NCBI GenBank assembly: GCA_947165275.1
Contig: CAMUZQ010000012.1
Coordinates: 1-48,139 of the forward strand
Length of the DNA: 48,139 bases
Direction: 5' to 3'
Origin: an uncultured Lachnospiraceae bacterium
GTDB lineage: Bacteria; Bacillota; Clostridia; Lachnospirales; Lachnospiraceae
Shown: one piece after another, positions 1 through 48,139 of the stretch
How the letters are laid out: every line of letters starts with the position of its first letter
How positions within the stretch are numbered: position 1 is the first letter of the stretch
The notes under the pieces: model-generated
Told to the model about the DNA's origin: nothing
Database searches by the model: none
Seen by the model: only the letters and a program-made list of their open reading frames with translations
Made by a program: the position numbers and the translations under genes

Positions 1-4
1 CGTG

Positions 5-55
5 CTCCGCGGAACGCGGAGTTCTTGCGCGAAATTCCTATTTCTCGCGCAAGAA
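5..55. repeat. Two abutting perfect hairpins at the left edge
   Basis: A 7-bp stem (5-11 CTCCGCG with 15-21 CGCGGAG, loop GAA) is followed with no gap by an 11-bp stem (22-32 TTCTTGCGCGA with 45-55 TCGCGCAAGAA, 12-nt loop). No T-run follows on the + strand, so it is not a normal rho-independent terminator for + strand transcription. It could be the leader RNA of the secreted protein at 155, the end of an upstream gene outside the window, or a dispersed intergenic repeat. The rest of 56-140 shows nothing I can name. Confidence 0.55.
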
Positions 56-154
56 TCCATCAAATCAAACGCGGCCGACGGCGCGGGCATGGGTACTTAC
101 AGGTAAGCCGCACTGCTTTGCAGAGGGCAAACAAAACAAAAAAGGAGGTAATAA

Positions 155-1993
155 ATGGTAAAAAGAAAGTTTCTGACAAAACTTATGGCTGCAACGATAG
201 TTGCGACCATGCTGGTTACACCCACAGCGGCATTTGCGGAGGGCAATGAAGAGCCCGTCGAGAATGTGGGAGAAGGGGATCCGGAGCCTGAGCCCCAGGT
301 GGAAGAAGGCGGCGGTGAACCCAAAGCTGAGGAGGTAAGCAGTGAACCGGTAGAATCAGGAGAGGAGATAAGCAGTGAACCGGTAAAATCAGGAGAGGAG
401 GTAAGCAGTGAACCGGTAAAATCAGGAGAGGAGGCAGGCAGCGAAGTAGTAAAGTCCGGAGAGAGTACTGCTAATACTGCTGCAGAGTATATCGATGCCA
501 GAAATGAGGACGTCAATACGAAATTAGACGATGTCAAAGCTGAATCCGGTCAGGAGGCGGCAGTCCGGATCGATGCTGATAACCAGCATAAGGCAGAGGT
601 AAAGACCGGGAATGTCACCGGCAGCGAGGCGACAGCAGTCGTGATCAGGACTGATTCCCAGGGAAATGTCGATCTTACTGTAGATGGTAAGACTGAGTCC
701 AAGGGTGTCGACTTATTATCAGTGGCCAAGGGCAACAGTGATGTGACTGTCAGGCTGGACGGTGAGGTTAAGTCTGATAATACCGGCATCATAGCCATGT
801 CAGGCTCGTTCAATAATACCAGAAGTATTGATGTGGATCCCTCAGCTGAGCCTGATAAAAGCATGACAGCCATCATGGTCGACGGAGATATAAACGCCGG
901 ACAGGTCGGTGTGATGGCTGTTGCGGCAAAGAGTGGTCAGACTCTTCTCAACATCAAGGGAAATGTAAGCGCGAACAGCAGTGTTGCCCTGTCTACTACT
1001 GCATTATATGGCGGATATAATGATATTGCTGTTAAAGGAAACGTAACAGCAGGAGGATCCCCTGCCGTGAGCATGCAGGCTGATGAAGATGCCGCTCACA
1101 ATAATATAGTCATAGGCGGTGATGTCAAGGCCGGAGATTTAGGCGTTTTGATGACAGCGGACGGAAACGGGACGAAGAATGAGATCGTCATAGAGGGAAC
1201 CCTTTCAGCTGAAAAGACGGCTGTAGCAAGTAATGATTCATCAAAAAACACTATCACTGTCTGGAAGATAGAAACAGCTGATGATTCCATGCCCTTCGCC
1301 ACAACGACTGACGGCGGAGCTACACTTGTACAGGATGAAAGTGTCGAACAGAACATCCAGTACATAATCAGGGTCAATCAGACCGAAGGCGCTACTTTAA
1401 AGGCTACCGATGCAAACGGGAATCCTCTTGCGACGGTTACAGGCATTGACGGGAGAGCCCTTGAATATGCTCATGAGGGTGAGAAGGTCCTGCTTAAGAT
1501 CGATGTCGATGACCATTACAGGCTTGATGCGGCATACGGTGATGACGGCAGGCAGCTTGAGCTGGTAAAGGATGGTAACGGTAATTATTACATCAACGTA
1601 CCCAAGTACGGCGGAGTTTCCTTCTCGGTCAAGCTTACACATGTCAAGCATCATAAGCATAAGGATAAGGACAAGGATAAGGATAAGAACAAGAATAATA
1701 ACCCTGCCGCATCCTACGTCCTTACAGACAGCGCTGCTGTAATTCTCATAAATTCGGCAGCACCGGGAAGCGCGGTCACTCTTTCAGGCCTTTCCGGAAC
1801 AGGACTTTCGGCATCTGTTGTGCAGTCTCTTCTTTTAAAGCGCAATATAGCCGTTACCGTAACCTTCATGTTTAACGGTGTATTGTATAAGGTGATCATA
1901 CCTGCAGGAGCGGATCTCACGCCTCTGATCGATGCTACAGGCTGTATCAGCTTTGCAGCCCTGGCGCAGACCTATGGCATGACACCGGTATGA
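155..1993 (+). CDS. Secreted repeat-containing protein of unknown function
   Basis: 612 residues, with a strong AGGAGGT ribosome binding site at 143-149 placed 5 nt before the ATG. The N-terminus is a typical signal peptide: KRK, a hydrophobic stretch, then an Ala-x-Ala-like cleavage region near residue 28. An acidic segment follows, with four 11-residue repeats of the EEVSSEPVKSG type (residues about 59-102). Residues about 125-410 are rich in short beta-strand-like units with N/G/D turns, suggesting a beta-helix or stacked beta structure. A Lys/His/Asp-rich linker near residues 500-520 precedes a small C-terminal domain of about 90 residues. There is no LPXTG motif or C-terminal membrane anchor, so the protein is probably released or held non-covalently. 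I do not recognise the family. A terminator lies shortly downstream, so the gene is probably monocistronic. Confidence 0.85.
   Translation: MVKRKFLTKLMAATIVATMLVTPTAAFAEGNEEPVENVGEGDPEPEPQVEEGGGEPKAEEVSSEPVESGEEISSEPVKSGEEVSSEPVKSGEEAGSEVVKSGESTANTAAEYIDARNEDVNTKLDDVKAESGQEAAVRIDADNQHKAEVKTGNVTGSEATAVVIRTDSQGNVDLTVDGKTESKGVDLLSVAKGNSDVTVRLDGEVKSDNTGIIAMSGSFNNTRSIDVDPSAEPDKSMTAIMVDGDINAGQVGVMAVAAKSGQTLLNIKGNVSANSSVALSTTALYGGYNDIAVKGNVTAGGSPAVSMQADEDAAHNNIVIGGDVKAGDLGVLMTADGNGTKNEIVIEGTLSAEKTAVASNDSSKNTITVWKIETADDSMPFATTTDGGATLVQDESVEQNIQYIIRVNQTEGATLKATDANGNPLATVTGIDGRALEYAHEGEKVLLKIDVDDHYRLDAAYGDDGRQLELVKDGNGNYYINVPKYGGVSFSVKLTHVKHHKHKDKDKDKDKNKNNNPAASYVLTDSAAVILINSAAPGSAVTLSGLSGTGLSASVVQSLLLKRNIAVTVTFMFNGVLYKVIIPAGADLTPLIDATGCISFAALAQTYGMTPV
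329..460 (+). repeat. 33-bp in-frame tandem repeat, four copies
   Basis: Copies start at 329, 362, 395 and 428. The first three are nearly identical and the fourth has diverged. Each encodes one 11-residue EE(V/I)SSEPV(K/E)SG unit of the secreted protein. The unit keeps the reading frame, so copy-number change would alter the length of the stalk without breaking the gene. Confidence 0.9.
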
Positions 1994-2065
1994 CTGAAAG
2001 CATGACTGCCGGTTTTCTGATGGGAAACAGGGATCTGTAATAAAGGAAGTCCGGCTGATACAGGA

Positions 2066-2105
2066 ACATCGGGCACAGGATAAAACCTGCTGCCCGATGT
2101 TTTTT
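2066..2105 (+). terminator. Rho-independent terminator after the secreted repeat protein
   Basis: The stem is ACATCGGGCA (2066-2075) with TGCCCGATGT (2091-2100), with extra pairing inside the loop, followed directly by five more T. It should end transcription of the gene at 155-1993. Confidence 0.9.
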
Positions 2106-2127
2106 ATGGATCCGGCTAAAGCATTTA

Positions 2128-2157
2128 TTGAGTATCATGTCCGTTTTATGGTATGAT
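2128..2157 (+). promoter_or_regulatory. Probable sigma-A promoter of the symporter gene
   Basis: TTGAGT (2128-2133) and TATGAT (2152-2157) are separated by 18 bp, between the upstream terminator and the symporter start. The roughly 75-nt leader that follows (2165-2230) shows no structure I can assign. Confidence 0.6.
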
Positions 2158-2244
2158 ATCAGAGGCGGTCTTTCATAGCCCTCAGGCTTAAGGAGGCTGT
2201 GAGAAAAAACCTGTATCATCAGGGCAGAAAAGGAGATGTATGGA

Positions 2245-3897
2245 ATGGGAGACAGTATAACAGTTAAATGCAGTACTGAAAAGCTCTCTGAGGCAATGGA
2301 TTTCCTGAGGGAGGGTCTGAAAAAGAAAAAGGTTCCCTCAAAGGAGATCGCAAAAACACTGCTCACTTCAGAGGAGGTTTTTACAAGACTTGTGGCAAAT
2401 GCGCCTGACAGCGCAGAGGAAATGAAGATCAATATCGGAGGAATACTCGGAAATGTCGAGATTTCCTTCAGGGCAAAGGGAACACCCTTCGAAGCTGCGG
2501 ACATAGAGCAGGAGCTGTTGTTTGAACAGGAGGATGAGGAAGCAAATGCCGCGTTGCGCAAGATGATAAATAAGATCCTGGGCGACAACCTCCAGATAAA
2601 GAACAGCGGTGATGTGAATACGGTGGTGATCACCGTGAGAAAATCGCATTACGCCGGACTTGTATATACTGTTTCCGCTCTGGTGCTCGGTATACTGACA
2701 GGATTGCTCATCCAGCACTTCTGCCCCGAGGCTGTATCGGATAAGATAAGCTCGGATATCTTCATTCCGATATATACAGTATTTATGAACACGCTGAAGT
2801 TTATAGTAGCGCCCCTTGTTTTCTTCTCCATAGCATCAAGTATTGCTGATTTCGGAGATATCAAGGCTTTTGGAAGGATAGCCCTGAAGGTTGTGATCCT
2901 GTATGTGCTCACCTCTGCGATAGCGATCTGTATAGGCTATCTGGCTTACAGGATATTCCCTATAGGCGATACTTCACTTGAGGCGGCGGTTTCTGCAGAA
3001 GCTGCGGAATCAACCCTTGCAAAGGGAGAAGGGGTGGAGATTTCCATTAAGGACACCCTGGTCGGTATCGTTCCTTCCGATATAGTGACTCCTTTCCAGA
3101 AGTCCGACATGCTGCAGATCATATTTATTGCGGTGATACTGGGCCTTGCTGCTTCGGCTCTGTCTCAGAAATTTCCGCTCGGGCGGGAGATCCTTGCAAC
3201 CTTTAATGCGATCTTTTCAAAGATCACGTCGACTGTTGTGATATTCATACCGCTTATAGTTTTCTGTTCCATGGCAAAAATGATGATAGCCATGGATATC
3301 AAGGATCTGATCAATGTATTCGTATGGCTGCCGGTAATATATTTCGGCGATCTGCTCATGATGGTCGTGTATATCCTTCTGCTTCTGTTGTTTACAGGAT
3401 TGAACCCGTTCAAATTCCTGAAAAAATATTATCCTGCGATGGTTTCGGCCTTCGTCTTTGCCTCCAGTAATGTTGCCCTGCCTACATCCATAAAGCAGTG
3501 CGATGAGCTTGGAGTCTCTCCGAAAGCCTATTCCTTCACTCTCCCTATGGGAGCAACGATAAATATGGACGGCAGCTGTATCACATTGATGATAACCGCA
3601 CTTTTCTTCTCAAAGATATTCGGTATACATGTTAATGGAAGTGTCCTGCTGTCATTATTCATAGCCATCATAGTGCTTTCACTGGGAAGCCCCGGAATCC
3701 CCGGAGGAAATCTTGTATGTATAGCTCTGCTGGTGCCTCAGATAGGTATCCCGGCAGAGGCGATAAGCCTTATCATGGGTCTCTATCCATTGGTAGGAAT
3801 GATGCAGACCTGTGCCAATGTTACGGGTGATGCTGTAGTAACAACGATCGTTGCAAAGAGAGAAAAGCTTCTGGATGTGGAAAAGTTCAACAGCTGA
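2245..3897 (+). CDS. Dicarboxylate/amino acid:cation symporter (SLC1/DAACS) with N-terminal GHKL-like domain
   Basis: 550 residues. I prefer the ATG at 2245 because AGGAG at 2231-2235 is 9 nt upstream; the in-frame ATG at 2236 touches the AGGAG and is unlikely. Residues about 1-130 are soluble and resemble an RsbW-type (HATPase_c_2) fold: an EExxxxLxxNA segment that matches the N-box pattern and GTPFE in place of the usual DxGxPF. The remaining ~410 residues are a multi-pass SLC1 transporter. The hairpin motif SSNVALPTS is at 407-415 and the cation/substrate motif NMDGS at 440-444. It should import glutamate, aspartate, serine or C4-dicarboxylates with Na+ or H+; the exact substrate cannot be read from the sequence. 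The extra domain may sense nucleotide or bind a partner, which is inference. Promoter and terminator flank it as a single-gene unit. Confidence 0.9.
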   Translation: MGDSITVKCSTEKLSEAMDFLREGLKKKKVPSKEIAKTLLTSEEVFTRLVANAPDSAEEMKINIGGILGNVEISFRAKGTPFEAADIEQELLFEQEDEEANAALRKMINKILGDNLQIKNSGDVNTVVITVRKSHYAGLVYTVSALVLGILTGLLIQHFCPEAVSDKISSDIFIPIYTVFMNTLKFIVAPLVFFSIASSIADFGDIKAFGRIALKVVILYVLTSAIAICIGYLAYRIFPIGDTSLEAAVSAEAAESTLAKGEGVEISIKDTLVGIVPSDIVTPFQKSDMLQIIFIAVILGLAASALSQKFPLGREILATFNAIFSKITSTVVIFIPLIVFCSMAKMMIAMDIKDLINVFVWLPVIYFGDLLMMVVYILLLLLFTGLNPFKFLKKYYPAMVSAFVFASSNVALPTSIKQCDELGVSPKAYSFTLPMGATINMDGSCITLMITALFFSKIFGIHVNGSVLLSLFIAIIVLSLGSPGIPGGNLVCIALLVPQIGIPAEAISLIMGLYPLVGMMQTCANVTGDAVVTTIVAKREKLLDVEKFNS

Positions 3898-3935
3898 TCG
3901 ATCTATGGCATTATGATTTATCCGGATGCGACAAA

Positions 3936-3972
3936 GGGTGTCGAGAGGGTTATCTCCCGACACCCGTTATTT
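3936..3972 (+). terminator. Probable terminator after the symporter
   Basis: The stem GGGTGTCG (3936-3943) with CGACACCC (3958-3965) has additional GAG/CTC pairing inside. The following tract (GTTATTTA) is only moderately T-rich, so termination may be partial and allow read-through into the protease gene, whose start is about 20 nt downstream. Confidence 0.65.
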
Positions 3973-3992
3973 ACTGACAGGAGATGCTCAAC

Positions 3993-6900
3993 ATGAGAAG
4001 ACGAAAGATCAAAGGAGCCGGAAGACTGTTTGCCATTATGATGGCATTCTTTACCGCATTTTCGGGAACATCTGAATATTTCCTGAATACAGCTGAGGCA
4101 GCCGTATCTGCTGCAGATACGGATACCGGTGAGCTGAAGGGTATGCTCTCGGTAGGTACAGTGGTAAAGGATGACCTGAAGAATGACAGCACTCTTAAGG
4201 AGCTTTTGACAAAAAGAGATCTGCTTGCATCGGGATATGCGGGGGATAAAAGGCTGTCCGGCATCAGCAGCTCCTCAGGCAGTCTGGGAAGGTACGGATC
4301 ATCTGGCATGTCTGCCGAGTGGCTTTCCAATGTGCTTTACCAGGGCGACATCCTCCGGTCTGATTCCTTTGACGGATTTCTGACCTTATATAACGGCGGG
4401 GCCAATGCGGCAGTAATAGAGTCCGGTATCAATGAAATAGATGTACAGATGATACCTCTGTCAGATCTTGAAATCCCCGAAAAAGGCCGGGAGACGGATA
4501 TAAAGACATGGAATACCTCTTCAGGCTTTGCATACAGATTCATACAGCCTCAGGGCAGGGCCGGAAAAAAGCTGGAACTGAAGAGCAGGAATGCGATCCA
4601 TACGAAGCTTTTCGTGGTAGGAATACAGGGCGGCATGCTTTCAAAGGGCATAATGTATGAAAAGGATCATATACTTGATTTTGCCAGGTACCTGTCCTGC
4701 ATAGGAGGAGCTGAACCAAACAGCGCGAATCTTGCAAGCTACCTGGACTACATCAGGACCTTCTATGCCATAACCGGTACCGGAAACGGATATCCAAGCG
4801 GCTCTGCCGGTCAGATCACAGGAAGCGGGGATCAGAGCAGCAGCGGCAGCAGCCACAGATCGGGCTCGTCTTCTGATGACGACGATGACGATGACGATGA
4901 TGATGAGCCGGACAATGATCCAAAGGGACGCACGATAATGATATATCTGGATGGCGCGGATCTCATGGAAAGCGCTGTCCTGAACCTGTATACCATGCTC
5001 GTCGAGAGCGCGAAGGGCAGCATAGGTGAGGATAATCATATCATCATACTGACGGGCGGTTCCAAGGACGCATGGAAGAGAAACGACGGTAAATCATTGG
5101 ATGACTTTCTGTATGATACAAACGGGGTGCAGCAGAAGGGACTCGCTGCCTCGATCGGAACAACCAACCAGCTGTGGGAGCTTCGTGACGGCAGACTTAC
5201 GCTGCTCCAGGACGGTTTTAATGATAACGGATACATGACGCAGGGGGCAAATCTCGCTGCATTTATAAAAGCAGTAAAGGACAGATACCCTGATTCCTCA
5301 ATGTATGATCTCATCATGTGGGATCACGGCGGCGGACCGGAGGGCGGCTTTGGTCTTGATACGAGGATGAAGGACAGCAACGCAATGTCGCTGGTTGACA
5401 TGACGAATGCGATCAGGGACAGCGGGATAAAATTCGATCTCATATTGTTTGATGCCTGTTTGATGTCAAATGCCGAGGTTGCTCTGGCACTTTCTCCTCA
5501 TACAAGCTATCTTGTGCTTTCAGAGCAGACATTCCCCGGAAAGGGTTTGAATACAGGTTATATCAATGTCATATCCGGGCTTGTAAAGGATAATAATGTC
5601 GATACGAAAAAATATTCCCGGAATATAATCCAGGCTACGATCGATACATATGAGACAGTTGACGGGGAAGATGCGATACTGGCCCTCATAGATTCTGAAA
5701 AGGTAAGAGGCGGGCTTGCAGAAGCCCTGGAAACTTTCTCCTCTGCGCTGATGGGTGTGCTGAAAAGAAATGATCACGCCACCCTTGAGACGATACTCAA
5801 GATAAGAAAGGCATACACATATCCCGAGGTAAGGGCCAATGATGCCGGTACAAATGATCTGATAGATGTGCAGGGTTTTTGTGAGGCTTTGATGGATAAT
5901 TATGGCGGTGAGCTTAAAACAAAGGATCCTGCATTGTATGCTGCCTGTGAAAAGCTGAGAAAAGCAGCGCAGGAAAGTATTCTGTACAAACAGGTATCAG
6001 TGAATGACGAGAGGAAAAACGGGAGCAGGGATCTGGCGGTTGGTACTGAGCCTCAAGGCATAAGCATGTATTTTCCGACCTTTCAAAAGACTGTGGTACC
6101 TATAGGCAAGACCGACGGATCCACAGATCAGATCCTTAATCTGATCAGCGCATACAGCAGCAGCGAAAGCCTGGATTCCTACGGCAAGGCGATCGCAGCT
6201 TACGGGCTGTGGTTAAAAGCAGGACAAATACTCGGGAATGACACCTTCTGGAATGATGACACAGGTAAGGATGAGGATGCTGTGAAGAGAGGGCTATATG
6301 ACTCGCAAGGCGGCTGGTCCGTACAGGAGCTTCAGGATGCAAGCGGTCTGACCGGGGAGGAGATCGATCGTATATTAGAGTCTCAGATAAGGAACAGGAT
6401 AAGAAAAGAAAAGATATCTGTGCAGGATATATATGACGATGAAGATGTCCTGATCCAGAAGGCTCTGAAGGTTTCACAGATCGATCCGGATCTTGTGGAC
6501 CGTGTCGAGACCCAGATGTATATATGCGAAAAGGATTCCCAGGGAAATATAGTGAAGACAAAGGACGGTAAGGATGTGTCGATCTCCATGGGAAGAAGCA
6601 ATATGTATGCCACAGATGTGGAGAAAGAACGGGGAGCGGACGGCAGAGGCACTGCAAATGCCACGATTAATAAATTTGACAATAAGTGGCTGGTTCTTGA
6701 CGGCAGAGTGGTCAGCTATTATGATACCGAGATCCGTTCAATAGACGGCGTGAATTACAGGATGGGAGTGATACCTGTGGCGTACTGGCTGCAGAAGAGG
6801 GTTGGAGATGAAACCGACAGCACGCTTAAGGCGGCCATAGAAAACAACAAGGTCCAGGTCGGAGTATTGGAAGTCAGGTTCAGACTCGGATCAGATAACA

Positions 6901-8201
6901 ATTATGAATCTACAGGAACTGTCTGGGATTTCAGGAAGGTTAGTGACGCAAGCCTGGCCATGTCGGGTTATACCATAGCAAAAAATGAGATATATGAGCT
7001 TCTGGCAGGCTTTGATAACGGAAAGGATGTCGATTCCCTCAGATCGATAGGGGTCATTCAGTCAAATGGTTCAAATATGCAAACAGTGCAGTTCGCTACG
7101 GTGAATGCACTCGACACAGGATATAATATCGTGGATGCATATGAGACAAGATATCCTCTTGAAGAGGCCTATTTCGCCAAAAACGACCCGAGGAATCTGG
7201 ATGATTTCTATTATGAGCTGACTGCTGAAGAAAAGGAGACTGCCGTTGCAGTGCCCTATGCCTCCAAAAACACCTCAGACCAGAGCGGTCTGGATGGAAG
7301 CTACAGCGACAGGACTGTCAAGTCAGCCGGAAACACATCACCAGCTGTGAAAACAGAACCCCGGGCAAAGGTCACGGGAGACAATATAGGGATCACTGCA
7401 GGAGCAGCAACGGTTACCGATACGGCCGCAAAGGCAGCTGCTGATACCGCGGCGGATCCGGCAAAGGAAAGCAAACCGGCGGCAGTAAGTACTGCGGCAG
7501 CAGACAGCAAACCGGCAGAAGAAGGCAAACCGGCAGAAGAAGGCAAACCGGCAGCAGACAGCACGGCGACAGCGGCATCAGGAGATACAGCAGGAAGCGA
7601 TGCACCGGCAGACAGCAACGCAGCATCAGACAGCAATGCGGCAGCAGCAGAAAGTGATACAGCTGCAGCAGGCAGCGATGCAGCAGCAGACAGCGAGGCA
7701 GCGGCAGCAGAAAGTGATGCTGCAGAAGGAAGCGATACAGCTGCAGCAGACAGCAATACACCGGCAGGCAGCGATGCACCGGCAGACAGCGACGTAGCAG
7801 CAGACAGTAACGCAGCGGCAGCAGAAAGTGATGCAGCTGCAGGAGGCAGTACAGCGGCAGCAGACAGTGATACAGCATCAGGCAGTGCTGCTGATGCGGC
7901 AGCAGGGAGCGAGGCACCGGCGGAGGGCTCTGTATCAGCAGGAGGCGGGGAGAGCCAGCCTTCGTCTGAGGGAGATGGGGCAGACCCGGAAGATCATGAG
8001 GATGCGGCCCTGCCTGAGGAGAATTCTGATCCGGCAGACAATGGCGGAAGTGATGATGCCTGCGGTGATGATGCCTGCAGTGAGAATAAAAACGGAGAAG
8101 ATGACGGCGATGATTCATCCGAAGATGATGGATCCGGTGATGATGACAGCGATGATGACGGAGATGATGATTCCGAAGACGACGATGAAAATGAGGACTG
8201 A
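3993..8201 (+). CDS. Secreted clostripain-family (peptidase C11) cysteine protease, very large
   Basis: About 1402 residues from the ATG at 3993, which sits 9 nt after AGGAG (3979-3983); the in-frame ATG at 3984 abuts the AGGAG. A signal peptide covers about residues 1-35. The protease domain begins near residue 308 (RTIMIYLDGADL). It carries the catalytic His in WDHGGG (H445) and the catalytic Cys in FDACLMS (C489), the C11 signature pair. The family cleaves mainly after Arg or Lys. A run of about ten Asp residues precedes the catalytic domain. The last ~300 residues are Ala/Ser/Asp/Glu low complexity, with PAEEGK and AAAESDAA units and an extremely acidic end. There is no sortase motif or C-terminal hydrophobic helix. 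The family usually matures by self-cleavage. No terminator is visible before moaA 58 nt downstream, so this gene may be co-transcribed with the Mo operon. Confidence 0.92.
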   Translation: MRRRKIKGAGRLFAIMMAFFTAFSGTSEYFLNTAEAAVSAADTDTGELKGMLSVGTVVKDDLKNDSTLKELLTKRDLLASGYAGDKRLSGISSSSGSLGRYGSSGMSAEWLSNVLYQGDILRSDSFDGFLTLYNGGANAAVIESGINEIDVQMIPLSDLEIPEKGRETDIKTWNTSSGFAYRFIQPQGRAGKKLELKSRNAIHTKLFVVGIQGGMLSKGIMYEKDHILDFARYLSCIGGAEPNSANLASYLDYIRTFYAITGTGNGYPSGSAGQITGSGDQSSSGSSHRSGSSSDDDDDDDDDDEPDNDPKGRTIMIYLDGADLMESAVLNLYTMLVESAKGSIGEDNHIIILTGGSKDAWKRNDGKSLDDFLYDTNGVQQKGLAASIGTTNQLWELRDGRLTLLQDGFNDNGYMTQGANLAAFIKAVKDRYPDSSMYDLIMWDHGGGPEGGFGLDTRMKDSNAMSLVDMTNAIRDSGIKFDLILFDACLMSNAEVALALSPHTSYLVLSEQTFPGKGLNTGYINVISGLVKDNNVDTKKYSRNIIQATIDTYETVDGEDAILALIDSEKVRGGLAEALETFSSALMGVLKRNDHATLETILKIRKAYTYPEVRANDAGTNDLIDVQGFCEALMDNYGGELKTKDPALYAACEKLRKAAQESILYKQVSVNDERKNGSRDLAVGTEPQGISMYFPTFQKTVVPIGKTDGSTDQILNLISAYSSSESLDSYGKAIAAYGLWLKAGQILGNDTFWNDDTGKDEDAVKRGLYDSQGGWSVQELQDASGLTGEEIDRILESQIRNRIRKEKISVQDIYDDEDVLIQKALKVSQIDPDLVDRVETQMYICEKDSQGNIVKTKDGKDVSISMGRSNMYATDVEKERGADGRGTANATINKFDNKWLVLDGRVVSYYDTEIRSIDGVNYRMGVIPVAYWLQKRVGDETDSTLKAAIENNKVQVGVLEVRFRLGSDNNYESTGTVWDFRKVSDASLAMSGYTIAKNEIYELLAGFDNGKDVDSLRSIGVIQSNGSNMQTVQFATVNALDTGYNIVDAYETRYPLEEAYFAKNDPRNLDDFYYELTAEEKETAVAVPYASKNTSDQSGLDGSYSDRTVKSAGNTSPAVKTEPRAKVTGDNIGITAGAATVTDTAAKAAADTAADPAKESKPAAVSTAAADSKPAEEGKPAEEGKPAADSTATAASGDTAGSDAPADSNAASDSNAAAAESDTAAAGSDAAADSEAAAAESDAAEGSDTAAADSNTPAGSDAPADSDVAADSNAAAAESDAAAGGSTAAADSDTASGSAADAAAGSEAPAEGSVSAGGGESQPSSEGDGADPEDHEDAALPEENSDPADNGGSDDACGDDACSENKNGEDDGDDSSEDDGSGDDDSDDDGDDDSEDDDENED

Positions 8202-8259
8202 CAGGGCATAAAGGTGTCAGGCTCATGCTGTCTGAAAAGCTGACTCAAGTGATTTTGAA

Positions 8260-9276
8260 ATGAAGGACAGATACGGAAGGGAAATCGATTATTTAAGAAT
8301 ATCAGTCACGGACCGGTGCAATCTGAGATGCCGCTATTGCATGCCCCGGGATATAGCTTCTATTCCCATGAAGGATATACTCACTTTTGAAGAGATAGTG
8401 ATGACTGCGCGCTCAGCCGCAGAGCTTGGCATATCAAGGATAAAGATCACCGGAGGAGAGCCTCTGGTGCGGAGAGATGTCTGTCATCTGATCAGCATGC
8501 TGAAGAAGATCCCCGGGATCGAGCAGGTGACACTCACAACAAACGGCATACTGCTTAAGGAGTATCTGGATGAGATTCTGGCTGCGGGGACAGACAGTAT
8601 AAATGTCAGCCTTGACACACTCGATCCTGTCAGGTATCAGAAAATAACCGGCTTCGATAAGCTTGAGTCAGTCCTGTCCGGACTGAAGCTTGCAGTAAAC
8701 AGAAATATTCAGGTAAAGATCAATGCGGTATCCGCAGACTGGAACAGCTCCTTCGGCAGTCCTGTTTCAGATGACAGCTCCCATATTCATGAAGATATAA
8801 AGGCCCTGATCGGACTGGCAGAAATTATGCCTGTGGATGTCCGTTTTATTGAGCTTATGCCCATCGGATACGGAAAGAGCTTTCCAGGTATCCCGCATGA
8901 TCTGCTGATCAGGGAGATAAAGGATATTTACGGCGGGATGAGAAGGATCAGCCGGCATGGCAACGGACCTGCAGTGTATTACACCATACCGGGGTATCGC
9001 GGGAATATTGGGTTTATCAGTGCCATACACGGAAGATTCTGCTCGGGATGCAACCGTATCAGACTGACTTCAAAGGGGTACCTGAAAAGCTGTCTGTGCT
9101 ATGATACGGGTGTTGATATAAAGGGGATATTAAGAGGGGATGCATCCGGGGTTCTGAAGCATGAGGAGCTGTGTCGTGCTCTGGAGCAGTGTATATTGTC
9201 AAAACCGGATTCACATTCCTTCACACAAACAGAAAAGATAACTGAAAACCTGTCAATGTCGGCAATAGGTGGATAA
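8260..9276 (+). CDS. moaA: GTP 3',8-cyclase MoaA (radical SAM, molybdenum cofactor step 1)
   Basis: 338 residues, the normal length. The radical-SAM cluster is C20-x3-C24-x2-C27, the SAM-binding GGEP motif follows near residue 70, and the second cluster is C261-x2-C264-x13-C278. The chain ends in Gly-Gly, the MoaA C-terminal signature. It converts GTP to 3',8-cyclo-dihydro-GTP, the substrate of MoaC, which is encoded as part of the fusion at 16902-18467. The ATG at 8260 has no clear Shine-Dalgarno sequence, but the N-terminus matches the family, so I keep this start. A loop of about 20 residues near 155-175 looks like a lineage insertion. It is the first gene of the Mo operon. The 58-nt gap upstream is too short for a molybdenum-cofactor riboswitch. 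Confidence 0.95.
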   Translation: MKDRYGREIDYLRISVTDRCNLRCRYCMPRDIASIPMKDILTFEEIVMTARSAAELGISRIKITGGEPLVRRDVCHLISMLKKIPGIEQVTLTTNGILLKEYLDEILAAGTDSINVSLDTLDPVRYQKITGFDKLESVLSGLKLAVNRNIQVKINAVSADWNSSFGSPVSDDSSHIHEDIKALIGLAEIMPVDVRFIELMPIGYGKSFPGIPHDLLIREIKDIYGGMRRISRHGNGPAVYYTIPGYRGNIGFISAIHGRFCSGCNRIRLTSKGYLKSCLCYDTGVDIKGILRGDASGVLKHEELCRALEQCILSKPDSHSFTQTEKITENLSMSAIGG

Positions 9277-9291
9277 GGAGGTATCAAAAAA

Positions 9292-10251
9292 ATGGAAAAT
9301 GCAGCAGGAAAGATCAGAGCGATCTGCATCAGCGAGGAAAGAGGGACCGAAAAGAAAGAAGTTTCCTCTTGTGTTCTTGTTGAAGGAGAAGGGATCCGCG
9401 GCGATGCGCATGCTGGGAAATGGCACAGACAGGTGAGCATACTGTCCGGAAGCCGTATCGATGAATTCAACAGAAAAGGAGCCGGTGTCAAAAACGGAGA
9501 TTTCGGTGAGAATATCGTGATCGACGGTATCGACTGCCTGCGGCTTCCTGTAGGAACTGTACTGAGCATAGGGGAAGGAGACAGGATCTCCAAAATCCGT
9601 GTGACCCAGAAGGGGAAGGAATGTCATACCCGTTGCAGGATATACAAAAGGATGGGCGAGTGCATCATGCCGCGTGAGGGTGTCTTTACCGAGGTATTGG
9701 AAGGCGGAGAGATCAGGACGGGAGATGTGATATCCGTGGAATATCCGGATATAAACAGACCCTTCCAGGCAGCGGTGGTCGTGCTCAGCGACAAGGCTTC
9801 CATGGGTGAGCGCAAGGATCTGAGCGGACCTGCAGCCTGCGAGATACTCAGGGAAAACGGATATGAGATCATTGAGACGATAGTCATACCTGATGATACC
9901 AGACGTCTTAAAGCCGAGCTGATCCGGCTCTGTGACGGCCGCGAGGCTGATCTTGTCGTGACAAGCGGCGGAACCGGTTTCTCTCTCCGCGACAGTACAC
10001 CGGAGGTCACAATGGATATTGCTGACAGGAATGCTCCCGGCATAGCAGAATATATCAGGCTCAAGTCGATGGAGATCACAGACCGCGCCATGCTCACAAG
10101 AGGAGTATCCGTGATCCGCGGACAGTCTATCATCGTGAATCTTCCAGGAAGTCCCAGGGCAGTGAAAGAATGTCTCGGATTCATCATGGGCGGTCTTGAG
10201 CACGGGATAAAGGTTTTGCGCGGCGGAGTATACGAGTGCGCCCGTGACTGA
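9292..10251 (+). CDS. MOSC domain - Mog/MoaB molybdopterin adenylyltransferase fusion
   Basis: 319 residues, with a clear AAGGAGGT site upstream of the ATG. Residues about 1-152 form a MOSC domain with the GDAHAG segment and the CHTRCRIY and MPREGVF motifs seen in bacterial stand-alone MOSC proteins. Residues about 158-319 form a Mog/MoaB domain: VVVLSDKAS at its start, the TSGGTGFSLRD loop that binds molybdopterin, and LPGSP near the end. The Mog part activates molybdopterin by adenylation so that MoeA can insert molybdate. The MOSC part may handle the Cys-bound sulfur or the cofactor itself. Fusion puts both in one chain, and neighbours modABC and moeA fit the pathway. Confidence 0.92.
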   Translation: MENAAGKIRAICISEERGTEKKEVSSCVLVEGEGIRGDAHAGKWHRQVSILSGSRIDEFNRKGAGVKNGDFGENIVIDGIDCLRLPVGTVLSIGEGDRISKIRVTQKGKECHTRCRIYKRMGECIMPREGVFTEVLEGGEIRTGDVISVEYPDINRPFQAAVVVLSDKASMGERKDLSGPAACEILRENGYEIIETIVIPDDTRRLKAELIRLCDGREADLVVTSGGTGFSLRDSTPEVTMDIADRNAPGIAEYIRLKSMEITDRAMLTRGVSVIRGQSIIVNLPGSPRAVKECLGFIMGGLEHGIKVLRGGVYECARD

Positions 10252-10274
10252 TAATTCCTGCAAAAGGATGCATT

Positions 10275-11318
10275 ATGGGGATCGAGGCTGATATAAAAAA
10301 AAGATATGACGGTTTCCTTCTTGATGTCTCCTTTAAGTGTGACAGTAAAAGGATCGGGATCCTCGGTGCATCCGGCTGCGGCAAGACGCAGACTCTTAAG
10401 GCGGTCGCAGGCCTTGTACGGCCGGATGAAGGCCGTATAGTCCTTGACGGAAGAGTGCTGTTTGACAAAAAAACAAAGACAGATACAGGACCCGGAAAGA
10501 GGGGCATCGGATATCTTTTCCAGAATTATGCACTCTTTCCGAATATGACAGTGGAGGGTAATATCAGAGCGGCTCTTAAGGGGGCCGCAAGGGGATCAAG
10601 GGAGTACGCCGGGAATACAGCAGAGCGGATAATGGAGGATTTTGGTCTGAAGGATCTGCGCTCTCATTTTCCCCATGAGCTCTCAGGCGGGCAGCAGCAG
10701 AGAACCGCTCTCGCAAGGATGTTTGCCTGTGATCCCGGTCTGCTTCTTCTGGATGAGCCTTTTTCAGCCATGGATACCTTTATGAGGGAGGCTCTGAGGC
10801 TGGAGCTTATACATATCCTCGATCAATATGACAAAAATTTCATCATGGTAAGTCATGACAGGGACGAGATCTATCAGATGTGCGATCATCTTTTGCTGAT
10901 GGAGGAGGGACGGGTCATAGCCCGGGGCCCTGTGAATGAGATATTTGAGCATCCCTCAACAACCTCTGCGGCAAGGCTTACAGGATGCAAGAACATCAGC
11001 CGGATAGAGAGGCTGGACGATCACCGTTTCCGGGCGCTTGACTGGAAGGGGATCATACTTACTACCGACCGGAGGATAGGGGAAGATATCAGGTATGCGG
11101 GTATCAGGGCACATGATCTCATGCCGGGGGAGGGGGAGGTCAATATCATTCCCACCGGACACGTGAGGATCAGCGCCCTTCCCTTTGAGTGGTATGTGAT
11201 CACGGAATGCGGACTGTGGTGGAAGATACCAAAGACTCTGAGTGAATATGATGCTCATGATGCTGTTCCGGGATATATCCGGATAGCTCCGGAGAAGATA
11301 CTTCTCATGGACAGATGA
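10275..11318 (+). CDS. modC: Molybdate ABC transporter ATP-binding protein ModC
   Basis: 347 residues. Walker A is GASGCGKT (31-38), the ABC signature LSGGQ (136-140) and Walker B LLLLDEP with D160/E161. After the ATPase domain (about 1-230) there is a C-terminal regulatory region of about 115 residues beginning ARLTGCKN, which is the position and type of the ModC TOBE (molybdate-binding) region. It powers uptake through ModB with substrate delivered by ModA, both encoded a little downstream. The order C-exporter-A-B differs from the usual modABC. Confidence 0.92.
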   Translation: MGIEADIKKRYDGFLLDVSFKCDSKRIGILGASGCGKTQTLKAVAGLVRPDEGRIVLDGRVLFDKKTKTDTGPGKRGIGYLFQNYALFPNMTVEGNIRAALKGAARGSREYAGNTAERIMEDFGLKDLRSHFPHELSGGQQQRTALARMFACDPGLLLLDEPFSAMDTFMREALRLELIHILDQYDKNFIMVSHDRDEIYQMCDHLLLMEEGRVIARGPVNEIFEHPSTTSAARLTGCKNISRIERLDDHRFRALDWKGIILTTDRRIGEDIRYAGIRAHDLMPGEGEVNIIPTGHVRISALPFEWYVITECGLWWKIPKTLSEYDAHDAVPGYIRIAPEKILLMDR

Positions 11319-11330
11319 TGGAGGGACAAA

Positions 11331-13070
11331 ATGAAATCTGAAGGAACACTTGGCAACTTCTCATTTGCATGGAGGTATATAAGGGAATATAAAAAAAGTC
11401 TGTATTTTGCTGTTTTCATACAGCTGATCAGCGTGATGCTCGGGATCCTTGCACCCATACTCAGCGCGAGGATCATAGTCAGATATATGAGCTCCCAGGT
11501 TATCCGTGTCATGATCCTGGCTGGCATACTTTTATTGGTGCAGATCATAAAAAACCTGCTTCTGGTCAGGAGCAACAAGCAATACAACAAGGTTTACTGC
11601 GATGTCCTTTCATCTTTGGAGAGCGATCTCGTCATAGGAGCGCTGAAGATAAAAAACCAGTGCATGGAGGAGAAGGGAAGCGGACTTTTCATCCAGCGTC
11701 TTACCGGAGATACTGCCCGTATAGCTACCGGATTCGGACGGATAGCCGATATGAGCGTACAGGCGATCAACTATATAGGCATACTGCTGGCGATGCTGAG
11801 TATAAATTTCTGGGTATTCCTTTTGGGAGCGGTGCTTCTGGCCATAGAATCGATGATGGAGATCTACAGGACCCGCAAGCTTTATAAGGATGACAAGGAA
11901 TACAGGGCGGCCAATGAACGCTTTTCCGGTTTTATCGGCGAGATGGTTCGCGGAGCGAGAGATGTGAAACAGCTTAGCTGCGAGGATTCATTCAGCAGGG
12001 AGGCGACGGAGCGTGTCATAAACGCAAATAATAAGCGCTATATCATGCAGAGAAATTCCTGGACCATGAAGCTGGTCAGATGGCAGTTCAGTGAGTTCGG
12101 GACCTTTACTTTTATAACTCTTATGGCACTGTTTCTGGGATGGGGCTGGATATCAGCCACGTCTGCGATAGTTTTGTATAATTATTTCTCGAGTCTTGAT
12201 GTACATGCGATCACTCTGGCCGGAGAGTTTATGGAGTATGTGAAGGATTTCAATCTTTCGGTCGAGCGTGTATGCGCTATCATGTACAGCAAGGAATTCC
12301 CCAAGGAGGAATTCGGAGAAGCAGAGCTTTCTGATCCTGAGGGCGAGATATGCTTTAAGGACGTGGTATTCGGATATAACGAAAAAAAGGTACTGGATGA
12401 TATCAGTTTTACCATCCACCCCGGGGAGATGGTGGCCCTTGTCGGAAGGAGCGGCTGCGGCAAGACCACGATACTGAATCTGCTGAGCCGGCTGTATGAT
12501 CCTCAGGAGGGACAGATCCTGCTTGACGGCAAGGATATCAGCACACTGTCAAAAAAATCCGTCCGCGGCACGATGACGGTAGTCAATCAGATCCCTTATA
12601 TCTTTAATATGTCGGTAGGAGACAATCTCCGCCTTGCCAAACAGGAGGTGACCGATGAGGAGCTGAAGCAGGTATGCAGACTGGCTGCCATCGACGAGGA
12701 TATAGAGAGCATGCCCGATGGCTATGATACGATCATAGGAGAGGGTGGTGTCAATCTCTCCGGCGGACAGAGGCAGCGGCTTGCGATAGCAAGGAGTATG
12801 CTGAAGGATTACCGGATCATCCTTTTTGATGAGGCTACATCCGCTCTTGACAATGTCACCCAGTCCAAGATCCAGAAGGCGATTGATGAGATACGAAAGA
12901 ACAGGACAGTCATCCTCATAGCGCACAGGCTTTCCACTGTGATACATGCGGACAGGATATTATATATGTCCGAAGGAAAGATCCTGGACGAAGGAACTCA
13001 TGAGGAGCTGCTGGAGAAATGCGAACCATACAGAATACTGTATCAGGAGGAGTCAAATGAAAAGAATTAA
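11331..13070 (+). CDS. ABC exporter half-transporter (fused membrane and ATPase domains)
   Basis: 579 residues. The first ~310 residues contain about five or six hydrophobic segments of a type I exporter membrane domain. The ATPase domain has Walker A GRSGCGKT (372-379), signature LSGGQ (476-480) and DEATSALD (from D500). A single gene implies a homodimer, or pairing with a partner elsewhere. Substrate cannot be told: lipid, drug and peptide exporters all share this plan. It lies between modC and modA, and its stop overlaps the modA start by 14 nt, so it is translated as part of the Mo operon. Whether it has any role in Mo biology is unknown. Confidence 0.9.
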   Translation: MKSEGTLGNFSFAWRYIREYKKSLYFAVFIQLISVMLGILAPILSARIIVRYMSSQVIRVMILAGILLLVQIIKNLLLVRSNKQYNKVYCDVLSSLESDLVIGALKIKNQCMEEKGSGLFIQRLTGDTARIATGFGRIADMSVQAINYIGILLAMLSINFWVFLLGAVLLAIESMMEIYRTRKLYKDDKEYRAANERFSGFIGEMVRGARDVKQLSCEDSFSREATERVINANNKRYIMQRNSWTMKLVRWQFSEFGTFTFITLMALFLGWGWISATSAIVLYNYFSSLDVHAITLAGEFMEYVKDFNLSVERVCAIMYSKEFPKEEFGEAELSDPEGEICFKDVVFGYNEKKVLDDISFTIHPGEMVALVGRSGCGKTTILNLLSRLYDPQEGQILLDGKDISTLSKKSVRGTMTVVNQIPYIFNMSVGDNLRLAKQEVTDEELKQVCRLAAIDEDIESMPDGYDTIIGEGGVNLSGGQRQRLAIARSMLKDYRIILFDEATSALDNVTQSKIQKAIDEIRKNRTVILIAHRLSTVIHADRILYMSEGKILDEGTHEELLEKCEPYRILYQEESNEKN

Positions 13071-13866
13071 TGCTGCGCCGGTTTTGCTTATAATCTTATG
13101 CATCCTGACCGGATGTCAGGCAGGATCCGGCACTGCAGGGAATGCCGGGTCTGAAGAGAATGAGGAGGTGAATCTTACGGTATTTGCGGCAGCCTCACTG
13201 ACAGAGACACTTGAGGAGATCGGCGAAAACTACAGCAGGGAGAATCCGGATGTAAAGGTGGTATTTAATTTTGATTCATCCGGAACCCTGAAAACCCAGA
13301 TAGAGGAAGGAGCAGAATGCGATATATTCATCTCCGCAGCGCAGAAGCAGATGGATCAGCTGGAGGACTGCATAGATCCGGCAACACGCAGGGACATCCT
13401 TGAGAATAAGGTGGTCCTGGTCGTTCCCGAGGGGAATCCCAAAAAGATAAACTCATACGAGGATATGGTCAGTCATTTTAACGATAAGGATATATTGCTT
13501 GTAATGGGAAATGAGGATGTACCCGTAGGCCAGTATACACAAAAGATATTTGATCATTTCGGCCTTGATGAAAAGGCACTGGCAGATGACGGTCTCCTGA
13601 CCTATGCAGGCAATGTCAAGGAGGTTACGACCCAGGTCAAGGAGGCAGCTGCAGACTGCGGCATCGTATATTCGACAGACGCATATTCAGCCGGACTTGA
13701 AGCGGTCGACACCGCTACGGAGGAGATGTGCGGACGGGTCACCTACCCGGAAGCGGTCATAAAAAACTCCGCACATCCGGATGAGGCGAAGGCATTTCTT
13801 GATTATCTCTCATCGGATGAGAGCAGGAAGGTATTTGAGAAGGTCGGGTTCACTTGTGTGAAGTAG
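13057..13866 (+). CDS. modA: Molybdate-binding lipoprotein ModA
   Basis: 269 residues from the ATG at 13057, chosen because CAGGAGGAG lies just upstream and the resulting N-terminus is a lipoprotein signal peptide with lipobox LTGC. An earlier in-frame ATG would place the start deep inside the exporter gene. The mature protein begins with the family pattern FAAASLTETLEEI. FDSSGTLKTQI and the CDIFISA and PVGQYTQKIF segments that surround the oxyanion are all present. It captures molybdate (or tungstate) outside the membrane and hands it to ModB. Confidence 0.93.
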   Translation: MKRINAAPVLLIILCILTGCQAGSGTAGNAGSEENEEVNLTVFAAASLTETLEEIGENYSRENPDVKVVFNFDSSGTLKTQIEEGAECDIFISAAQKQMDQLEDCIDPATRRDILENKVVLVVPEGNPKKINSYEDMVSHFNDKDILLVMGNEDVPVGQYTQKIFDHFGLDEKALADDGLLTYAGNVKEVTTQVKEAAADCGIVYSTDAYSAGLEAVDTATEEMCGRVTYPEAVIKNSAHPDEAKAFLDYLSSDESRKVFEKVGFTCVK

Positions 13867-13890
13867 GGGTGGACCCGGGGGACGGGGTTA

Positions 13891-14595
13891 ATGGATCTTT
13901 TTCCGCTTTATAATTCACTCAGGATAGCATTTATAAGCACGCTGATCGTTCTGATCCTGGGCGTTGCTGCAGCATATCTGGTTGTCCACATGCCCCGTTT
14001 CATAAGAGGTATCCTGGACAGCCTTTTCACCCTGCCTCTGGTGCTTCCTCCGACCGTTGTAGGGTATCTTCTTCTGCTTCTTCTCGGAGCGAAAAGGCCT
14101 TTCGGAGGATGGTTTTTGAGAGTTTTCGGACTTCGTCTTACGATGAACTGGTGGTCGGCGGTTTTTGCCACTTCAGTCATAATCTTTCCGCTCATGTACA
14201 GGACAAGCCGGGGCGCCTTCGAAGCCTTTGACAGAACCTATGAACAGGCCGGACAGACACTGGGACTCGGCAGTCTCTATATTTTTTTCAGGATAGTCCT
14301 GCCCTGCTGCAAGGCAGGGATCATAGCGGGGATAGTACTTTCCTTTGCCCGGGCGCTCGGTGAATACGGCGCAACCATGATGATATCGGGATACACACCC
14401 GGAAGGACAGCTACCATATCCACGACGGTATATCAGATGTGGAGGACAGACAATGATGCGCTTGCGCTGAAATGGGTGCTGGTAAATATGGCCATATCCA
14501 CGGTCATACTCCTTGCGATCAATATCGTGGAGGGACGGCAGGATATATTTCATCCGAAATCCCATGCCCATCCTGACCGTCAGGGCAATGAATAA
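13891..14595 (+). CDS. modB: Molybdate ABC transporter permease ModB
   Basis: 234 residues with about five membrane segments. PLVLPPTVVGYLLL and the EAA-type coupling loop RALGEYGATMM, followed by GRTATISTTVYQ, are typical of ModB. It forms the membrane channel of the ModABC importer. The start at 13891 has only a weak G-rich site upstream and lies 24 nt after modA. Confidence 0.94.
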   Translation: MDLFPLYNSLRIAFISTLIVLILGVAAAYLVVHMPRFIRGILDSLFTLPLVLPPTVVGYLLLLLLGAKRPFGGWFLRVFGLRLTMNWWSAVFATSVIIFPLMYRTSRGAFEAFDRTYEQAGQTLGLGSLYIFFRIVLPCCKAGIIAGIVLSFARALGEYGATMMISGYTPGRTATISTTVYQMWRTDNDALALKWVLVNMAISTVILLAINIVEGRQDIFHPKSHAHPDRQGNE

Positions 14596-14605
14596 TAAAT
14601 TCAGA

Positions 14606-14646
14606 TATAAAACAAGGACTTTTTGCGGATTTATCTACGTTTTATA
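14606..14646. promoter_or_regulatory. Inverted repeat between modB and moeA
   Basis: TATAAAAC (14606-14613) and GTTTTATA (14639-14646) form a perfect 8-bp inverted repeat with a 25-nt spacer, just upstream of the moeA ribosome binding site (AGAGGAGAAG). It could be an operator or a weak mRNA hairpin. It does not match the known ModE box spacing. Confidence 0.3.
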
Positions 14647-14659
14647 AGAGGAGAAGATC

Positions 14660-15871
14660 ATGAGTATGGATCACAGGGAGGCAGCAGGGCTGCTGGCAGA
14701 CAGGGTATTACAGACTGAAACGGAAATGATCGGTCTGGAGGAGGCCTTTGGAAGGATTCTGGGAGAGGATATTACGGCACAGGAAAATGTGCCGTCATTT
14801 GACCGCTCTCCCTATGACGGTTATGCATTCAGGGCATTGGATACAAATGAGGCCTCAGAGGAGCATCCGGTGACCCTTGAGGTGATCGAGAATATAAGAG
14901 CAGGGCAGATGCCGGAGCTTGAAGTGACGGAAGGCAGGGCTGTCCGCCTTATGACAGGAGCGCCTGTGCCTTACGGCGCGGATGCCATATGCAAATATGA
15001 GGATACCGAATTTACAGAGGGATCAGTGACGATAAGAAGGAGCTTTCGGTCCGGTGATAATATAGTCACGGCCGGAGAGGATATAAAAAAAGGCACGACG
15101 GTCGCAAAAAAAGGATATCCGGTGGATGCCGGACTTTCCGGAACACTGGCTTCACTGGGACAGCTGTCCGTAAGGGTTTTCAAAATACCTGTTGCCGGGA
15201 TACTCACTACAGGAGATGAGGTCACGGATCCGGAAAAAGTCCCCGGGCCGGGAAAGATCAGAGACTCCAACCGGTATTCCATAGCGGCAGCCCTGAAAAA
15301 CATCGGAATAGATACGGTCTTTCTGGGACATGCGCCTGACACAACAGAGGGCATCGCTGCTCTTATCCGAGAGGGTGAGAAACGCTGTGATGTCATCATC
15401 TCCACAGGCGGCGTTTCCGTAGGAGATTATGACCTTGTTCCGGAAGCGATGGAGGAGTGCGGATATGAGATACTCACCAGAGGGGTTTCGATGAAGCCGG
15501 GTATGGCCTGCGCCTATGGAATAAAAAACGGAAGGCTGATGCTGGGACTCTCGGGAAATCCCGCATCATCTCTGACCAACCTTCAGTGCGTCTGCTATCC
15601 GGCATTGAAAAAGCTGAGGGGATGCGCCATATTTGAGCATCAGATCCTGCGCTTTAAGCTGGAGGGAGATATCCTTAAGGCAGGAGGAAAGGGCACGCGT
15701 TTTGTCAGGGGACGCAGTGTGGCCAGAAACGGAGAGCTGTGTCTTGAGGCTGCACGGTCACAGGGAAATGTGGTCATAAGCAGCGCGGTTTCCTGCGATG
15801 TCTACGGGATCCTCTCCGGGGTTAGCGCTCCTGTTAAAAGCGGCACATACATAGATGGTTTTTTCATCTGA
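14660..15871 (+). CDS. moeA: Molybdopterin molybdotransferase MoeA
   Basis: 403 residues, the usual length. Family motifs are present in order: PSFDRSPYDGYAF near residue 50, RLMTGAPVPYGADA near 95, the molybdopterin-binding STGGVSVGDYD near 250, and LGLSGNPASS near 295. It inserts molybdate into adenylated molybdopterin made by the Mog domain encoded at 9292-10251. A good AGAGGAG site precedes the ATG, and 14 nt separate it from the next gene. Confidence 0.95.
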   Translation: MSMDHREAAGLLADRVLQTETEMIGLEEAFGRILGEDITAQENVPSFDRSPYDGYAFRALDTNEASEEHPVTLEVIENIRAGQMPELEVTEGRAVRLMTGAPVPYGADAICKYEDTEFTEGSVTIRRSFRSGDNIVTAGEDIKKGTTVAKKGYPVDAGLSGTLASLGQLSVRVFKIPVAGILTTGDEVTDPEKVPGPGKIRDSNRYSIAAALKNIGIDTVFLGHAPDTTEGIAALIREGEKRCDVIISTGGVSVGDYDLVPEAMEECGYEILTRGVSMKPGMACAYGIKNGRLMLGLSGNPASSLTNLQCVCYPALKKLRGCAIFEHQILRFKLEGDILKAGGKGTRFVRGRSVARNGELCLEAARSQGNVVISSAVSCDVYGILSGVSAPVKSGTYIDGFFI

Positions 15872-15885
15872 AAGGGAAGAATAAA

Positions 15886-16902
15886 ATGGAAAAAGTAAGG
15901 ACAGAGGATGCGGTGGGACTTACCCTGTGTCATGACATAACCGCCATGTTTCCCGGCTTCAAGGGACCGCTGTTTAAGCGCGGACATGTGATACAGAAGG
16001 AAGATATAGAAAGGCTTCTTGATATAGGCAAGAAAAGCATATATGTGGGAGATATCGGAGAGGGAATGCTCCATGAGGAGGACTGCGCCATAAGACTGGC
16101 CGGCAGTGTACAGGTGCCGGGAGCGCACTACGAGGGGCCGTCCGAGGGCAAGGTGCTGCTTTTCAGCGATATCCGGGGGATGCTCAGGGTGAATAAGGAG
16201 GTTTTGTCCCGGATCAATATGATAGGTGATATCACCATAGCGACCATGCCGGACCACAGCCGTATCGAGGAGGGCGACAGGCTTGCCTCGATGAGGATAG
16301 TTCCCTTATTCACAGAGGAAAAGCAGATAGAGGAGGCTGAGAAGCTGTGCAGCGGGACAAAGCTCATAGAGCTGCTTCCCTACAGGGAAAGGACCGCAGG
16401 CATAGTGATCACGGGATCCGAGATATATAACGGGAGAAGAAAGGATCTTTTTGAACCGGTGGTAAGAAAAAAGCTTTCCTGCTTCCCGGGGCAGATACTT
16501 GATGTGTCGATCTGTGATGACGACATGGAGATGATAATAAATGCGGCGAAGGGCCTCCTGGACAGGGGAGCCGATTTTCTGATATTCACGGGAGGAATGT
16601 CCGTGGACCCTGATGATCTGACACCGGGGGCCGTCAGACGCCTTGGCGCTGATATCATAAGCTACGGAGTTCCCGCACAGCCCGGAAACATGACACTTTG
16701 CGGTTATCTGGGAGATATACCGGTCCTGGGAGTGCCCGGAGCTGCGATCAGTCTGCCGACCACGATCTTTGATGTCCTTCTTCCGCAGATATATACAGGG
16801 CTTAAGCTTACCAAACAGGATCTGGTCAATCTGGGAGAGGGCGGTCTGTGCCGTATGTGCGGGACATGTCATTTCCCGAACTGTTCCTTTGGAAGATACT
16901 GA
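15886..16902 (+). CDS. MoeA-like molybdopterin-binding protein with Cys-rich tail
   Basis: 338 residues. The second half is a molybdopterin-binding (MoCF) domain: VITGSEIYNGRRKD near residue 170, FTGGMSVDPDD near 240 and VLGVPGAA near 280. The first ~165 residues do not look like MoeA domains I and II, so this is a MoeA relative rather than a second MoeA. The last 17 residues contain four cysteines (C322, C325, C328, C333), which could bind a metal or an Fe-S cluster. The family is found in clostridia next to Mo hydroxylase genes; a role in cofactor maturation or delivery is inference. Its TGA overlaps the next ATG by 1 nt (TGATG). Confidence 0.85.
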   Translation: MEKVRTEDAVGLTLCHDITAMFPGFKGPLFKRGHVIQKEDIERLLDIGKKSIYVGDIGEGMLHEEDCAIRLAGSVQVPGAHYEGPSEGKVLLFSDIRGMLRVNKEVLSRINMIGDITIATMPDHSRIEEGDRLASMRIVPLFTEEKQIEEAEKLCSGTKLIELLPYRERTAGIVITGSEIYNGRRKDLFEPVVRKKLSCFPGQILDVSICDDDMEMIINAAKGLLDRGADFLIFTGGMSVDPDDLTPGAVRRLGADIISYGVPAQPGNMTLCGYLGDIPVLGVPGAAISLPTTIFDVLLPQIYTGLKLTKQDLVNLGEGGLCRMCGTCHFPNCSFGRY

Positions 16903-18467
16903 TGGCGGGTGCAGATATGGATAATAAGAATAAAAGGACGGTCATAGGTTTTTCCGGATTTTCCGGAAGCGGCAAGACAACGCTCATAGAAAAGCTGATA
17001 CCTGTATTCAAAGACAGAGGATATCATGTCGCAGTGATCAAGCATGATGCCCATGATTTTGAGATCGACAGGGAAGGGAAGGATACGTACAGATTCACCC
17101 GGGCCGGAGCGGATCAGGTCTATATCGCGTCATCAAAAAAAAGCGCAAGAATGAATTCCGCCTCCATCTCCCTGGATGAAATGCTCTCGGACTGCAGGGA
17201 TGCGGATATTGTCTTTATAGAAGGGTACAGGGATTCGGATATAAAAAAGATCGGGATCACAGGCAGTACTACGGAATATAAGCTGCCGGGACAGATAGAT
17301 GATTTCGAGGCGATCGTAAGCGATGATGCAGAGCGCTTCAGGAAGCTCACCGGCAAACCTGTGTTTGACAGGGATGATATCACAGCGATCTCGGACTGGC
17401 TGGTCCCCGCCTTCACGCATTTTGATGACGAAGGCAATGCCAGGATGGTGACTGTTGCGGACAAGGATGTGACACGCCGTACGGCAACCGCGGGAGCCAG
17501 AGTGCTGGTAAATGAGAGCACCTATGAACTGATAAAGCAGGGCGGGATCAAAAAGGGAGATGTCCTTACAGTCGCGCAGATTGCCGGGATCATGGGGGCG
17601 AAGAGGACTCCTGATCTGATCCCCATGTGCCATCCGGTGATGATCGACGGCGCAGATGTGAGACTGAGGCTTAATGAAGAGGACAAGGCTGTAGAGATCG
17701 AGGCTGCAGTCACCTGCACCGGAAGGACAGGGGTTGAGATGGAGGCAATAACTGCCTGCGCTGTGGCAGCGATGACGGTTTATGACATGTGCAAGGCGGT
17801 CCAGCGGGATATAGTGCTGACTGATATATGCCTTTTAAGCAAATCCGGAGGAGTTCACGGGGATTATGTAAGGAAAAGCAGGCAGGAGGATATGAAGCTT
17901 TCCGCCGGTATCTTATCCGGGGGGAAGAGCAGCCGGATGAAAAGGGACAAGGCCTTTTTGGAATGGAAAGGAGTCAGCCTTATTGAATATATGACAAAGA
18001 AGCTTTCATTCTTGTCCGAGGTTATGATCTCATGCGGCGATCCTGAAAAATATGCAGGTCTCGGCCTGCCTCTCATCATAGATGAAAATGCAGATACGGG
18101 CCCGCTTGAAGGCATAAGGAGGCTTCTGCTCGCAGCCTCAAATGAAAGAGTATTCATCTGCGCGGTGGACATGCCTTTTATCACAAAGGAGCTTGTATTA
18201 TTCCTGAAGGACAGGATGAAACCGGAGTCGGACTGCATACTCGCAAAAAACGGTGATGATCCCGAGCCTTTGTGTGCCATTTATAAAAAAAGCATTCTGC
18301 CTGCCATAGAGGGAGCTGTCGCAAAGGGAGAACATCGCATCAGGGATATTTTCGATAAGTCCAGGGTACAGTATGCCGATCTTTCAGAGGGAGGTTTTTC
18401 CGCCGGCACGGTACAAAATCTGAATACCTGGCCGGAGTATTGCAAAGCTAAGGGGGATCAGAACTGA
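16902..18467 (+). CDS. MobB-MoaC-MobA triple fusion (molybdenum cofactor synthesis and nucleotide attachment)
   Basis: 521 residues from the ATG at 16902, coupled to the previous stop. Residues about 12-165 are MobB, with P-loop GFSGSGKT (19-26) and the GADQVYI segment. Residues about 170-328 are a complete MoaC: VTVADKDVTRRTA, MCHPVMIDG and GRTGVEMEA, then YDMCKAV and the LLSKSGG-HGDY end. Residues about 331-521 are MobA: LSGGKSSRMKRDK nucleotide-binding loop, then DTGPLEG and CAVDMPF. MoaC makes cyclic pyranopterin monophosphate from the MoaA product. MobA attaches GMP to Mo-molybdopterin and MobB assists. The chain therefore joins the first and last parts of the pathway. An AGGAGG at 17884-17889 stands 2 nt before an in-frame ATG at 17892, exactly at the MobA boundary, so free MobA might also be made. 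Confidence 0.93.
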   Translation: MAGADMDNKNKRTVIGFSGFSGSGKTTLIEKLIPVFKDRGYHVAVIKHDAHDFEIDREGKDTYRFTRAGADQVYIASSKKSARMNSASISLDEMLSDCRDADIVFIEGYRDSDIKKIGITGSTTEYKLPGQIDDFEAIVSDDAERFRKLTGKPVFDRDDITAISDWLVPAFTHFDDEGNARMVTVADKDVTRRTATAGARVLVNESTYELIKQGGIKKGDVLTVAQIAGIMGAKRTPDLIPMCHPVMIDGADVRLRLNEEDKAVEIEAAVTCTGRTGVEMEAITACAVAAMTVYDMCKAVQRDIVLTDICLLSKSGGVHGDYVRKSRQEDMKLSAGILSGGKSSRMKRDKAFLEWKGVSLIEYMTKKLSFLSEVMISCGDPEKYAGLGLPLIIDENADTGPLEGIRRLLLAASNERVFICAVDMPFITKELVLFLKDRMKPESDCILAKNGDDPEPLCAIYKKSILPAIEGAVAKGEHRIRDIFDKSRVQYADLSEGGFSAGTVQNLNTWPEYCKAKGDQN

Positions 18468-18479
18468 GCAGGTTTTCAG

Positions 18480-18513
18480 TGTGTCTATTTTGTGTCTGCT
18501 CATAGGTTAAAAT
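18480..18513 (+). promoter_or_regulatory. Activator-type promoter of the surface protein / two-component operon
   Basis: Two TGTGTCT direct repeats (18480-18486 and 18491-18497) have an 11-bp period with an AT-rich 4-bp spacer. Exactly 10 bp separate the second repeat from the -10-like TAAAAT (18508-18513). There is no good -35 box, which fits an activator-dependent promoter. The same layout occurs at 28013-28046 before the CIS operon. Confidence 0.75.
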
Positions 18514-18527
18514 ACAAGAGGTTGATT

Positions 18528-18623
18528 ATGCTCATTAATGAGCTGCATTTAGCCGATATAGATAATAATGCCGCTTTTTGCAGATGCATCCGGGATCCGG
18601 AAATCCCGGAATACAGGCAATGA
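18528..18623 (+). CDS. Possible 31-codon leader ORF
   Basis: An ATG at 18528 has AGAGG 6 nt upstream (18517-18521) and opens a 31-codon frame ending TGA at 18621, inside the leader of the large surface protein. It begins about 15 nt after the -10 box, so the transcript would have a very short 5' end before it. The peptide has no recognisable features. It may be a regulatory leader peptide or chance. Confidence 0.25.
   Translation: MLINELHLADIDNNAAFCRCIRDPEIPEYRQ
18530..18543. promoter_or_regulatory. Perfect 14-bp palindrome near the transcription start
   Basis: GCTCATTAATGAGC is a perfect palindrome about 10-20 bp downstream of the expected transcription start. A dimeric repressor site at this place would block the promoter. 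It is absent from the otherwise similar CIS promoter. Confidence 0.4.
18589..18610 (+). other. Leader hairpin before the large surface protein
   Basis: TCCGGGAT (18589-18596) pairs with ATCCCGGA (18603-18610) around a 6-nt loop. No T-run follows, so it is more likely an RNA structure in the leader than a terminator. The rest of the 18468-18687 gap holds the promoter, the palindrome and the small ORF listed separately. Confidence 0.45.
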
Positions 18624-18687
18624 GAGGCACTTGTAGTATATTTGGAATAAAATACTGTAGTTGACATAATATGGAACAGGAGCCGAT

Positions 18688-21600
18688 ATGTTAAAAAGCA
18701 GATGGAACAAAATGAATAAATTCAGGAAGAGAACCTTTGCCGCAGCGCTTACCACGGCAATCCTGAGTACGAGCATAAATGTCGGGAGTATCGCCGTAAA
18801 TGCCGGAACTTCCGCAAGAGGACGGGTCATTGTGGCATTCGAGGATCTGCCTGACGAGATCGCATATCAGACGGTTCCTATAGGAGGCAGCAGGGTAGAT
18901 GTAACCTTCCCTACAGAGCTTAATGTGCTCCTGTATACAGATGAGGAAGAGGAGACTACAAAAGAGAAGACCACGAAGGAAAGAGCCACCGAAAGCGAAA
19001 AAGTGGTCGTTGAGTCCGGAAGCTCAGGAAGCAGCAGCGTGAAGGTCGCAGAGGAAGCCTCCGAAGAAAAGGAGACAGTAGTTGTCGTACAGGATAATAC
19101 GGGCGGCCAGGCTTCAGGAAGCAGCAGCACGGCTTCGCCTGCCGGACAGGATACAGGCAGCGGGAGCAGCTCTGCTGCGGGGACATTGCCTGACGGGAAT
19201 AATACAGGCACGCAGGAGGATACAGGTGCAGGCAATAGCGGCTCTGCAGGCGGCAGCAGCACGGAGACCGGTACAGGCGAGAGCGGAGCAGCACAGAGCG
19301 GTACGGCTCAGGATGGGAAAAGCACACAGGGGGGCAGCACCTCTCAGGAGGGCAGCACCTCTCAGGATGGCGGCAGCACAACTGACAGCAGTACCACACA
19401 GGACAGCAATGCAGCTCCGGAAAGCAATACTGACCAGGGCGGCGCCACACAGGATCCCGGAGATCAGTCAGGCGCTTCACAGAGCAGTGAGTCTTCAGAG
19501 AGCAGTCCGGAAACATCGGATACTTCAGACAGCGCTCCTTCAGATTCAGGCAGCAGTGAAGAGAGCAGTTCTGACAGCGACAGCTCTTCAGGAGAGGGTA
19601 CGGAGAATACATCCGGAAAGAATGTGCTTAACAGCATAATGAATGCCTTTGCTCCGGTGAAGGCTTACGCGGCTGAGTCTGTGGTAAATGCGGGTGCAGG
19701 AGAAGCAGACAGCTCCTCCGGATCCTCAGGAACACAGGATGAGGAAAAGTCATCTGAGCCCGCTTCAGAATCAGGATCAGCTGAAAATGAAAAGACTGAG
19801 AGCACGGATAACAGATCAAATGAAGAGCCTGCGGCAGGCACTGAGAGCTCCACAGAGGAGAGATCCCCGGAAAAGACAGATAATACTTCTGCCGGAGATG
19901 ATACAGGCAAAGCAGGTGATACAGGCAAAACGGATGATAAGGACAAGGCCGGTACAGGATCTGATGAAAAGGGAACACAGACTTCGCAGGATACCGGAAG
20001 CACCGAAAACAACGATAATAAAGATACCAAGGATAATAAAGACAATAAAGACAATAAAGACAATAAGGAGAACGGATCATCTGAGGGAAAATCCGACGGT
20101 AGGACCGAAGTTTCGGGCGACAGCGTGAGCGGGGCCGAAGTCAGTGATGATAAGGAGGAGGCCTCAAAGGAGGGCAGGAGCAGCAGCTCATCAACTGTTG
20201 TATCCGTCAGTGATGCAGATACAGAGAAAGAGGATACAAAGAAAGAGGACAAGGGTGTCAGGAAGCTTAAGGACGGGGAAGAGAGAGTCCTTAAGGATGT
20301 AAGATGGAAGATAGATAAGGACAAGAGTGAATACGGCAGCAGATTCCAGGCAGTGCGCGAGGGAGATGTATTTATCTTTGTGCCTGATATCAAGGCCTAT
20401 GGCTTAAAGAGTGATGTTGACCTTCCGGAGATAAGAGTCACCATCGGAGAAAGGAGCGATGCTGATACAGCAAGCGATAATTCGGCGAGCGCTAATTCCG
20501 CAAGTGAAAACTCTGCCAGCGGGAATTCGATAAGCAAAAATTCAATATCTGAGAATTCCTATCCGGAATTCGATCAGTTTGCCATAGTGGGCGGAGTCAG
20601 GGTCAGAGTTACTGCGCCTGAGGGAGTATTCCCCGAGGGAGCTGTGCTTAAGGTGCGCAGCATCAGTGATGCGTCCGATCAGGAAAGGATAGAGAATGTG
20701 ATACGCTCCGATATAGGGAGCAGCCCGGATTCCGTATCTGCAGAGAATGCCGGATCGAATATGAAGCTTTTGAGCTTTGACATAACCATCAATGATGTGA
20801 GCGGTAATGAGATCCAGCCGGATACTGAGCATGGCAGTCCCGAGGTCACCTTCTCGGATGTGGATATGCTTGGCGAGGCTGAGGAAGGAAGCGAGGTCAG
20901 GGTATATCATTTTGATGATGATCTGGGCAGCGCCTCATCAGTGGAAACATCAGTAGACAGCTCCGAGAATGCTGTAAGCGTTACAGCGGATCATTTCTCT
21001 CCCTGGACTGTAGCTCTTTTAGGAGCAGGGGATACATCTGATGTTGAGATTGCGGAGATATGGTTTGTAACACCTGATCTAAGTAGAATTCAGGATAACA
21101 CATATTACCATTTGGCTGAATACCTTTATATATTGGGTCAGGATAATAAAGTGTACAGTAATACATCCAATCGGGCTGAGTTTTTGAAAATTATGGAAAA
21201 CATTGATATTACTGACTGGTATGGGGTACCTGATCCCTTTATGGATATCATCCATGTGACTAAAAAACCAAAAGATGATCCTACTGTTATTGTTCGTTCT
21301 GGCGGCATATTTTCTGTTCCTGATTCGATTGTCTTTACTTTGCAATACAAAAAGACAGACAGTTATAGAGTTGAATTTCCAAATTCAAATGGGGGTATTC
21401 CTGTAACGGATATAGAAGAAGAGGGATCTTTGACTCTCACCAACAGTATGCTTTATACATTAAATGGAGATACACTGAGCTGGACAATCAATGGAGTGAC
21501 TCAAACCCATAAATTCAATGTTAAACCTGATGATGCGAGCGTGAAAAATATTACGTGGGAAGTGGGATATAAAGCTAAAGGGAGTCAGGATTATAGCTAT

Positions 21601-24600
21601 GATCCAAATGTAACGGGATATAGTCCCAGCACAGGAGAACTTAGGACTAACGGGACAAGCACTGATCAGAATTATTCTGGTACCTACATTTTCAAGGCTA
21701 AAATTACGGACGGCGTCAGTCAAGGAGTAGATTATAAGAAAGATTTTACATATCCCTGTAGGGGCGGGTTTTATTCATATATCATAATCCCGGGACCGCT
21801 GTTTCCGAAATATTATAATAACTATGCACAAGACAGGCCGGCGATCACAGTTAATAATAAGACCGCTGTTCTTCCCCGTATTACATGGGGGAAGATGGGG
21901 GACACGGAAGGTAATGTTGCAAAAGTCGAGTATGCCGTCCTTCAGACCTATCTTACAGGAGACAGCGAAATGGATTCAATAACCTGGACGGATAGCGGAG
22001 CAACCATAGCGGATGGCAGATTTAATATACCTTCCAGTAATTTTGTGGATAATCAGAAGAATTTTATATATGCGAGAGTTACAATTAATCCCAGTTCCGG
22101 AAATCCCTATAAAATTCAGGAGAGTTCCGAATATATTCTCTGTGATACTAAAGCGCCTGCTTTACAGATAAACAGCGCCACCATCACCGGGACCTCCGGG
22201 GCGGCTGCAGTATATGCGCAGGATCCGGCTGATGCGAGCAAAAATGAGACAGCAAGCGGGATAGCGAAGGTTTATGTCCTTGCAAGGGAAAAGGGACAGA
22301 CTGCGCCTACGAAAGAGGAGGTTAAGCAGAAGGGGGTTAGCAGCCCACTGGCTGACACGACCATATATCTCAATGGACTCGATCCCTCAAAGCAGTATAC
22401 CTTCTATGCAGTAGCAGAGGATAAGGCCGGAAATCTTACCGATACGCCTGCTAAAAAGGATGCTACAGTAAATACCGGCACGGTTTCCGGTAATATCACT
22501 GTGAACGGCTGGAAATATGATACGCTTCAGGGAAGTGATGCTGTCGAGAAGGATGTGCTGAAGGAGCCAAAGGAGATAACTATCAGCGCCAATGTGACTG
22601 ACGGATCATTAAAGAGCGTCCAGTATTATATCTCCGATAAGTTCCTTGCTTCCGATACCGAGATAGAGAAGGCGGCCGGAGGCAGCTGGGTGACATATAA
22701 TGATAAATCAAAGCCTGTGATCAAAAGGAATCAGGTGAATTATATCTATGCCAAGTTCACTCAATATGACTCTGCGTCCACGGTGACCTATATTTCCTCG
22801 AAGGGCATAAAGGAGCAGGATGATATCACGGCCTCCATCCAGGTGATGGGGAATAAATACACCAGCCTTCAGTCCAAGGATGAGGTGGAGAGCAAGACAG
22901 CAGCAAAGGCCGAGGAGATCACCATCAATGCCAGCGTAGGCGGCGGAGGAAGTGTAAAGAGTATACAATATTACATTTCAAGCAATTTCATAGCCTCCGT
23001 AAGTGATATCGAGAAGGCTGCCGGAACAAGCTGGGCAACCTATAATGACAGCGCAAAGCCTGTGCTCAAGAGAAATCAGGTGAATTATATCTATGCTAAG
23101 GTCACACCTGAGGGGGATTCGGCAACTCCGGTCTATCTCTCCTCGAAGGGTATCCTGGAGACTGAAACTGTAGATGCGAGCATAGTGGTAAACGGAAAGA
23201 TCTATAATATACTTTATGGAAGTGATGAGATCGCCGATACTGTCACCAAAGCGCTTCCGATAGAGATCAATGCCAAGGTTTCCGGAGGATCCGTGAGAAA
23301 CATACAGTATTTCATATCGGATCAGTTCATGTCCTCCGAGGCAGAGATAGAAAAGGCAGCAGGAACCGGCTGGAGCAATTATAATATGCTTTCCAAGCCT
23401 TATCTTAAGACGAATCAGGTGAATTATATCTATGCGAAGATAACGCAGAATGATGACAAGGGCACTGTGCTCTATATATCGACAAAGGGAATAAGGGAGA
23501 ATGAATCGATACAGGTCACAGTCAGTGTGAACGGAAAGACCTATGATGCGATCCAGAGTACCGAGGGAGTGGAAGCCTACATCAACAAGAATAAAGAGAT
23601 CACTATAACCGCAACTCCCAGAGGCACGTCGGAAACAAGCAAGGTAAAGAGTGTGCAGTATTTCATTACTTCTGAATACCTGCCCTCTGCGGCTGCGATA
23701 GAAAAAGCAGCAGATGTCAACTGGAGCACCTATGATGCTTCCGCGAAGCCTCTGCTCAAGACAAACCAGCTGAATTATGTCTATGTGAAGGCAGTCCAGA
23801 ATGACAGCAAGGGCACTCCGACCTATGTATCAACCAAAGGTATCTGGGAGGATGAGACTGCGCCCAAGGTGACCTCCATCAAGGAGACACCCAATGACAA
23901 GAAGACGTCGGCTACGGTCACTGTTTCGGGTAATGACAGTGGGAGCGGCATCAAAACATATTATTTGCTTCCAAGGAAAAAGTCGGAGGGCGCTCCGGAT
24001 GCCAATACGATAATGAAGAAGGGGCAGAATAATACTACAGGAATATTCAAGATAGACTCTATTTCCGCGAGCGATCCTAATATCTATTATGCTGTCATAG
24101 TGGATATGGCAGGGAATGTGAGCGATGTTGCGAATCAGTCCGGCGTGACTCCCGCAGGAGATGTGAGCGCCACCATAAAGGTGCTCGACAAGAGCTATTC
24201 CAATATGAACAGCAGTACCAAGATAGGAGGCTATACAAAGGAGAATAAGACCTTCTCCATAACGGCTTCTTCAAAGGGGAGCTCGATAAAGACAATTGAA
24301 TATTTCATCTCGGATAAGCTCATTACATCAAAGGATGAGCTTGAAAAGGCGGCGTCGGATCCGAACAGCACGAAGATCCCGACTACGAAGACCACTGTTA
24401 CCACAAACAAGGACGGGACCACAACCATGACCACCTCTACGGGTGAGGATACGACGTCCACCGGCAAGTGGAGCAAATATGATGACGGTAACCAGCCTTA
24501 TCTTAAGAAGAATCAGCTGAATTATATCTATGCAAGGATAACTCAGGATGATACGGAAAAGACAAAGACATATATCTCAACTGAGGGCATATGGGAGGAT

Positions 24601-25845
24601 GAGATAAAGCCTACCGTCACATCAGTCAAGGGAACGCCTAAGGATACCTCCTCTGAGGTAGTGGTTAAGGGAAATGACAAGCAGAGCGGCATCAAGTCCT
24701 ACTATCTGGTGGCTAAGCCTGCATCAGAGGAGGCGCCAAAGGAAGATGAGGATGTAAAGAGCGGTACAGAGAATGAAACCGGAAAGTTCAGCCTCAGCGG
24801 ACTTAAGGCAAGCACGGCATATGCATTATATGCGGTCATAGAGGATAATGCCGGCAATATCTCTGTACTCAAGAAGGGCAAGTTTACCACCCAGAAGTCC
24901 AGCAGCGGAGCGGGCGCAGGAGCCGGCGCCGGAAAGGGCGGAAAAGGATCCTCAGGTACAGGCGACAGCAATGCAGCAAAGCGTAAGAGCAGCTCCTCCT
25001 CAAAAGCCGGAAAAGGAAGCGGAAGCGGAAGCGACAGCAGCGCATCGGCTATAAGGGACGGGGTGCCTTTCATAGAGGATGCATCCCAGGGCATACTTAT
25101 AGGAAGAGCAAAGACCAGCGGCTGGGACCGTATAGAAAATGAGACCGGCAAGGCTGTGGATGCAGACTGGATATCAGTGGATATGAACGGGTCCACTGTA
25201 GTGCCGAAGACAGCTCTGGCAAAGATCGCCGGCAGGGATGTGACATATTACTTTGTGATGAATGATGATGTCACCTGGGCGGTGAACGGGCTTTCCTTCG
25301 ACGGCAGTCCCAAATCCGATATAGATTTCAGGGTAAGACTGGATACAAGAAATATACCTGCCAAGCTCATAAATGAGATCGCTGATGTTTATCCTCATAC
25401 AAATATCAGCATCGAGCATGATGGAGATTTCGGCTTTACTGCGATCCTCAGTCTCTTTGTAGGCAAGCAGGGAGACGGCATGTACGGCAATCTCTACTAT
25501 TATAATGAAGGAGAGAAGAGTCTTGAGTTCGTGGAGTCCGCGCCTGTAGACGGAAGCGGAAGATCTTCCTTCGAATTTAAGCATGCTTCGGATTATACTG
25601 TTATAATAAGAGGAGATTCACTGACGAGCAAGACGGCGGAGGCCCTTGCGGCAGCAGGTCTTGACGGGGCAGGCGGCACGACGGGCAGAAATAACAAGGG
25701 CATAAACGGAGGCCCGGGCAATATTTCGAGGAACAGCACGAGGATATGGCTCCTGGTCGTATCTATCATCAGCTTCATTCTCTGCGGCTTCATCCTCTTC
25801 ATGCCGGACAAGCGCAAAAAAAGGGGGAGATATCAGGGGGCATAG
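18688..25845 (+). CDS. Giant multidomain surface protein with C-terminal membrane anchor
   Basis: 2385 residues; AGGAG (18678-18682) is 5 nt before the ATG. An N-terminal signal peptide covers about residues 1-40. Residues about 85-540 are Ser/Thr/Gly/Glu low complexity, likely an extended stalk, including DNKDNK runs. A folded region near 628-780 follows. Residues about 786-1028 come from a more AT-rich stretch. Five copies of a ~115-residue Ig-like module lie at about 1265-1973, with the hallmark EIEKAA-W-Y and NQ(V/L)NY(I/V)YAK segments; fibronectin-like modules (GNDSGSGIKTYYL type) sit between and after them. After a Gly/Ala/Ser linker near 2072 comes a domain of about 190 residues, then one hydrophobic helix (about 2352-2373) and a KRKKRGR tail. 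There is no LPXTG, so it is membrane- rather than sortase-anchored. It probably acts in adhesion or surface sensing. It is followed after 6 nt by a response regulator and a kinase, and shares its promoter type with the CIS operon. Confidence 0.88.
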   Translation: MLKSRWNKMNKFRKRTFAAALTTAILSTSINVGSIAVNAGTSARGRVIVAFEDLPDEIAYQTVPIGGSRVDVTFPTELNVLLYTDEEEETTKEKTTKERATESEKVVVESGSSGSSSVKVAEEASEEKETVVVVQDNTGGQASGSSSTASPAGQDTGSGSSSAAGTLPDGNNTGTQEDTGAGNSGSAGGSSTETGTGESGAAQSGTAQDGKSTQGGSTSQEGSTSQDGGSTTDSSTTQDSNAAPESNTDQGGATQDPGDQSGASQSSESSESSPETSDTSDSAPSDSGSSEESSSDSDSSSGEGTENTSGKNVLNSIMNAFAPVKAYAAESVVNAGAGEADSSSGSSGTQDEEKSSEPASESGSAENEKTESTDNRSNEEPAAGTESSTEERSPEKTDNTSAGDDTGKAGDTGKTDDKDKAGTGSDEKGTQTSQDTGSTENNDNKDTKDNKDNKDNKDNKENGSSEGKSDGRTEVSGDSVSGAEVSDDKEEASKEGRSSSSSTVVSVSDADTEKEDTKKEDKGVRKLKDGEERVLKDVRWKIDKDKSEYGSRFQAVREGDVFIFVPDIKAYGLKSDVDLPEIRVTIGERSDADTASDNSASANSASENSASGNSISKNSISENSYPEFDQFAIVGGVRVRVTAPEGVFPEGAVLKVRSISDASDQERIENVIRSDIGSSPDSVSAENAGSNMKLLSFDITINDVSGNEIQPDTEHGSPEVTFSDVDMLGEAEEGSEVRVYHFDDDLGSASSVETSVDSSENAVSVTADHFSPWTVALLGAGDTSDVEIAEIWFVTPDLSRIQDNTYYHLAEYLYILGQDNKVYSNTSNRAEFLKIMENIDITDWYGVPDPFMDIIHVTKKPKDDPTVIVRSGGIFSVPDSIVFTLQYKKTDSYRVEFPNSNGGIPVTDIEEEGSLTLTNSMLYTLNGDTLSWTINGVTQTHKFNVKPDDASVKNITWEVGYKAKGSQDYSYDPNVTGYSPSTGELRTNGTSTDQNYSGTYIFKAKITDGVSQGVDYKKDFTYPCRGGFYSYIIIPGPLFPKYYNNYAQDRPAITVNNKTAVLPRITWGKMGDTEGNVAKVEYAVLQTYLTGDSEMDSITWTDSGATIADGRFNIPSSNFVDNQKNFIYARVTINPSSGNPYKIQESSEYILCDTKAPALQINSATITGTSGAAAVYAQDPADASKNETASGIAKVYVLAREKGQTAPTKEEVKQKGVSSPLADTTIYLNGLDPSKQYTFYAVAEDKAGNLTDTPAKKDATVNTGTVSGNITVNGWKYDTLQGSDAVEKDVLKEPKEITISANVTDGSLKSVQYYISDKFLASDTEIEKAAGGSWVTYNDKSKPVIKRNQVNYIYAKFTQYDSASTVTYISSKGIKEQDDITASIQVMGNKYTSLQSKDEVESKTAAKAEEITINASVGGGGSVKSIQYYISSNFIASVSDIEKAAGTSWATYNDSAKPVLKRNQVNYIYAKVTPEGDSATPVYLSSKGILETETVDASIVVNGKIYNILYGSDEIADTVTKALPIEINAKVSGGSVRNIQYFISDQFMSSEAEIEKAAGTGWSNYNMLSKPYLKTNQVNYIYAKITQNDDKGTVLYISTKGIRENESIQVTVSVNGKTYDAIQSTEGVEAYINKNKEITITATPRGTSETSKVKSVQYFITSEYLPSAAAIEKAADVNWSTYDASAKPLLKTNQLNYVYVKAVQNDSKGTPTYVSTKGIWEDETAPKVTSIKETPNDKKTSATVTVSGNDSGSGIKTYYLLPRKKSEGAPDANTIMKKGQNNTTGIFKIDSISASDPNIYYAVIVDMAGNVSDVANQSGVTPAGDVSATIKVLDKSYSNMNSSTKIGGYTKENKTFSITASSKGSSIKTIEYFISDKLITSKDELEKAASDPNSTKIPTTKTTVTTNKDGTTTMTTSTGEDTTSTGKWSKYDDGNQPYLKKNQLNYIYARITQDDTEKTKTYISTEGIWEDEIKPTVTSVKGTPKDTSSEVVVKGNDKQSGIKSYYLVAKPASEEAPKEDEDVKSGTENETGKFSLSGLKASTAYALYAVIEDNAGNISVLKKGKFTTQKSSSGAGAGAGAGKGGKGSSGTGDSNAAKRKSSSSSKAGKGSGSGSDSSASAIRDGVPFIEDASQGILIGRAKTSGWDRIENETGKAVDADWISVDMNGSTVVPKTALAKIAGRDVTYYFVMNDDVTWAVNGLSFDGSPKSDIDFRVRLDTRNIPAKLINEIADVYPHTNISIEHDGDFGFTAILSLFVGKQGDGMYGNLYYYNEGEKSLEFVESAPVDGSGRSSFEFKHASDYTVIIRGDSLTSKTAEALAAAGLDGAGGTTGRNNKGINGGPGNISRNSTRIWLLVVSIISFILCGFILFMPDKRKKRGRYQGA
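22480..24607 (+). repeat. Five ~345-bp repeat modules inside the giant surface protein
   Basis: Modules start near 22480, 22826, 23173, 23510 and 24160. The fourth and fifth are separated by a fibronectin-like module of about 300 bp, and the fifth carries a Thr-rich insert near 24360-24460. They have diverged in DNA sequence but keep the same protein pattern (YFIS or YYIS, EIEKAA, KPxLKxNQxNYxYxK, STKGI). Confidence 0.85.
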
Positions 25846-25851
25846 GGCTTT

Positions 25852-26664
25852 ATGAGGATCATTGCGGTGGATGATGAAAAGCTTGCACTGGAAGGTCTTA
25901 TGAGTGAGATCGCCCTTGTGGTGCCCGAAGCTGATATAAACGGTTTCAGGAACGGGCAGGATGCACTGAAATACTGCGAAGGACAAAAAAAGATAGATGT
26001 TGCATTTCTTGATATAGAAATGAGGGGTATGAGCGGGCTTTCTCTTGGGAGAAAGCTCGTCTCCATGTATGAAAAGATAAATCTGATATACACCACAGGC
26101 TTCTCGGAATACGCCGTGGAAGCTGTGGATATGAGATGCAGCGGATATATATTGAAGCCTGTTACAGGGGATAAGATAAGGAAGGAGCTGGAAAATCTCA
26201 GATATCCGGTTGATGAGAAGGCCGGAAGGAGGCTTTTTGCGAGGGCCTTCGGCAAATTCGAGGTTTTTGTGGACGGAAGACCGGTGAAATTCCATTACCA
26301 GAAGACCAAAGAGCTGCTGGCTTTTCTTATAGACAGGGAGGGGATTCTCTGCGGCAATGCGGAGATCGCGGACGCATTATGGGAGGATGACAGCTTTGAG
26401 GGCAGCCATACCTCATATCTGAAGAATATCAGATCGGATCTGATAAAGACCCTTGAGGAGCAGGGCTGCGCCGACTGCATCACCAGAGGCAAGGGTGAGA
26501 TAGGGATAATAAAGGATGCCATAGACTGCGATTATTATTCATATCTTGAAAATAAGGGAGTGGAGGGAGCAGGCAAGCTCTTTAACGGTGAATATATGTC
26601 ACAGTATTCCTGGGCGGAATATACTCTCGCTGCTCTGATGGGAGGATCGGAGGAATGGACCTGA
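25852..26664 (+). CDS. Response regulator with SARP/OmpR-like winged-helix output
   Basis: 270 residues. The receiver domain (about 1-118) has the acidic pair D7/D8, phospho-acceptor D54 in FLDIEM, Thr81 or Thr82, and K102 in LKPV. The output domain starts near residue 129 (FGKFEVFVDGRPV, then ELLAFLIDREG) and continues with an LW-D, YLKNIRSDL helix pattern. This is the SARP-type winged helix, followed by a short remnant of a BTAD-like region (FNGEYMSQYSWAE). It should bind tandem 7-bp direct repeats. The repeats found at 18480-18497 and 28013-28030 have the right geometry, so I infer it controls its own operon and the CIS operon. It overlaps the kinase gene by 10 nt. Confidence 0.92.
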   Translation: MRIIAVDDEKLALEGLMSEIALVVPEADINGFRNGQDALKYCEGQKKIDVAFLDIEMRGMSGLSLGRKLVSMYEKINLIYTTGFSEYAVEAVDMRCSGYILKPVTGDKIRKELENLRYPVDEKAGRRLFARAFGKFEVFVDGRPVKFHYQKTKELLAFLIDREGILCGNAEIADALWEDDSFEGSHTSYLKNIRSDLIKTLEEQGCADCITRGKGEIGIIKDAIDCDYYSYLENKGVEGAGKLFNGEYMSQYSWAEYTLAALMGGSEEWT

Positions 26665-27983
26665 CCGGCATGTACCCGGCCTTCGAGCTCTGGGGAGGAG
26701 TATTCTGTCTGGTAGGCGGGGTGAGTCTTCTGCTGGCACGCACAGAGAAGGGCGAGACGGGCAGAAGATATTCAATATGTATGGGATTTACCGGAGGGAT
26801 GATGCTGATTGCAGATGCCCTTGCCTGGCTCTTCAGAGGGATGCCGGGTGTTATCCCGCGGCTAATGGTCTATGCCGGCAATTTTCTTTCCTTCCTCGGC
26901 AATTACTGGCTCCCGGCCATCCTGCTTCTTTACATATGCGCCTGCTTTGAGGACGGTAAGGGAGACGAATATCTCGCCTGGCTGATGCCCTTTGTGATGG
27001 TTGTGAGCATATTCAATACTCTGCTTCTTATCATTTCCCAGTTTAACGGAATGCTGTATTATATCGATGAAGACAATGTCTATCACAGGGGAAGCTTTCT
27101 CTATTTTTCATGGCTTTTTACGGGAATGACCCTTGCTGCTTTTTTACTGCTGCTCATTAAAGAGCGGAAAAGCCTGAAAAAGCAGCAGTTTCTGGTCCTT
27201 ATATCGCTGATCCTGATACCCGGGACTCTTCTGGCGATACAGATACCCTTCTATGGTTATTCACTTACAAATTTAGGCTCGGCGGTCTGCCTGGCCATGC
27301 TTTTTATAATCGAGCTTTTAAGACAGAAGGAGAGGCTTGAAAAGCAGACCAATGATCTGAAGGAGAGGGATGCCGTCATCCGTGAGATGCAGACAAGCAT
27401 CGCCCTGTCCCAGATCAAGCCGCATTTCCTGTACAACTGCCTGAATACCATATATGTGCTCTGCGGCAAGAATCTGGAGCTTGGCAGACGCGGGATATCG
27501 GACCTGTCGGACTATCTGAGGGCCAACATAGGCTCTATAGACAGCAGGGTGCCCATCTCCTTCGAGAAGGAAAAGGAGCATGTCATAAAATACCTGGATC
27601 TGGAAAAGCTCAGGTTTCCGGATGAGTTTTCCTACAGCTTTTTTACTCCTGTCACGGACTTTACCCTGCCTGCGCTGACTCTTCAGCCTCTGGTGGAAAA
27701 TGCTGTCAGACACGGCGTGGTGCCTTTGGGAAATGACGGCATCATCCTTATCACGACAAGAGAGACAGACAGGCACTACGTGATCACTGTGTCTGATAAC
27801 GGAGCAGGGTTCGATCCCGAGGCTCCCCTGTCAGGTGATGATAAGGCGGAGCATATAGGCATACGCAATGTTCGCGAAAGACTCAAGCGCCTGAGCGGAG
27901 GAGAGCTTGAGATACAGTCTGTCATCAATTACGGAACTGAAGCCGTGATAAGGATCCCCAAAAATCCCAATAGCCGTTCATAG
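26655..27983 (+). CDS. LytS-type membrane sensor histidine kinase
   Basis: 442 residues; GGAGG at 26641-26645 is 9 nt before the ATG. The first ~220 residues hold about seven hydrophobic segments, the layout of a seven-helix sensor module without a large extracellular domain. A coiled linker follows. The His_kinase motif QIKPHFLYN has phospho-acceptor H257, and the ATPase domain shows LQPLVENAVRHG (N-box N349) and DNGAGF. It should phosphorylate the response regulator encoded just upstream. The stimulus is unknown. The gene is the last of the surface-protein operon; no clear terminator follows before the CIS promoter. Confidence 0.93.
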   Translation: MDLTGMYPAFELWGGVFCLVGGVSLLLARTEKGETGRRYSICMGFTGGMMLIADALAWLFRGMPGVIPRLMVYAGNFLSFLGNYWLPAILLLYICACFEDGKGDEYLAWLMPFVMVVSIFNTLLLIISQFNGMLYYIDEDNVYHRGSFLYFSWLFTGMTLAAFLLLLIKERKSLKKQQFLVLISLILIPGTLLAIQIPFYGYSLTNLGSAVCLAMLFIIELLRQKERLEKQTNDLKERDAVIREMQTSIALSQIKPHFLYNCLNTIYVLCGKNLELGRRGISDLSDYLRANIGSIDSRVPISFEKEKEHVIKYLDLEKLRFPDEFSYSFFTPVTDFTLPALTLQPLVENAVRHGVVPLGNDGIILITTRETDRHYVITVSDNGAGFDPEAPLSGDDKAEHIGIRNVRERLKRLSGGELEIQSVINYGTEAVIRIPKNPNSRS

Positions 27984-28012
27984 TCATATCCTTACCACAT
28001 TATATAGTATTT

Positions 28013-28046
28013 TGTGTCTCTTTTGTGTCTGTTATTTTGTTATAAT
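28013..28046 (+). promoter_or_regulatory. Activator-type promoter of the CIS operon
   Basis: TGTGTCT repeats at 28013-28019 and 28024-28030 (11-bp period, CTTT spacer) are followed after exactly 10 bp by a perfect TATAAT (28041-28046) and ACAA, matching the element at 18480-18513. No -35 box is needed in such activator sites. The leader 28047-28126 contains only a weak hairpin near 28061-28076 and a GGGAG ribosome binding site. Confidence 0.8.
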
Positions 28047-28126
28047 ACAACAGTGCGTTTCTGTGCCTTGGCGCAGATAGCGGGTTGTATAAGGACATAA
28101 ATCATTAAGGGGTCACAGAGGGAGAC

Positions 28127-29977
28127 ATGAGCAGCAATCAACTTTATCCATTTGAAAGAAACAGGTATTACCCCGGAAAGATGCTTACAAGCGTCGATTT
28201 CCAGGCTGAGCAGAACTATTATATCAATAAGGAGAGATTCCTGAACGGGCTGATGTACGGCTCGGGCATTATTTGCGGAATGGGTGTCTTCAGTCTGGAT
28301 GATCTCTCAATTCTGATCGAAAGCGGAGCGGCCATAGACGGCTCCGGGCGTGAGGTCATAATAGATGCGTCGGTAGTGAAAAAGCTTTCCGCCATAGAAG
28401 GCTTTGACAAGCTCAAGGGAGATGTGGCAAGGCTCAGGGTGCGTTTCAAGGAAAGGGACATCCACAGCGTTTATTCCATAAATCACAAAGAGGATGATAA
28501 GGAATATGAATATAACCGCATCTCGGAAGGGTATGAGCTGTTTCTGACTGATGTGGCGGATGAGACGGGGGAGTTCAGTCTGGAGACGGAATTCCTTACC
28601 AGGGAGCTGATCTTCAAGAGCGAGAACTTCGTAGGCGAGATCATGATGCCGGCTCATGTCTGTAAAGGCAAAACAGTCAAGATAGTGCTTGAGATAAGGA
28701 AGGTGAGTGACGCGGACGTCAGGCTTTCCTGCCGCGGAATACTGGAGACGCCGGTTTTTGCGACAGCGGATGATGAGCATGAGATCGAGATCGGCGTGGA
28801 GGATCTCTCGCTTCCTGCAGGCAAAACCTTCCAGAAGGAGTACTGGGTAAGGGTTGAGGAAACTCCCGCCATAGAGAGCGAGCTCATCCTCAGGAGCGGT
28901 ACGGCTTCAGCCTTTGAGGATGAGAATGCGATAAATACCACCAATCATTTTGCGATGCGCGTACTCCTCTCGGATGTCTCGCCCCTAAGGCTTGTAAACA
29001 GGGAAATAGGAAAGACCAATCTCGAGATGATGAATACAGGCTTTCTTGATGATTCCATTGCTCTTGCTGACATCAAGCTTGTACGCACAAGCTCCAGCTA
29101 TCTCATAGAGAATATCAGAGAGGAAGGCCTGAAGCGTTATGTGGTGACTCCGGCCCAGTCCATCACAAGAAATGAATATCTTGCATATTTCATGAAGGAT
29201 GTGGAGCTTAAAAAGCCTTCCGAGACAAGGGTTTCTTCAAGACCGGGCAGGGAGATCGAGCGCAAGAGCGAGTTTTCAAATATATCCACAGGAGTTCTGG
29301 AGATCCCTCTCGGGAAGAATGCAAGAGAGGGTGATATAAGATATTCCGGAGAGATCGCGCACGGTCTCGGACAGGGGAATATATATGTAGACATAGGATA
29401 CAGCTTTGTAAGCGATGATCCTGATCTGGGCGCCAATCAGAAGAGCACCATATACGGAAATCCGGATCTTTTCAGCAGACAGACCCAGAGACTTGCCGAT
29501 GTGGAGACCGCTGTCAAGGTATTGAATGAAAAGGGCTCCTTCGTGGTGGCGGCAAGACTTCTTCGCAATGTGGATTATCTCGTGCTCACCTTCAGATGGG
29601 TAGCCATAAGATTCCCTTCGGGAGATGAGATAGAGCTTACAGAGGATTATTATGATAAGAGCATTTCCGTGGATACGCCTACGGTGATAATGGGAACCAA
29701 GGAGAGCCACTTCTTCGGAGTCAGGTTCAATAATATGAAGGCGACCAGTATCACATACGAGCTTACTGCTGCCGGAAGCGGAGAGATCAGCTCTGACGGC
29801 ATTTATACTGCTCCCACCAAGGAGGGCGTATATGAAATCCGTATTTACTGTACGGATATGCCGGTCATATGTACATATGCATATGCGATAGTCAGGAAAA
29901 AGATGATAGACGATCCGATGCCGGATGTACCTGTAGGCGAGGCGCAAAGGAGCTCTAATGACATACAGATCCCGTAA
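28127..29977 (+). CDS. CIS-associated protein with N-terminal FERNRYYPGK-type domain and C-terminal Ig-like domain
   Basis: 616 residues, first gene of the CIS operon. The N-terminus (PFERNRYYPGKML, then DFQAEQNYYINKERFLNGLMYGSGIICGM) matches a domain that recurs in contractile injection system clusters of other phyla; I know it by pattern, not by function. The middle is beta-rich with several acidic strands, and the last ~90 residues look like a bacterial Ig-like domain (SGEISSDGIYTAPTKEGVYEI). There is no signal peptide or membrane segment. It may be a structural or baseplate-linked part. It overlaps the next gene by 20 nt. Confidence 0.75.
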   Translation: MSSNQLYPFERNRYYPGKMLTSVDFQAEQNYYINKERFLNGLMYGSGIICGMGVFSLDDLSILIESGAAIDGSGREVIIDASVVKKLSAIEGFDKLKGDVARLRVRFKERDIHSVYSINHKEDDKEYEYNRISEGYELFLTDVADETGEFSLETEFLTRELIFKSENFVGEIMMPAHVCKGKTVKIVLEIRKVSDADVRLSCRGILETPVFATADDEHEIEIGVEDLSLPAGKTFQKEYWVRVEETPAIESELILRSGTASAFEDENAINTTNHFAMRVLLSDVSPLRLVNREIGKTNLEMMNTGFLDDSIALADIKLVRTSSSYLIENIREEGLKRYVVTPAQSITRNEYLAYFMKDVELKKPSETRVSSRPGREIERKSEFSNISTGVLEIPLGKNAREGDIRYSGEIAHGLGQGNIYVDIGYSFVSDDPDLGANQKSTIYGNPDLFSRQTQRLADVETAVKVLNEKGSFVVAARLLRNVDYLVLTFRWVAIRFPSGDEIELTEDYYDKSISVDTPTVIMGTKESHFFGVRFNNMKATSITYELTAAGSGEISSDGIYTAPTKEGVYEIRIYCTDMPVICTYAYAIVRKKMIDDPMPDVPVGEAQRSSNDIQIP

Positions 29978-30803
29978 AACAAGCTATGAGGTGGTCTCCA
30001 CCATCATAAGCACCGGGGTGAATGACTGCTATCTGGCGCGTCCCGAGGGAGCCTCTGACGGCAGGGAATACACACTTGTCGTTATAAAGGATCATGAAAC
30101 GGTCAAGACTCTGATGGAGATCTACAGCACCTTCAGAAATCCGGACAGGGGTCTGCTCACGGAGTCCTTTTCCAGCGGGCAGACTTACGTGCTCGTATTC
30201 CCTTACAGACAGGAGAGACCGCTGGATGAATTCTTTGTGGGAGAGGCATATACCCTTACGAGATGTGAGGATATATGCACGAATCTCATACTGGACTGTA
30301 TTTCCTGTGGACTGCCGTATCCGCTGCTTTATCTGATACTTAAGCAGAGGCTCATCAATCTCGCAAAAGACGACAGTGTGTTTTTCAGCTATTCTCTGGA
30401 TCTTACGGAGCTTGACAGGACGAAGGTGGAGCGTGACTGCACGGTCAGGTGCGCGGAGATCCTGCTTGCTGTACTCGCTACGAAATCCGACCAGAAAAAT
30501 GTGAGCTATGAGCTTCTTTCCAAAAAGTCGGCAAACAGCAGCTACAGCTTTTTTACCGAGCTTTACAGGGATCTGCGCATCGCAGCTACTCCCGTAAAGA
30601 AGAGAAATATAATAGTCCGGATAAAAAGCTTTTTTTACAGGAATTCAGACAGGCTCTTCGGTATATTATTCTGGATATGCCTGATACTCGGGATAGTTGC
30701 TCTGGTACTTCTTTTTACACATCTTGTGTGGGGAGATGTGCCTTTTTTGAGGATATTTTTTAACAGTTTTAAGAAAATCGGAACGGAGTCACTGGTACAA
30801 TGA
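29958..30803 (+). CDS. Tail-anchored pseudokinase-like protein in the CIS operon
   Basis: 281 residues; AAAGGAG at 29946-29952 is 5 nt before the ATG. The first ~170 residues follow a protein-kinase plan: a start like YEVVSTI-STGVNDCYLAR, a VVIKDH segment where the VAIK lysine would be, a hinge-like YVLVFPYRQERPLDEF, and a late SLDL where DFG would be. No HRD catalytic loop or glycine-rich loop is visible, so it would be catalytically inactive. A single hydrophobic helix (about 235-257) near the C-terminus should anchor it to the membrane with the kinase-like part inside the cell. Its stop overlaps the next start (ATGA). Kinase ancestry is inference from short motifs. Confidence 0.6.
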   Translation: MTYRSRKTSYEVVSTIISTGVNDCYLARPEGASDGREYTLVVIKDHETVKTLMEIYSTFRNPDRGLLTESFSSGQTYVLVFPYRQERPLDEFFVGEAYTLTRCEDICTNLILDCISCGLPYPLLYLILKQRLINLAKDDSVFFSYSLDLTELDRTKVERDCTVRCAEILLAVLATKSDQKNVSYELLSKKSANSSYSFFTELYRDLRIAATPVKKRNIIVRIKSFFYRNSDRLFGILFWICLILGIVALVLLFTHLVWGDVPFLRIFFNSFKKIGTESLVQ

Positions 30804-33274
30804 ATATGCGTGTCCGCGTAATAGCGTGTCTGGCTATATTGAGCGTTTTGCTTTCTGTGATCATCTTTTCGGAGTGTATGGGGAATGTATCGCATGACCC
30901 TGAGTATACCTCCTATGATGAAGGTATTGCCTCTAATACAGGCGTTTATTTTATGGAAAACTGGAATGAAAGAGGCCGTCTTTATCAGCTTGATGACAAG
31001 GGTGATGTGCTTGAGATGCAGAATTCCGGCGTTGTCGGGATGCATTATATCGATGCCATAGAGATCGCCAATGATTCGGTATATGCCCTGTATTCCGATT
31101 TCCGTAATATAGGCGGGGATACGTATAATACATATGTCATCGCCTCTCATACCTCCTCGCTGGAGCTTGCCGCCGTTACAGATCCCTTTATCATAGATAT
31201 CACGGAGAATGTGACGGATCTTTGCTCTGACGGTGAAGCCATGTACATCACCACGGTGAACAGGGACGGAAACAGCATCAAGGTATATGCCGTGCCCATG
31301 GAAAGGCTTATTGATATCGCGGACAGGGAGGATTCCGTGGTAAACCCTCTTACCGGAGAGAGTGATTCCACCCAGGACGCCGCGGAGCTTAAATCTCCCG
31401 ATGTGCTGATGTTCAGGGAGAGCCCCATCGGCAGATATTATGCTGATGCATATTATGACGGGACCAATGTGATAATCCGGACAGATGCGGATCAGCCTGA
31501 GGGGTATTTTGCTCCGGATCTTCGTGTGAAGACGGCTGTGGATACCATGCATTTCAATTTCATACAGCAGATAATCCTTTATGCCAACTATGTCGCATGG
31601 TGGGCAGGCGGACTTATCATATGGTTCATAGTGATGGGGCTCCTCTATGCGGGGATCCGCATGAGAAGCCGTGCGGTGTATGTGTTTATCACATCCGAGC
31701 TCATGTATCTCATCATCATGATCATAGCGTTTGAGTTTGTGAGAACCGAGTATTCCGTCGGCGAAAGGAATCAGAATATAAGATATGCAGAGCTTGAGAT
31801 GCAGGAGGAGCTTGAGAGCTTCGTGGATCTCGATACTGTACAGTTCGGCGCAAAAAACTTCTACGACAGCGATATGTATATGAAGATCTTTGATTCCCTG
31901 AGACGTGTCATTTCAAGCGGTCAGAATGAAAAGATATATTATGACGTATTCATAATGCATCTGAAATCCGGGCTGATCGTAGCTGACGGCAGGGGAAGAA
32001 ATATGCAGGACGCCTCCTTTGTATACGGAAGCGCGCTGAGTGATCTGCAGAGCATTCTTTTGGGCGGCGACCTGTCTGCGGGAGTTCCCTTTGCCATAGG
32101 GGATACCAGGACTACGGCTGTCGGGGTCAAGGGAGAGGATCCCACTGCGAATTTTGCCCTGGTGGCGATCTGCTATGATCACAGCGGATCTACGGGCTTC
32201 TGGGCGAATTTCAGGCAGGTTTTCCTGCTCTTTGTTGTTATCTTCCTGCTGGGAAGCTTCATCATGCTCTTCATCTTCTATCTGCAGGCCATGGATCTGA
32301 AGAGGTTTGAAAATGCATTAAGGGATACGGCTCTGGGACGTAAGAATATAAAGATACCCGATACCGCCGCCATGGATATGAAGTCCATGTGGAATTCCCT
32401 GAGCGAGCTCTTAAAGCGGATGGAAGAGATCAATTATGAAAAATTTATGATCTTTGAGGGATATTACAGATTTGCTCCCAAAAATATCGAGACCATCATG
32501 GGCAAGGATTCCATCTTTGAGGTTCAGAACGGAGATATCACCAAGGTCTCCGGGACGCTGATGCTCTTTTCGACGGAGTCCGGGAACGGGGATTTCAGCG
32601 ACAGACGTGTTAAGAGTCTGGTTAACATAATCTCCTTTATGGATCATTTTTCGGAGAAGGAGGACGGGATCCTGGTGTCTCAGGACAGCTCGCTTTCGGT
32701 GCTCCAGTTCCTTTTCCTGGACAGGGAAAGGCATACTACCTCGACTGCTACCCAGTTCCTGCACAGGAATACCTCCGACAGAGGCTCGGATTTCGTATCC
32801 GGATTCCTGTATTATGATGATTTTATTTACGGTGTGGCGGGTACACGCACCCAGTGCCTTGCCTTCCTTACCTCCATACATACCAAGGAAATGGAGTCCT
32901 ATGCGATCTGGTTCCAGAGCATGCGCATCCCCCTTGTGATCACGGAGAGTATCGCAAGAAGAGAGGATACAGGACAGATCCGTTATATCGGCTTCATCAT
33001 CCTTGATTCGGACGGAAGGAAGATAAAGCTCTATGAAGTCATAGACGCTTCGCCTGCGAAGGTAAGGCAGCTGAAGCTCATGTCCAAGGATAAGTTCGAA
33101 GAGACACTGGAGCTCTTTTATTCAAAGGAATACTATCTGGCAAGGAATCAGTTCTCCGAGATCCTCAAGGAATGTCCGGAGGACAGCCTGGCAAAGTGGT
33201 ATCTTTTTGAGAGCGAGCGGTATCTGAACGGCGAGCTTGCGCCTTCAGACGGAGAGCTTCGCATAAGTGACTGA
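30800..33274 (+). CDS. Multi-pass membrane sensor with HAMP-like linker, degenerate class III cyclase domain and TPR-like tail
   Basis: 824 residues. An N-terminal hydrophobic helix (about 5-25) leads to an outside domain of about 230 residues with repeated strand patterns. Two more helices follow (about 267-285 and 293-314), then a second outside region of ~150 residues, then a fourth helix (about 474-498). Inside the cell, a HAMP-like linker leads to a region that starts FAPKNIETIMGKD and has VSGTLMLFSTES (588-594), where class III adenylate/guanylate cyclases have a metal-binding LFSD. Further cyclase-like segments are YGVAGT and PLVITESIA. The end (KFEETLELFYSKEYYLARNQF) is the helical repeat often placed after such cyclases. 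The metal-binding Asp is missing, so it probably binds rather than makes nucleotide. It may be the signal input of the CIS. Confidence 0.65.
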   Translation: MNMRVRVIACLAILSVLLSVIIFSECMGNVSHDPEYTSYDEGIASNTGVYFMENWNERGRLYQLDDKGDVLEMQNSGVVGMHYIDAIEIANDSVYALYSDFRNIGGDTYNTYVIASHTSSLELAAVTDPFIIDITENVTDLCSDGEAMYITTVNRDGNSIKVYAVPMERLIDIADREDSVVNPLTGESDSTQDAAELKSPDVLMFRESPIGRYYADAYYDGTNVIIRTDADQPEGYFAPDLRVKTAVDTMHFNFIQQIILYANYVAWWAGGLIIWFIVMGLLYAGIRMRSRAVYVFITSELMYLIIMIIAFEFVRTEYSVGERNQNIRYAELEMQEELESFVDLDTVQFGAKNFYDSDMYMKIFDSLRRVISSGQNEKIYYDVFIMHLKSGLIVADGRGRNMQDASFVYGSALSDLQSILLGGDLSAGVPFAIGDTRTTAVGVKGEDPTANFALVAICYDHSGSTGFWANFRQVFLLFVVIFLLGSFIMLFIFYLQAMDLKRFENALRDTALGRKNIKIPDTAAMDMKSMWNSLSELLKRMEEINYEKFMIFEGYYRFAPKNIETIMGKDSIFEVQNGDITKVSGTLMLFSTESGNGDFSDRRVKSLVNIISFMDHFSEKEDGILVSQDSSLSVLQFLFLDRERHTTSTATQFLHRNTSDRGSDFVSGFLYYDDFIYGVAGTRTQCLAFLTSIHTKEMESYAIWFQSMRIPLVITESIARREDTGQIRYIGFIILDSDGRKIKLYEVIDASPAKVRQLKLMSKDKFEETLELFYSKEYYLARNQFSEILKECPEDSLAKWYLFESERYLNGELAPSDGELRISD

Positions 33275-33304
33275 GGATACAAGGAAACAGGGATAATATA
33301 ACCA

Positions 33305-34558
33305 ATGGGCGGAAATCTGTTTAATGTATTATTTTCAACTATAAAGGGACGCTTTGTCGCCATCGTGGCAAGGCTCAGGCTGTGGACCAGCTGGAGCTTC
33401 ATCCGGGCCAGGGTCATCGGCGGCATAAGGGATTTCTTCTTCAGGCTGCTTGATGTAAAGCCTAAGAACAAGAATGATTATTATACGATCTTCGGCTGGA
33501 TGATAAGCAAGAGGCTTGCTTATGCGATCGTTGTGATCATAGGTGTTCTGAGTCTCTGGTATATAACGGCTACTACAAAGATCTTTGACAAGCTTACACA
33601 GAATGGCGGGATGCGTACTTATTCCTACAATTCGATCCTTCTCCGCCTCGCAAAGGACAAGGTCCGGATAAAGGCAAAGTCCGGATATCTGGCATATGAG
33701 GGAGAGGTGAGCAAGGGCTACTGCACCGGAGAGGGAAAGCTGTATTCCCCGAAGGAGGTCCTGCTCTACTCGGGGACCTTCCTGAAAAACCGTTACGAGG
33801 GACAGGGAAGCCAGTATTATGACACCGGGATACTTCACTACAGAGGGAATTTCCATGATAACCTCTATGACGGACAGGGGGTCTTATACAGAGAAGACGG
33901 CTCTGAGGAGTATGAAGGGAATTTCTTCAGCGGAATGAAGGAAGGAGCCGGGAAGCTTGTTGATTCGGGAAACAATCCTGTCTATGAGGGAACCTTTGCG
34001 TCGGACAGGATAGTATACAGTGAGCTGCTCGGAAAGAGCGCCGAGGAGATAAGGAGCATGTATTTCGGAGATCAGGTCCTCTATGAGGAGAGCGGTGATA
34101 TCGGAAGCGATGCTGTTGTCTATATGAGGGATATAGGCGCGCTCTATCTCTCACAGAGTGACGGAAGTGCCACCGATGATTCCCAGAAGGCAACCTCGGT
34201 GATAGTGATGAGCAATACCTTCAGATCCGGAGCCAGTGAAGCAAGGGATGTATCGGATCTTAATGAAATGTTTGGCGAACCGGAGTATGAGGGGAATTCC
34301 GCAGCCATCCTTCCTGAGGCCATCGCGATCAATCTGATGAATGAGAAAAAACAGGTTTTGAACGGCAGGGTCGATATGGATACTACCGAGGTCTACAGCG
34401 ATGATATCATGGTGAACAGCTTTGCCCAGGATTATACCGTTTACGTATATACCTATAAGAGAGGCGGGCTGGTATATTCGTTTGTATGCAGAGACAAGGG
34501 AGGAAGCTTTGCCTTCTATGAGATAATGGACAGCGGTGATGTGGATGAGGCGGCATAA
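33305..34558 (+). CDS. Membrane-anchored MORN-repeat protein
   Basis: 417 residues. One hydrophobic helix lies at about 71-90, preceded by a basic cytoplasmic segment. Four or five MORN repeats follow (about 124-225; YEGEVSKGYCTGEGKLY, then YSGTFLKNRYEGQGSQYY and similar). The last ~190 residues are a distinct domain without recognised motifs. MORN repeats form flat beta platforms that bind lipids or proteins. In this operon it may help seat the CIS at the membrane, which is inference. A weak ribosome binding site precedes the start; the end overlaps the next gene. Confidence 0.8.
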   Translation: MGGNLFNVLFSTIKGRFVAIVARLRLWTSWSFIRARVIGGIRDFFFRLLDVKPKNKNDYYTIFGWMISKRLAYAIVVIIGVLSLWYITATTKIFDKLTQNGGMRTYSYNSILLRLAKDKVRIKAKSGYLAYEGEVSKGYCTGEGKLYSPKEVLLYSGTFLKNRYEGQGSQYYDTGILHYRGNFHDNLYDGQGVLYREDGSEEYEGNFFSGMKEGAGKLVDSGNNPVYEGTFASDRIVYSELLGKSAEEIRSMYFGDQVLYEESGDIGSDAVVYMRDIGALYLSQSDGSATDDSQKATSVIVMSNTFRSGASEARDVSDLNEMFGEPEYEGNSAAILPEAIAINLMNEKKQVLNGRVDMDTTEVYSDDIMVNSFAQDYTVYVYTYKRGGLVYSFVCRDKGGSFAFYEIMDSGDVDEAA

Positions 34559-36599
34559 GGCATTAAAAAGCTGCATAGGGATCCTGGTCATGTTTTCGGT
34601 ATTTGCGGGAAGTCTTGCGCTTCCTCCACAGCAAAAAGCAGCTGCGGCAGAGAATACGAAAAAGATGACGCTTTCGACTGCCAGGTCCCTTGCATTGAAG
34701 AACAGCTCTGCCTATGATTCCGCGCAGAACGGGGTTGAGTCCAAGAAGGCTGCGCAGGAGAGCGCCCTTAAAGCGCTGAAGCTTAAGCAAAAGAATATGA
34801 TGAGCTTCCGCTGGTCCCCGATCTTCAACCTGAAGTTTCCGGAGAAACCGAATTTTGCGCAGGCTTCGCAGTTTCAGTTCAAGCCGATACAGCTTGCCTC
34901 CGATGTGCAGGTAGCCCAGCATAAGGTTCAGGATACGACCTTTGCGATAAACGAGCAGGTAAACAATCTGTATGTGGATATAGTGACGGTCCAGCAGACA
35001 CTGAAATTCAACGAGCAGAAGCTTGAAACCCTGAATAAGGGGATAGCGCATAATAAATCAAGACTAAAGCTTGGTGAGGCGACTCAGACGGATATCGACA
35101 GAGCCGATGCCCTCACAAATACAATAGCAGGGAACAGAAGAACGCTCGAGGCCGACCTGAAAAAGATGTCGGCGATCATAGGACTGGACGTGACTACAGG
35201 TTATACCTTTGAAAGACCCTATGTGGAGGCAAAGATAGACAGAAGCTCTCTGCCGGCTCTCATAAAATATACCGAGGACCGTGATGAGTCCTTCTACGAG
35301 GCCTGCACGAATGCTACGACAGCCAAAAAAGAATTGTCCACAAACTACGGTCTGATGAGAAATAAATACGGCTCCGAGATGGGGATCATATCGAATTATG
35401 TAAACCAGGCTCTTGACGGAAAGGCAGTAAGCGCCAGCGCCTTCAGGAAGGATTATAAGAAATTCCTTGAACAGATAGACAGCCACTGGAAGGGTTCCTT
35501 CAAAATAGGCTGGTTTATCAAGATCGACAGGGAATGGACTAAGGGAAGCCTTGACGGTACAAGGTATATTGAGGATGACCCGTATACGCTTTACCAGAAT
35601 GCCCTTGATTACCAGCAGGCCCTTAAGGATATGCAGGCGGCGCAGAAGGATCTGGACCAGACAGTGGAGGATTCCTTCAATAATTATATAAATCTGCGAA
35701 GCGCCTATGATCAGGCCATCAAGTCAGTGGATGATAAAGAAAAGGACATGAAGCAGTTTGCTGTGAAGAACCGCATGGGATATATGACACTCCAGGAATA
35801 CGAAGATGAGCAGGCTGATTATGAGGAGCTTCAGAATGCGCTCTTCGATGCCATGAAGTCCTATACGACGACTCTTTATTCCTTTGACCGCCTGACCTGC
35901 GGCGGGGTGAGCGCCCTTCTTTCGGGCACCGATGCAGATCTGAAGACTGCTGTGGTGGGTGAGAGCTATGTGGATAAGGATTCAAAGGAAGCAATGTATT
36001 TCATTAAGCCCATCATCCAGAGGGATCTTTTTGAGCTGACTATATTCATTCCGCAGGATTTTCCGGTGGAAATCTCAGATTTCGAGCTCTGGTGCGATAA
36101 TATCCAGGTCGGAGAAAGGACAAAAAAGGATAATGCCTTAAGGCATCTGACCATCTCAAAGGATATGACATCGGAGGTTAAGATCAGGCTGTATAACGGA
36201 GAGGAATTCGTGGACGACTGCGTCATCGATCCGGAAGAGGAAAAGGGCCCCCTGAATATAGTCACAGCCATGAATATAAAGAAGGATGAAACCGGAGATA
36301 TAGGAACCTTCTCCACCTCCTTAAGTGATGTCACCGGGCTTGTGACCATAACCTTCAAGCCTCTTGAGAGCGAGGGGATCAAATATTACAGAGTGCTTTC
36401 ACCTGAGGGCGAGCCTCTGGGTGACGGCAAGAACAAGAGCATCGATCAGGGCTTTACGCATCTTGCGCTGGTATCCACTGATCTGGATACCCTGAAGATA
36501 GAGCTCTATGATGAATCGGAAAACCTGAAGTACAATGCATATCTGGATACTGCAAACAAGAAGATGAAGAAAAAGACGGATACAAATGAGCAGGAATAG
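34545..36599 (+). CDS. TolC-like secreted alpha-helical protein
   Basis: About 684 residues from the ATG at 34545; GTG at 34536 and ATG at 34539 are other possible starts, all overlapping the MORN gene. A signal peptide covers about 1-32 and ends in an Ala-rich cleavage region. Residues about 37-460 have the TolC-superfamily pattern: MTLSTARSLALKN at the start, long amphipathic helices, and KLGEATQTDIDRADA where TolC proteins have RxxxGxxxxxD. A beta-rich C-terminal part (about 470-650) is not TolC-like. In Gram-negative bacteria TolC spans the outer membrane; this organism appears to have none, so a periplasm- or wall-spanning helical tube or spacer is a possible role. It is co-translated with the gene after it (14-nt overlap). 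Confidence 0.75.
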   Translation: MRRHKALKSCIGILVMFSVFAGSLALPPQQKAAAAENTKKMTLSTARSLALKNSSAYDSAQNGVESKKAAQESALKALKLKQKNMMSFRWSPIFNLKFPEKPNFAQASQFQFKPIQLASDVQVAQHKVQDTTFAINEQVNNLYVDIVTVQQTLKFNEQKLETLNKGIAHNKSRLKLGEATQTDIDRADALTNTIAGNRRTLEADLKKMSAIIGLDVTTGYTFERPYVEAKIDRSSLPALIKYTEDRDESFYEACTNATTAKKELSTNYGLMRNKYGSEMGIISNYVNQALDGKAVSASAFRKDYKKFLEQIDSHWKGSFKIGWFIKIDREWTKGSLDGTRYIEDDPYTLYQNALDYQQALKDMQAAQKDLDQTVEDSFNNYINLRSAYDQAIKSVDDKEKDMKQFAVKNRMGYMTLQEYEDEQADYEELQNALFDAMKSYTTTLYSFDRLTCGGVSALLSGTDADLKTAVVGESYVDKDSKEAMYFIKPIIQRDLFELTIFIPQDFPVEISDFELWCDNIQVGERTKKDNALRHLTISKDMTSEVKIRLYNGEEFVDDCVIDPEEEKGPLNIVTAMNIKKDETGDIGTFSTSLSDVTGLVTITFKPLESEGIKYYRVLSPEGEPLGDGKNKSIDQGFTHLALVSTDLDTLKIELYDESENLKYNAYLDTANKKMKKKTDTNEQE

Positions 36600-39393
36600 A
36601 ATCAGAAACTGGGATCATATAAATACAGATAAAAAGCCCAAAAGGCTTAAAAGGATAGTGCAGCTTGCTATCTTTGCTGCGGTCGCGGTCACTGCCGTAC
36701 TGCTCCTTCGGATCAAGGCACTGGCTGTTTTCAATGAAGACAAGGCTATGAGGTTTTCTGAATATTCCGCAAGCCATACAATAGAAAATTCAGTGCTTTT
36801 TGTCGGTACCTATCTGATCAATATAAATGCGATGTCAGATGAGATCTATCAGAAGGCGCAGGAATCTCAGAGTGAATCCAATCAGATGGAGATATATTAT
36901 AAATCCGAGCTTGCAGACGGTTCCTGGTTTGATGTGACTGATGCCGAAAAGCTGAGTGATATCATGGACAGCGCAAAGATAGTCTCGGAGACTGAGCTTG
37001 CGGATCTTTTCGTGCAGTATTACGTCGGCGCTGACGGATCGGTGACCGATGTAATGAATGATTCAGAGGTCAATCCCTTTGACCTGCCGGATCCCTATAA
37101 TCTCTCCAAGCTCAAGGAGCTGGAGCCCCTCTGGCTGCAGTACACGAATTCGACCACGGCTGACGAGATAGATCAGGAGACCTATCTGAAAAATCATAAT
37201 TCGGAAAAGAGCGGCAATAAGAGATCGGATGTATATAAATACCAGCTGCTTACGGCTTTCTTCAAAATGGATCTCAGAGATGATGAGACGGACGCCTATG
37301 ATGCTGATCTTGCGAGGCTTTTTTCGGCCTATAAGAGCATGAAGGCTGCCGGGCAGAATGATGAGGCGGATATCATCTATTCCCTTATGTCCGGTGTGGA
37401 TGCTGCAAGGCGGGCCATCATAATGGATAAGCTTGCCGTTATGGACGTGAATGCCCTGGGTGTGCTCCTGGATCTTGCAAACGGCAAGAATTATACCGTA
37501 TCCGGCAATTTCTCTGATTCCGTAAGCGATGATGATCTTGATACGGAGCCCTTGTATATAGAGGAGCTCAGGGATGCTGTAAGCCATGAATTCGAGGTCG
37601 GTGACGAGGACGAGGATGAGTGGTGGAGTGTGCTTCAGAAGGATTATGAGAAGGATGTCAAGACGGTATCAGGCCAGTCTGGAGCTGCCTACAGCGCTGA
37701 TTCGGCCCTTATAGATGCCATAAGCACGAGCACGGAAAACTGCCAGACGAGTTATAATACCTGCCAGTCCAAGGCTCTGGTTGATTCCGAATCCATACTG
37801 GGGCATGCGGAATATGAATACTCAGTCCAGGTTATAGAGCAGACAAGCGCGGACGGAGCCGGCGGTCCCATCACATATCTGAGGGATATAAAGAATATAG
37901 CAGCTAATTCCGTCAAAAATTCAGACAGTGAAAAGAGTCTGCTGGATTCCTCTCTGCTCAATCTCGGGGAAGGAGAGTTTGAGGCTGCTGTGACCTCAGG
38001 CGCGTCAAGCGATTATTCCCAGGCCCTCTCCTCAGGAGCGGGAGCCTCATCGGCGGATATGCTGCTGAATGATGATTTCGCCAAGGCTGAAGCAAAGAGG
38101 TCAGAGCTGGAATTCCTGATAGATGCTTATAAACAGAGGGAAACGGCAGCAGAGGCTTTAAGTTATGTAAACGGATGCATCAACTGGACGAAGGGTCTGT
38201 ATGACGCGGTACCGTCGGATGATTTCAAGGCTAAGGCTGACGGCTCCATAGACAGTCATCTGAAATGGCTCACAGATCTCGCAAATGAGATAAAGGCATC
38301 CGATGCCAGCCTTAAATCAAAGCTGGATGAGCTCAATGACAAGAAGGCGGAGCTTCAGAGAAAGAGGGATTCTGCTCTGGATAATAATGACCTGGCCGGC
38401 GCCAAGGCCCTTGACAAGCAGATAGAGGCTGTGGATCAGGATATACAGGATGAAGAAAACGCCACCGGGAAGAGCTCGGAGGATGATCTTGCAAATGATA
38501 TATTAAATGATGCGCTTTCACAGCTTGCGGAGGATCCGAATGCTGATGTTTCTGCCGCAGCTGATGCACTTGCAGGCATGGGGGCAGGTGATAAGCTGGA
38601 CAAGCTTAATGACAGGTCAGATGCCGCTAAAGGCAAGGATTCAGGAAGCGGCTCAGGAAGCGGATCGGGCGGAGGCTCGGGGAGCGGTTCCGGGAGCGGC
38701 TCGGGAAGCGGCTCAGGCAGCGGTTCCGGGAGCGGTTCGGGAAGCGGATCGGGAAGCGGCTCAGGAGGCGGCTCAGGCAGTGGTGCAGGGAGCGGCTCAG
38801 GCAGCGGTTCCGGAAGTGATTCCGGTAAGGGGACCGGGCTTGATGAGAGCGGCATCCTCAGTGTACTGGAGAGCTTCTTCGGCAAGAGTCCGGATCAGAT
38901 GGCTGCTGACGAGCTTGCGATAACCACTGCTGCAGTATCCCGTTTTGCAAGGGAAGGCAATACAGCCGCAGCGACCATGGCAGGCGGCTATGCCGAGCTC
39001 ATGCGCTCCAAGAACAGCAAGTACCTTTACAACCAGTATGAGACAAGGTCGCCCAAATATATAAGCATCAAGACCATAGGACTCTGCAGCTCCTTCAGGT
39101 ATTTCTATGATGATACCAGGAGGGTGGCTACACTTACCTCAGGAGCGAAGGCATTTACCTTCAAGACCGGCTCGGATAAATTTAACAGAGGCGGAGACGA
39201 TGAACAGCTTAAATACGAGGTCGTCATGACGGTATATCCTTATATTTCAGAGGAAGATGCAACAGATCTTTTTGACTGTCATGCAGAATACGTGATCGAC
39301 TCCTCCTATGCCGTATGTCTTAACGGATCGATGAACGGAAGGGCCGGAGATCTGCTCAAGGCACTGGAGCAGGCAGCAGGCGGCGGGAACTGA
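36586..39393 (+). CDS. Large membrane-anchored protein with helical region, Gly-Ser linker and copper-amine-oxidase-like end
   Basis: 935 residues. An Arg/Lys-rich start and one hydrophobic helix (about 21-42) make it a type II membrane protein with the bulk outside. Residues about 50-680 are mostly helical and acidic, with coiled-coil-like stretches near 580-640. Residues about 686-748 are an almost pure Gly-Ser linker. The C-terminal ~180 residues contain [20 protein letters not shown] and [13 protein letters not shown], which resembles the copper amine oxidase N-terminal-like (stalk) domain of Firmicute surface proteins. Four Cys in this end could pair. It may span the cell wall next to the TolC-like protein. 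I do not recognise a full-length family. Confidence 0.75.
38641..38829 (+). repeat. Gly-Ser codon repeat
   Basis: A run of 6-bp units (GGAAGC, GGCTCA, GGTTCC and variants) encodes the Gly-Ser linker of the large membrane-anchored protein. Codon choice varies between units, so it is not a perfect microsatellite. Long open frames on the other strand and in other frames here are by-products of the repeat. Confidence 0.9.
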
Positions 39394-39412
39394 AAGGACA
39401 GGAAGATATAAA

Positions 39413-40003
39413 ATGGCAGATTATCCTATAATTGCAGATGTCAGCGCATACATAGTGAGGACCCTGAGGGCAAAGATGTGTCCGGAGCCCATACCTTCTC
39501 CGAACAATATCGAGATATCCTCACCCTTATCGCAGGATGTTGACTATATAGTCGGACTCTACCTCTATGACATAGTAGAGGATGTCCAGGTTACTACCCC
39601 CCGGCTCATAGAGCGGGGCAGGGCAGAATTATCCAAACCGCCCAGACCATATGCGCTTTATTATATGGTCTTTATAAACGGCTCCTCCCAGATGGGACTT
39701 AAGGCGCCGGATATACAAAAGATCATTGGAAGAGTCGCGCAGATCGTTAATGACAATAATGCTGTGCGCCCCAATGAGCTGCAGTCGTGGCTTACAACAC
39801 AGGAACCTCCTATTACTCTCACGCAGGCTAAGATCAGCCTGGAGGAGAAGGTAAGGGTATGGCAGGCGATCAACAAGCCTTATCAGATCAGCCTGTTTTA
39901 CAAGGCGGCACCCGTTTACCTTTCAAGCGGCGAGATCATCGATACACCGCGCGTCCTGGATGCAAGGTTCGGCTTAAGTGTAACCGGAGAGGAAGAGGCA
40001 TAG
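39413..40003 (+). CDS. DUF4255 / Pvc16-type tail terminator of the CIS
   Basis: 196 residues. The start (DYPIIADVSAYIVRTLRAKM), DVDYIVGLYLYDI and the PPRPYALYYMV segment match the N-terminal domain of Pvc16/Afp16, the cap that terminates tube and sheath growth in contractile injection systems. It is the first of the phage-tail-like genes in the operon. A 57-nt gap to the next gene holds only a strong AAAGGAGG site. Confidence 0.88.
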   Translation: MADYPIIADVSAYIVRTLRAKMCPEPIPSPNNIEISSPLSQDVDYIVGLYLYDIVEDVQVTTPRLIERGRAELSKPPRPYALYYMVFINGSSQMGLKAPDIQKIIGRVAQIVNDNNAVRPNELQSWLTTQEPPITLTQAKISLEEKVRVWQAINKPYQISLFYKAAPVYLSSGEIIDTPRVLDARFGLSVTGEEEA

Positions 40004-40060
40004 TCTTATCTTCTCTTAAACTGTTTGTATTGCTTTTAACGAAAGGAGGACTGGATCGGA

Positions 40061-40798
40061 ATGCCTTCTGTATTTGGTTCGAAACTGGATCTTTTAATAC
40101 GGCTTTTCGATACGACTACGGGGGCTGATATTGACGAAAGAAACATTGTTTTCAAGAGAGACGGCATGCCCGTCAAGCCGGAGCCCAGAGACACGGGAAC
40201 TTATATATTCATCAATACCGGCAGGGAAGATTTTCTTATGCGTATTGAAGTATTCGGGTATGAGGTGTATGAGACCCGTGTGTGTTATGAAGAGTTGGAC
40301 GAAGGACTTCCGGAATGCGATGTATTCCTGATGCCATCTGAGAATACATTGAGGGGTGGAAAGGTGCTTAGTTTCTCGGGTACTCTTCCTTTTCTTAAAA
40401 GAATCGAGGCAGTGAATCTCAGCAGACCCGTGTGTCAGATCAACCAGTTTGACGTGAAGTCAAGGAATATGACACTTTTCGGCAATGCGTCCGGGAGGGT
40501 GGAGCTTTATGACAAATATTATGGTTTGCTGCACGATGATAAAAAAAGTTATGAAAAAATTGAAGTAGAGAAAACAGTCTCTCCATTGTCTGTCAGACTT
40601 AAGGAAGCTTTACAGGAAGAGTTTACTTCTAATTCACCTATAATGCGTGTGATATTCGGTTCGGTATCGGATGCCGGGGAGTACCTTTTAAGGATACGCG
40701 ATGATGGCGGCGGAACCAGATATCTCGTGAGATATGAGGTGAAGGATGAGGTCAGATTTCAGGAGGTTGATTTTTTGAGTCAGGAGGCATTGAAGTGA
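40061..40798 (+). CDS. CIS-operon protein of unknown function (beta-rich)
   Basis: 245 residues with no signal peptide or membrane segment. The first ~90 residues look like a carboxypeptidase-regulatory or Ig-like beta sandwich (KLDLLIRLFDTTTGADI, then TGTYIFINTG). The rest is unassigned. Its second half (about 40500-40640) is more AT-rich than the neighbours. Position between the terminator and the PAAR-like tip suggests a structural or tip-associated part. Its TGA overlaps the next GTG start by 4 nt. Confidence 0.7.
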   Translation: MPSVFGSKLDLLIRLFDTTTGADIDERNIVFKRDGMPVKPEPRDTGTYIFINTGREDFLMRIEVFGYEVYETRVCYEELDEGLPECDVFLMPSENTLRGGKVLSFSGTLPFLKRIEAVNLSRPVCQINQFDVKSRNMTLFGNASGRVELYDKYYGLLHDDKKSYEKIEVEKTVSPLSVRLKEALQEEFTSNSPIMRVIFGSVSDAGEYLLRIRDDGGGTRYLVRYEVKDEVRFQEVDFLSQEALK

Positions 40799-41184
40799 GT
40801 TTGCTCGTTGCTATGGGAGCCACGACCCTGTGTACCATGGGTACGGCGCCGGCGCCCATTAAGGTTACATCGCAGACCAAGGTATTGACGGAGGGAAAGC
40901 CCGCCGCAACTATCCAGGACAGCGCACCTATGACAAATGTGGGACCTTACGGCATGTGTACATCGCTTGTGAATCCTGCAGTGGCAGCGGCTACGGCTGC
41001 GGCACTGGGAGTTTTGACACCACAGCCATGCACACCGGTACCGGCAGGTACATGGATACCGACAAAGCCGAAAGTTCTTCTGGGCGGGAGACCCTGCCTT
41101 ACACAGGACTGTAAGCTGGTATGCGCCTATGCCGGGCAGATATCCATCACGCTTCCGGGGCAGACAAAGGTAAACGCGGAATAA
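40795..41184 (+). CDS. PAAR-like (DUF4280) tip protein
   Basis: 129 residues starting at GTG 40795, with AGGAGG (40782-40787) 7 nt upstream and a 4-nt overlap with the previous gene. The pattern (MGATTLCTMGTAPAPIKV, then ATIQDSAPMTNV and GRPCLTQDCKLVCAYAGQISI) matches DUF4280, a PAAR-related family found in contractile injection clusters. It should form the sharp tip on the spike and may carry cargo. Five cysteines are present, some possibly binding metal as in PAAR tips. Confidence 0.88.
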   Translation: MSLLVAMGATTLCTMGTAPAPIKVTSQTKVLTEGKPAATIQDSAPMTNVGPYGMCTSLVNPAVAAATAAALGVLTPQPCTPVPAGTWIPTKPKVLLGGRPCLTQDCKLVCAYAGQISITLPGQTKVNAE

Positions 41185-41219
41185 CCGCAGCACACAAAAA
41201 GAAAGGAAAGATATTAAAG

Positions 41220-42923
41220 ATGGCAGAATATTTTTCACCAGGTGTATATGTGGAGGAGTATGATAATTCCCCACGTAGTATAGAAGGAGTAGGTACAAGC
41301 ACCGCCGGATTTGTCGGACTGGCTGAAAAAGGCCCCGTTATCGGCGCACCGCTTTTTGTATCAAGCTTCAAGCATTTCACACAGCAGTTCGGCGGATTCT
41401 TAAGTGAATTCGCATATGGAGAGTACAGATTCCTTGCAAACAGCGTAGAGCAGTTCTTCGCCAATGGCGGAACGCGCTGCTTCGTGATGAGGGTCGCTCC
41501 CAAGGATGCGGCAGCTTCATCAGCTGAGAGAGGCATACTCACCGTATCTGCAAAGAACCCGGGTGTATGGGGCGATAAGGTTCAGGTCACACTGAATACT
41601 GTCAAGAGACATAAGCTCCAGCTCCTGGCAAAAACAGAAACAGGCTATAAGGCAAAGAATGTAGATGGCTTCAGAGAAGGCGATATAGTCGAGTTCCAGG
41701 GCAAGTATACCAGGATCAGGACTATCATGGACAGGATAGTCACCTTTGAGGACGAGCTGCCCGACAAGGCCGTTGATGATGCCATAATTCCGAAGTCACT
41801 TCTTTATCTCGTAACAATGGATATGGGAATCCGTTACGGAGACGAGGCGGAGACATATCAGGAGCTCAGCTTCAATATATCTTCACCCCGTTACATCGGC
41901 GCAAGGCTTGCCGGAAGCGACCTTGTCGATGTTGAAGTAGCTCCGATGAAAAAGGTCGGAAACCCGGTAGAGGAGATACTGGGTGAAGGCAATGAGAGCG
42001 GAGCCTTCTTCCTTGAGGGCGGCTCTGACGGCTCAGTATCAAAGATCAATGCGGCAACCTTCATAGGTGAGGACAACGGCCCCGGCAAGCGTACGGGACT
42101 TCAGTCCTTCATAGAGAACAACAATGTGAGCATGATGGCAATACCCGGGATCACCATCCCCGAGGTTGTGGTTTCACTCGTAGCTCATTGTGAGAATCTC
42201 AAGAGCCGTTTTGCTGTCCTTGATATGCCGGGCGATCTTTACAAGACTGCTGACCTCATAGGCTACAGAAATATAGTGGATTCAACCTATGCGGCTATGT
42301 ATCATCCCTGGATACAGGTGTTTGACAGGTCTTCAAATAAAGCCGATTATATTCCTCCTTCAGGCGCGGTCATGGGTGTATATTCCAGGACCGACGAGAC
42401 CAGAGGCGTACATAAGGCTCCTGCAAACGAGGTGGTTTTCTGTACAGGGCTTAAGACAAATTACAATAAGGATGAGCAGGATATCCTGAATCCGGAAGGC
42501 GTAAACCTTATCCGTGCATTGCCCGGACAGGGCATCCGTGTATGGGGCGCCCGTACTGCATCGTCCAACAGTGCATTTAAGTATGTCAACGTGCGCAGGC
42601 TCTTCATATATGTGGAGGAGAGCATCAAGGCAAATACCAACTGGGTTGTATTTGAGCCTAATGACGCTACGCTTTGGCAGAGAGTTCAGCTTTCAGTATC
42701 AGGCTTCCTTGACGGTCTGTGGAGAAACGGCATGCTCGCGGGCGATTCACCTGCAACGAGCTACTTCGTCGAGATCGGACCTTCGACGATGTCGAGGGAC
42801 GATATCATGAACGGCAGACTGATATGTAACATTGGAATAGCACCTTCAAGACCTGCAGAGTTCGTCATCTTCCGTGTAACTCAGTTCACGGCTGAAGCGA
42901 ACGGCGGCGGTGAAGAAGGCTGA
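41220..42923 (+). CDS. Contractile sheath protein
   Basis: 567 residues from the ATG at 41220, preceded by GAAAGGAAAG. The N-terminus AEYFSPGVYVEEYDNSPRSIEGVGTSTAGFVG is diagnostic of CIS and phage sheath proteins. The C-terminal domain carries RRLFIYVEESIKANTNWVVFEPND and GPSTMSRDDIMNGRLICNIGIAPSRPAEF. It forms the outer tube that contracts to drive the inner tube outward. Only one sheath gene is in this window, unlike the three of PVC/Afp. There is a 24-nt gap to the tube gene, so both are probably made at high level. Confidence 0.96.
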   Translation: MAEYFSPGVYVEEYDNSPRSIEGVGTSTAGFVGLAEKGPVIGAPLFVSSFKHFTQQFGGFLSEFAYGEYRFLANSVEQFFANGGTRCFVMRVAPKDAAASSAERGILTVSAKNPGVWGDKVQVTLNTVKRHKLQLLAKTETGYKAKNVDGFREGDIVEFQGKYTRIRTIMDRIVTFEDELPDKAVDDAIIPKSLLYLVTMDMGIRYGDEAETYQELSFNISSPRYIGARLAGSDLVDVEVAPMKKVGNPVEEILGEGNESGAFFLEGGSDGSVSKINAATFIGEDNGPGKRTGLQSFIENNNVSMMAIPGITIPEVVVSLVAHCENLKSRFAVLDMPGDLYKTADLIGYRNIVDSTYAAMYHPWIQVFDRSSNKADYIPPSGAVMGVYSRTDETRGVHKAPANEVVFCTGLKTNYNKDEQDILNPEGVNLIRALPGQGIRVWGARTASSNSAFKYVNVRRLFIYVEESIKANTNWVVFEPNDATLWQRVQLSVSGFLDGLWRNGMLAGDSPATSYFVEIGPSTMSRDDIMNGRLICNIGIAPSRPAEFVIFRVTQFTAEANGGGEEG

Positions 42924-42947
42924 GACAGGGAAAGGAAGTGATAGATA

Positions 42948-43451
42948 ATGCCAGCTACAACTTATGATGACGGTAAGGGTCAGTACTATCCCTTGACCAA
43001 AATGAATTTCCTCGTCACCGTCTCCGAGATTTCGGGAACCGCTGCATTCAGCGAGGTGACAGGTGTGGAGAGCTCGGTAGATGTGATCGAGTTCAGACAG
43101 GGTAACTCAGGTTCACTTGCGCCGGTTAAGATCCCGGGACTTGTAAAGCACGGGAATGTCACCCTTCGTATGGGATATATCATCGAAAGCGGTTTCAAGA
43201 CCTGGATCCAGGAGTGTGTGAGCGAGACCAGAGGAGCTCTTCCAAGATATGATGTGACGATAGAGCTTATCGACACGAACCCCCATGCCCCCACGGCTAC
43301 TGTAACTGCTACATCCACAGAGCACAGGGTATGGACACTTACAAATGCATGGGTAGCGAAGTATAATGCTCCCGACCTCGACGCAAAGAACTCAGATGTT
43401 GCTATTGAGAGTGTCGAGATAGCATATGAGGAACTTGTAATACCTAACTGA
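42948..43451 (+). CDS. Inner tube protein
   Basis: 167 residues of the T4 gp19 / Pvc1-type tube family: PLTKMNFLVTVSEISGTAAFSEVTGVESSVDVIEFRQG near the start, KIPGLVKHGNVTLRMG, and VESVEIAYEELV at the end. Hexamers stack into the inner tube that delivers cargo. It has a good AAAGGAAGTG site and sits directly after the sheath. A structured intergenic region follows. Confidence 0.95.
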   Translation: MPATTYDDGKGQYYPLTKMNFLVTVSEISGTAAFSEVTGVESSVDVIEFRQGNSGSLAPVKIPGLVKHGNVTLRMGYIIESGFKTWIQECVSETRGALPRYDVTIELIDTNPHAPTATVTATSTEHRVWTLTNAWVAKYNAPDLDAKNSDVAIESVEIAYEELVIPN

Positions 43452-43630
43452 GCCATGGATCACCGGCCCGGATACCGGAGCGCAATGCGCAGACCCACGG
43501 GATCCGGGACCGCTGATACCGGCGCTTCATATGTTTTCAGGATACACAGGGGACGCCCTGTGTATCCAGGAAGACAGATGAGGACAGAGTGAATCAGATA
43601 TAAATCTATGACTTTATACAGGAGGAACAG
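43452..43630 (+). other. Structured intergenic region with a strong hairpin
   Basis: GGATACACAGGG (43540-43551) pairs perfectly with CCCTGTGTATCC (43556-43567) around a GACG loop. Upstream, GATACCGG occurs twice (near 43471 and 43515) and GCGC-AAT-GCGC (43480-43490) can form a small stem. There is no T-run, so this is more likely a 3' stability or processing element than a terminator. It would protect the abundant sheath-tube message and lower expression of downstream genes. A 35-codon frame from ATG 43485 exists but I do not call it a gene. The next ribosome binding site is AGGAGGA at 43619-43625. Confidence 0.65.
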
Positions 43631-43993
43631 ATGGAAACCGTATATGATTTTATCCTGCCGAAGGGATATCTTGATTCGACGGGAGAGCTGCATAAAAGAG
43701 GAAAGATGAGACTTGCGACAGCGGGTGATGAGATCTCTGCCACAAGGGATCCCAGAGTGTTGCAGAACCCTTCATATCTGACGATAGTCATACTGTCAAA
43801 GGTCGTGACCGAGATCGAGGGTGTGGATTCCATATCAGCTACCCTGATTGAGAGATTATTCACTGCGGATCTGGCATTTTTGCAGGATATGTATCAGAGG
43901 ATAAATGACATAGAGCCTCCTACACTCACAGCGGTCTGTCCCGACTGCGGCAGAAGCTTTGAGGTACCGCTAAATTTTACCGGGGAGGGTTGA
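43631..43993 (+). CDS. Tail-assembly chaperone-like CIS protein (gp41-like)
   Basis: 120 residues. VYDFILPKGYLDSTGELHKRGKMRLATAGDEI and RDPRVLQNPSYLTIVILSKVVT match the small tail-assembly protein that follows the tube gene in many CIS and some phages. A CPDCGR segment near the end could be half of a zinc ribbon. Strong AGGAGG before the ATG. The last codons contain an in-phase A-AAT-TTT slippery heptamer (43972-43978), and the next ORF is in the -1 frame, so a longer frameshift product is likely. Confidence 0.85.
   Translation: METVYDFILPKGYLDSTGELHKRGKMRLATAGDEISATRDPRVLQNPSYLTIVILSKVVTEIEGVDSISATLIERLFTADLAFLQDMYQRINDIEPPTLTAVCPDCGRSFEVPLNFTGEG
43972..43978 (+). other. Candidate -1 ribosomal frameshift site
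   Basis: AAATTTT is read as A-AAT-TTT in the frame of the gene starting at 43631, the classical X-XXY-YYZ phase. Slipping back one base continues as TAC CGG GGA GGG TTG AGG without a stop, straight into the next gene. The product would have about 190 residues (116 from the first frame and 74 from the second). Tailed phages make the G and GT chaperones in this way. Confidence 0.55.
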
Positions 43994-44202
43994 GGCTCTA
44001 TCCGGAGGAAGAGCTCTACAAGGAGATGGCGTTTATCTCATATTACTTCCACTGGAGCGAAGATAACGTGATGGGACTCGAGCACAGACAGAGGAGAAAG
44101 TGGTGCGGTGAGATATCAGGGATCAACGCAAGCCTCAATCCCTCCAAGGAAAAGAAGGAAAAGAGCATCATTGATATGAAGCCGGGAATACAATTCGGCT
44201 AA
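43990..44202 (+). CDS. Small CIS protein (DUF6760-like), possibly made as a frameshift extension
   Basis: 70 residues if started at TTG 43990, which overlaps the previous stop by 4 nt. LYPEEELYKEMAFISYYFHW and MGLEHRQRRKWCGEIS match a small family that follows the gp41-like gene in CIS clusters. The SD-like GGGGAGG ends only about one base before TTG, too close for efficient initiation. This makes translation by -1 frameshifting from the upstream gene a reasonable alternative. Confidence 0.75.
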   Translation: MRLYPEEELYKEMAFISYYFHWSEDNVMGLEHRQRRKWCGEISGINASLNPSKEKKEKSIIDMKPGIQFG

Positions 44203-44240
44203 GGTTTACATAATATCACAAAACAGGAGAATCGGAACAG

Positions 44241-45245
44241 ATGGCAGAACAGGGCGGTACTGCAGCGGATGCTGCAAAAAATGCTATAAAAAAGGTCGGT
44301 AAAGGAGGCAATTATAACAGAGACAGCAAGAAGTCAGTATTGAATCCGGCGCCGGGATTTAACTTTGCCCTGCAGGTGGAGGCAGCCTTTTTCGTTCCTT
44401 TAAGGTCTGTAAGGGTCTTCACCAAGGAGAACGAGTTTGATTATTATCAGGAGGGCGGACTGAATGACTATGTCCATATGCTGAGGAAGCCTATAAGCAA
44501 GCCCTTTACCTTCCAGGTGGAGAGGTATGTGGCGGTTTCATCCGGCCTGGGTCTGGTTGATCCTCTGTCACTGGGGACTGATCTCATACTTCCGCTCATA
44601 CTCTATGTGAACAGGCAGCCGAGAGAGAGCTGGGACAGCATAAGCTTCACCAACTGCGCCAGGGCATATGTATTTACGGGCTGTACCGTTATCTCCAAGG
44701 AATTCGGAGAGCTGAATTCGGAGCAGAGCAAGCTTGCGACCGAGACCACTACCATATCCTACAGGGAGATGTTTATCATGAACCAGGTGGATCCCTCACT
44801 TGAATCCGGGGAACCCTGGAATATAAAGGATGACTCAAACTCGCATCCTGAAAACAGGCAGTCCGGCGAAAGCAGGAAAAAGCTTGATGAGCAGGCCAGG
44901 GACTCTATGTGGGCCATGTCAAAGGAAGGGCCTGCAGGAAATAACAAGTTCCATACAAGGGATAAGATGTCAAAGGACGGGAAGCCTCAGGGCACCGTCA
45001 CCGGCAACAGCCAGAACAGAAAGACAGGCGATGAACTCGGAAAATCAGAAAGATGGGTTTTCGACGGTTCGCTGTCCGGCAAGGGAAAGGCTCATACGCA
45101 GAACCGTAATGTGGGCGTGAGACCGGAGGTCATCAAATATCCTCCCACAAAAAGGGCGCATCAGGCTGAGAGTGCGAAGCCTGAGGTCGTTAAATATCCT
45201 CCGACGAAGAGAGCGCTTAAGGCAGACGCTCTGGCTAAGAAATGA
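44241..45245 (+). CDS. Second tube-family protein (baseplate-proximal) with long charged tail
   Basis: 334 residues; start preceded by ACAGGAG. Residues about 35-190 are a tube-like fold (FNFALQVEAAFFVPLRSVRVF, YVHMLRKPISKPFTFQVERY, TISYREMFIMNQVDPSLE), like the Pvc5/Afp5 tube initiator that connects tube and baseplate. The remaining ~140 residues are hydrophilic and probably disordered, ending in two copies of PEV(I/V)KYPPTKRA (from about residue 295). The tail is unusual for the family and may tether a partner. Its stop overlaps the next start by 4 nt. Confidence 0.82.
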   Translation: MAEQGGTAADAAKNAIKKVGKGGNYNRDSKKSVLNPAPGFNFALQVEAAFFVPLRSVRVFTKENEFDYYQEGGLNDYVHMLRKPISKPFTFQVERYVAVSSGLGLVDPLSLGTDLILPLILYVNRQPRESWDSISFTNCARAYVFTGCTVISKEFGELNSEQSKLATETTTISYREMFIMNQVDPSLESGEPWNIKDDSNSHPENRQSGESRKKLDEQARDSMWAMSKEGPAGNNKFHTRDKMSKDGKPQGTVTGNSQNRKTGDELGKSERWVFDGSLSGKGKAHTQNRNVGVRPEVIKYPPTKRAHQAESAKPEVVKYPPTKRALKADALAKK

Positions 45246-47320
45246 TTACCTTAAAGGCGCCTATAGAGCTGAAAAACCGCACGGATTTTGTCCATGATAA
45301 CGAAAGCTTCCCGGAGCGTATCACGGGCAATTACGGACTTATGAGCTCCGGGATCGGAGCGGAGGAGCTGCTGCATCTTCTGAGCACCCCCCCTGAGATA
45401 TATCTTTCCGAGGGTGATGCGGTGACGACGATGGGAAATACCCTTGTACAGAGTCACAATGAGGAGAAGCTCAATATAATAAATAATGTGCTGAACAGGA
45501 TACTTTTTTCCACGGAAGCATCACTTACCTATCAGGACAGGACATATATAACCGATGCCCTTTACAAGCTTGGCATAAGGGATGACAGGAAATTCATGAA
45601 TGAGGTCAGACGTTTCATGGAGGAGTCGGATCTCGAGCAGAATTTTATAAATGATTATCTTAGCCTTCAATATGATGAGGACAATACAAGCCTCAGGATC
45701 GAAACCCTGAAAGAGGCAAGGGAGCTTGTGGAAAGAGAGCTTGCGGAGAGCTTTGATATAAGAGAGAATACACTGAGCCGGAGGATCATGGAAAGACTCG
45801 GTACAGGCGAGATCTACCAGATCGTGGCTAATTTCAATAAGAGCATAAATGAGACCTCTGTCGGAGGCGCCCAGTTCATGATCTCCGAGCAGGAAAACAC
45901 CGCCCAGAAGATATTGATAAATAATTTTGTCAATAATATGGAGCAGGAGGGAGCAGAGCTCATATACCGCACAGAGAGGATACCCGAAGGGGAGGATGAT
46001 GAGGTGCCGGATTCATCCCCGGTATCCGGAGAGCTTATCAGATATATAAGCGATAATATTTATGAAAGGGAGATCCTTAAGGAGAGGTCCAAAGAGACCC
46101 GTACCACCGAAGAAATAGGAGCGGCTGTGATGCTGGATCTTGTAAAGAACCTGTATAACAGCGGATATGAGACGATAGTCGGGGGAAGCTCCTGGATGGA
46201 ATTCAGAAATGTCCTGTACGGATCCTCTGAAAATACCTTTAACAGGGTGAGCTATCAGGCATCTGAGAGCAATCCCATTATGAGGTTCACAGAGGAAAAC
46301 ACGGAAAATACCAGGATAGATCTGGATTTTGCGGAGCTCTCCGAGCTTACCGAGATAGAGGAGGATGCGGAGAATATTGCTCTCATAGAGAAGCAGCTCA
46401 ATGAAATAAACCAGAGCAATCTGCAGAATGTGGAGCGCTATGAGCAGATGCTTGAGACTCTCAAAAAGCTTGAGCCTCCCAAAGAGAGGACCGGCGGGAG
46501 AGAAAGGACCAGACGTGATGCTCTCTCTGCCCTGGAGGGAGAGCAGGATATACTTGCCCGTTTTGCTGAGAGCGAGGGAGAGCAGGAGCAGGAAAGGGCG
46601 CAGGTCTTCCATGAGATCACAAGGCTTTTCCCGGACAATGCAGCGCAGATCTTCCAGGTTCTGGAGCAGTATATGACTGATCCGGAGGGGCTTCAGGGGA
46701 TCAGCATCACGAATAATAATGTGGCACAGGCTGCCGAGGAGATAGCAAGATTTGTAAGACAGTCCGAGGATGAAAGAGAGCAGGCTGTTGCAAGAGAGAG
46801 GATCTTCAGAGAGATAGAGAGACTGTATCCTGATGATACGGAGAGGATCTCTCAGATGGTGGAGCAGTATCTTTCTGATCCCGAAAGCCTTGAGGGCGTG
46901 AATATAACAAACAGAAATGTGGTCGAGGTCATCGAAGAGATCGAAAGACTCCAGCAAAGACAGCAAAGAGCGGTTCCGGAGAGCAGACCGCAGGCACTGC
47001 CTGCAGGAAATGAGCTTGTATTCAGGAGAGAGGAGCGTCTTTCGGCGGATGAGATCGAGGAGATCTTCGAGGGCTACCGCAGGCAGGAAAACAGGCAGAG
47101 ACGGGATATTACCGACAATGAAGATATAAATGAGGTTCACAGGGTGAATAATACCACCGTGATCCAGTCAGGAGAAAGGAATTTTACGGAGCAGGAGCTG
47201 TATAATATACAGGATATGGTAAGACAGGGCGTCCGGTCCCAGATGGGAACCATATCCGAGCAGGTGATGCAGAAGCTTGAAAAGAGACTTCGGAATGAGA
47301 AGAGCAGAAGAGGTATCTGA
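45242..47320 (+). CDS. Large helical CIS protein of unknown function
   Basis: 692 residues, acidic and mainly helical, no signal peptide or membrane helix. It lies between the second tube gene and the Pvc7-like gene. Residues 451-506 and 519-575 are a tandem duplication (RLFPDNAAQIFQVLEQY and RLYPDDTERISQMVEQY versions, 204 bp apart). The C-terminus (ISEQVMQKLEKRLRNEKSRRGI) fits a short motif of basic, ERxRRG-like ends that I associate with small baseplate-connected proteins of other CIS clusters. It may be an enlarged version of such a protein. A tape-measure role is possible but not supported by a clear long coiled coil. Confidence 0.7.
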   Translation: MITLKAPIELKNRTDFVHDNESFPERITGNYGLMSSGIGAEELLHLLSTPPEIYLSEGDAVTTMGNTLVQSHNEEKLNIINNVLNRILFSTEASLTYQDRTYITDALYKLGIRDDRKFMNEVRRFMEESDLEQNFINDYLSLQYDEDNTSLRIETLKEARELVERELAESFDIRENTLSRRIMERLGTGEIYQIVANFNKSINETSVGGAQFMISEQENTAQKILINNFVNNMEQEGAELIYRTERIPEGEDDEVPDSSPVSGELIRYISDNIYEREILKERSKETRTTEEIGAAVMLDLVKNLYNSGYETIVGGSSWMEFRNVLYGSSENTFNRVSYQASESNPIMRFTEENTENTRIDLDFAELSELTEIEEDAENIALIEKQLNEINQSNLQNVERYEQMLETLKKLEPPKERTGGRERTRRDALSALEGEQDILARFAESEGEQEQERAQVFHEITRLFPDNAAQIFQVLEQYMTDPEGLQGISITNNNVAQAAEEIARFVRQSEDEREQAVARERIFREIERLYPDDTERISQMVEQYLSDPESLEGVNITNRNVVEVIEEIERLQQRQQRAVPESRPQALPAGNELVFRREERLSADEIEEIFEGYRRQENRQRRDITDNEDINEVHRVNNTTVIQSGERNFTEQELYNIQDMVRQGVRSQMGTISEQVMQKLEKRLRNEKSRRGI

Positions 47321-47324
47321 ATAG

Positions 47325-48139
47325 ATGTCAGTTTTCAGTGCGATAGGAGGAGCAGTCTCCGGACTCGGAGACAATAAGGCATTTCAGAATCTGGGCAGGG
47401 GCATTACGGGAAATAACGTAAAGGCTGTGCTCTGCATACGCAAGCCCCCGGAAGCCGGAGACACTGATAAGAAGACGGAGGAGAACCTGATCAATTTTAA
47501 CAGTGTGGAATCCGCATTAAATGATGTGTCAAAGCTGAACAATACCCTTATAAAGTCATATACAAATGACACCAAGGGACAGGGTGTTCTCGGAATGGCG
47601 AGCAAGGCCCTTAATAAGGCCTCCGTATCAACATATAGCGATATAAAGTCGGATGTGGAAAGCAACCATTATATCGCGCTTGAGGTCCAGTATAATCCTG
47701 GTTCCCTGCGGCTTGATACCAGCGCCGGAAAGCAGCAGAGCATGGTCGGAGAGGGTATGAATAAACAGATGAGGACCTTCGAGTCTCCTGTATCCACGAC
47801 CTTAAGCTTTGAGCTTCTCTTTGATGATGTCAATAATATGGATGCCTTTATGCTCTCGGATAATCCGATCACCGGGCTGACGGTGTCAAATGTGACAAAT
47901 CAGGTGACCAGCATGATAAAAAAGGACTACAGTGTCCAGAGGCAGATGGAGGGACTGCTGTCACTCCTTACCATAGAATCCGCCAAGCATGTGATCTTTT
48001 TCTGGGGGAATATGTGTTTCAGGGGAGATGTCACGAGAGTGAGCACCGCCTATACCATGTTTAATAAAAAAGGATATCCCGTAAGGGGCAAGGTCGGACT
48101 GTCCATAAGGCAGGGAAGCGCGATCAATGCAAGGGATGC
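47325..48139 (+). CDS. Pvc7/Afp7-like CIS tube-baseplate adaptor, partial (runs off the window)
   Basis: The frame opens at ATG 47325 (4 nt after the previous stop) and stays open to the window edge, 271 codons. LEVQYNPGSLRLDTSAGKQ, FESPVSTTLSFELLFDDV, then FFWGNMCFRGDVTRV and TMFNKKGYPVRGKV follow the CIS tube-adaptor family (Pvc7 N-terminal domain). Full-length members often end in a LysM domain, which would lie beyond this window. It should link the inner tube to the spike. There is no good ribosome binding site beyond GAGGTATCTGAATAG, so translation is probably coupled to the gene before. Confidence 0.85.
   Translation, partial: MSVFSAIGGAVSGLGDNKAFQNLGRGITGNNVKAVLCIRKPPEAGDTDKKTEENLINFNSVESALNDVSKLNNTLIKSYTNDTKGQGVLGMASKALNKASVSTYSDIKSDVESNHYIALEVQYNPGSLRLDTSAGKQQSMVGEGMNKQMRTFESPVSTTLSFELLFDDVNNMDAFMLSDNPITGLTVSNVTNQVTSMIKKDYSVQRQMEGLLSLLTIESAKHVIFFWGNMCFRGDVTRVSTAYTMFNKKGYPVRGKVGLSIRQGSAINARD

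Follow-up and report, generated by a model that had tools for sequence, protein, structure and literature searches.

A conserved module of envelope-type genes within a Bacillota contractile injection system operon and its putative role in membrane docking

The window, the 48,139-nucleotide stretch of DNA analysed here from an uncultured Lachnospiraceae bacterium of the rumen-type gut flora, carries a contractile injection system (CIS) operon in which genes for membrane and secreted proteins are interleaved with structural genes. The cap and PAAR genes are part of one conserved unit with genes A, B, C and D, to which the window's lineage adds E and F. As this kind of module recurs across the phylum and marks one CIS branch, it probably holds and triggers the CIS at the cell envelope. 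The preferred reading, to which a probability of about 0.6 is assigned, is that of a membrane-docked, signal-gated CIS with its own envelope complex, representing a distinct Bacillota clade; the postulated docking, gating and outward firing would make the complex analogous to the T6SS membrane complex rather than homologous with it. The conserved module gives many Bacillota CIS an envelope address, and it names candidate anchor, sensor and wall parts.

Organization of the locus

The CIS unit begins with A (28127..29977; this and all features below are on the + strand), a Cis13-type protein of 616 amino acids that matches NCBIfam CIS13_fam over residues 8-149 (5.1e-22). The envelope-type genes B-F occupy positions 29958-39393, between A, which starts at 28127, and the Pvc16-type cap gene G, which starts at 39413. 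Genes A-J share one strand with intergenic gaps of -23 to +57 bases, which makes a single transcription unit plausible. A preliminary description had placed the five envelope genes ahead of the CIS genes in one unit; the single unit remains plausible, whereas the placement requires amendment because A is itself a CIS gene, and the five genes therefore lie inside the CIS operon.

The assignment of the distal genes to CIS parts was borne out. The cap protein G (39413..40003) matches Pvc16_N (PF14065, 3.9e-27), and the PAAR-like tip protein I (40795..41184) matches DUF4280 (1.6e-31) and PAAR (3e-4). Between these genes, in a conserved position, is H (40061..40798), a protein of 245 amino acids with no Pfam match at E<=1. 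J (41214..42923, with the start codon position taken from relatives) is the contractile sheath protein (PF04984, 1.2e-17; PF17482, 1.9e-15), K (42948..43451) is the inner tube protein (PF06841, gp19, 9.5e-29), and L (43631..43993; 120 amino acids) resembles a tail assembly chaperone (phrog_508, 3.9e-8). M (44241..45245) is a second tube or tube adaptor-like protein that matches CIS5_fam weakly (2.8e-4). The gene position of N (45242..47320), a variable protein of 692 amino acids with low identity among relatives, suggests a tape measure. The contig ends within the gene for the Pvc7-like CIS tube protein O (47325..48139; PF19266, CIS_tube, 2.1e-20). A second contig of this genome holds another five CIS genes; a spike OB protein, gp25, and Cis11 and Cis12 types are encoded there. 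Sheath, tube, gp25, spike, baseplate, cap, PAAR and AAA ATPase together make up a structural set of the eCIS type, the ATPase gene being seen in relatives only.

Directly upstream of A are a response regulator and a histidine kinase (25852..27983; Response_reg 6.5e-16, His_kinase 9.2e-18). These are possible regulators of the CIS locus, and occupy this position in a minority of related loci with room for them (11/51 and 10/51, respectively). No Omp85 match was found in the genome, and the host is presumed on this one marker to have a single membrane.

Membrane-segment proteins B, C and D

The membrane helices or signal peptides previously ascribed to the five envelope proteins were found in B-F by a hydropathy scan, as distinct from a trained predictor: one segment near the C-terminus of B, four in C, one in D, a signal-like segment in E and one N-terminal segment in F. 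The same scan gave just a marginal hydrophobic stretch in A (46-64), within the N-terminal domain.

B (29958..30803) comprises 281 amino acids, with a kinase-like cytosolic domain, a C-terminal membrane segment (233-251) and a short tail containing GTESL. The earlier label of pseudokinase finds partial support: kinases head the weak list of PDB matches to the B profile (2x4f, 0.002; NEK1, 0.0069; titin, 0.011-0.028), whereas the Pfam scan of 11 members returned no kinase family. A charge bias is present in all 10 members having the membrane segment. The B protein of a second locus type has no membrane segment, which counts against the docked reading.

C (30800..33274) is a receptor of 824 amino acids with four membrane segments and, by prediction, two outer regions, a HAMP domain, a degenerate class III cyclase domain and a helical C-terminal region. 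The four segments occur in 11/11 members, two of which show an additional weak fifth. The dead cyclase of the preliminary description finds partial support among members, with HAMP (2.2e-10) and Guanylate_cyc (1.3e-4) each matched in one of 11, but the window's own C matches neither, and the catalytic residues were judged by eye. HAMP structures are among the PDB matches to the C profile. Matches to C near E 1e-6 were rejected as evidence because most span the HAMP part only.

D (33305..34558; 417 amino acids) has one membrane segment (71-89) followed by MORN repeats (MORN, 3.4e-10). The N side is the more positive in 7 of 15 members; charge does not fix the orientation, and this too was counted against docking. 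In the second locus type D is longer, owing to an extension made up of a Gly/Ala linker with a long region at the C-terminus. Homology of this extension with F was rejected (hhalign probability 17.5% over 24 columns). One of four members matched OEP at 0.0025, although the hhalign probability of 2.9% over 273 columns does not establish homology with E.

TolC-fold protein E and anchored protein F

E (34536..36599; 687 amino acids) has a signal-like N-terminus, a TolC-fold helical domain spanning approximately residues 44-460, and a C-terminal β-strand region (487-680). Its TolC-like character was upheld as regards the helical fold with its internal repeat, which is present in the predicted model and in fold searches, but not as regards the membrane: the single-chain model contains no outer-membrane β-barrel, and strands at 92-100 and 321-331 are just 3-4 residues long. 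E points to a TolC fold in use without an outer membrane.

F (36586..39393; 935 amino acids) comprises an N-terminal anchor, a mostly helical middle, a variable Gly-Ser linker and a C-terminal copper-amine-oxidase-N domain. Outside this last domain there is no convincing fold match, in a region much of which was barely covered by the searches. The suggestion that the linker is a wall-spanning part is not supported because the linker is variable or absent among relatives: by the measure adopted here, a Gly-rich stretch of at least 30 residues is present in 25 of 52 and absent in 6. In PHROGs the D repeats matched one family of unknown function (2.8e-11) and the F linker one (1e-3), with nothing for B, C and E; PADLOC gave one weak match, in F (3.5e-4). 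A phage or defence origin of B-F was rejected on these results.

The E and F profiles returned nothing in module loci G298, G841 and G826, and thus E and F are not general module parts. Their absence from several module loci is consistent with a stress checkpoint that leads the producer to fire on itself, a role proposed for CisA in Streptomyces, whereby B, C and D would recruit free cytosolic particles to the membrane on a stress cue and the producer would be punctured or lysed. The resemblance of C to a receptor with HAMP agrees with such a role, as does the failure of a scan of 20 window proteins to reveal any wall-cutting enzyme, a result that was counted against docking with outward firing. 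Self-directed firing is nonetheless considered unlikely, since puncturing its own membrane would not require the producer to have E, which is secreted, or F, with its anchor and outer domain, and both are left unexplained in the window's lineage.

Conservation in related loci

A collection was scanned for related loci and the best 80 of 209 were kept; the counts among these 80 take only loci whose contig reaches the place concerned. A, B, C and D each occur in 59/59 loci with room, A being upstream of E, and F occurs in 58/58, Pvc16 in 57/58 and the sheath in 53/53. The envelope genes are a conserved component of this kind of CIS, in support of the preliminary description. Gene order within the operon is fixed across relatives. 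No strong E was seen without either an adjoining CIS gene or a contig break. Long loci were read for 23 of the 34 relatives that bear a sheath gene; the remainder were covered through matches or short loci. The records of two isolates, Butyrivibrio sp. Su6 and Lachnospiraceae bacterium AD3010, hold the locus, and T6SS-like behaviour in Gram-positives becomes directly testable in such organisms.

Most of the best 80 of 209 loci have record titles of one family, so the gene order could be inherited, and B-F might then be an unrelated export or signalling system that is near the CIS through vertical descent alone. Such inertia is weakened because the A-I block, which is kept together, is found on either side of the sheath block and has moved as a unit. 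Together with co-occurrence and adjacency in many families and the small number of module genes found without CIS genes, this renders an unrelated system very improbable. The interleaving of these genes with CIS genes, which they accompany across families, led to the rejection of a lysis or lone-signalling operon as the main reading.

Distribution in the class and phylum and the sheath tree

In the class sample, 8 of 14 other Pvc16 genomes have a strong C, and D is present in the same 8; across the class, seven families have C- and D-type genes in company with CIS. A strong E occurs in 4/391 genomes of this sample, all 4 with Pvc16. In 12 class genomes the E profile matched weakly (E 1e-6 to 8e-4), so other TolC-family proteins without a CIS role may exist there. 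Among the 398 genomes of the phylum sample, C (E<=1e-20) is present in 9, Pvc16 in 15 and both in 8; with the window's own genome set aside, 7 of 8 C genomes have Pvc16 (hypergeometric P 9e-11, relatedness ignored). Envelope genes devoid of a CIS, which the preliminary description named as contrary evidence if common to most relatives, are rare: C lacks Pvc16 in 1/9 genomes phylum-wide, and a lone C-like gene was seen once among 99 relatives (G065). That case was counted against docking, as were G737, where a C-like gene has only a sheath fragment nearby, and G687, where C is missing while A, B, D and an E-like gene are present.

The converse arrangement, CIS without B-F, does exist in the phylum, but in the sheath tree these systems lie across the branch from the module-bearing ones. 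Six module-less clusters read beyond the Cis13-type gene gave no B-F match at E<=1e-3; for genomes G297, G338, G389 and G461 the absence of the module was judged from profiles alone, and G295 was read only as far as Cis11, at its contig end. The tree has 27 rows, 12 from the 34 sheath-bearing relatives and the other 15 supplied by the class and phylum samples (G360, one of these 15, being a partial sheath), and all 20 module rows fall on one side of one branch (90/99). Shuffled module presence required a mean of 6.4 changes, and 0 of 500 shuffles were as low as the tree. Left out were G076, the loci whose fetched stretch offered no usable sheath (G820, G826, G566, G785, G415, G687, G780 and G649), and the additional sheath copies in G855, G667 and G580.

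The presence of similar module-less CIS in the phylum, and the eCIS-like structural gene set, would suit particles that are released like classical eCIS, with the module merely sensing when to make or release them. The agreement of module presence with the sheath tree argues against such release, as does the interleaving of module genes with the Cis13, cap and tip genes, which goes beyond what upstream regulators would show. E and F moreover appear structural, and release is regarded as quite improbable.

Proposed function

In the preferred, membrane-docked arrangement, the kinase-like, tail-anchored B and the four-segment receptor C would be cytoplasmic-membrane proteins that bind the baseplate via A (Cis13), Cis11 or Cis12. 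C may sense an outside cue, and a signal passing through HAMP and the degenerate cyclase would release firing. D, E and F would comprise the outer part of the complex, E being a TolC-like helical guide that lacks a membrane barrel, and F being tethered by its anchor while its C-terminal domain grips the wall or a partner. The sheath would push the tube outward across membrane and wall.

A broader proposal, held tentatively and at somewhat less than even odds, is that these systems are the monoderm counterpart of the T6SS, docked at the Gram-positive cytoplasmic membrane and fired outward on receptor triggering through a wall-spanning TolC-fold channel that lost its barrel. The docking module would have had a single origin, in the ancestor of one CIS clade, and a later spread through Bacillota, the channel being either free (E) or fused to the MORN protein.

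Comparison with known systems

No description of this CIS envelope module was found in the literature searched. What is known of how CIS act in bacteria with a single membrane comes mostly from Streptomyces. The likeness to TssJLM of the T6SS lies in the proposed role, in which a contractile apparatus is held at the producer's envelope and the envelope is spanned. Homology of B-F with the T6SS was rejected, since the Pfam scan, a comparison of sequence only, returned no T6SS family at E<=1, those of the TssJ, TssL and TssM membrane complex included. The T6SS has a two-protein sheath, TssB/TssC, whereas this cluster has a single phage-type sheath gene (PF04984/PF17482), and in contrast to the setting of the T6SS membrane complex there is no outer-membrane marker in this host. 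E differs from TolC and OprM in its lack of barrel-length strands, its extra C-terminal β-strand region and its host without an Omp85 match.

The haloarchaeal aT6SS of Halogeometricum shares eCIS-type structural genes and, in one cluster group, a link to a membrane protein; according to that report, which offers a precedent for the docked reading, a putative membrane anchor accompanies the T6SS mode in haloarchaea, and Bacillota are nearest to the haloarchaeal clusters by Cis11 (PMC11566945). That anchor is one protein with six predicted membrane helices (PMC11566945), whereas here several proteins have one to four segments each; the hydropathy scan found no six-helix protein among A-F, the maximum being the four strong segments of C. 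The thylakoid tCIS of Anabaena resembles this system in that A is of the Cis13 kind. Membrane anchoring there is reported to involve Cis13, which has its own C-terminal membrane helix (PMC8894136), whereas A has no segment of that kind. A second precedent comes from Streptomyces, where the membrane protein CisA is required for CIS contraction (PMC12237407); common to the two systems are a single-membrane host and a separate membrane protein, there required for firing. CisA is one bitopic protein in that account (PMC12237407), whereas the present module is a conserved set that comprises a receptor together with MORN, TolC-fold and anchored outer proteins.

Organization of the CIS gene run

The window is one complete contig out of 153 in a genome of 2.88 Mb. 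From 28127 up to the contig end it carries 15 genes (A–O), all on the forward strand. Gene A, which begins at 28127, encodes a Cis13-type protein and is followed by the five proteins flagged in the preliminary description, here termed the module. These are a kinase-like, tail-anchored protein (B), a four-segment receptor with HAMP and a degenerate cyclase (C), an anchored MORN protein (D), a protein with a signal-like N-terminus and a predicted TolC fold (E), and a protein with an N-terminal anchor and a predicted copper-amine-oxidase-N domain at its end (F), the anchoring elements being visible as hydrophobic segments. The genes of the contractile injection system (CIS) continue the run with a Pvc16 cap (G), H, a PAAR-like tip (I), the sheath (J), the tube (K), a chaperone-like protein (L), a weak Cis5-type match (M), a variable protein whose place is that of a putative tape measure (N) and a Pvc7-like tube protein interrupted by the contig end (O). 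Between A and J, neighbouring genes are separated by -23 to +57 bases. On a second contig, the same genome encodes a spike OB protein, gp25, Cis11 and two Cis12-type proteins. The CIS sets of relatives are more complete and include spike, gp25 and baseplate genes as well as the AAA ATPase. In locus L033 (1629-3528), from a relative, a STAS protein, an ABC-type ATPase and a membrane histidine-kinase-like ATPase stand between Cis12 and the AAA ATPase; a CIS role for this trio is not obvious.

Immediately upstream of A are a response regulator and a histidine kinase (25852-27983), matched in 11 and 10, respectively, of the 51 loci with room upstream of A. They are preceded by a 2385-aa protein (18688-25845) that has a signal peptide, repeats, a long region rich in Ser/Thr and a membrane segment at its C-terminus. 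Kin of its C-terminal part occur upstream of A in 16/51 loci, and the protein is a possible surface partner of the CIS. A 1405-aa Clostripain-family (C11) protein with a long low-complexity acidic tail is encoded at 3984-8201.

Conservation of the module among relatives

When named genomes were scanned with E, 209 relatives emerged, and the best 80 of the 209 were analysed. Their record titles give Lachnospiraceae, Butyrivibrio, Eubacterium, Acetatifactor or only Clostridia/bacterium, and the stated sources, where recognised, are animal rumen or gut. Counting within these 80 only loci whose contig extends to the gene's place, A, B, C and D are each present in 59/59, F in 58/58, G in 57/58 (L160 being without a match) and the sheath in 53/53.

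Among 99 relatives, the sheath is present in 34 (own genome counted); 27 of these matches are continuous with at least 56% identity and seven are split in two pieces, six of which give ~50% identity on full-length reading. Strong E matches (>100 bits) occur in 30/99, namely 26 of the 27 continuous-sheath genomes and four with no sheath match (G010, G018, G043 and G045). The sole continuous-sheath genome without strong E, G017, has C. In three of the four sheath-less genomes the contig edge cuts the module, and A adjoins it; G043 appears to be locus L098, as contig number and coordinates agree, and L098 holds A–H. G010 carries C–F in two copies on separate contigs (L167, L168), and given its 5% contamination this genome is possibly mixed. 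A C-type receptor in G065 (L164:11190-13937), with no CIS match within the 15 kb read, is possibly a stand-alone ancestor or a module escapee.

Co-occurrence across class and phylum

Pvc16 was found in 15/391 genomes sampled from the class. With the window's genome excluded, strong C is present in 8/14 Pvc16 genomes and D in the identical eight (G076, G319, G184, G298, G360, G432, G415 and G123); the other six have neither, giving only weak HAMP-range C matches. Strong E occurs in 4/391 class genomes, every one Pvc16-positive, and 12 further genomes have weak matches only; the E-like genes of G360 and G432 were detected by locus scan only. When G096 and the window's genome are counted in, genomes with C and D come from seven families (f1, f17, f24, f50, f72, f83 and f102), and gene tables of the neighbourhood show these genes going with CIS. 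G123 has two CIS, one module-bearing and one module-less.

In a phylum sample of 398 genomes, C (E ≤ 1e-20) is present in nine, Pvc16 in 15 and both in eight. With the own genome excluded, seven of eight C genomes have Pvc16 (P = 9e-11, relatedness ignored), on separate contigs in the case of G785. G737 is the lone C genome without a Pvc16 match; there, within L225:1968-6220, a 279-aa open frame matches the sheath at 5e-16, ~1 kb before the C-type receptor, and this fragment is possibly a decayed CIS. Seven genomes have Pvc16 without C. Among them, G687 combines A, B and D with an E-like gene, F-like pieces adjoin the cap gene in G780, and the contig of G649 is too short to judge the module; the remaining four are G580, G667, G855 and G788, whose clusters are module-less.

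In a second locus type, seen among the relatives, A, a B-like gene, C, a longer D, G, H and I are grouped ~16-18 kb downstream of the sheath, in contrast to the first type, where the A–I grouping lies upstream. The B-like protein is without a membrane segment, and D runs on through a Gly/Ala linker into a long extension, which matches OEP weakly in one of four members. This extension may substitute for E. G096, of a different family, has the second arrangement, yet E and F are present.

Module-less clusters and sheath phylogeny

In an unrooted sheath tree of 27 hand-picked rows, the 20 module rows all fall on one side of a single branch (support 90/99), which recurs in 89% of 200 bootstrap trees. 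Shuffled module labels required a mean of 6.4 changes, and 0/500 shuffles were as low as the sheath tree, which allows a single origin of the module. Six module-less clusters (G233, G123a, G855, G667, G580 and G788) read through Cis13 and past gave no B–F match at E ≤ 1e-3; the G295 cluster is readable only to Cis11, at the contig end. The G233 CIS (L212, L213, L255) is followed by three long proteins of 873, 895 and 1923 aa, each matching the Cis13 profile, and the clusters of G855, G667 and G580 (L236-L239, L244, L245) have a tandem pair of sheath genes.

Proposed function and comparison with known systems

Among the matches listed, in a search that covered few subscription journals and no bioRxiv preprints, no title or abstract start described these genes, and earlier notice of the module elsewhere is possible. 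The only listed match combining "contractile injection system" with Lachnospiraceae is a cockroach hindgut study. The main text of PMC8213781 has zero occurrences of MORN, TolC, cyclase, HAMP or "membrane protein", and two passages of PMC12923769 concern Bacillota fibre domains.

We propose that B, C and D would form a membrane complex, with A or the neighbouring Cis11 and Cis12 proteins as its link to the baseplate. C would read an outside cue and gate firing, and D, E and F would make up the outer part. The main rival is a checkpoint resembling CisA, the Streptomyces membrane protein needed for CIS contraction, with firing at the producer's own membrane. Membrane docking of the module-bearing CIS is plausible in view of published cases: one paper states that every previously studied CIS binds a membrane before firing (PMC12237407), Anabaena is described as using Cis12 and Cis13 for membrane docking (PMC8894136), and haloarchaeal clusters with contact-dependent action are associated with a putative membrane anchor (PMC11566945).
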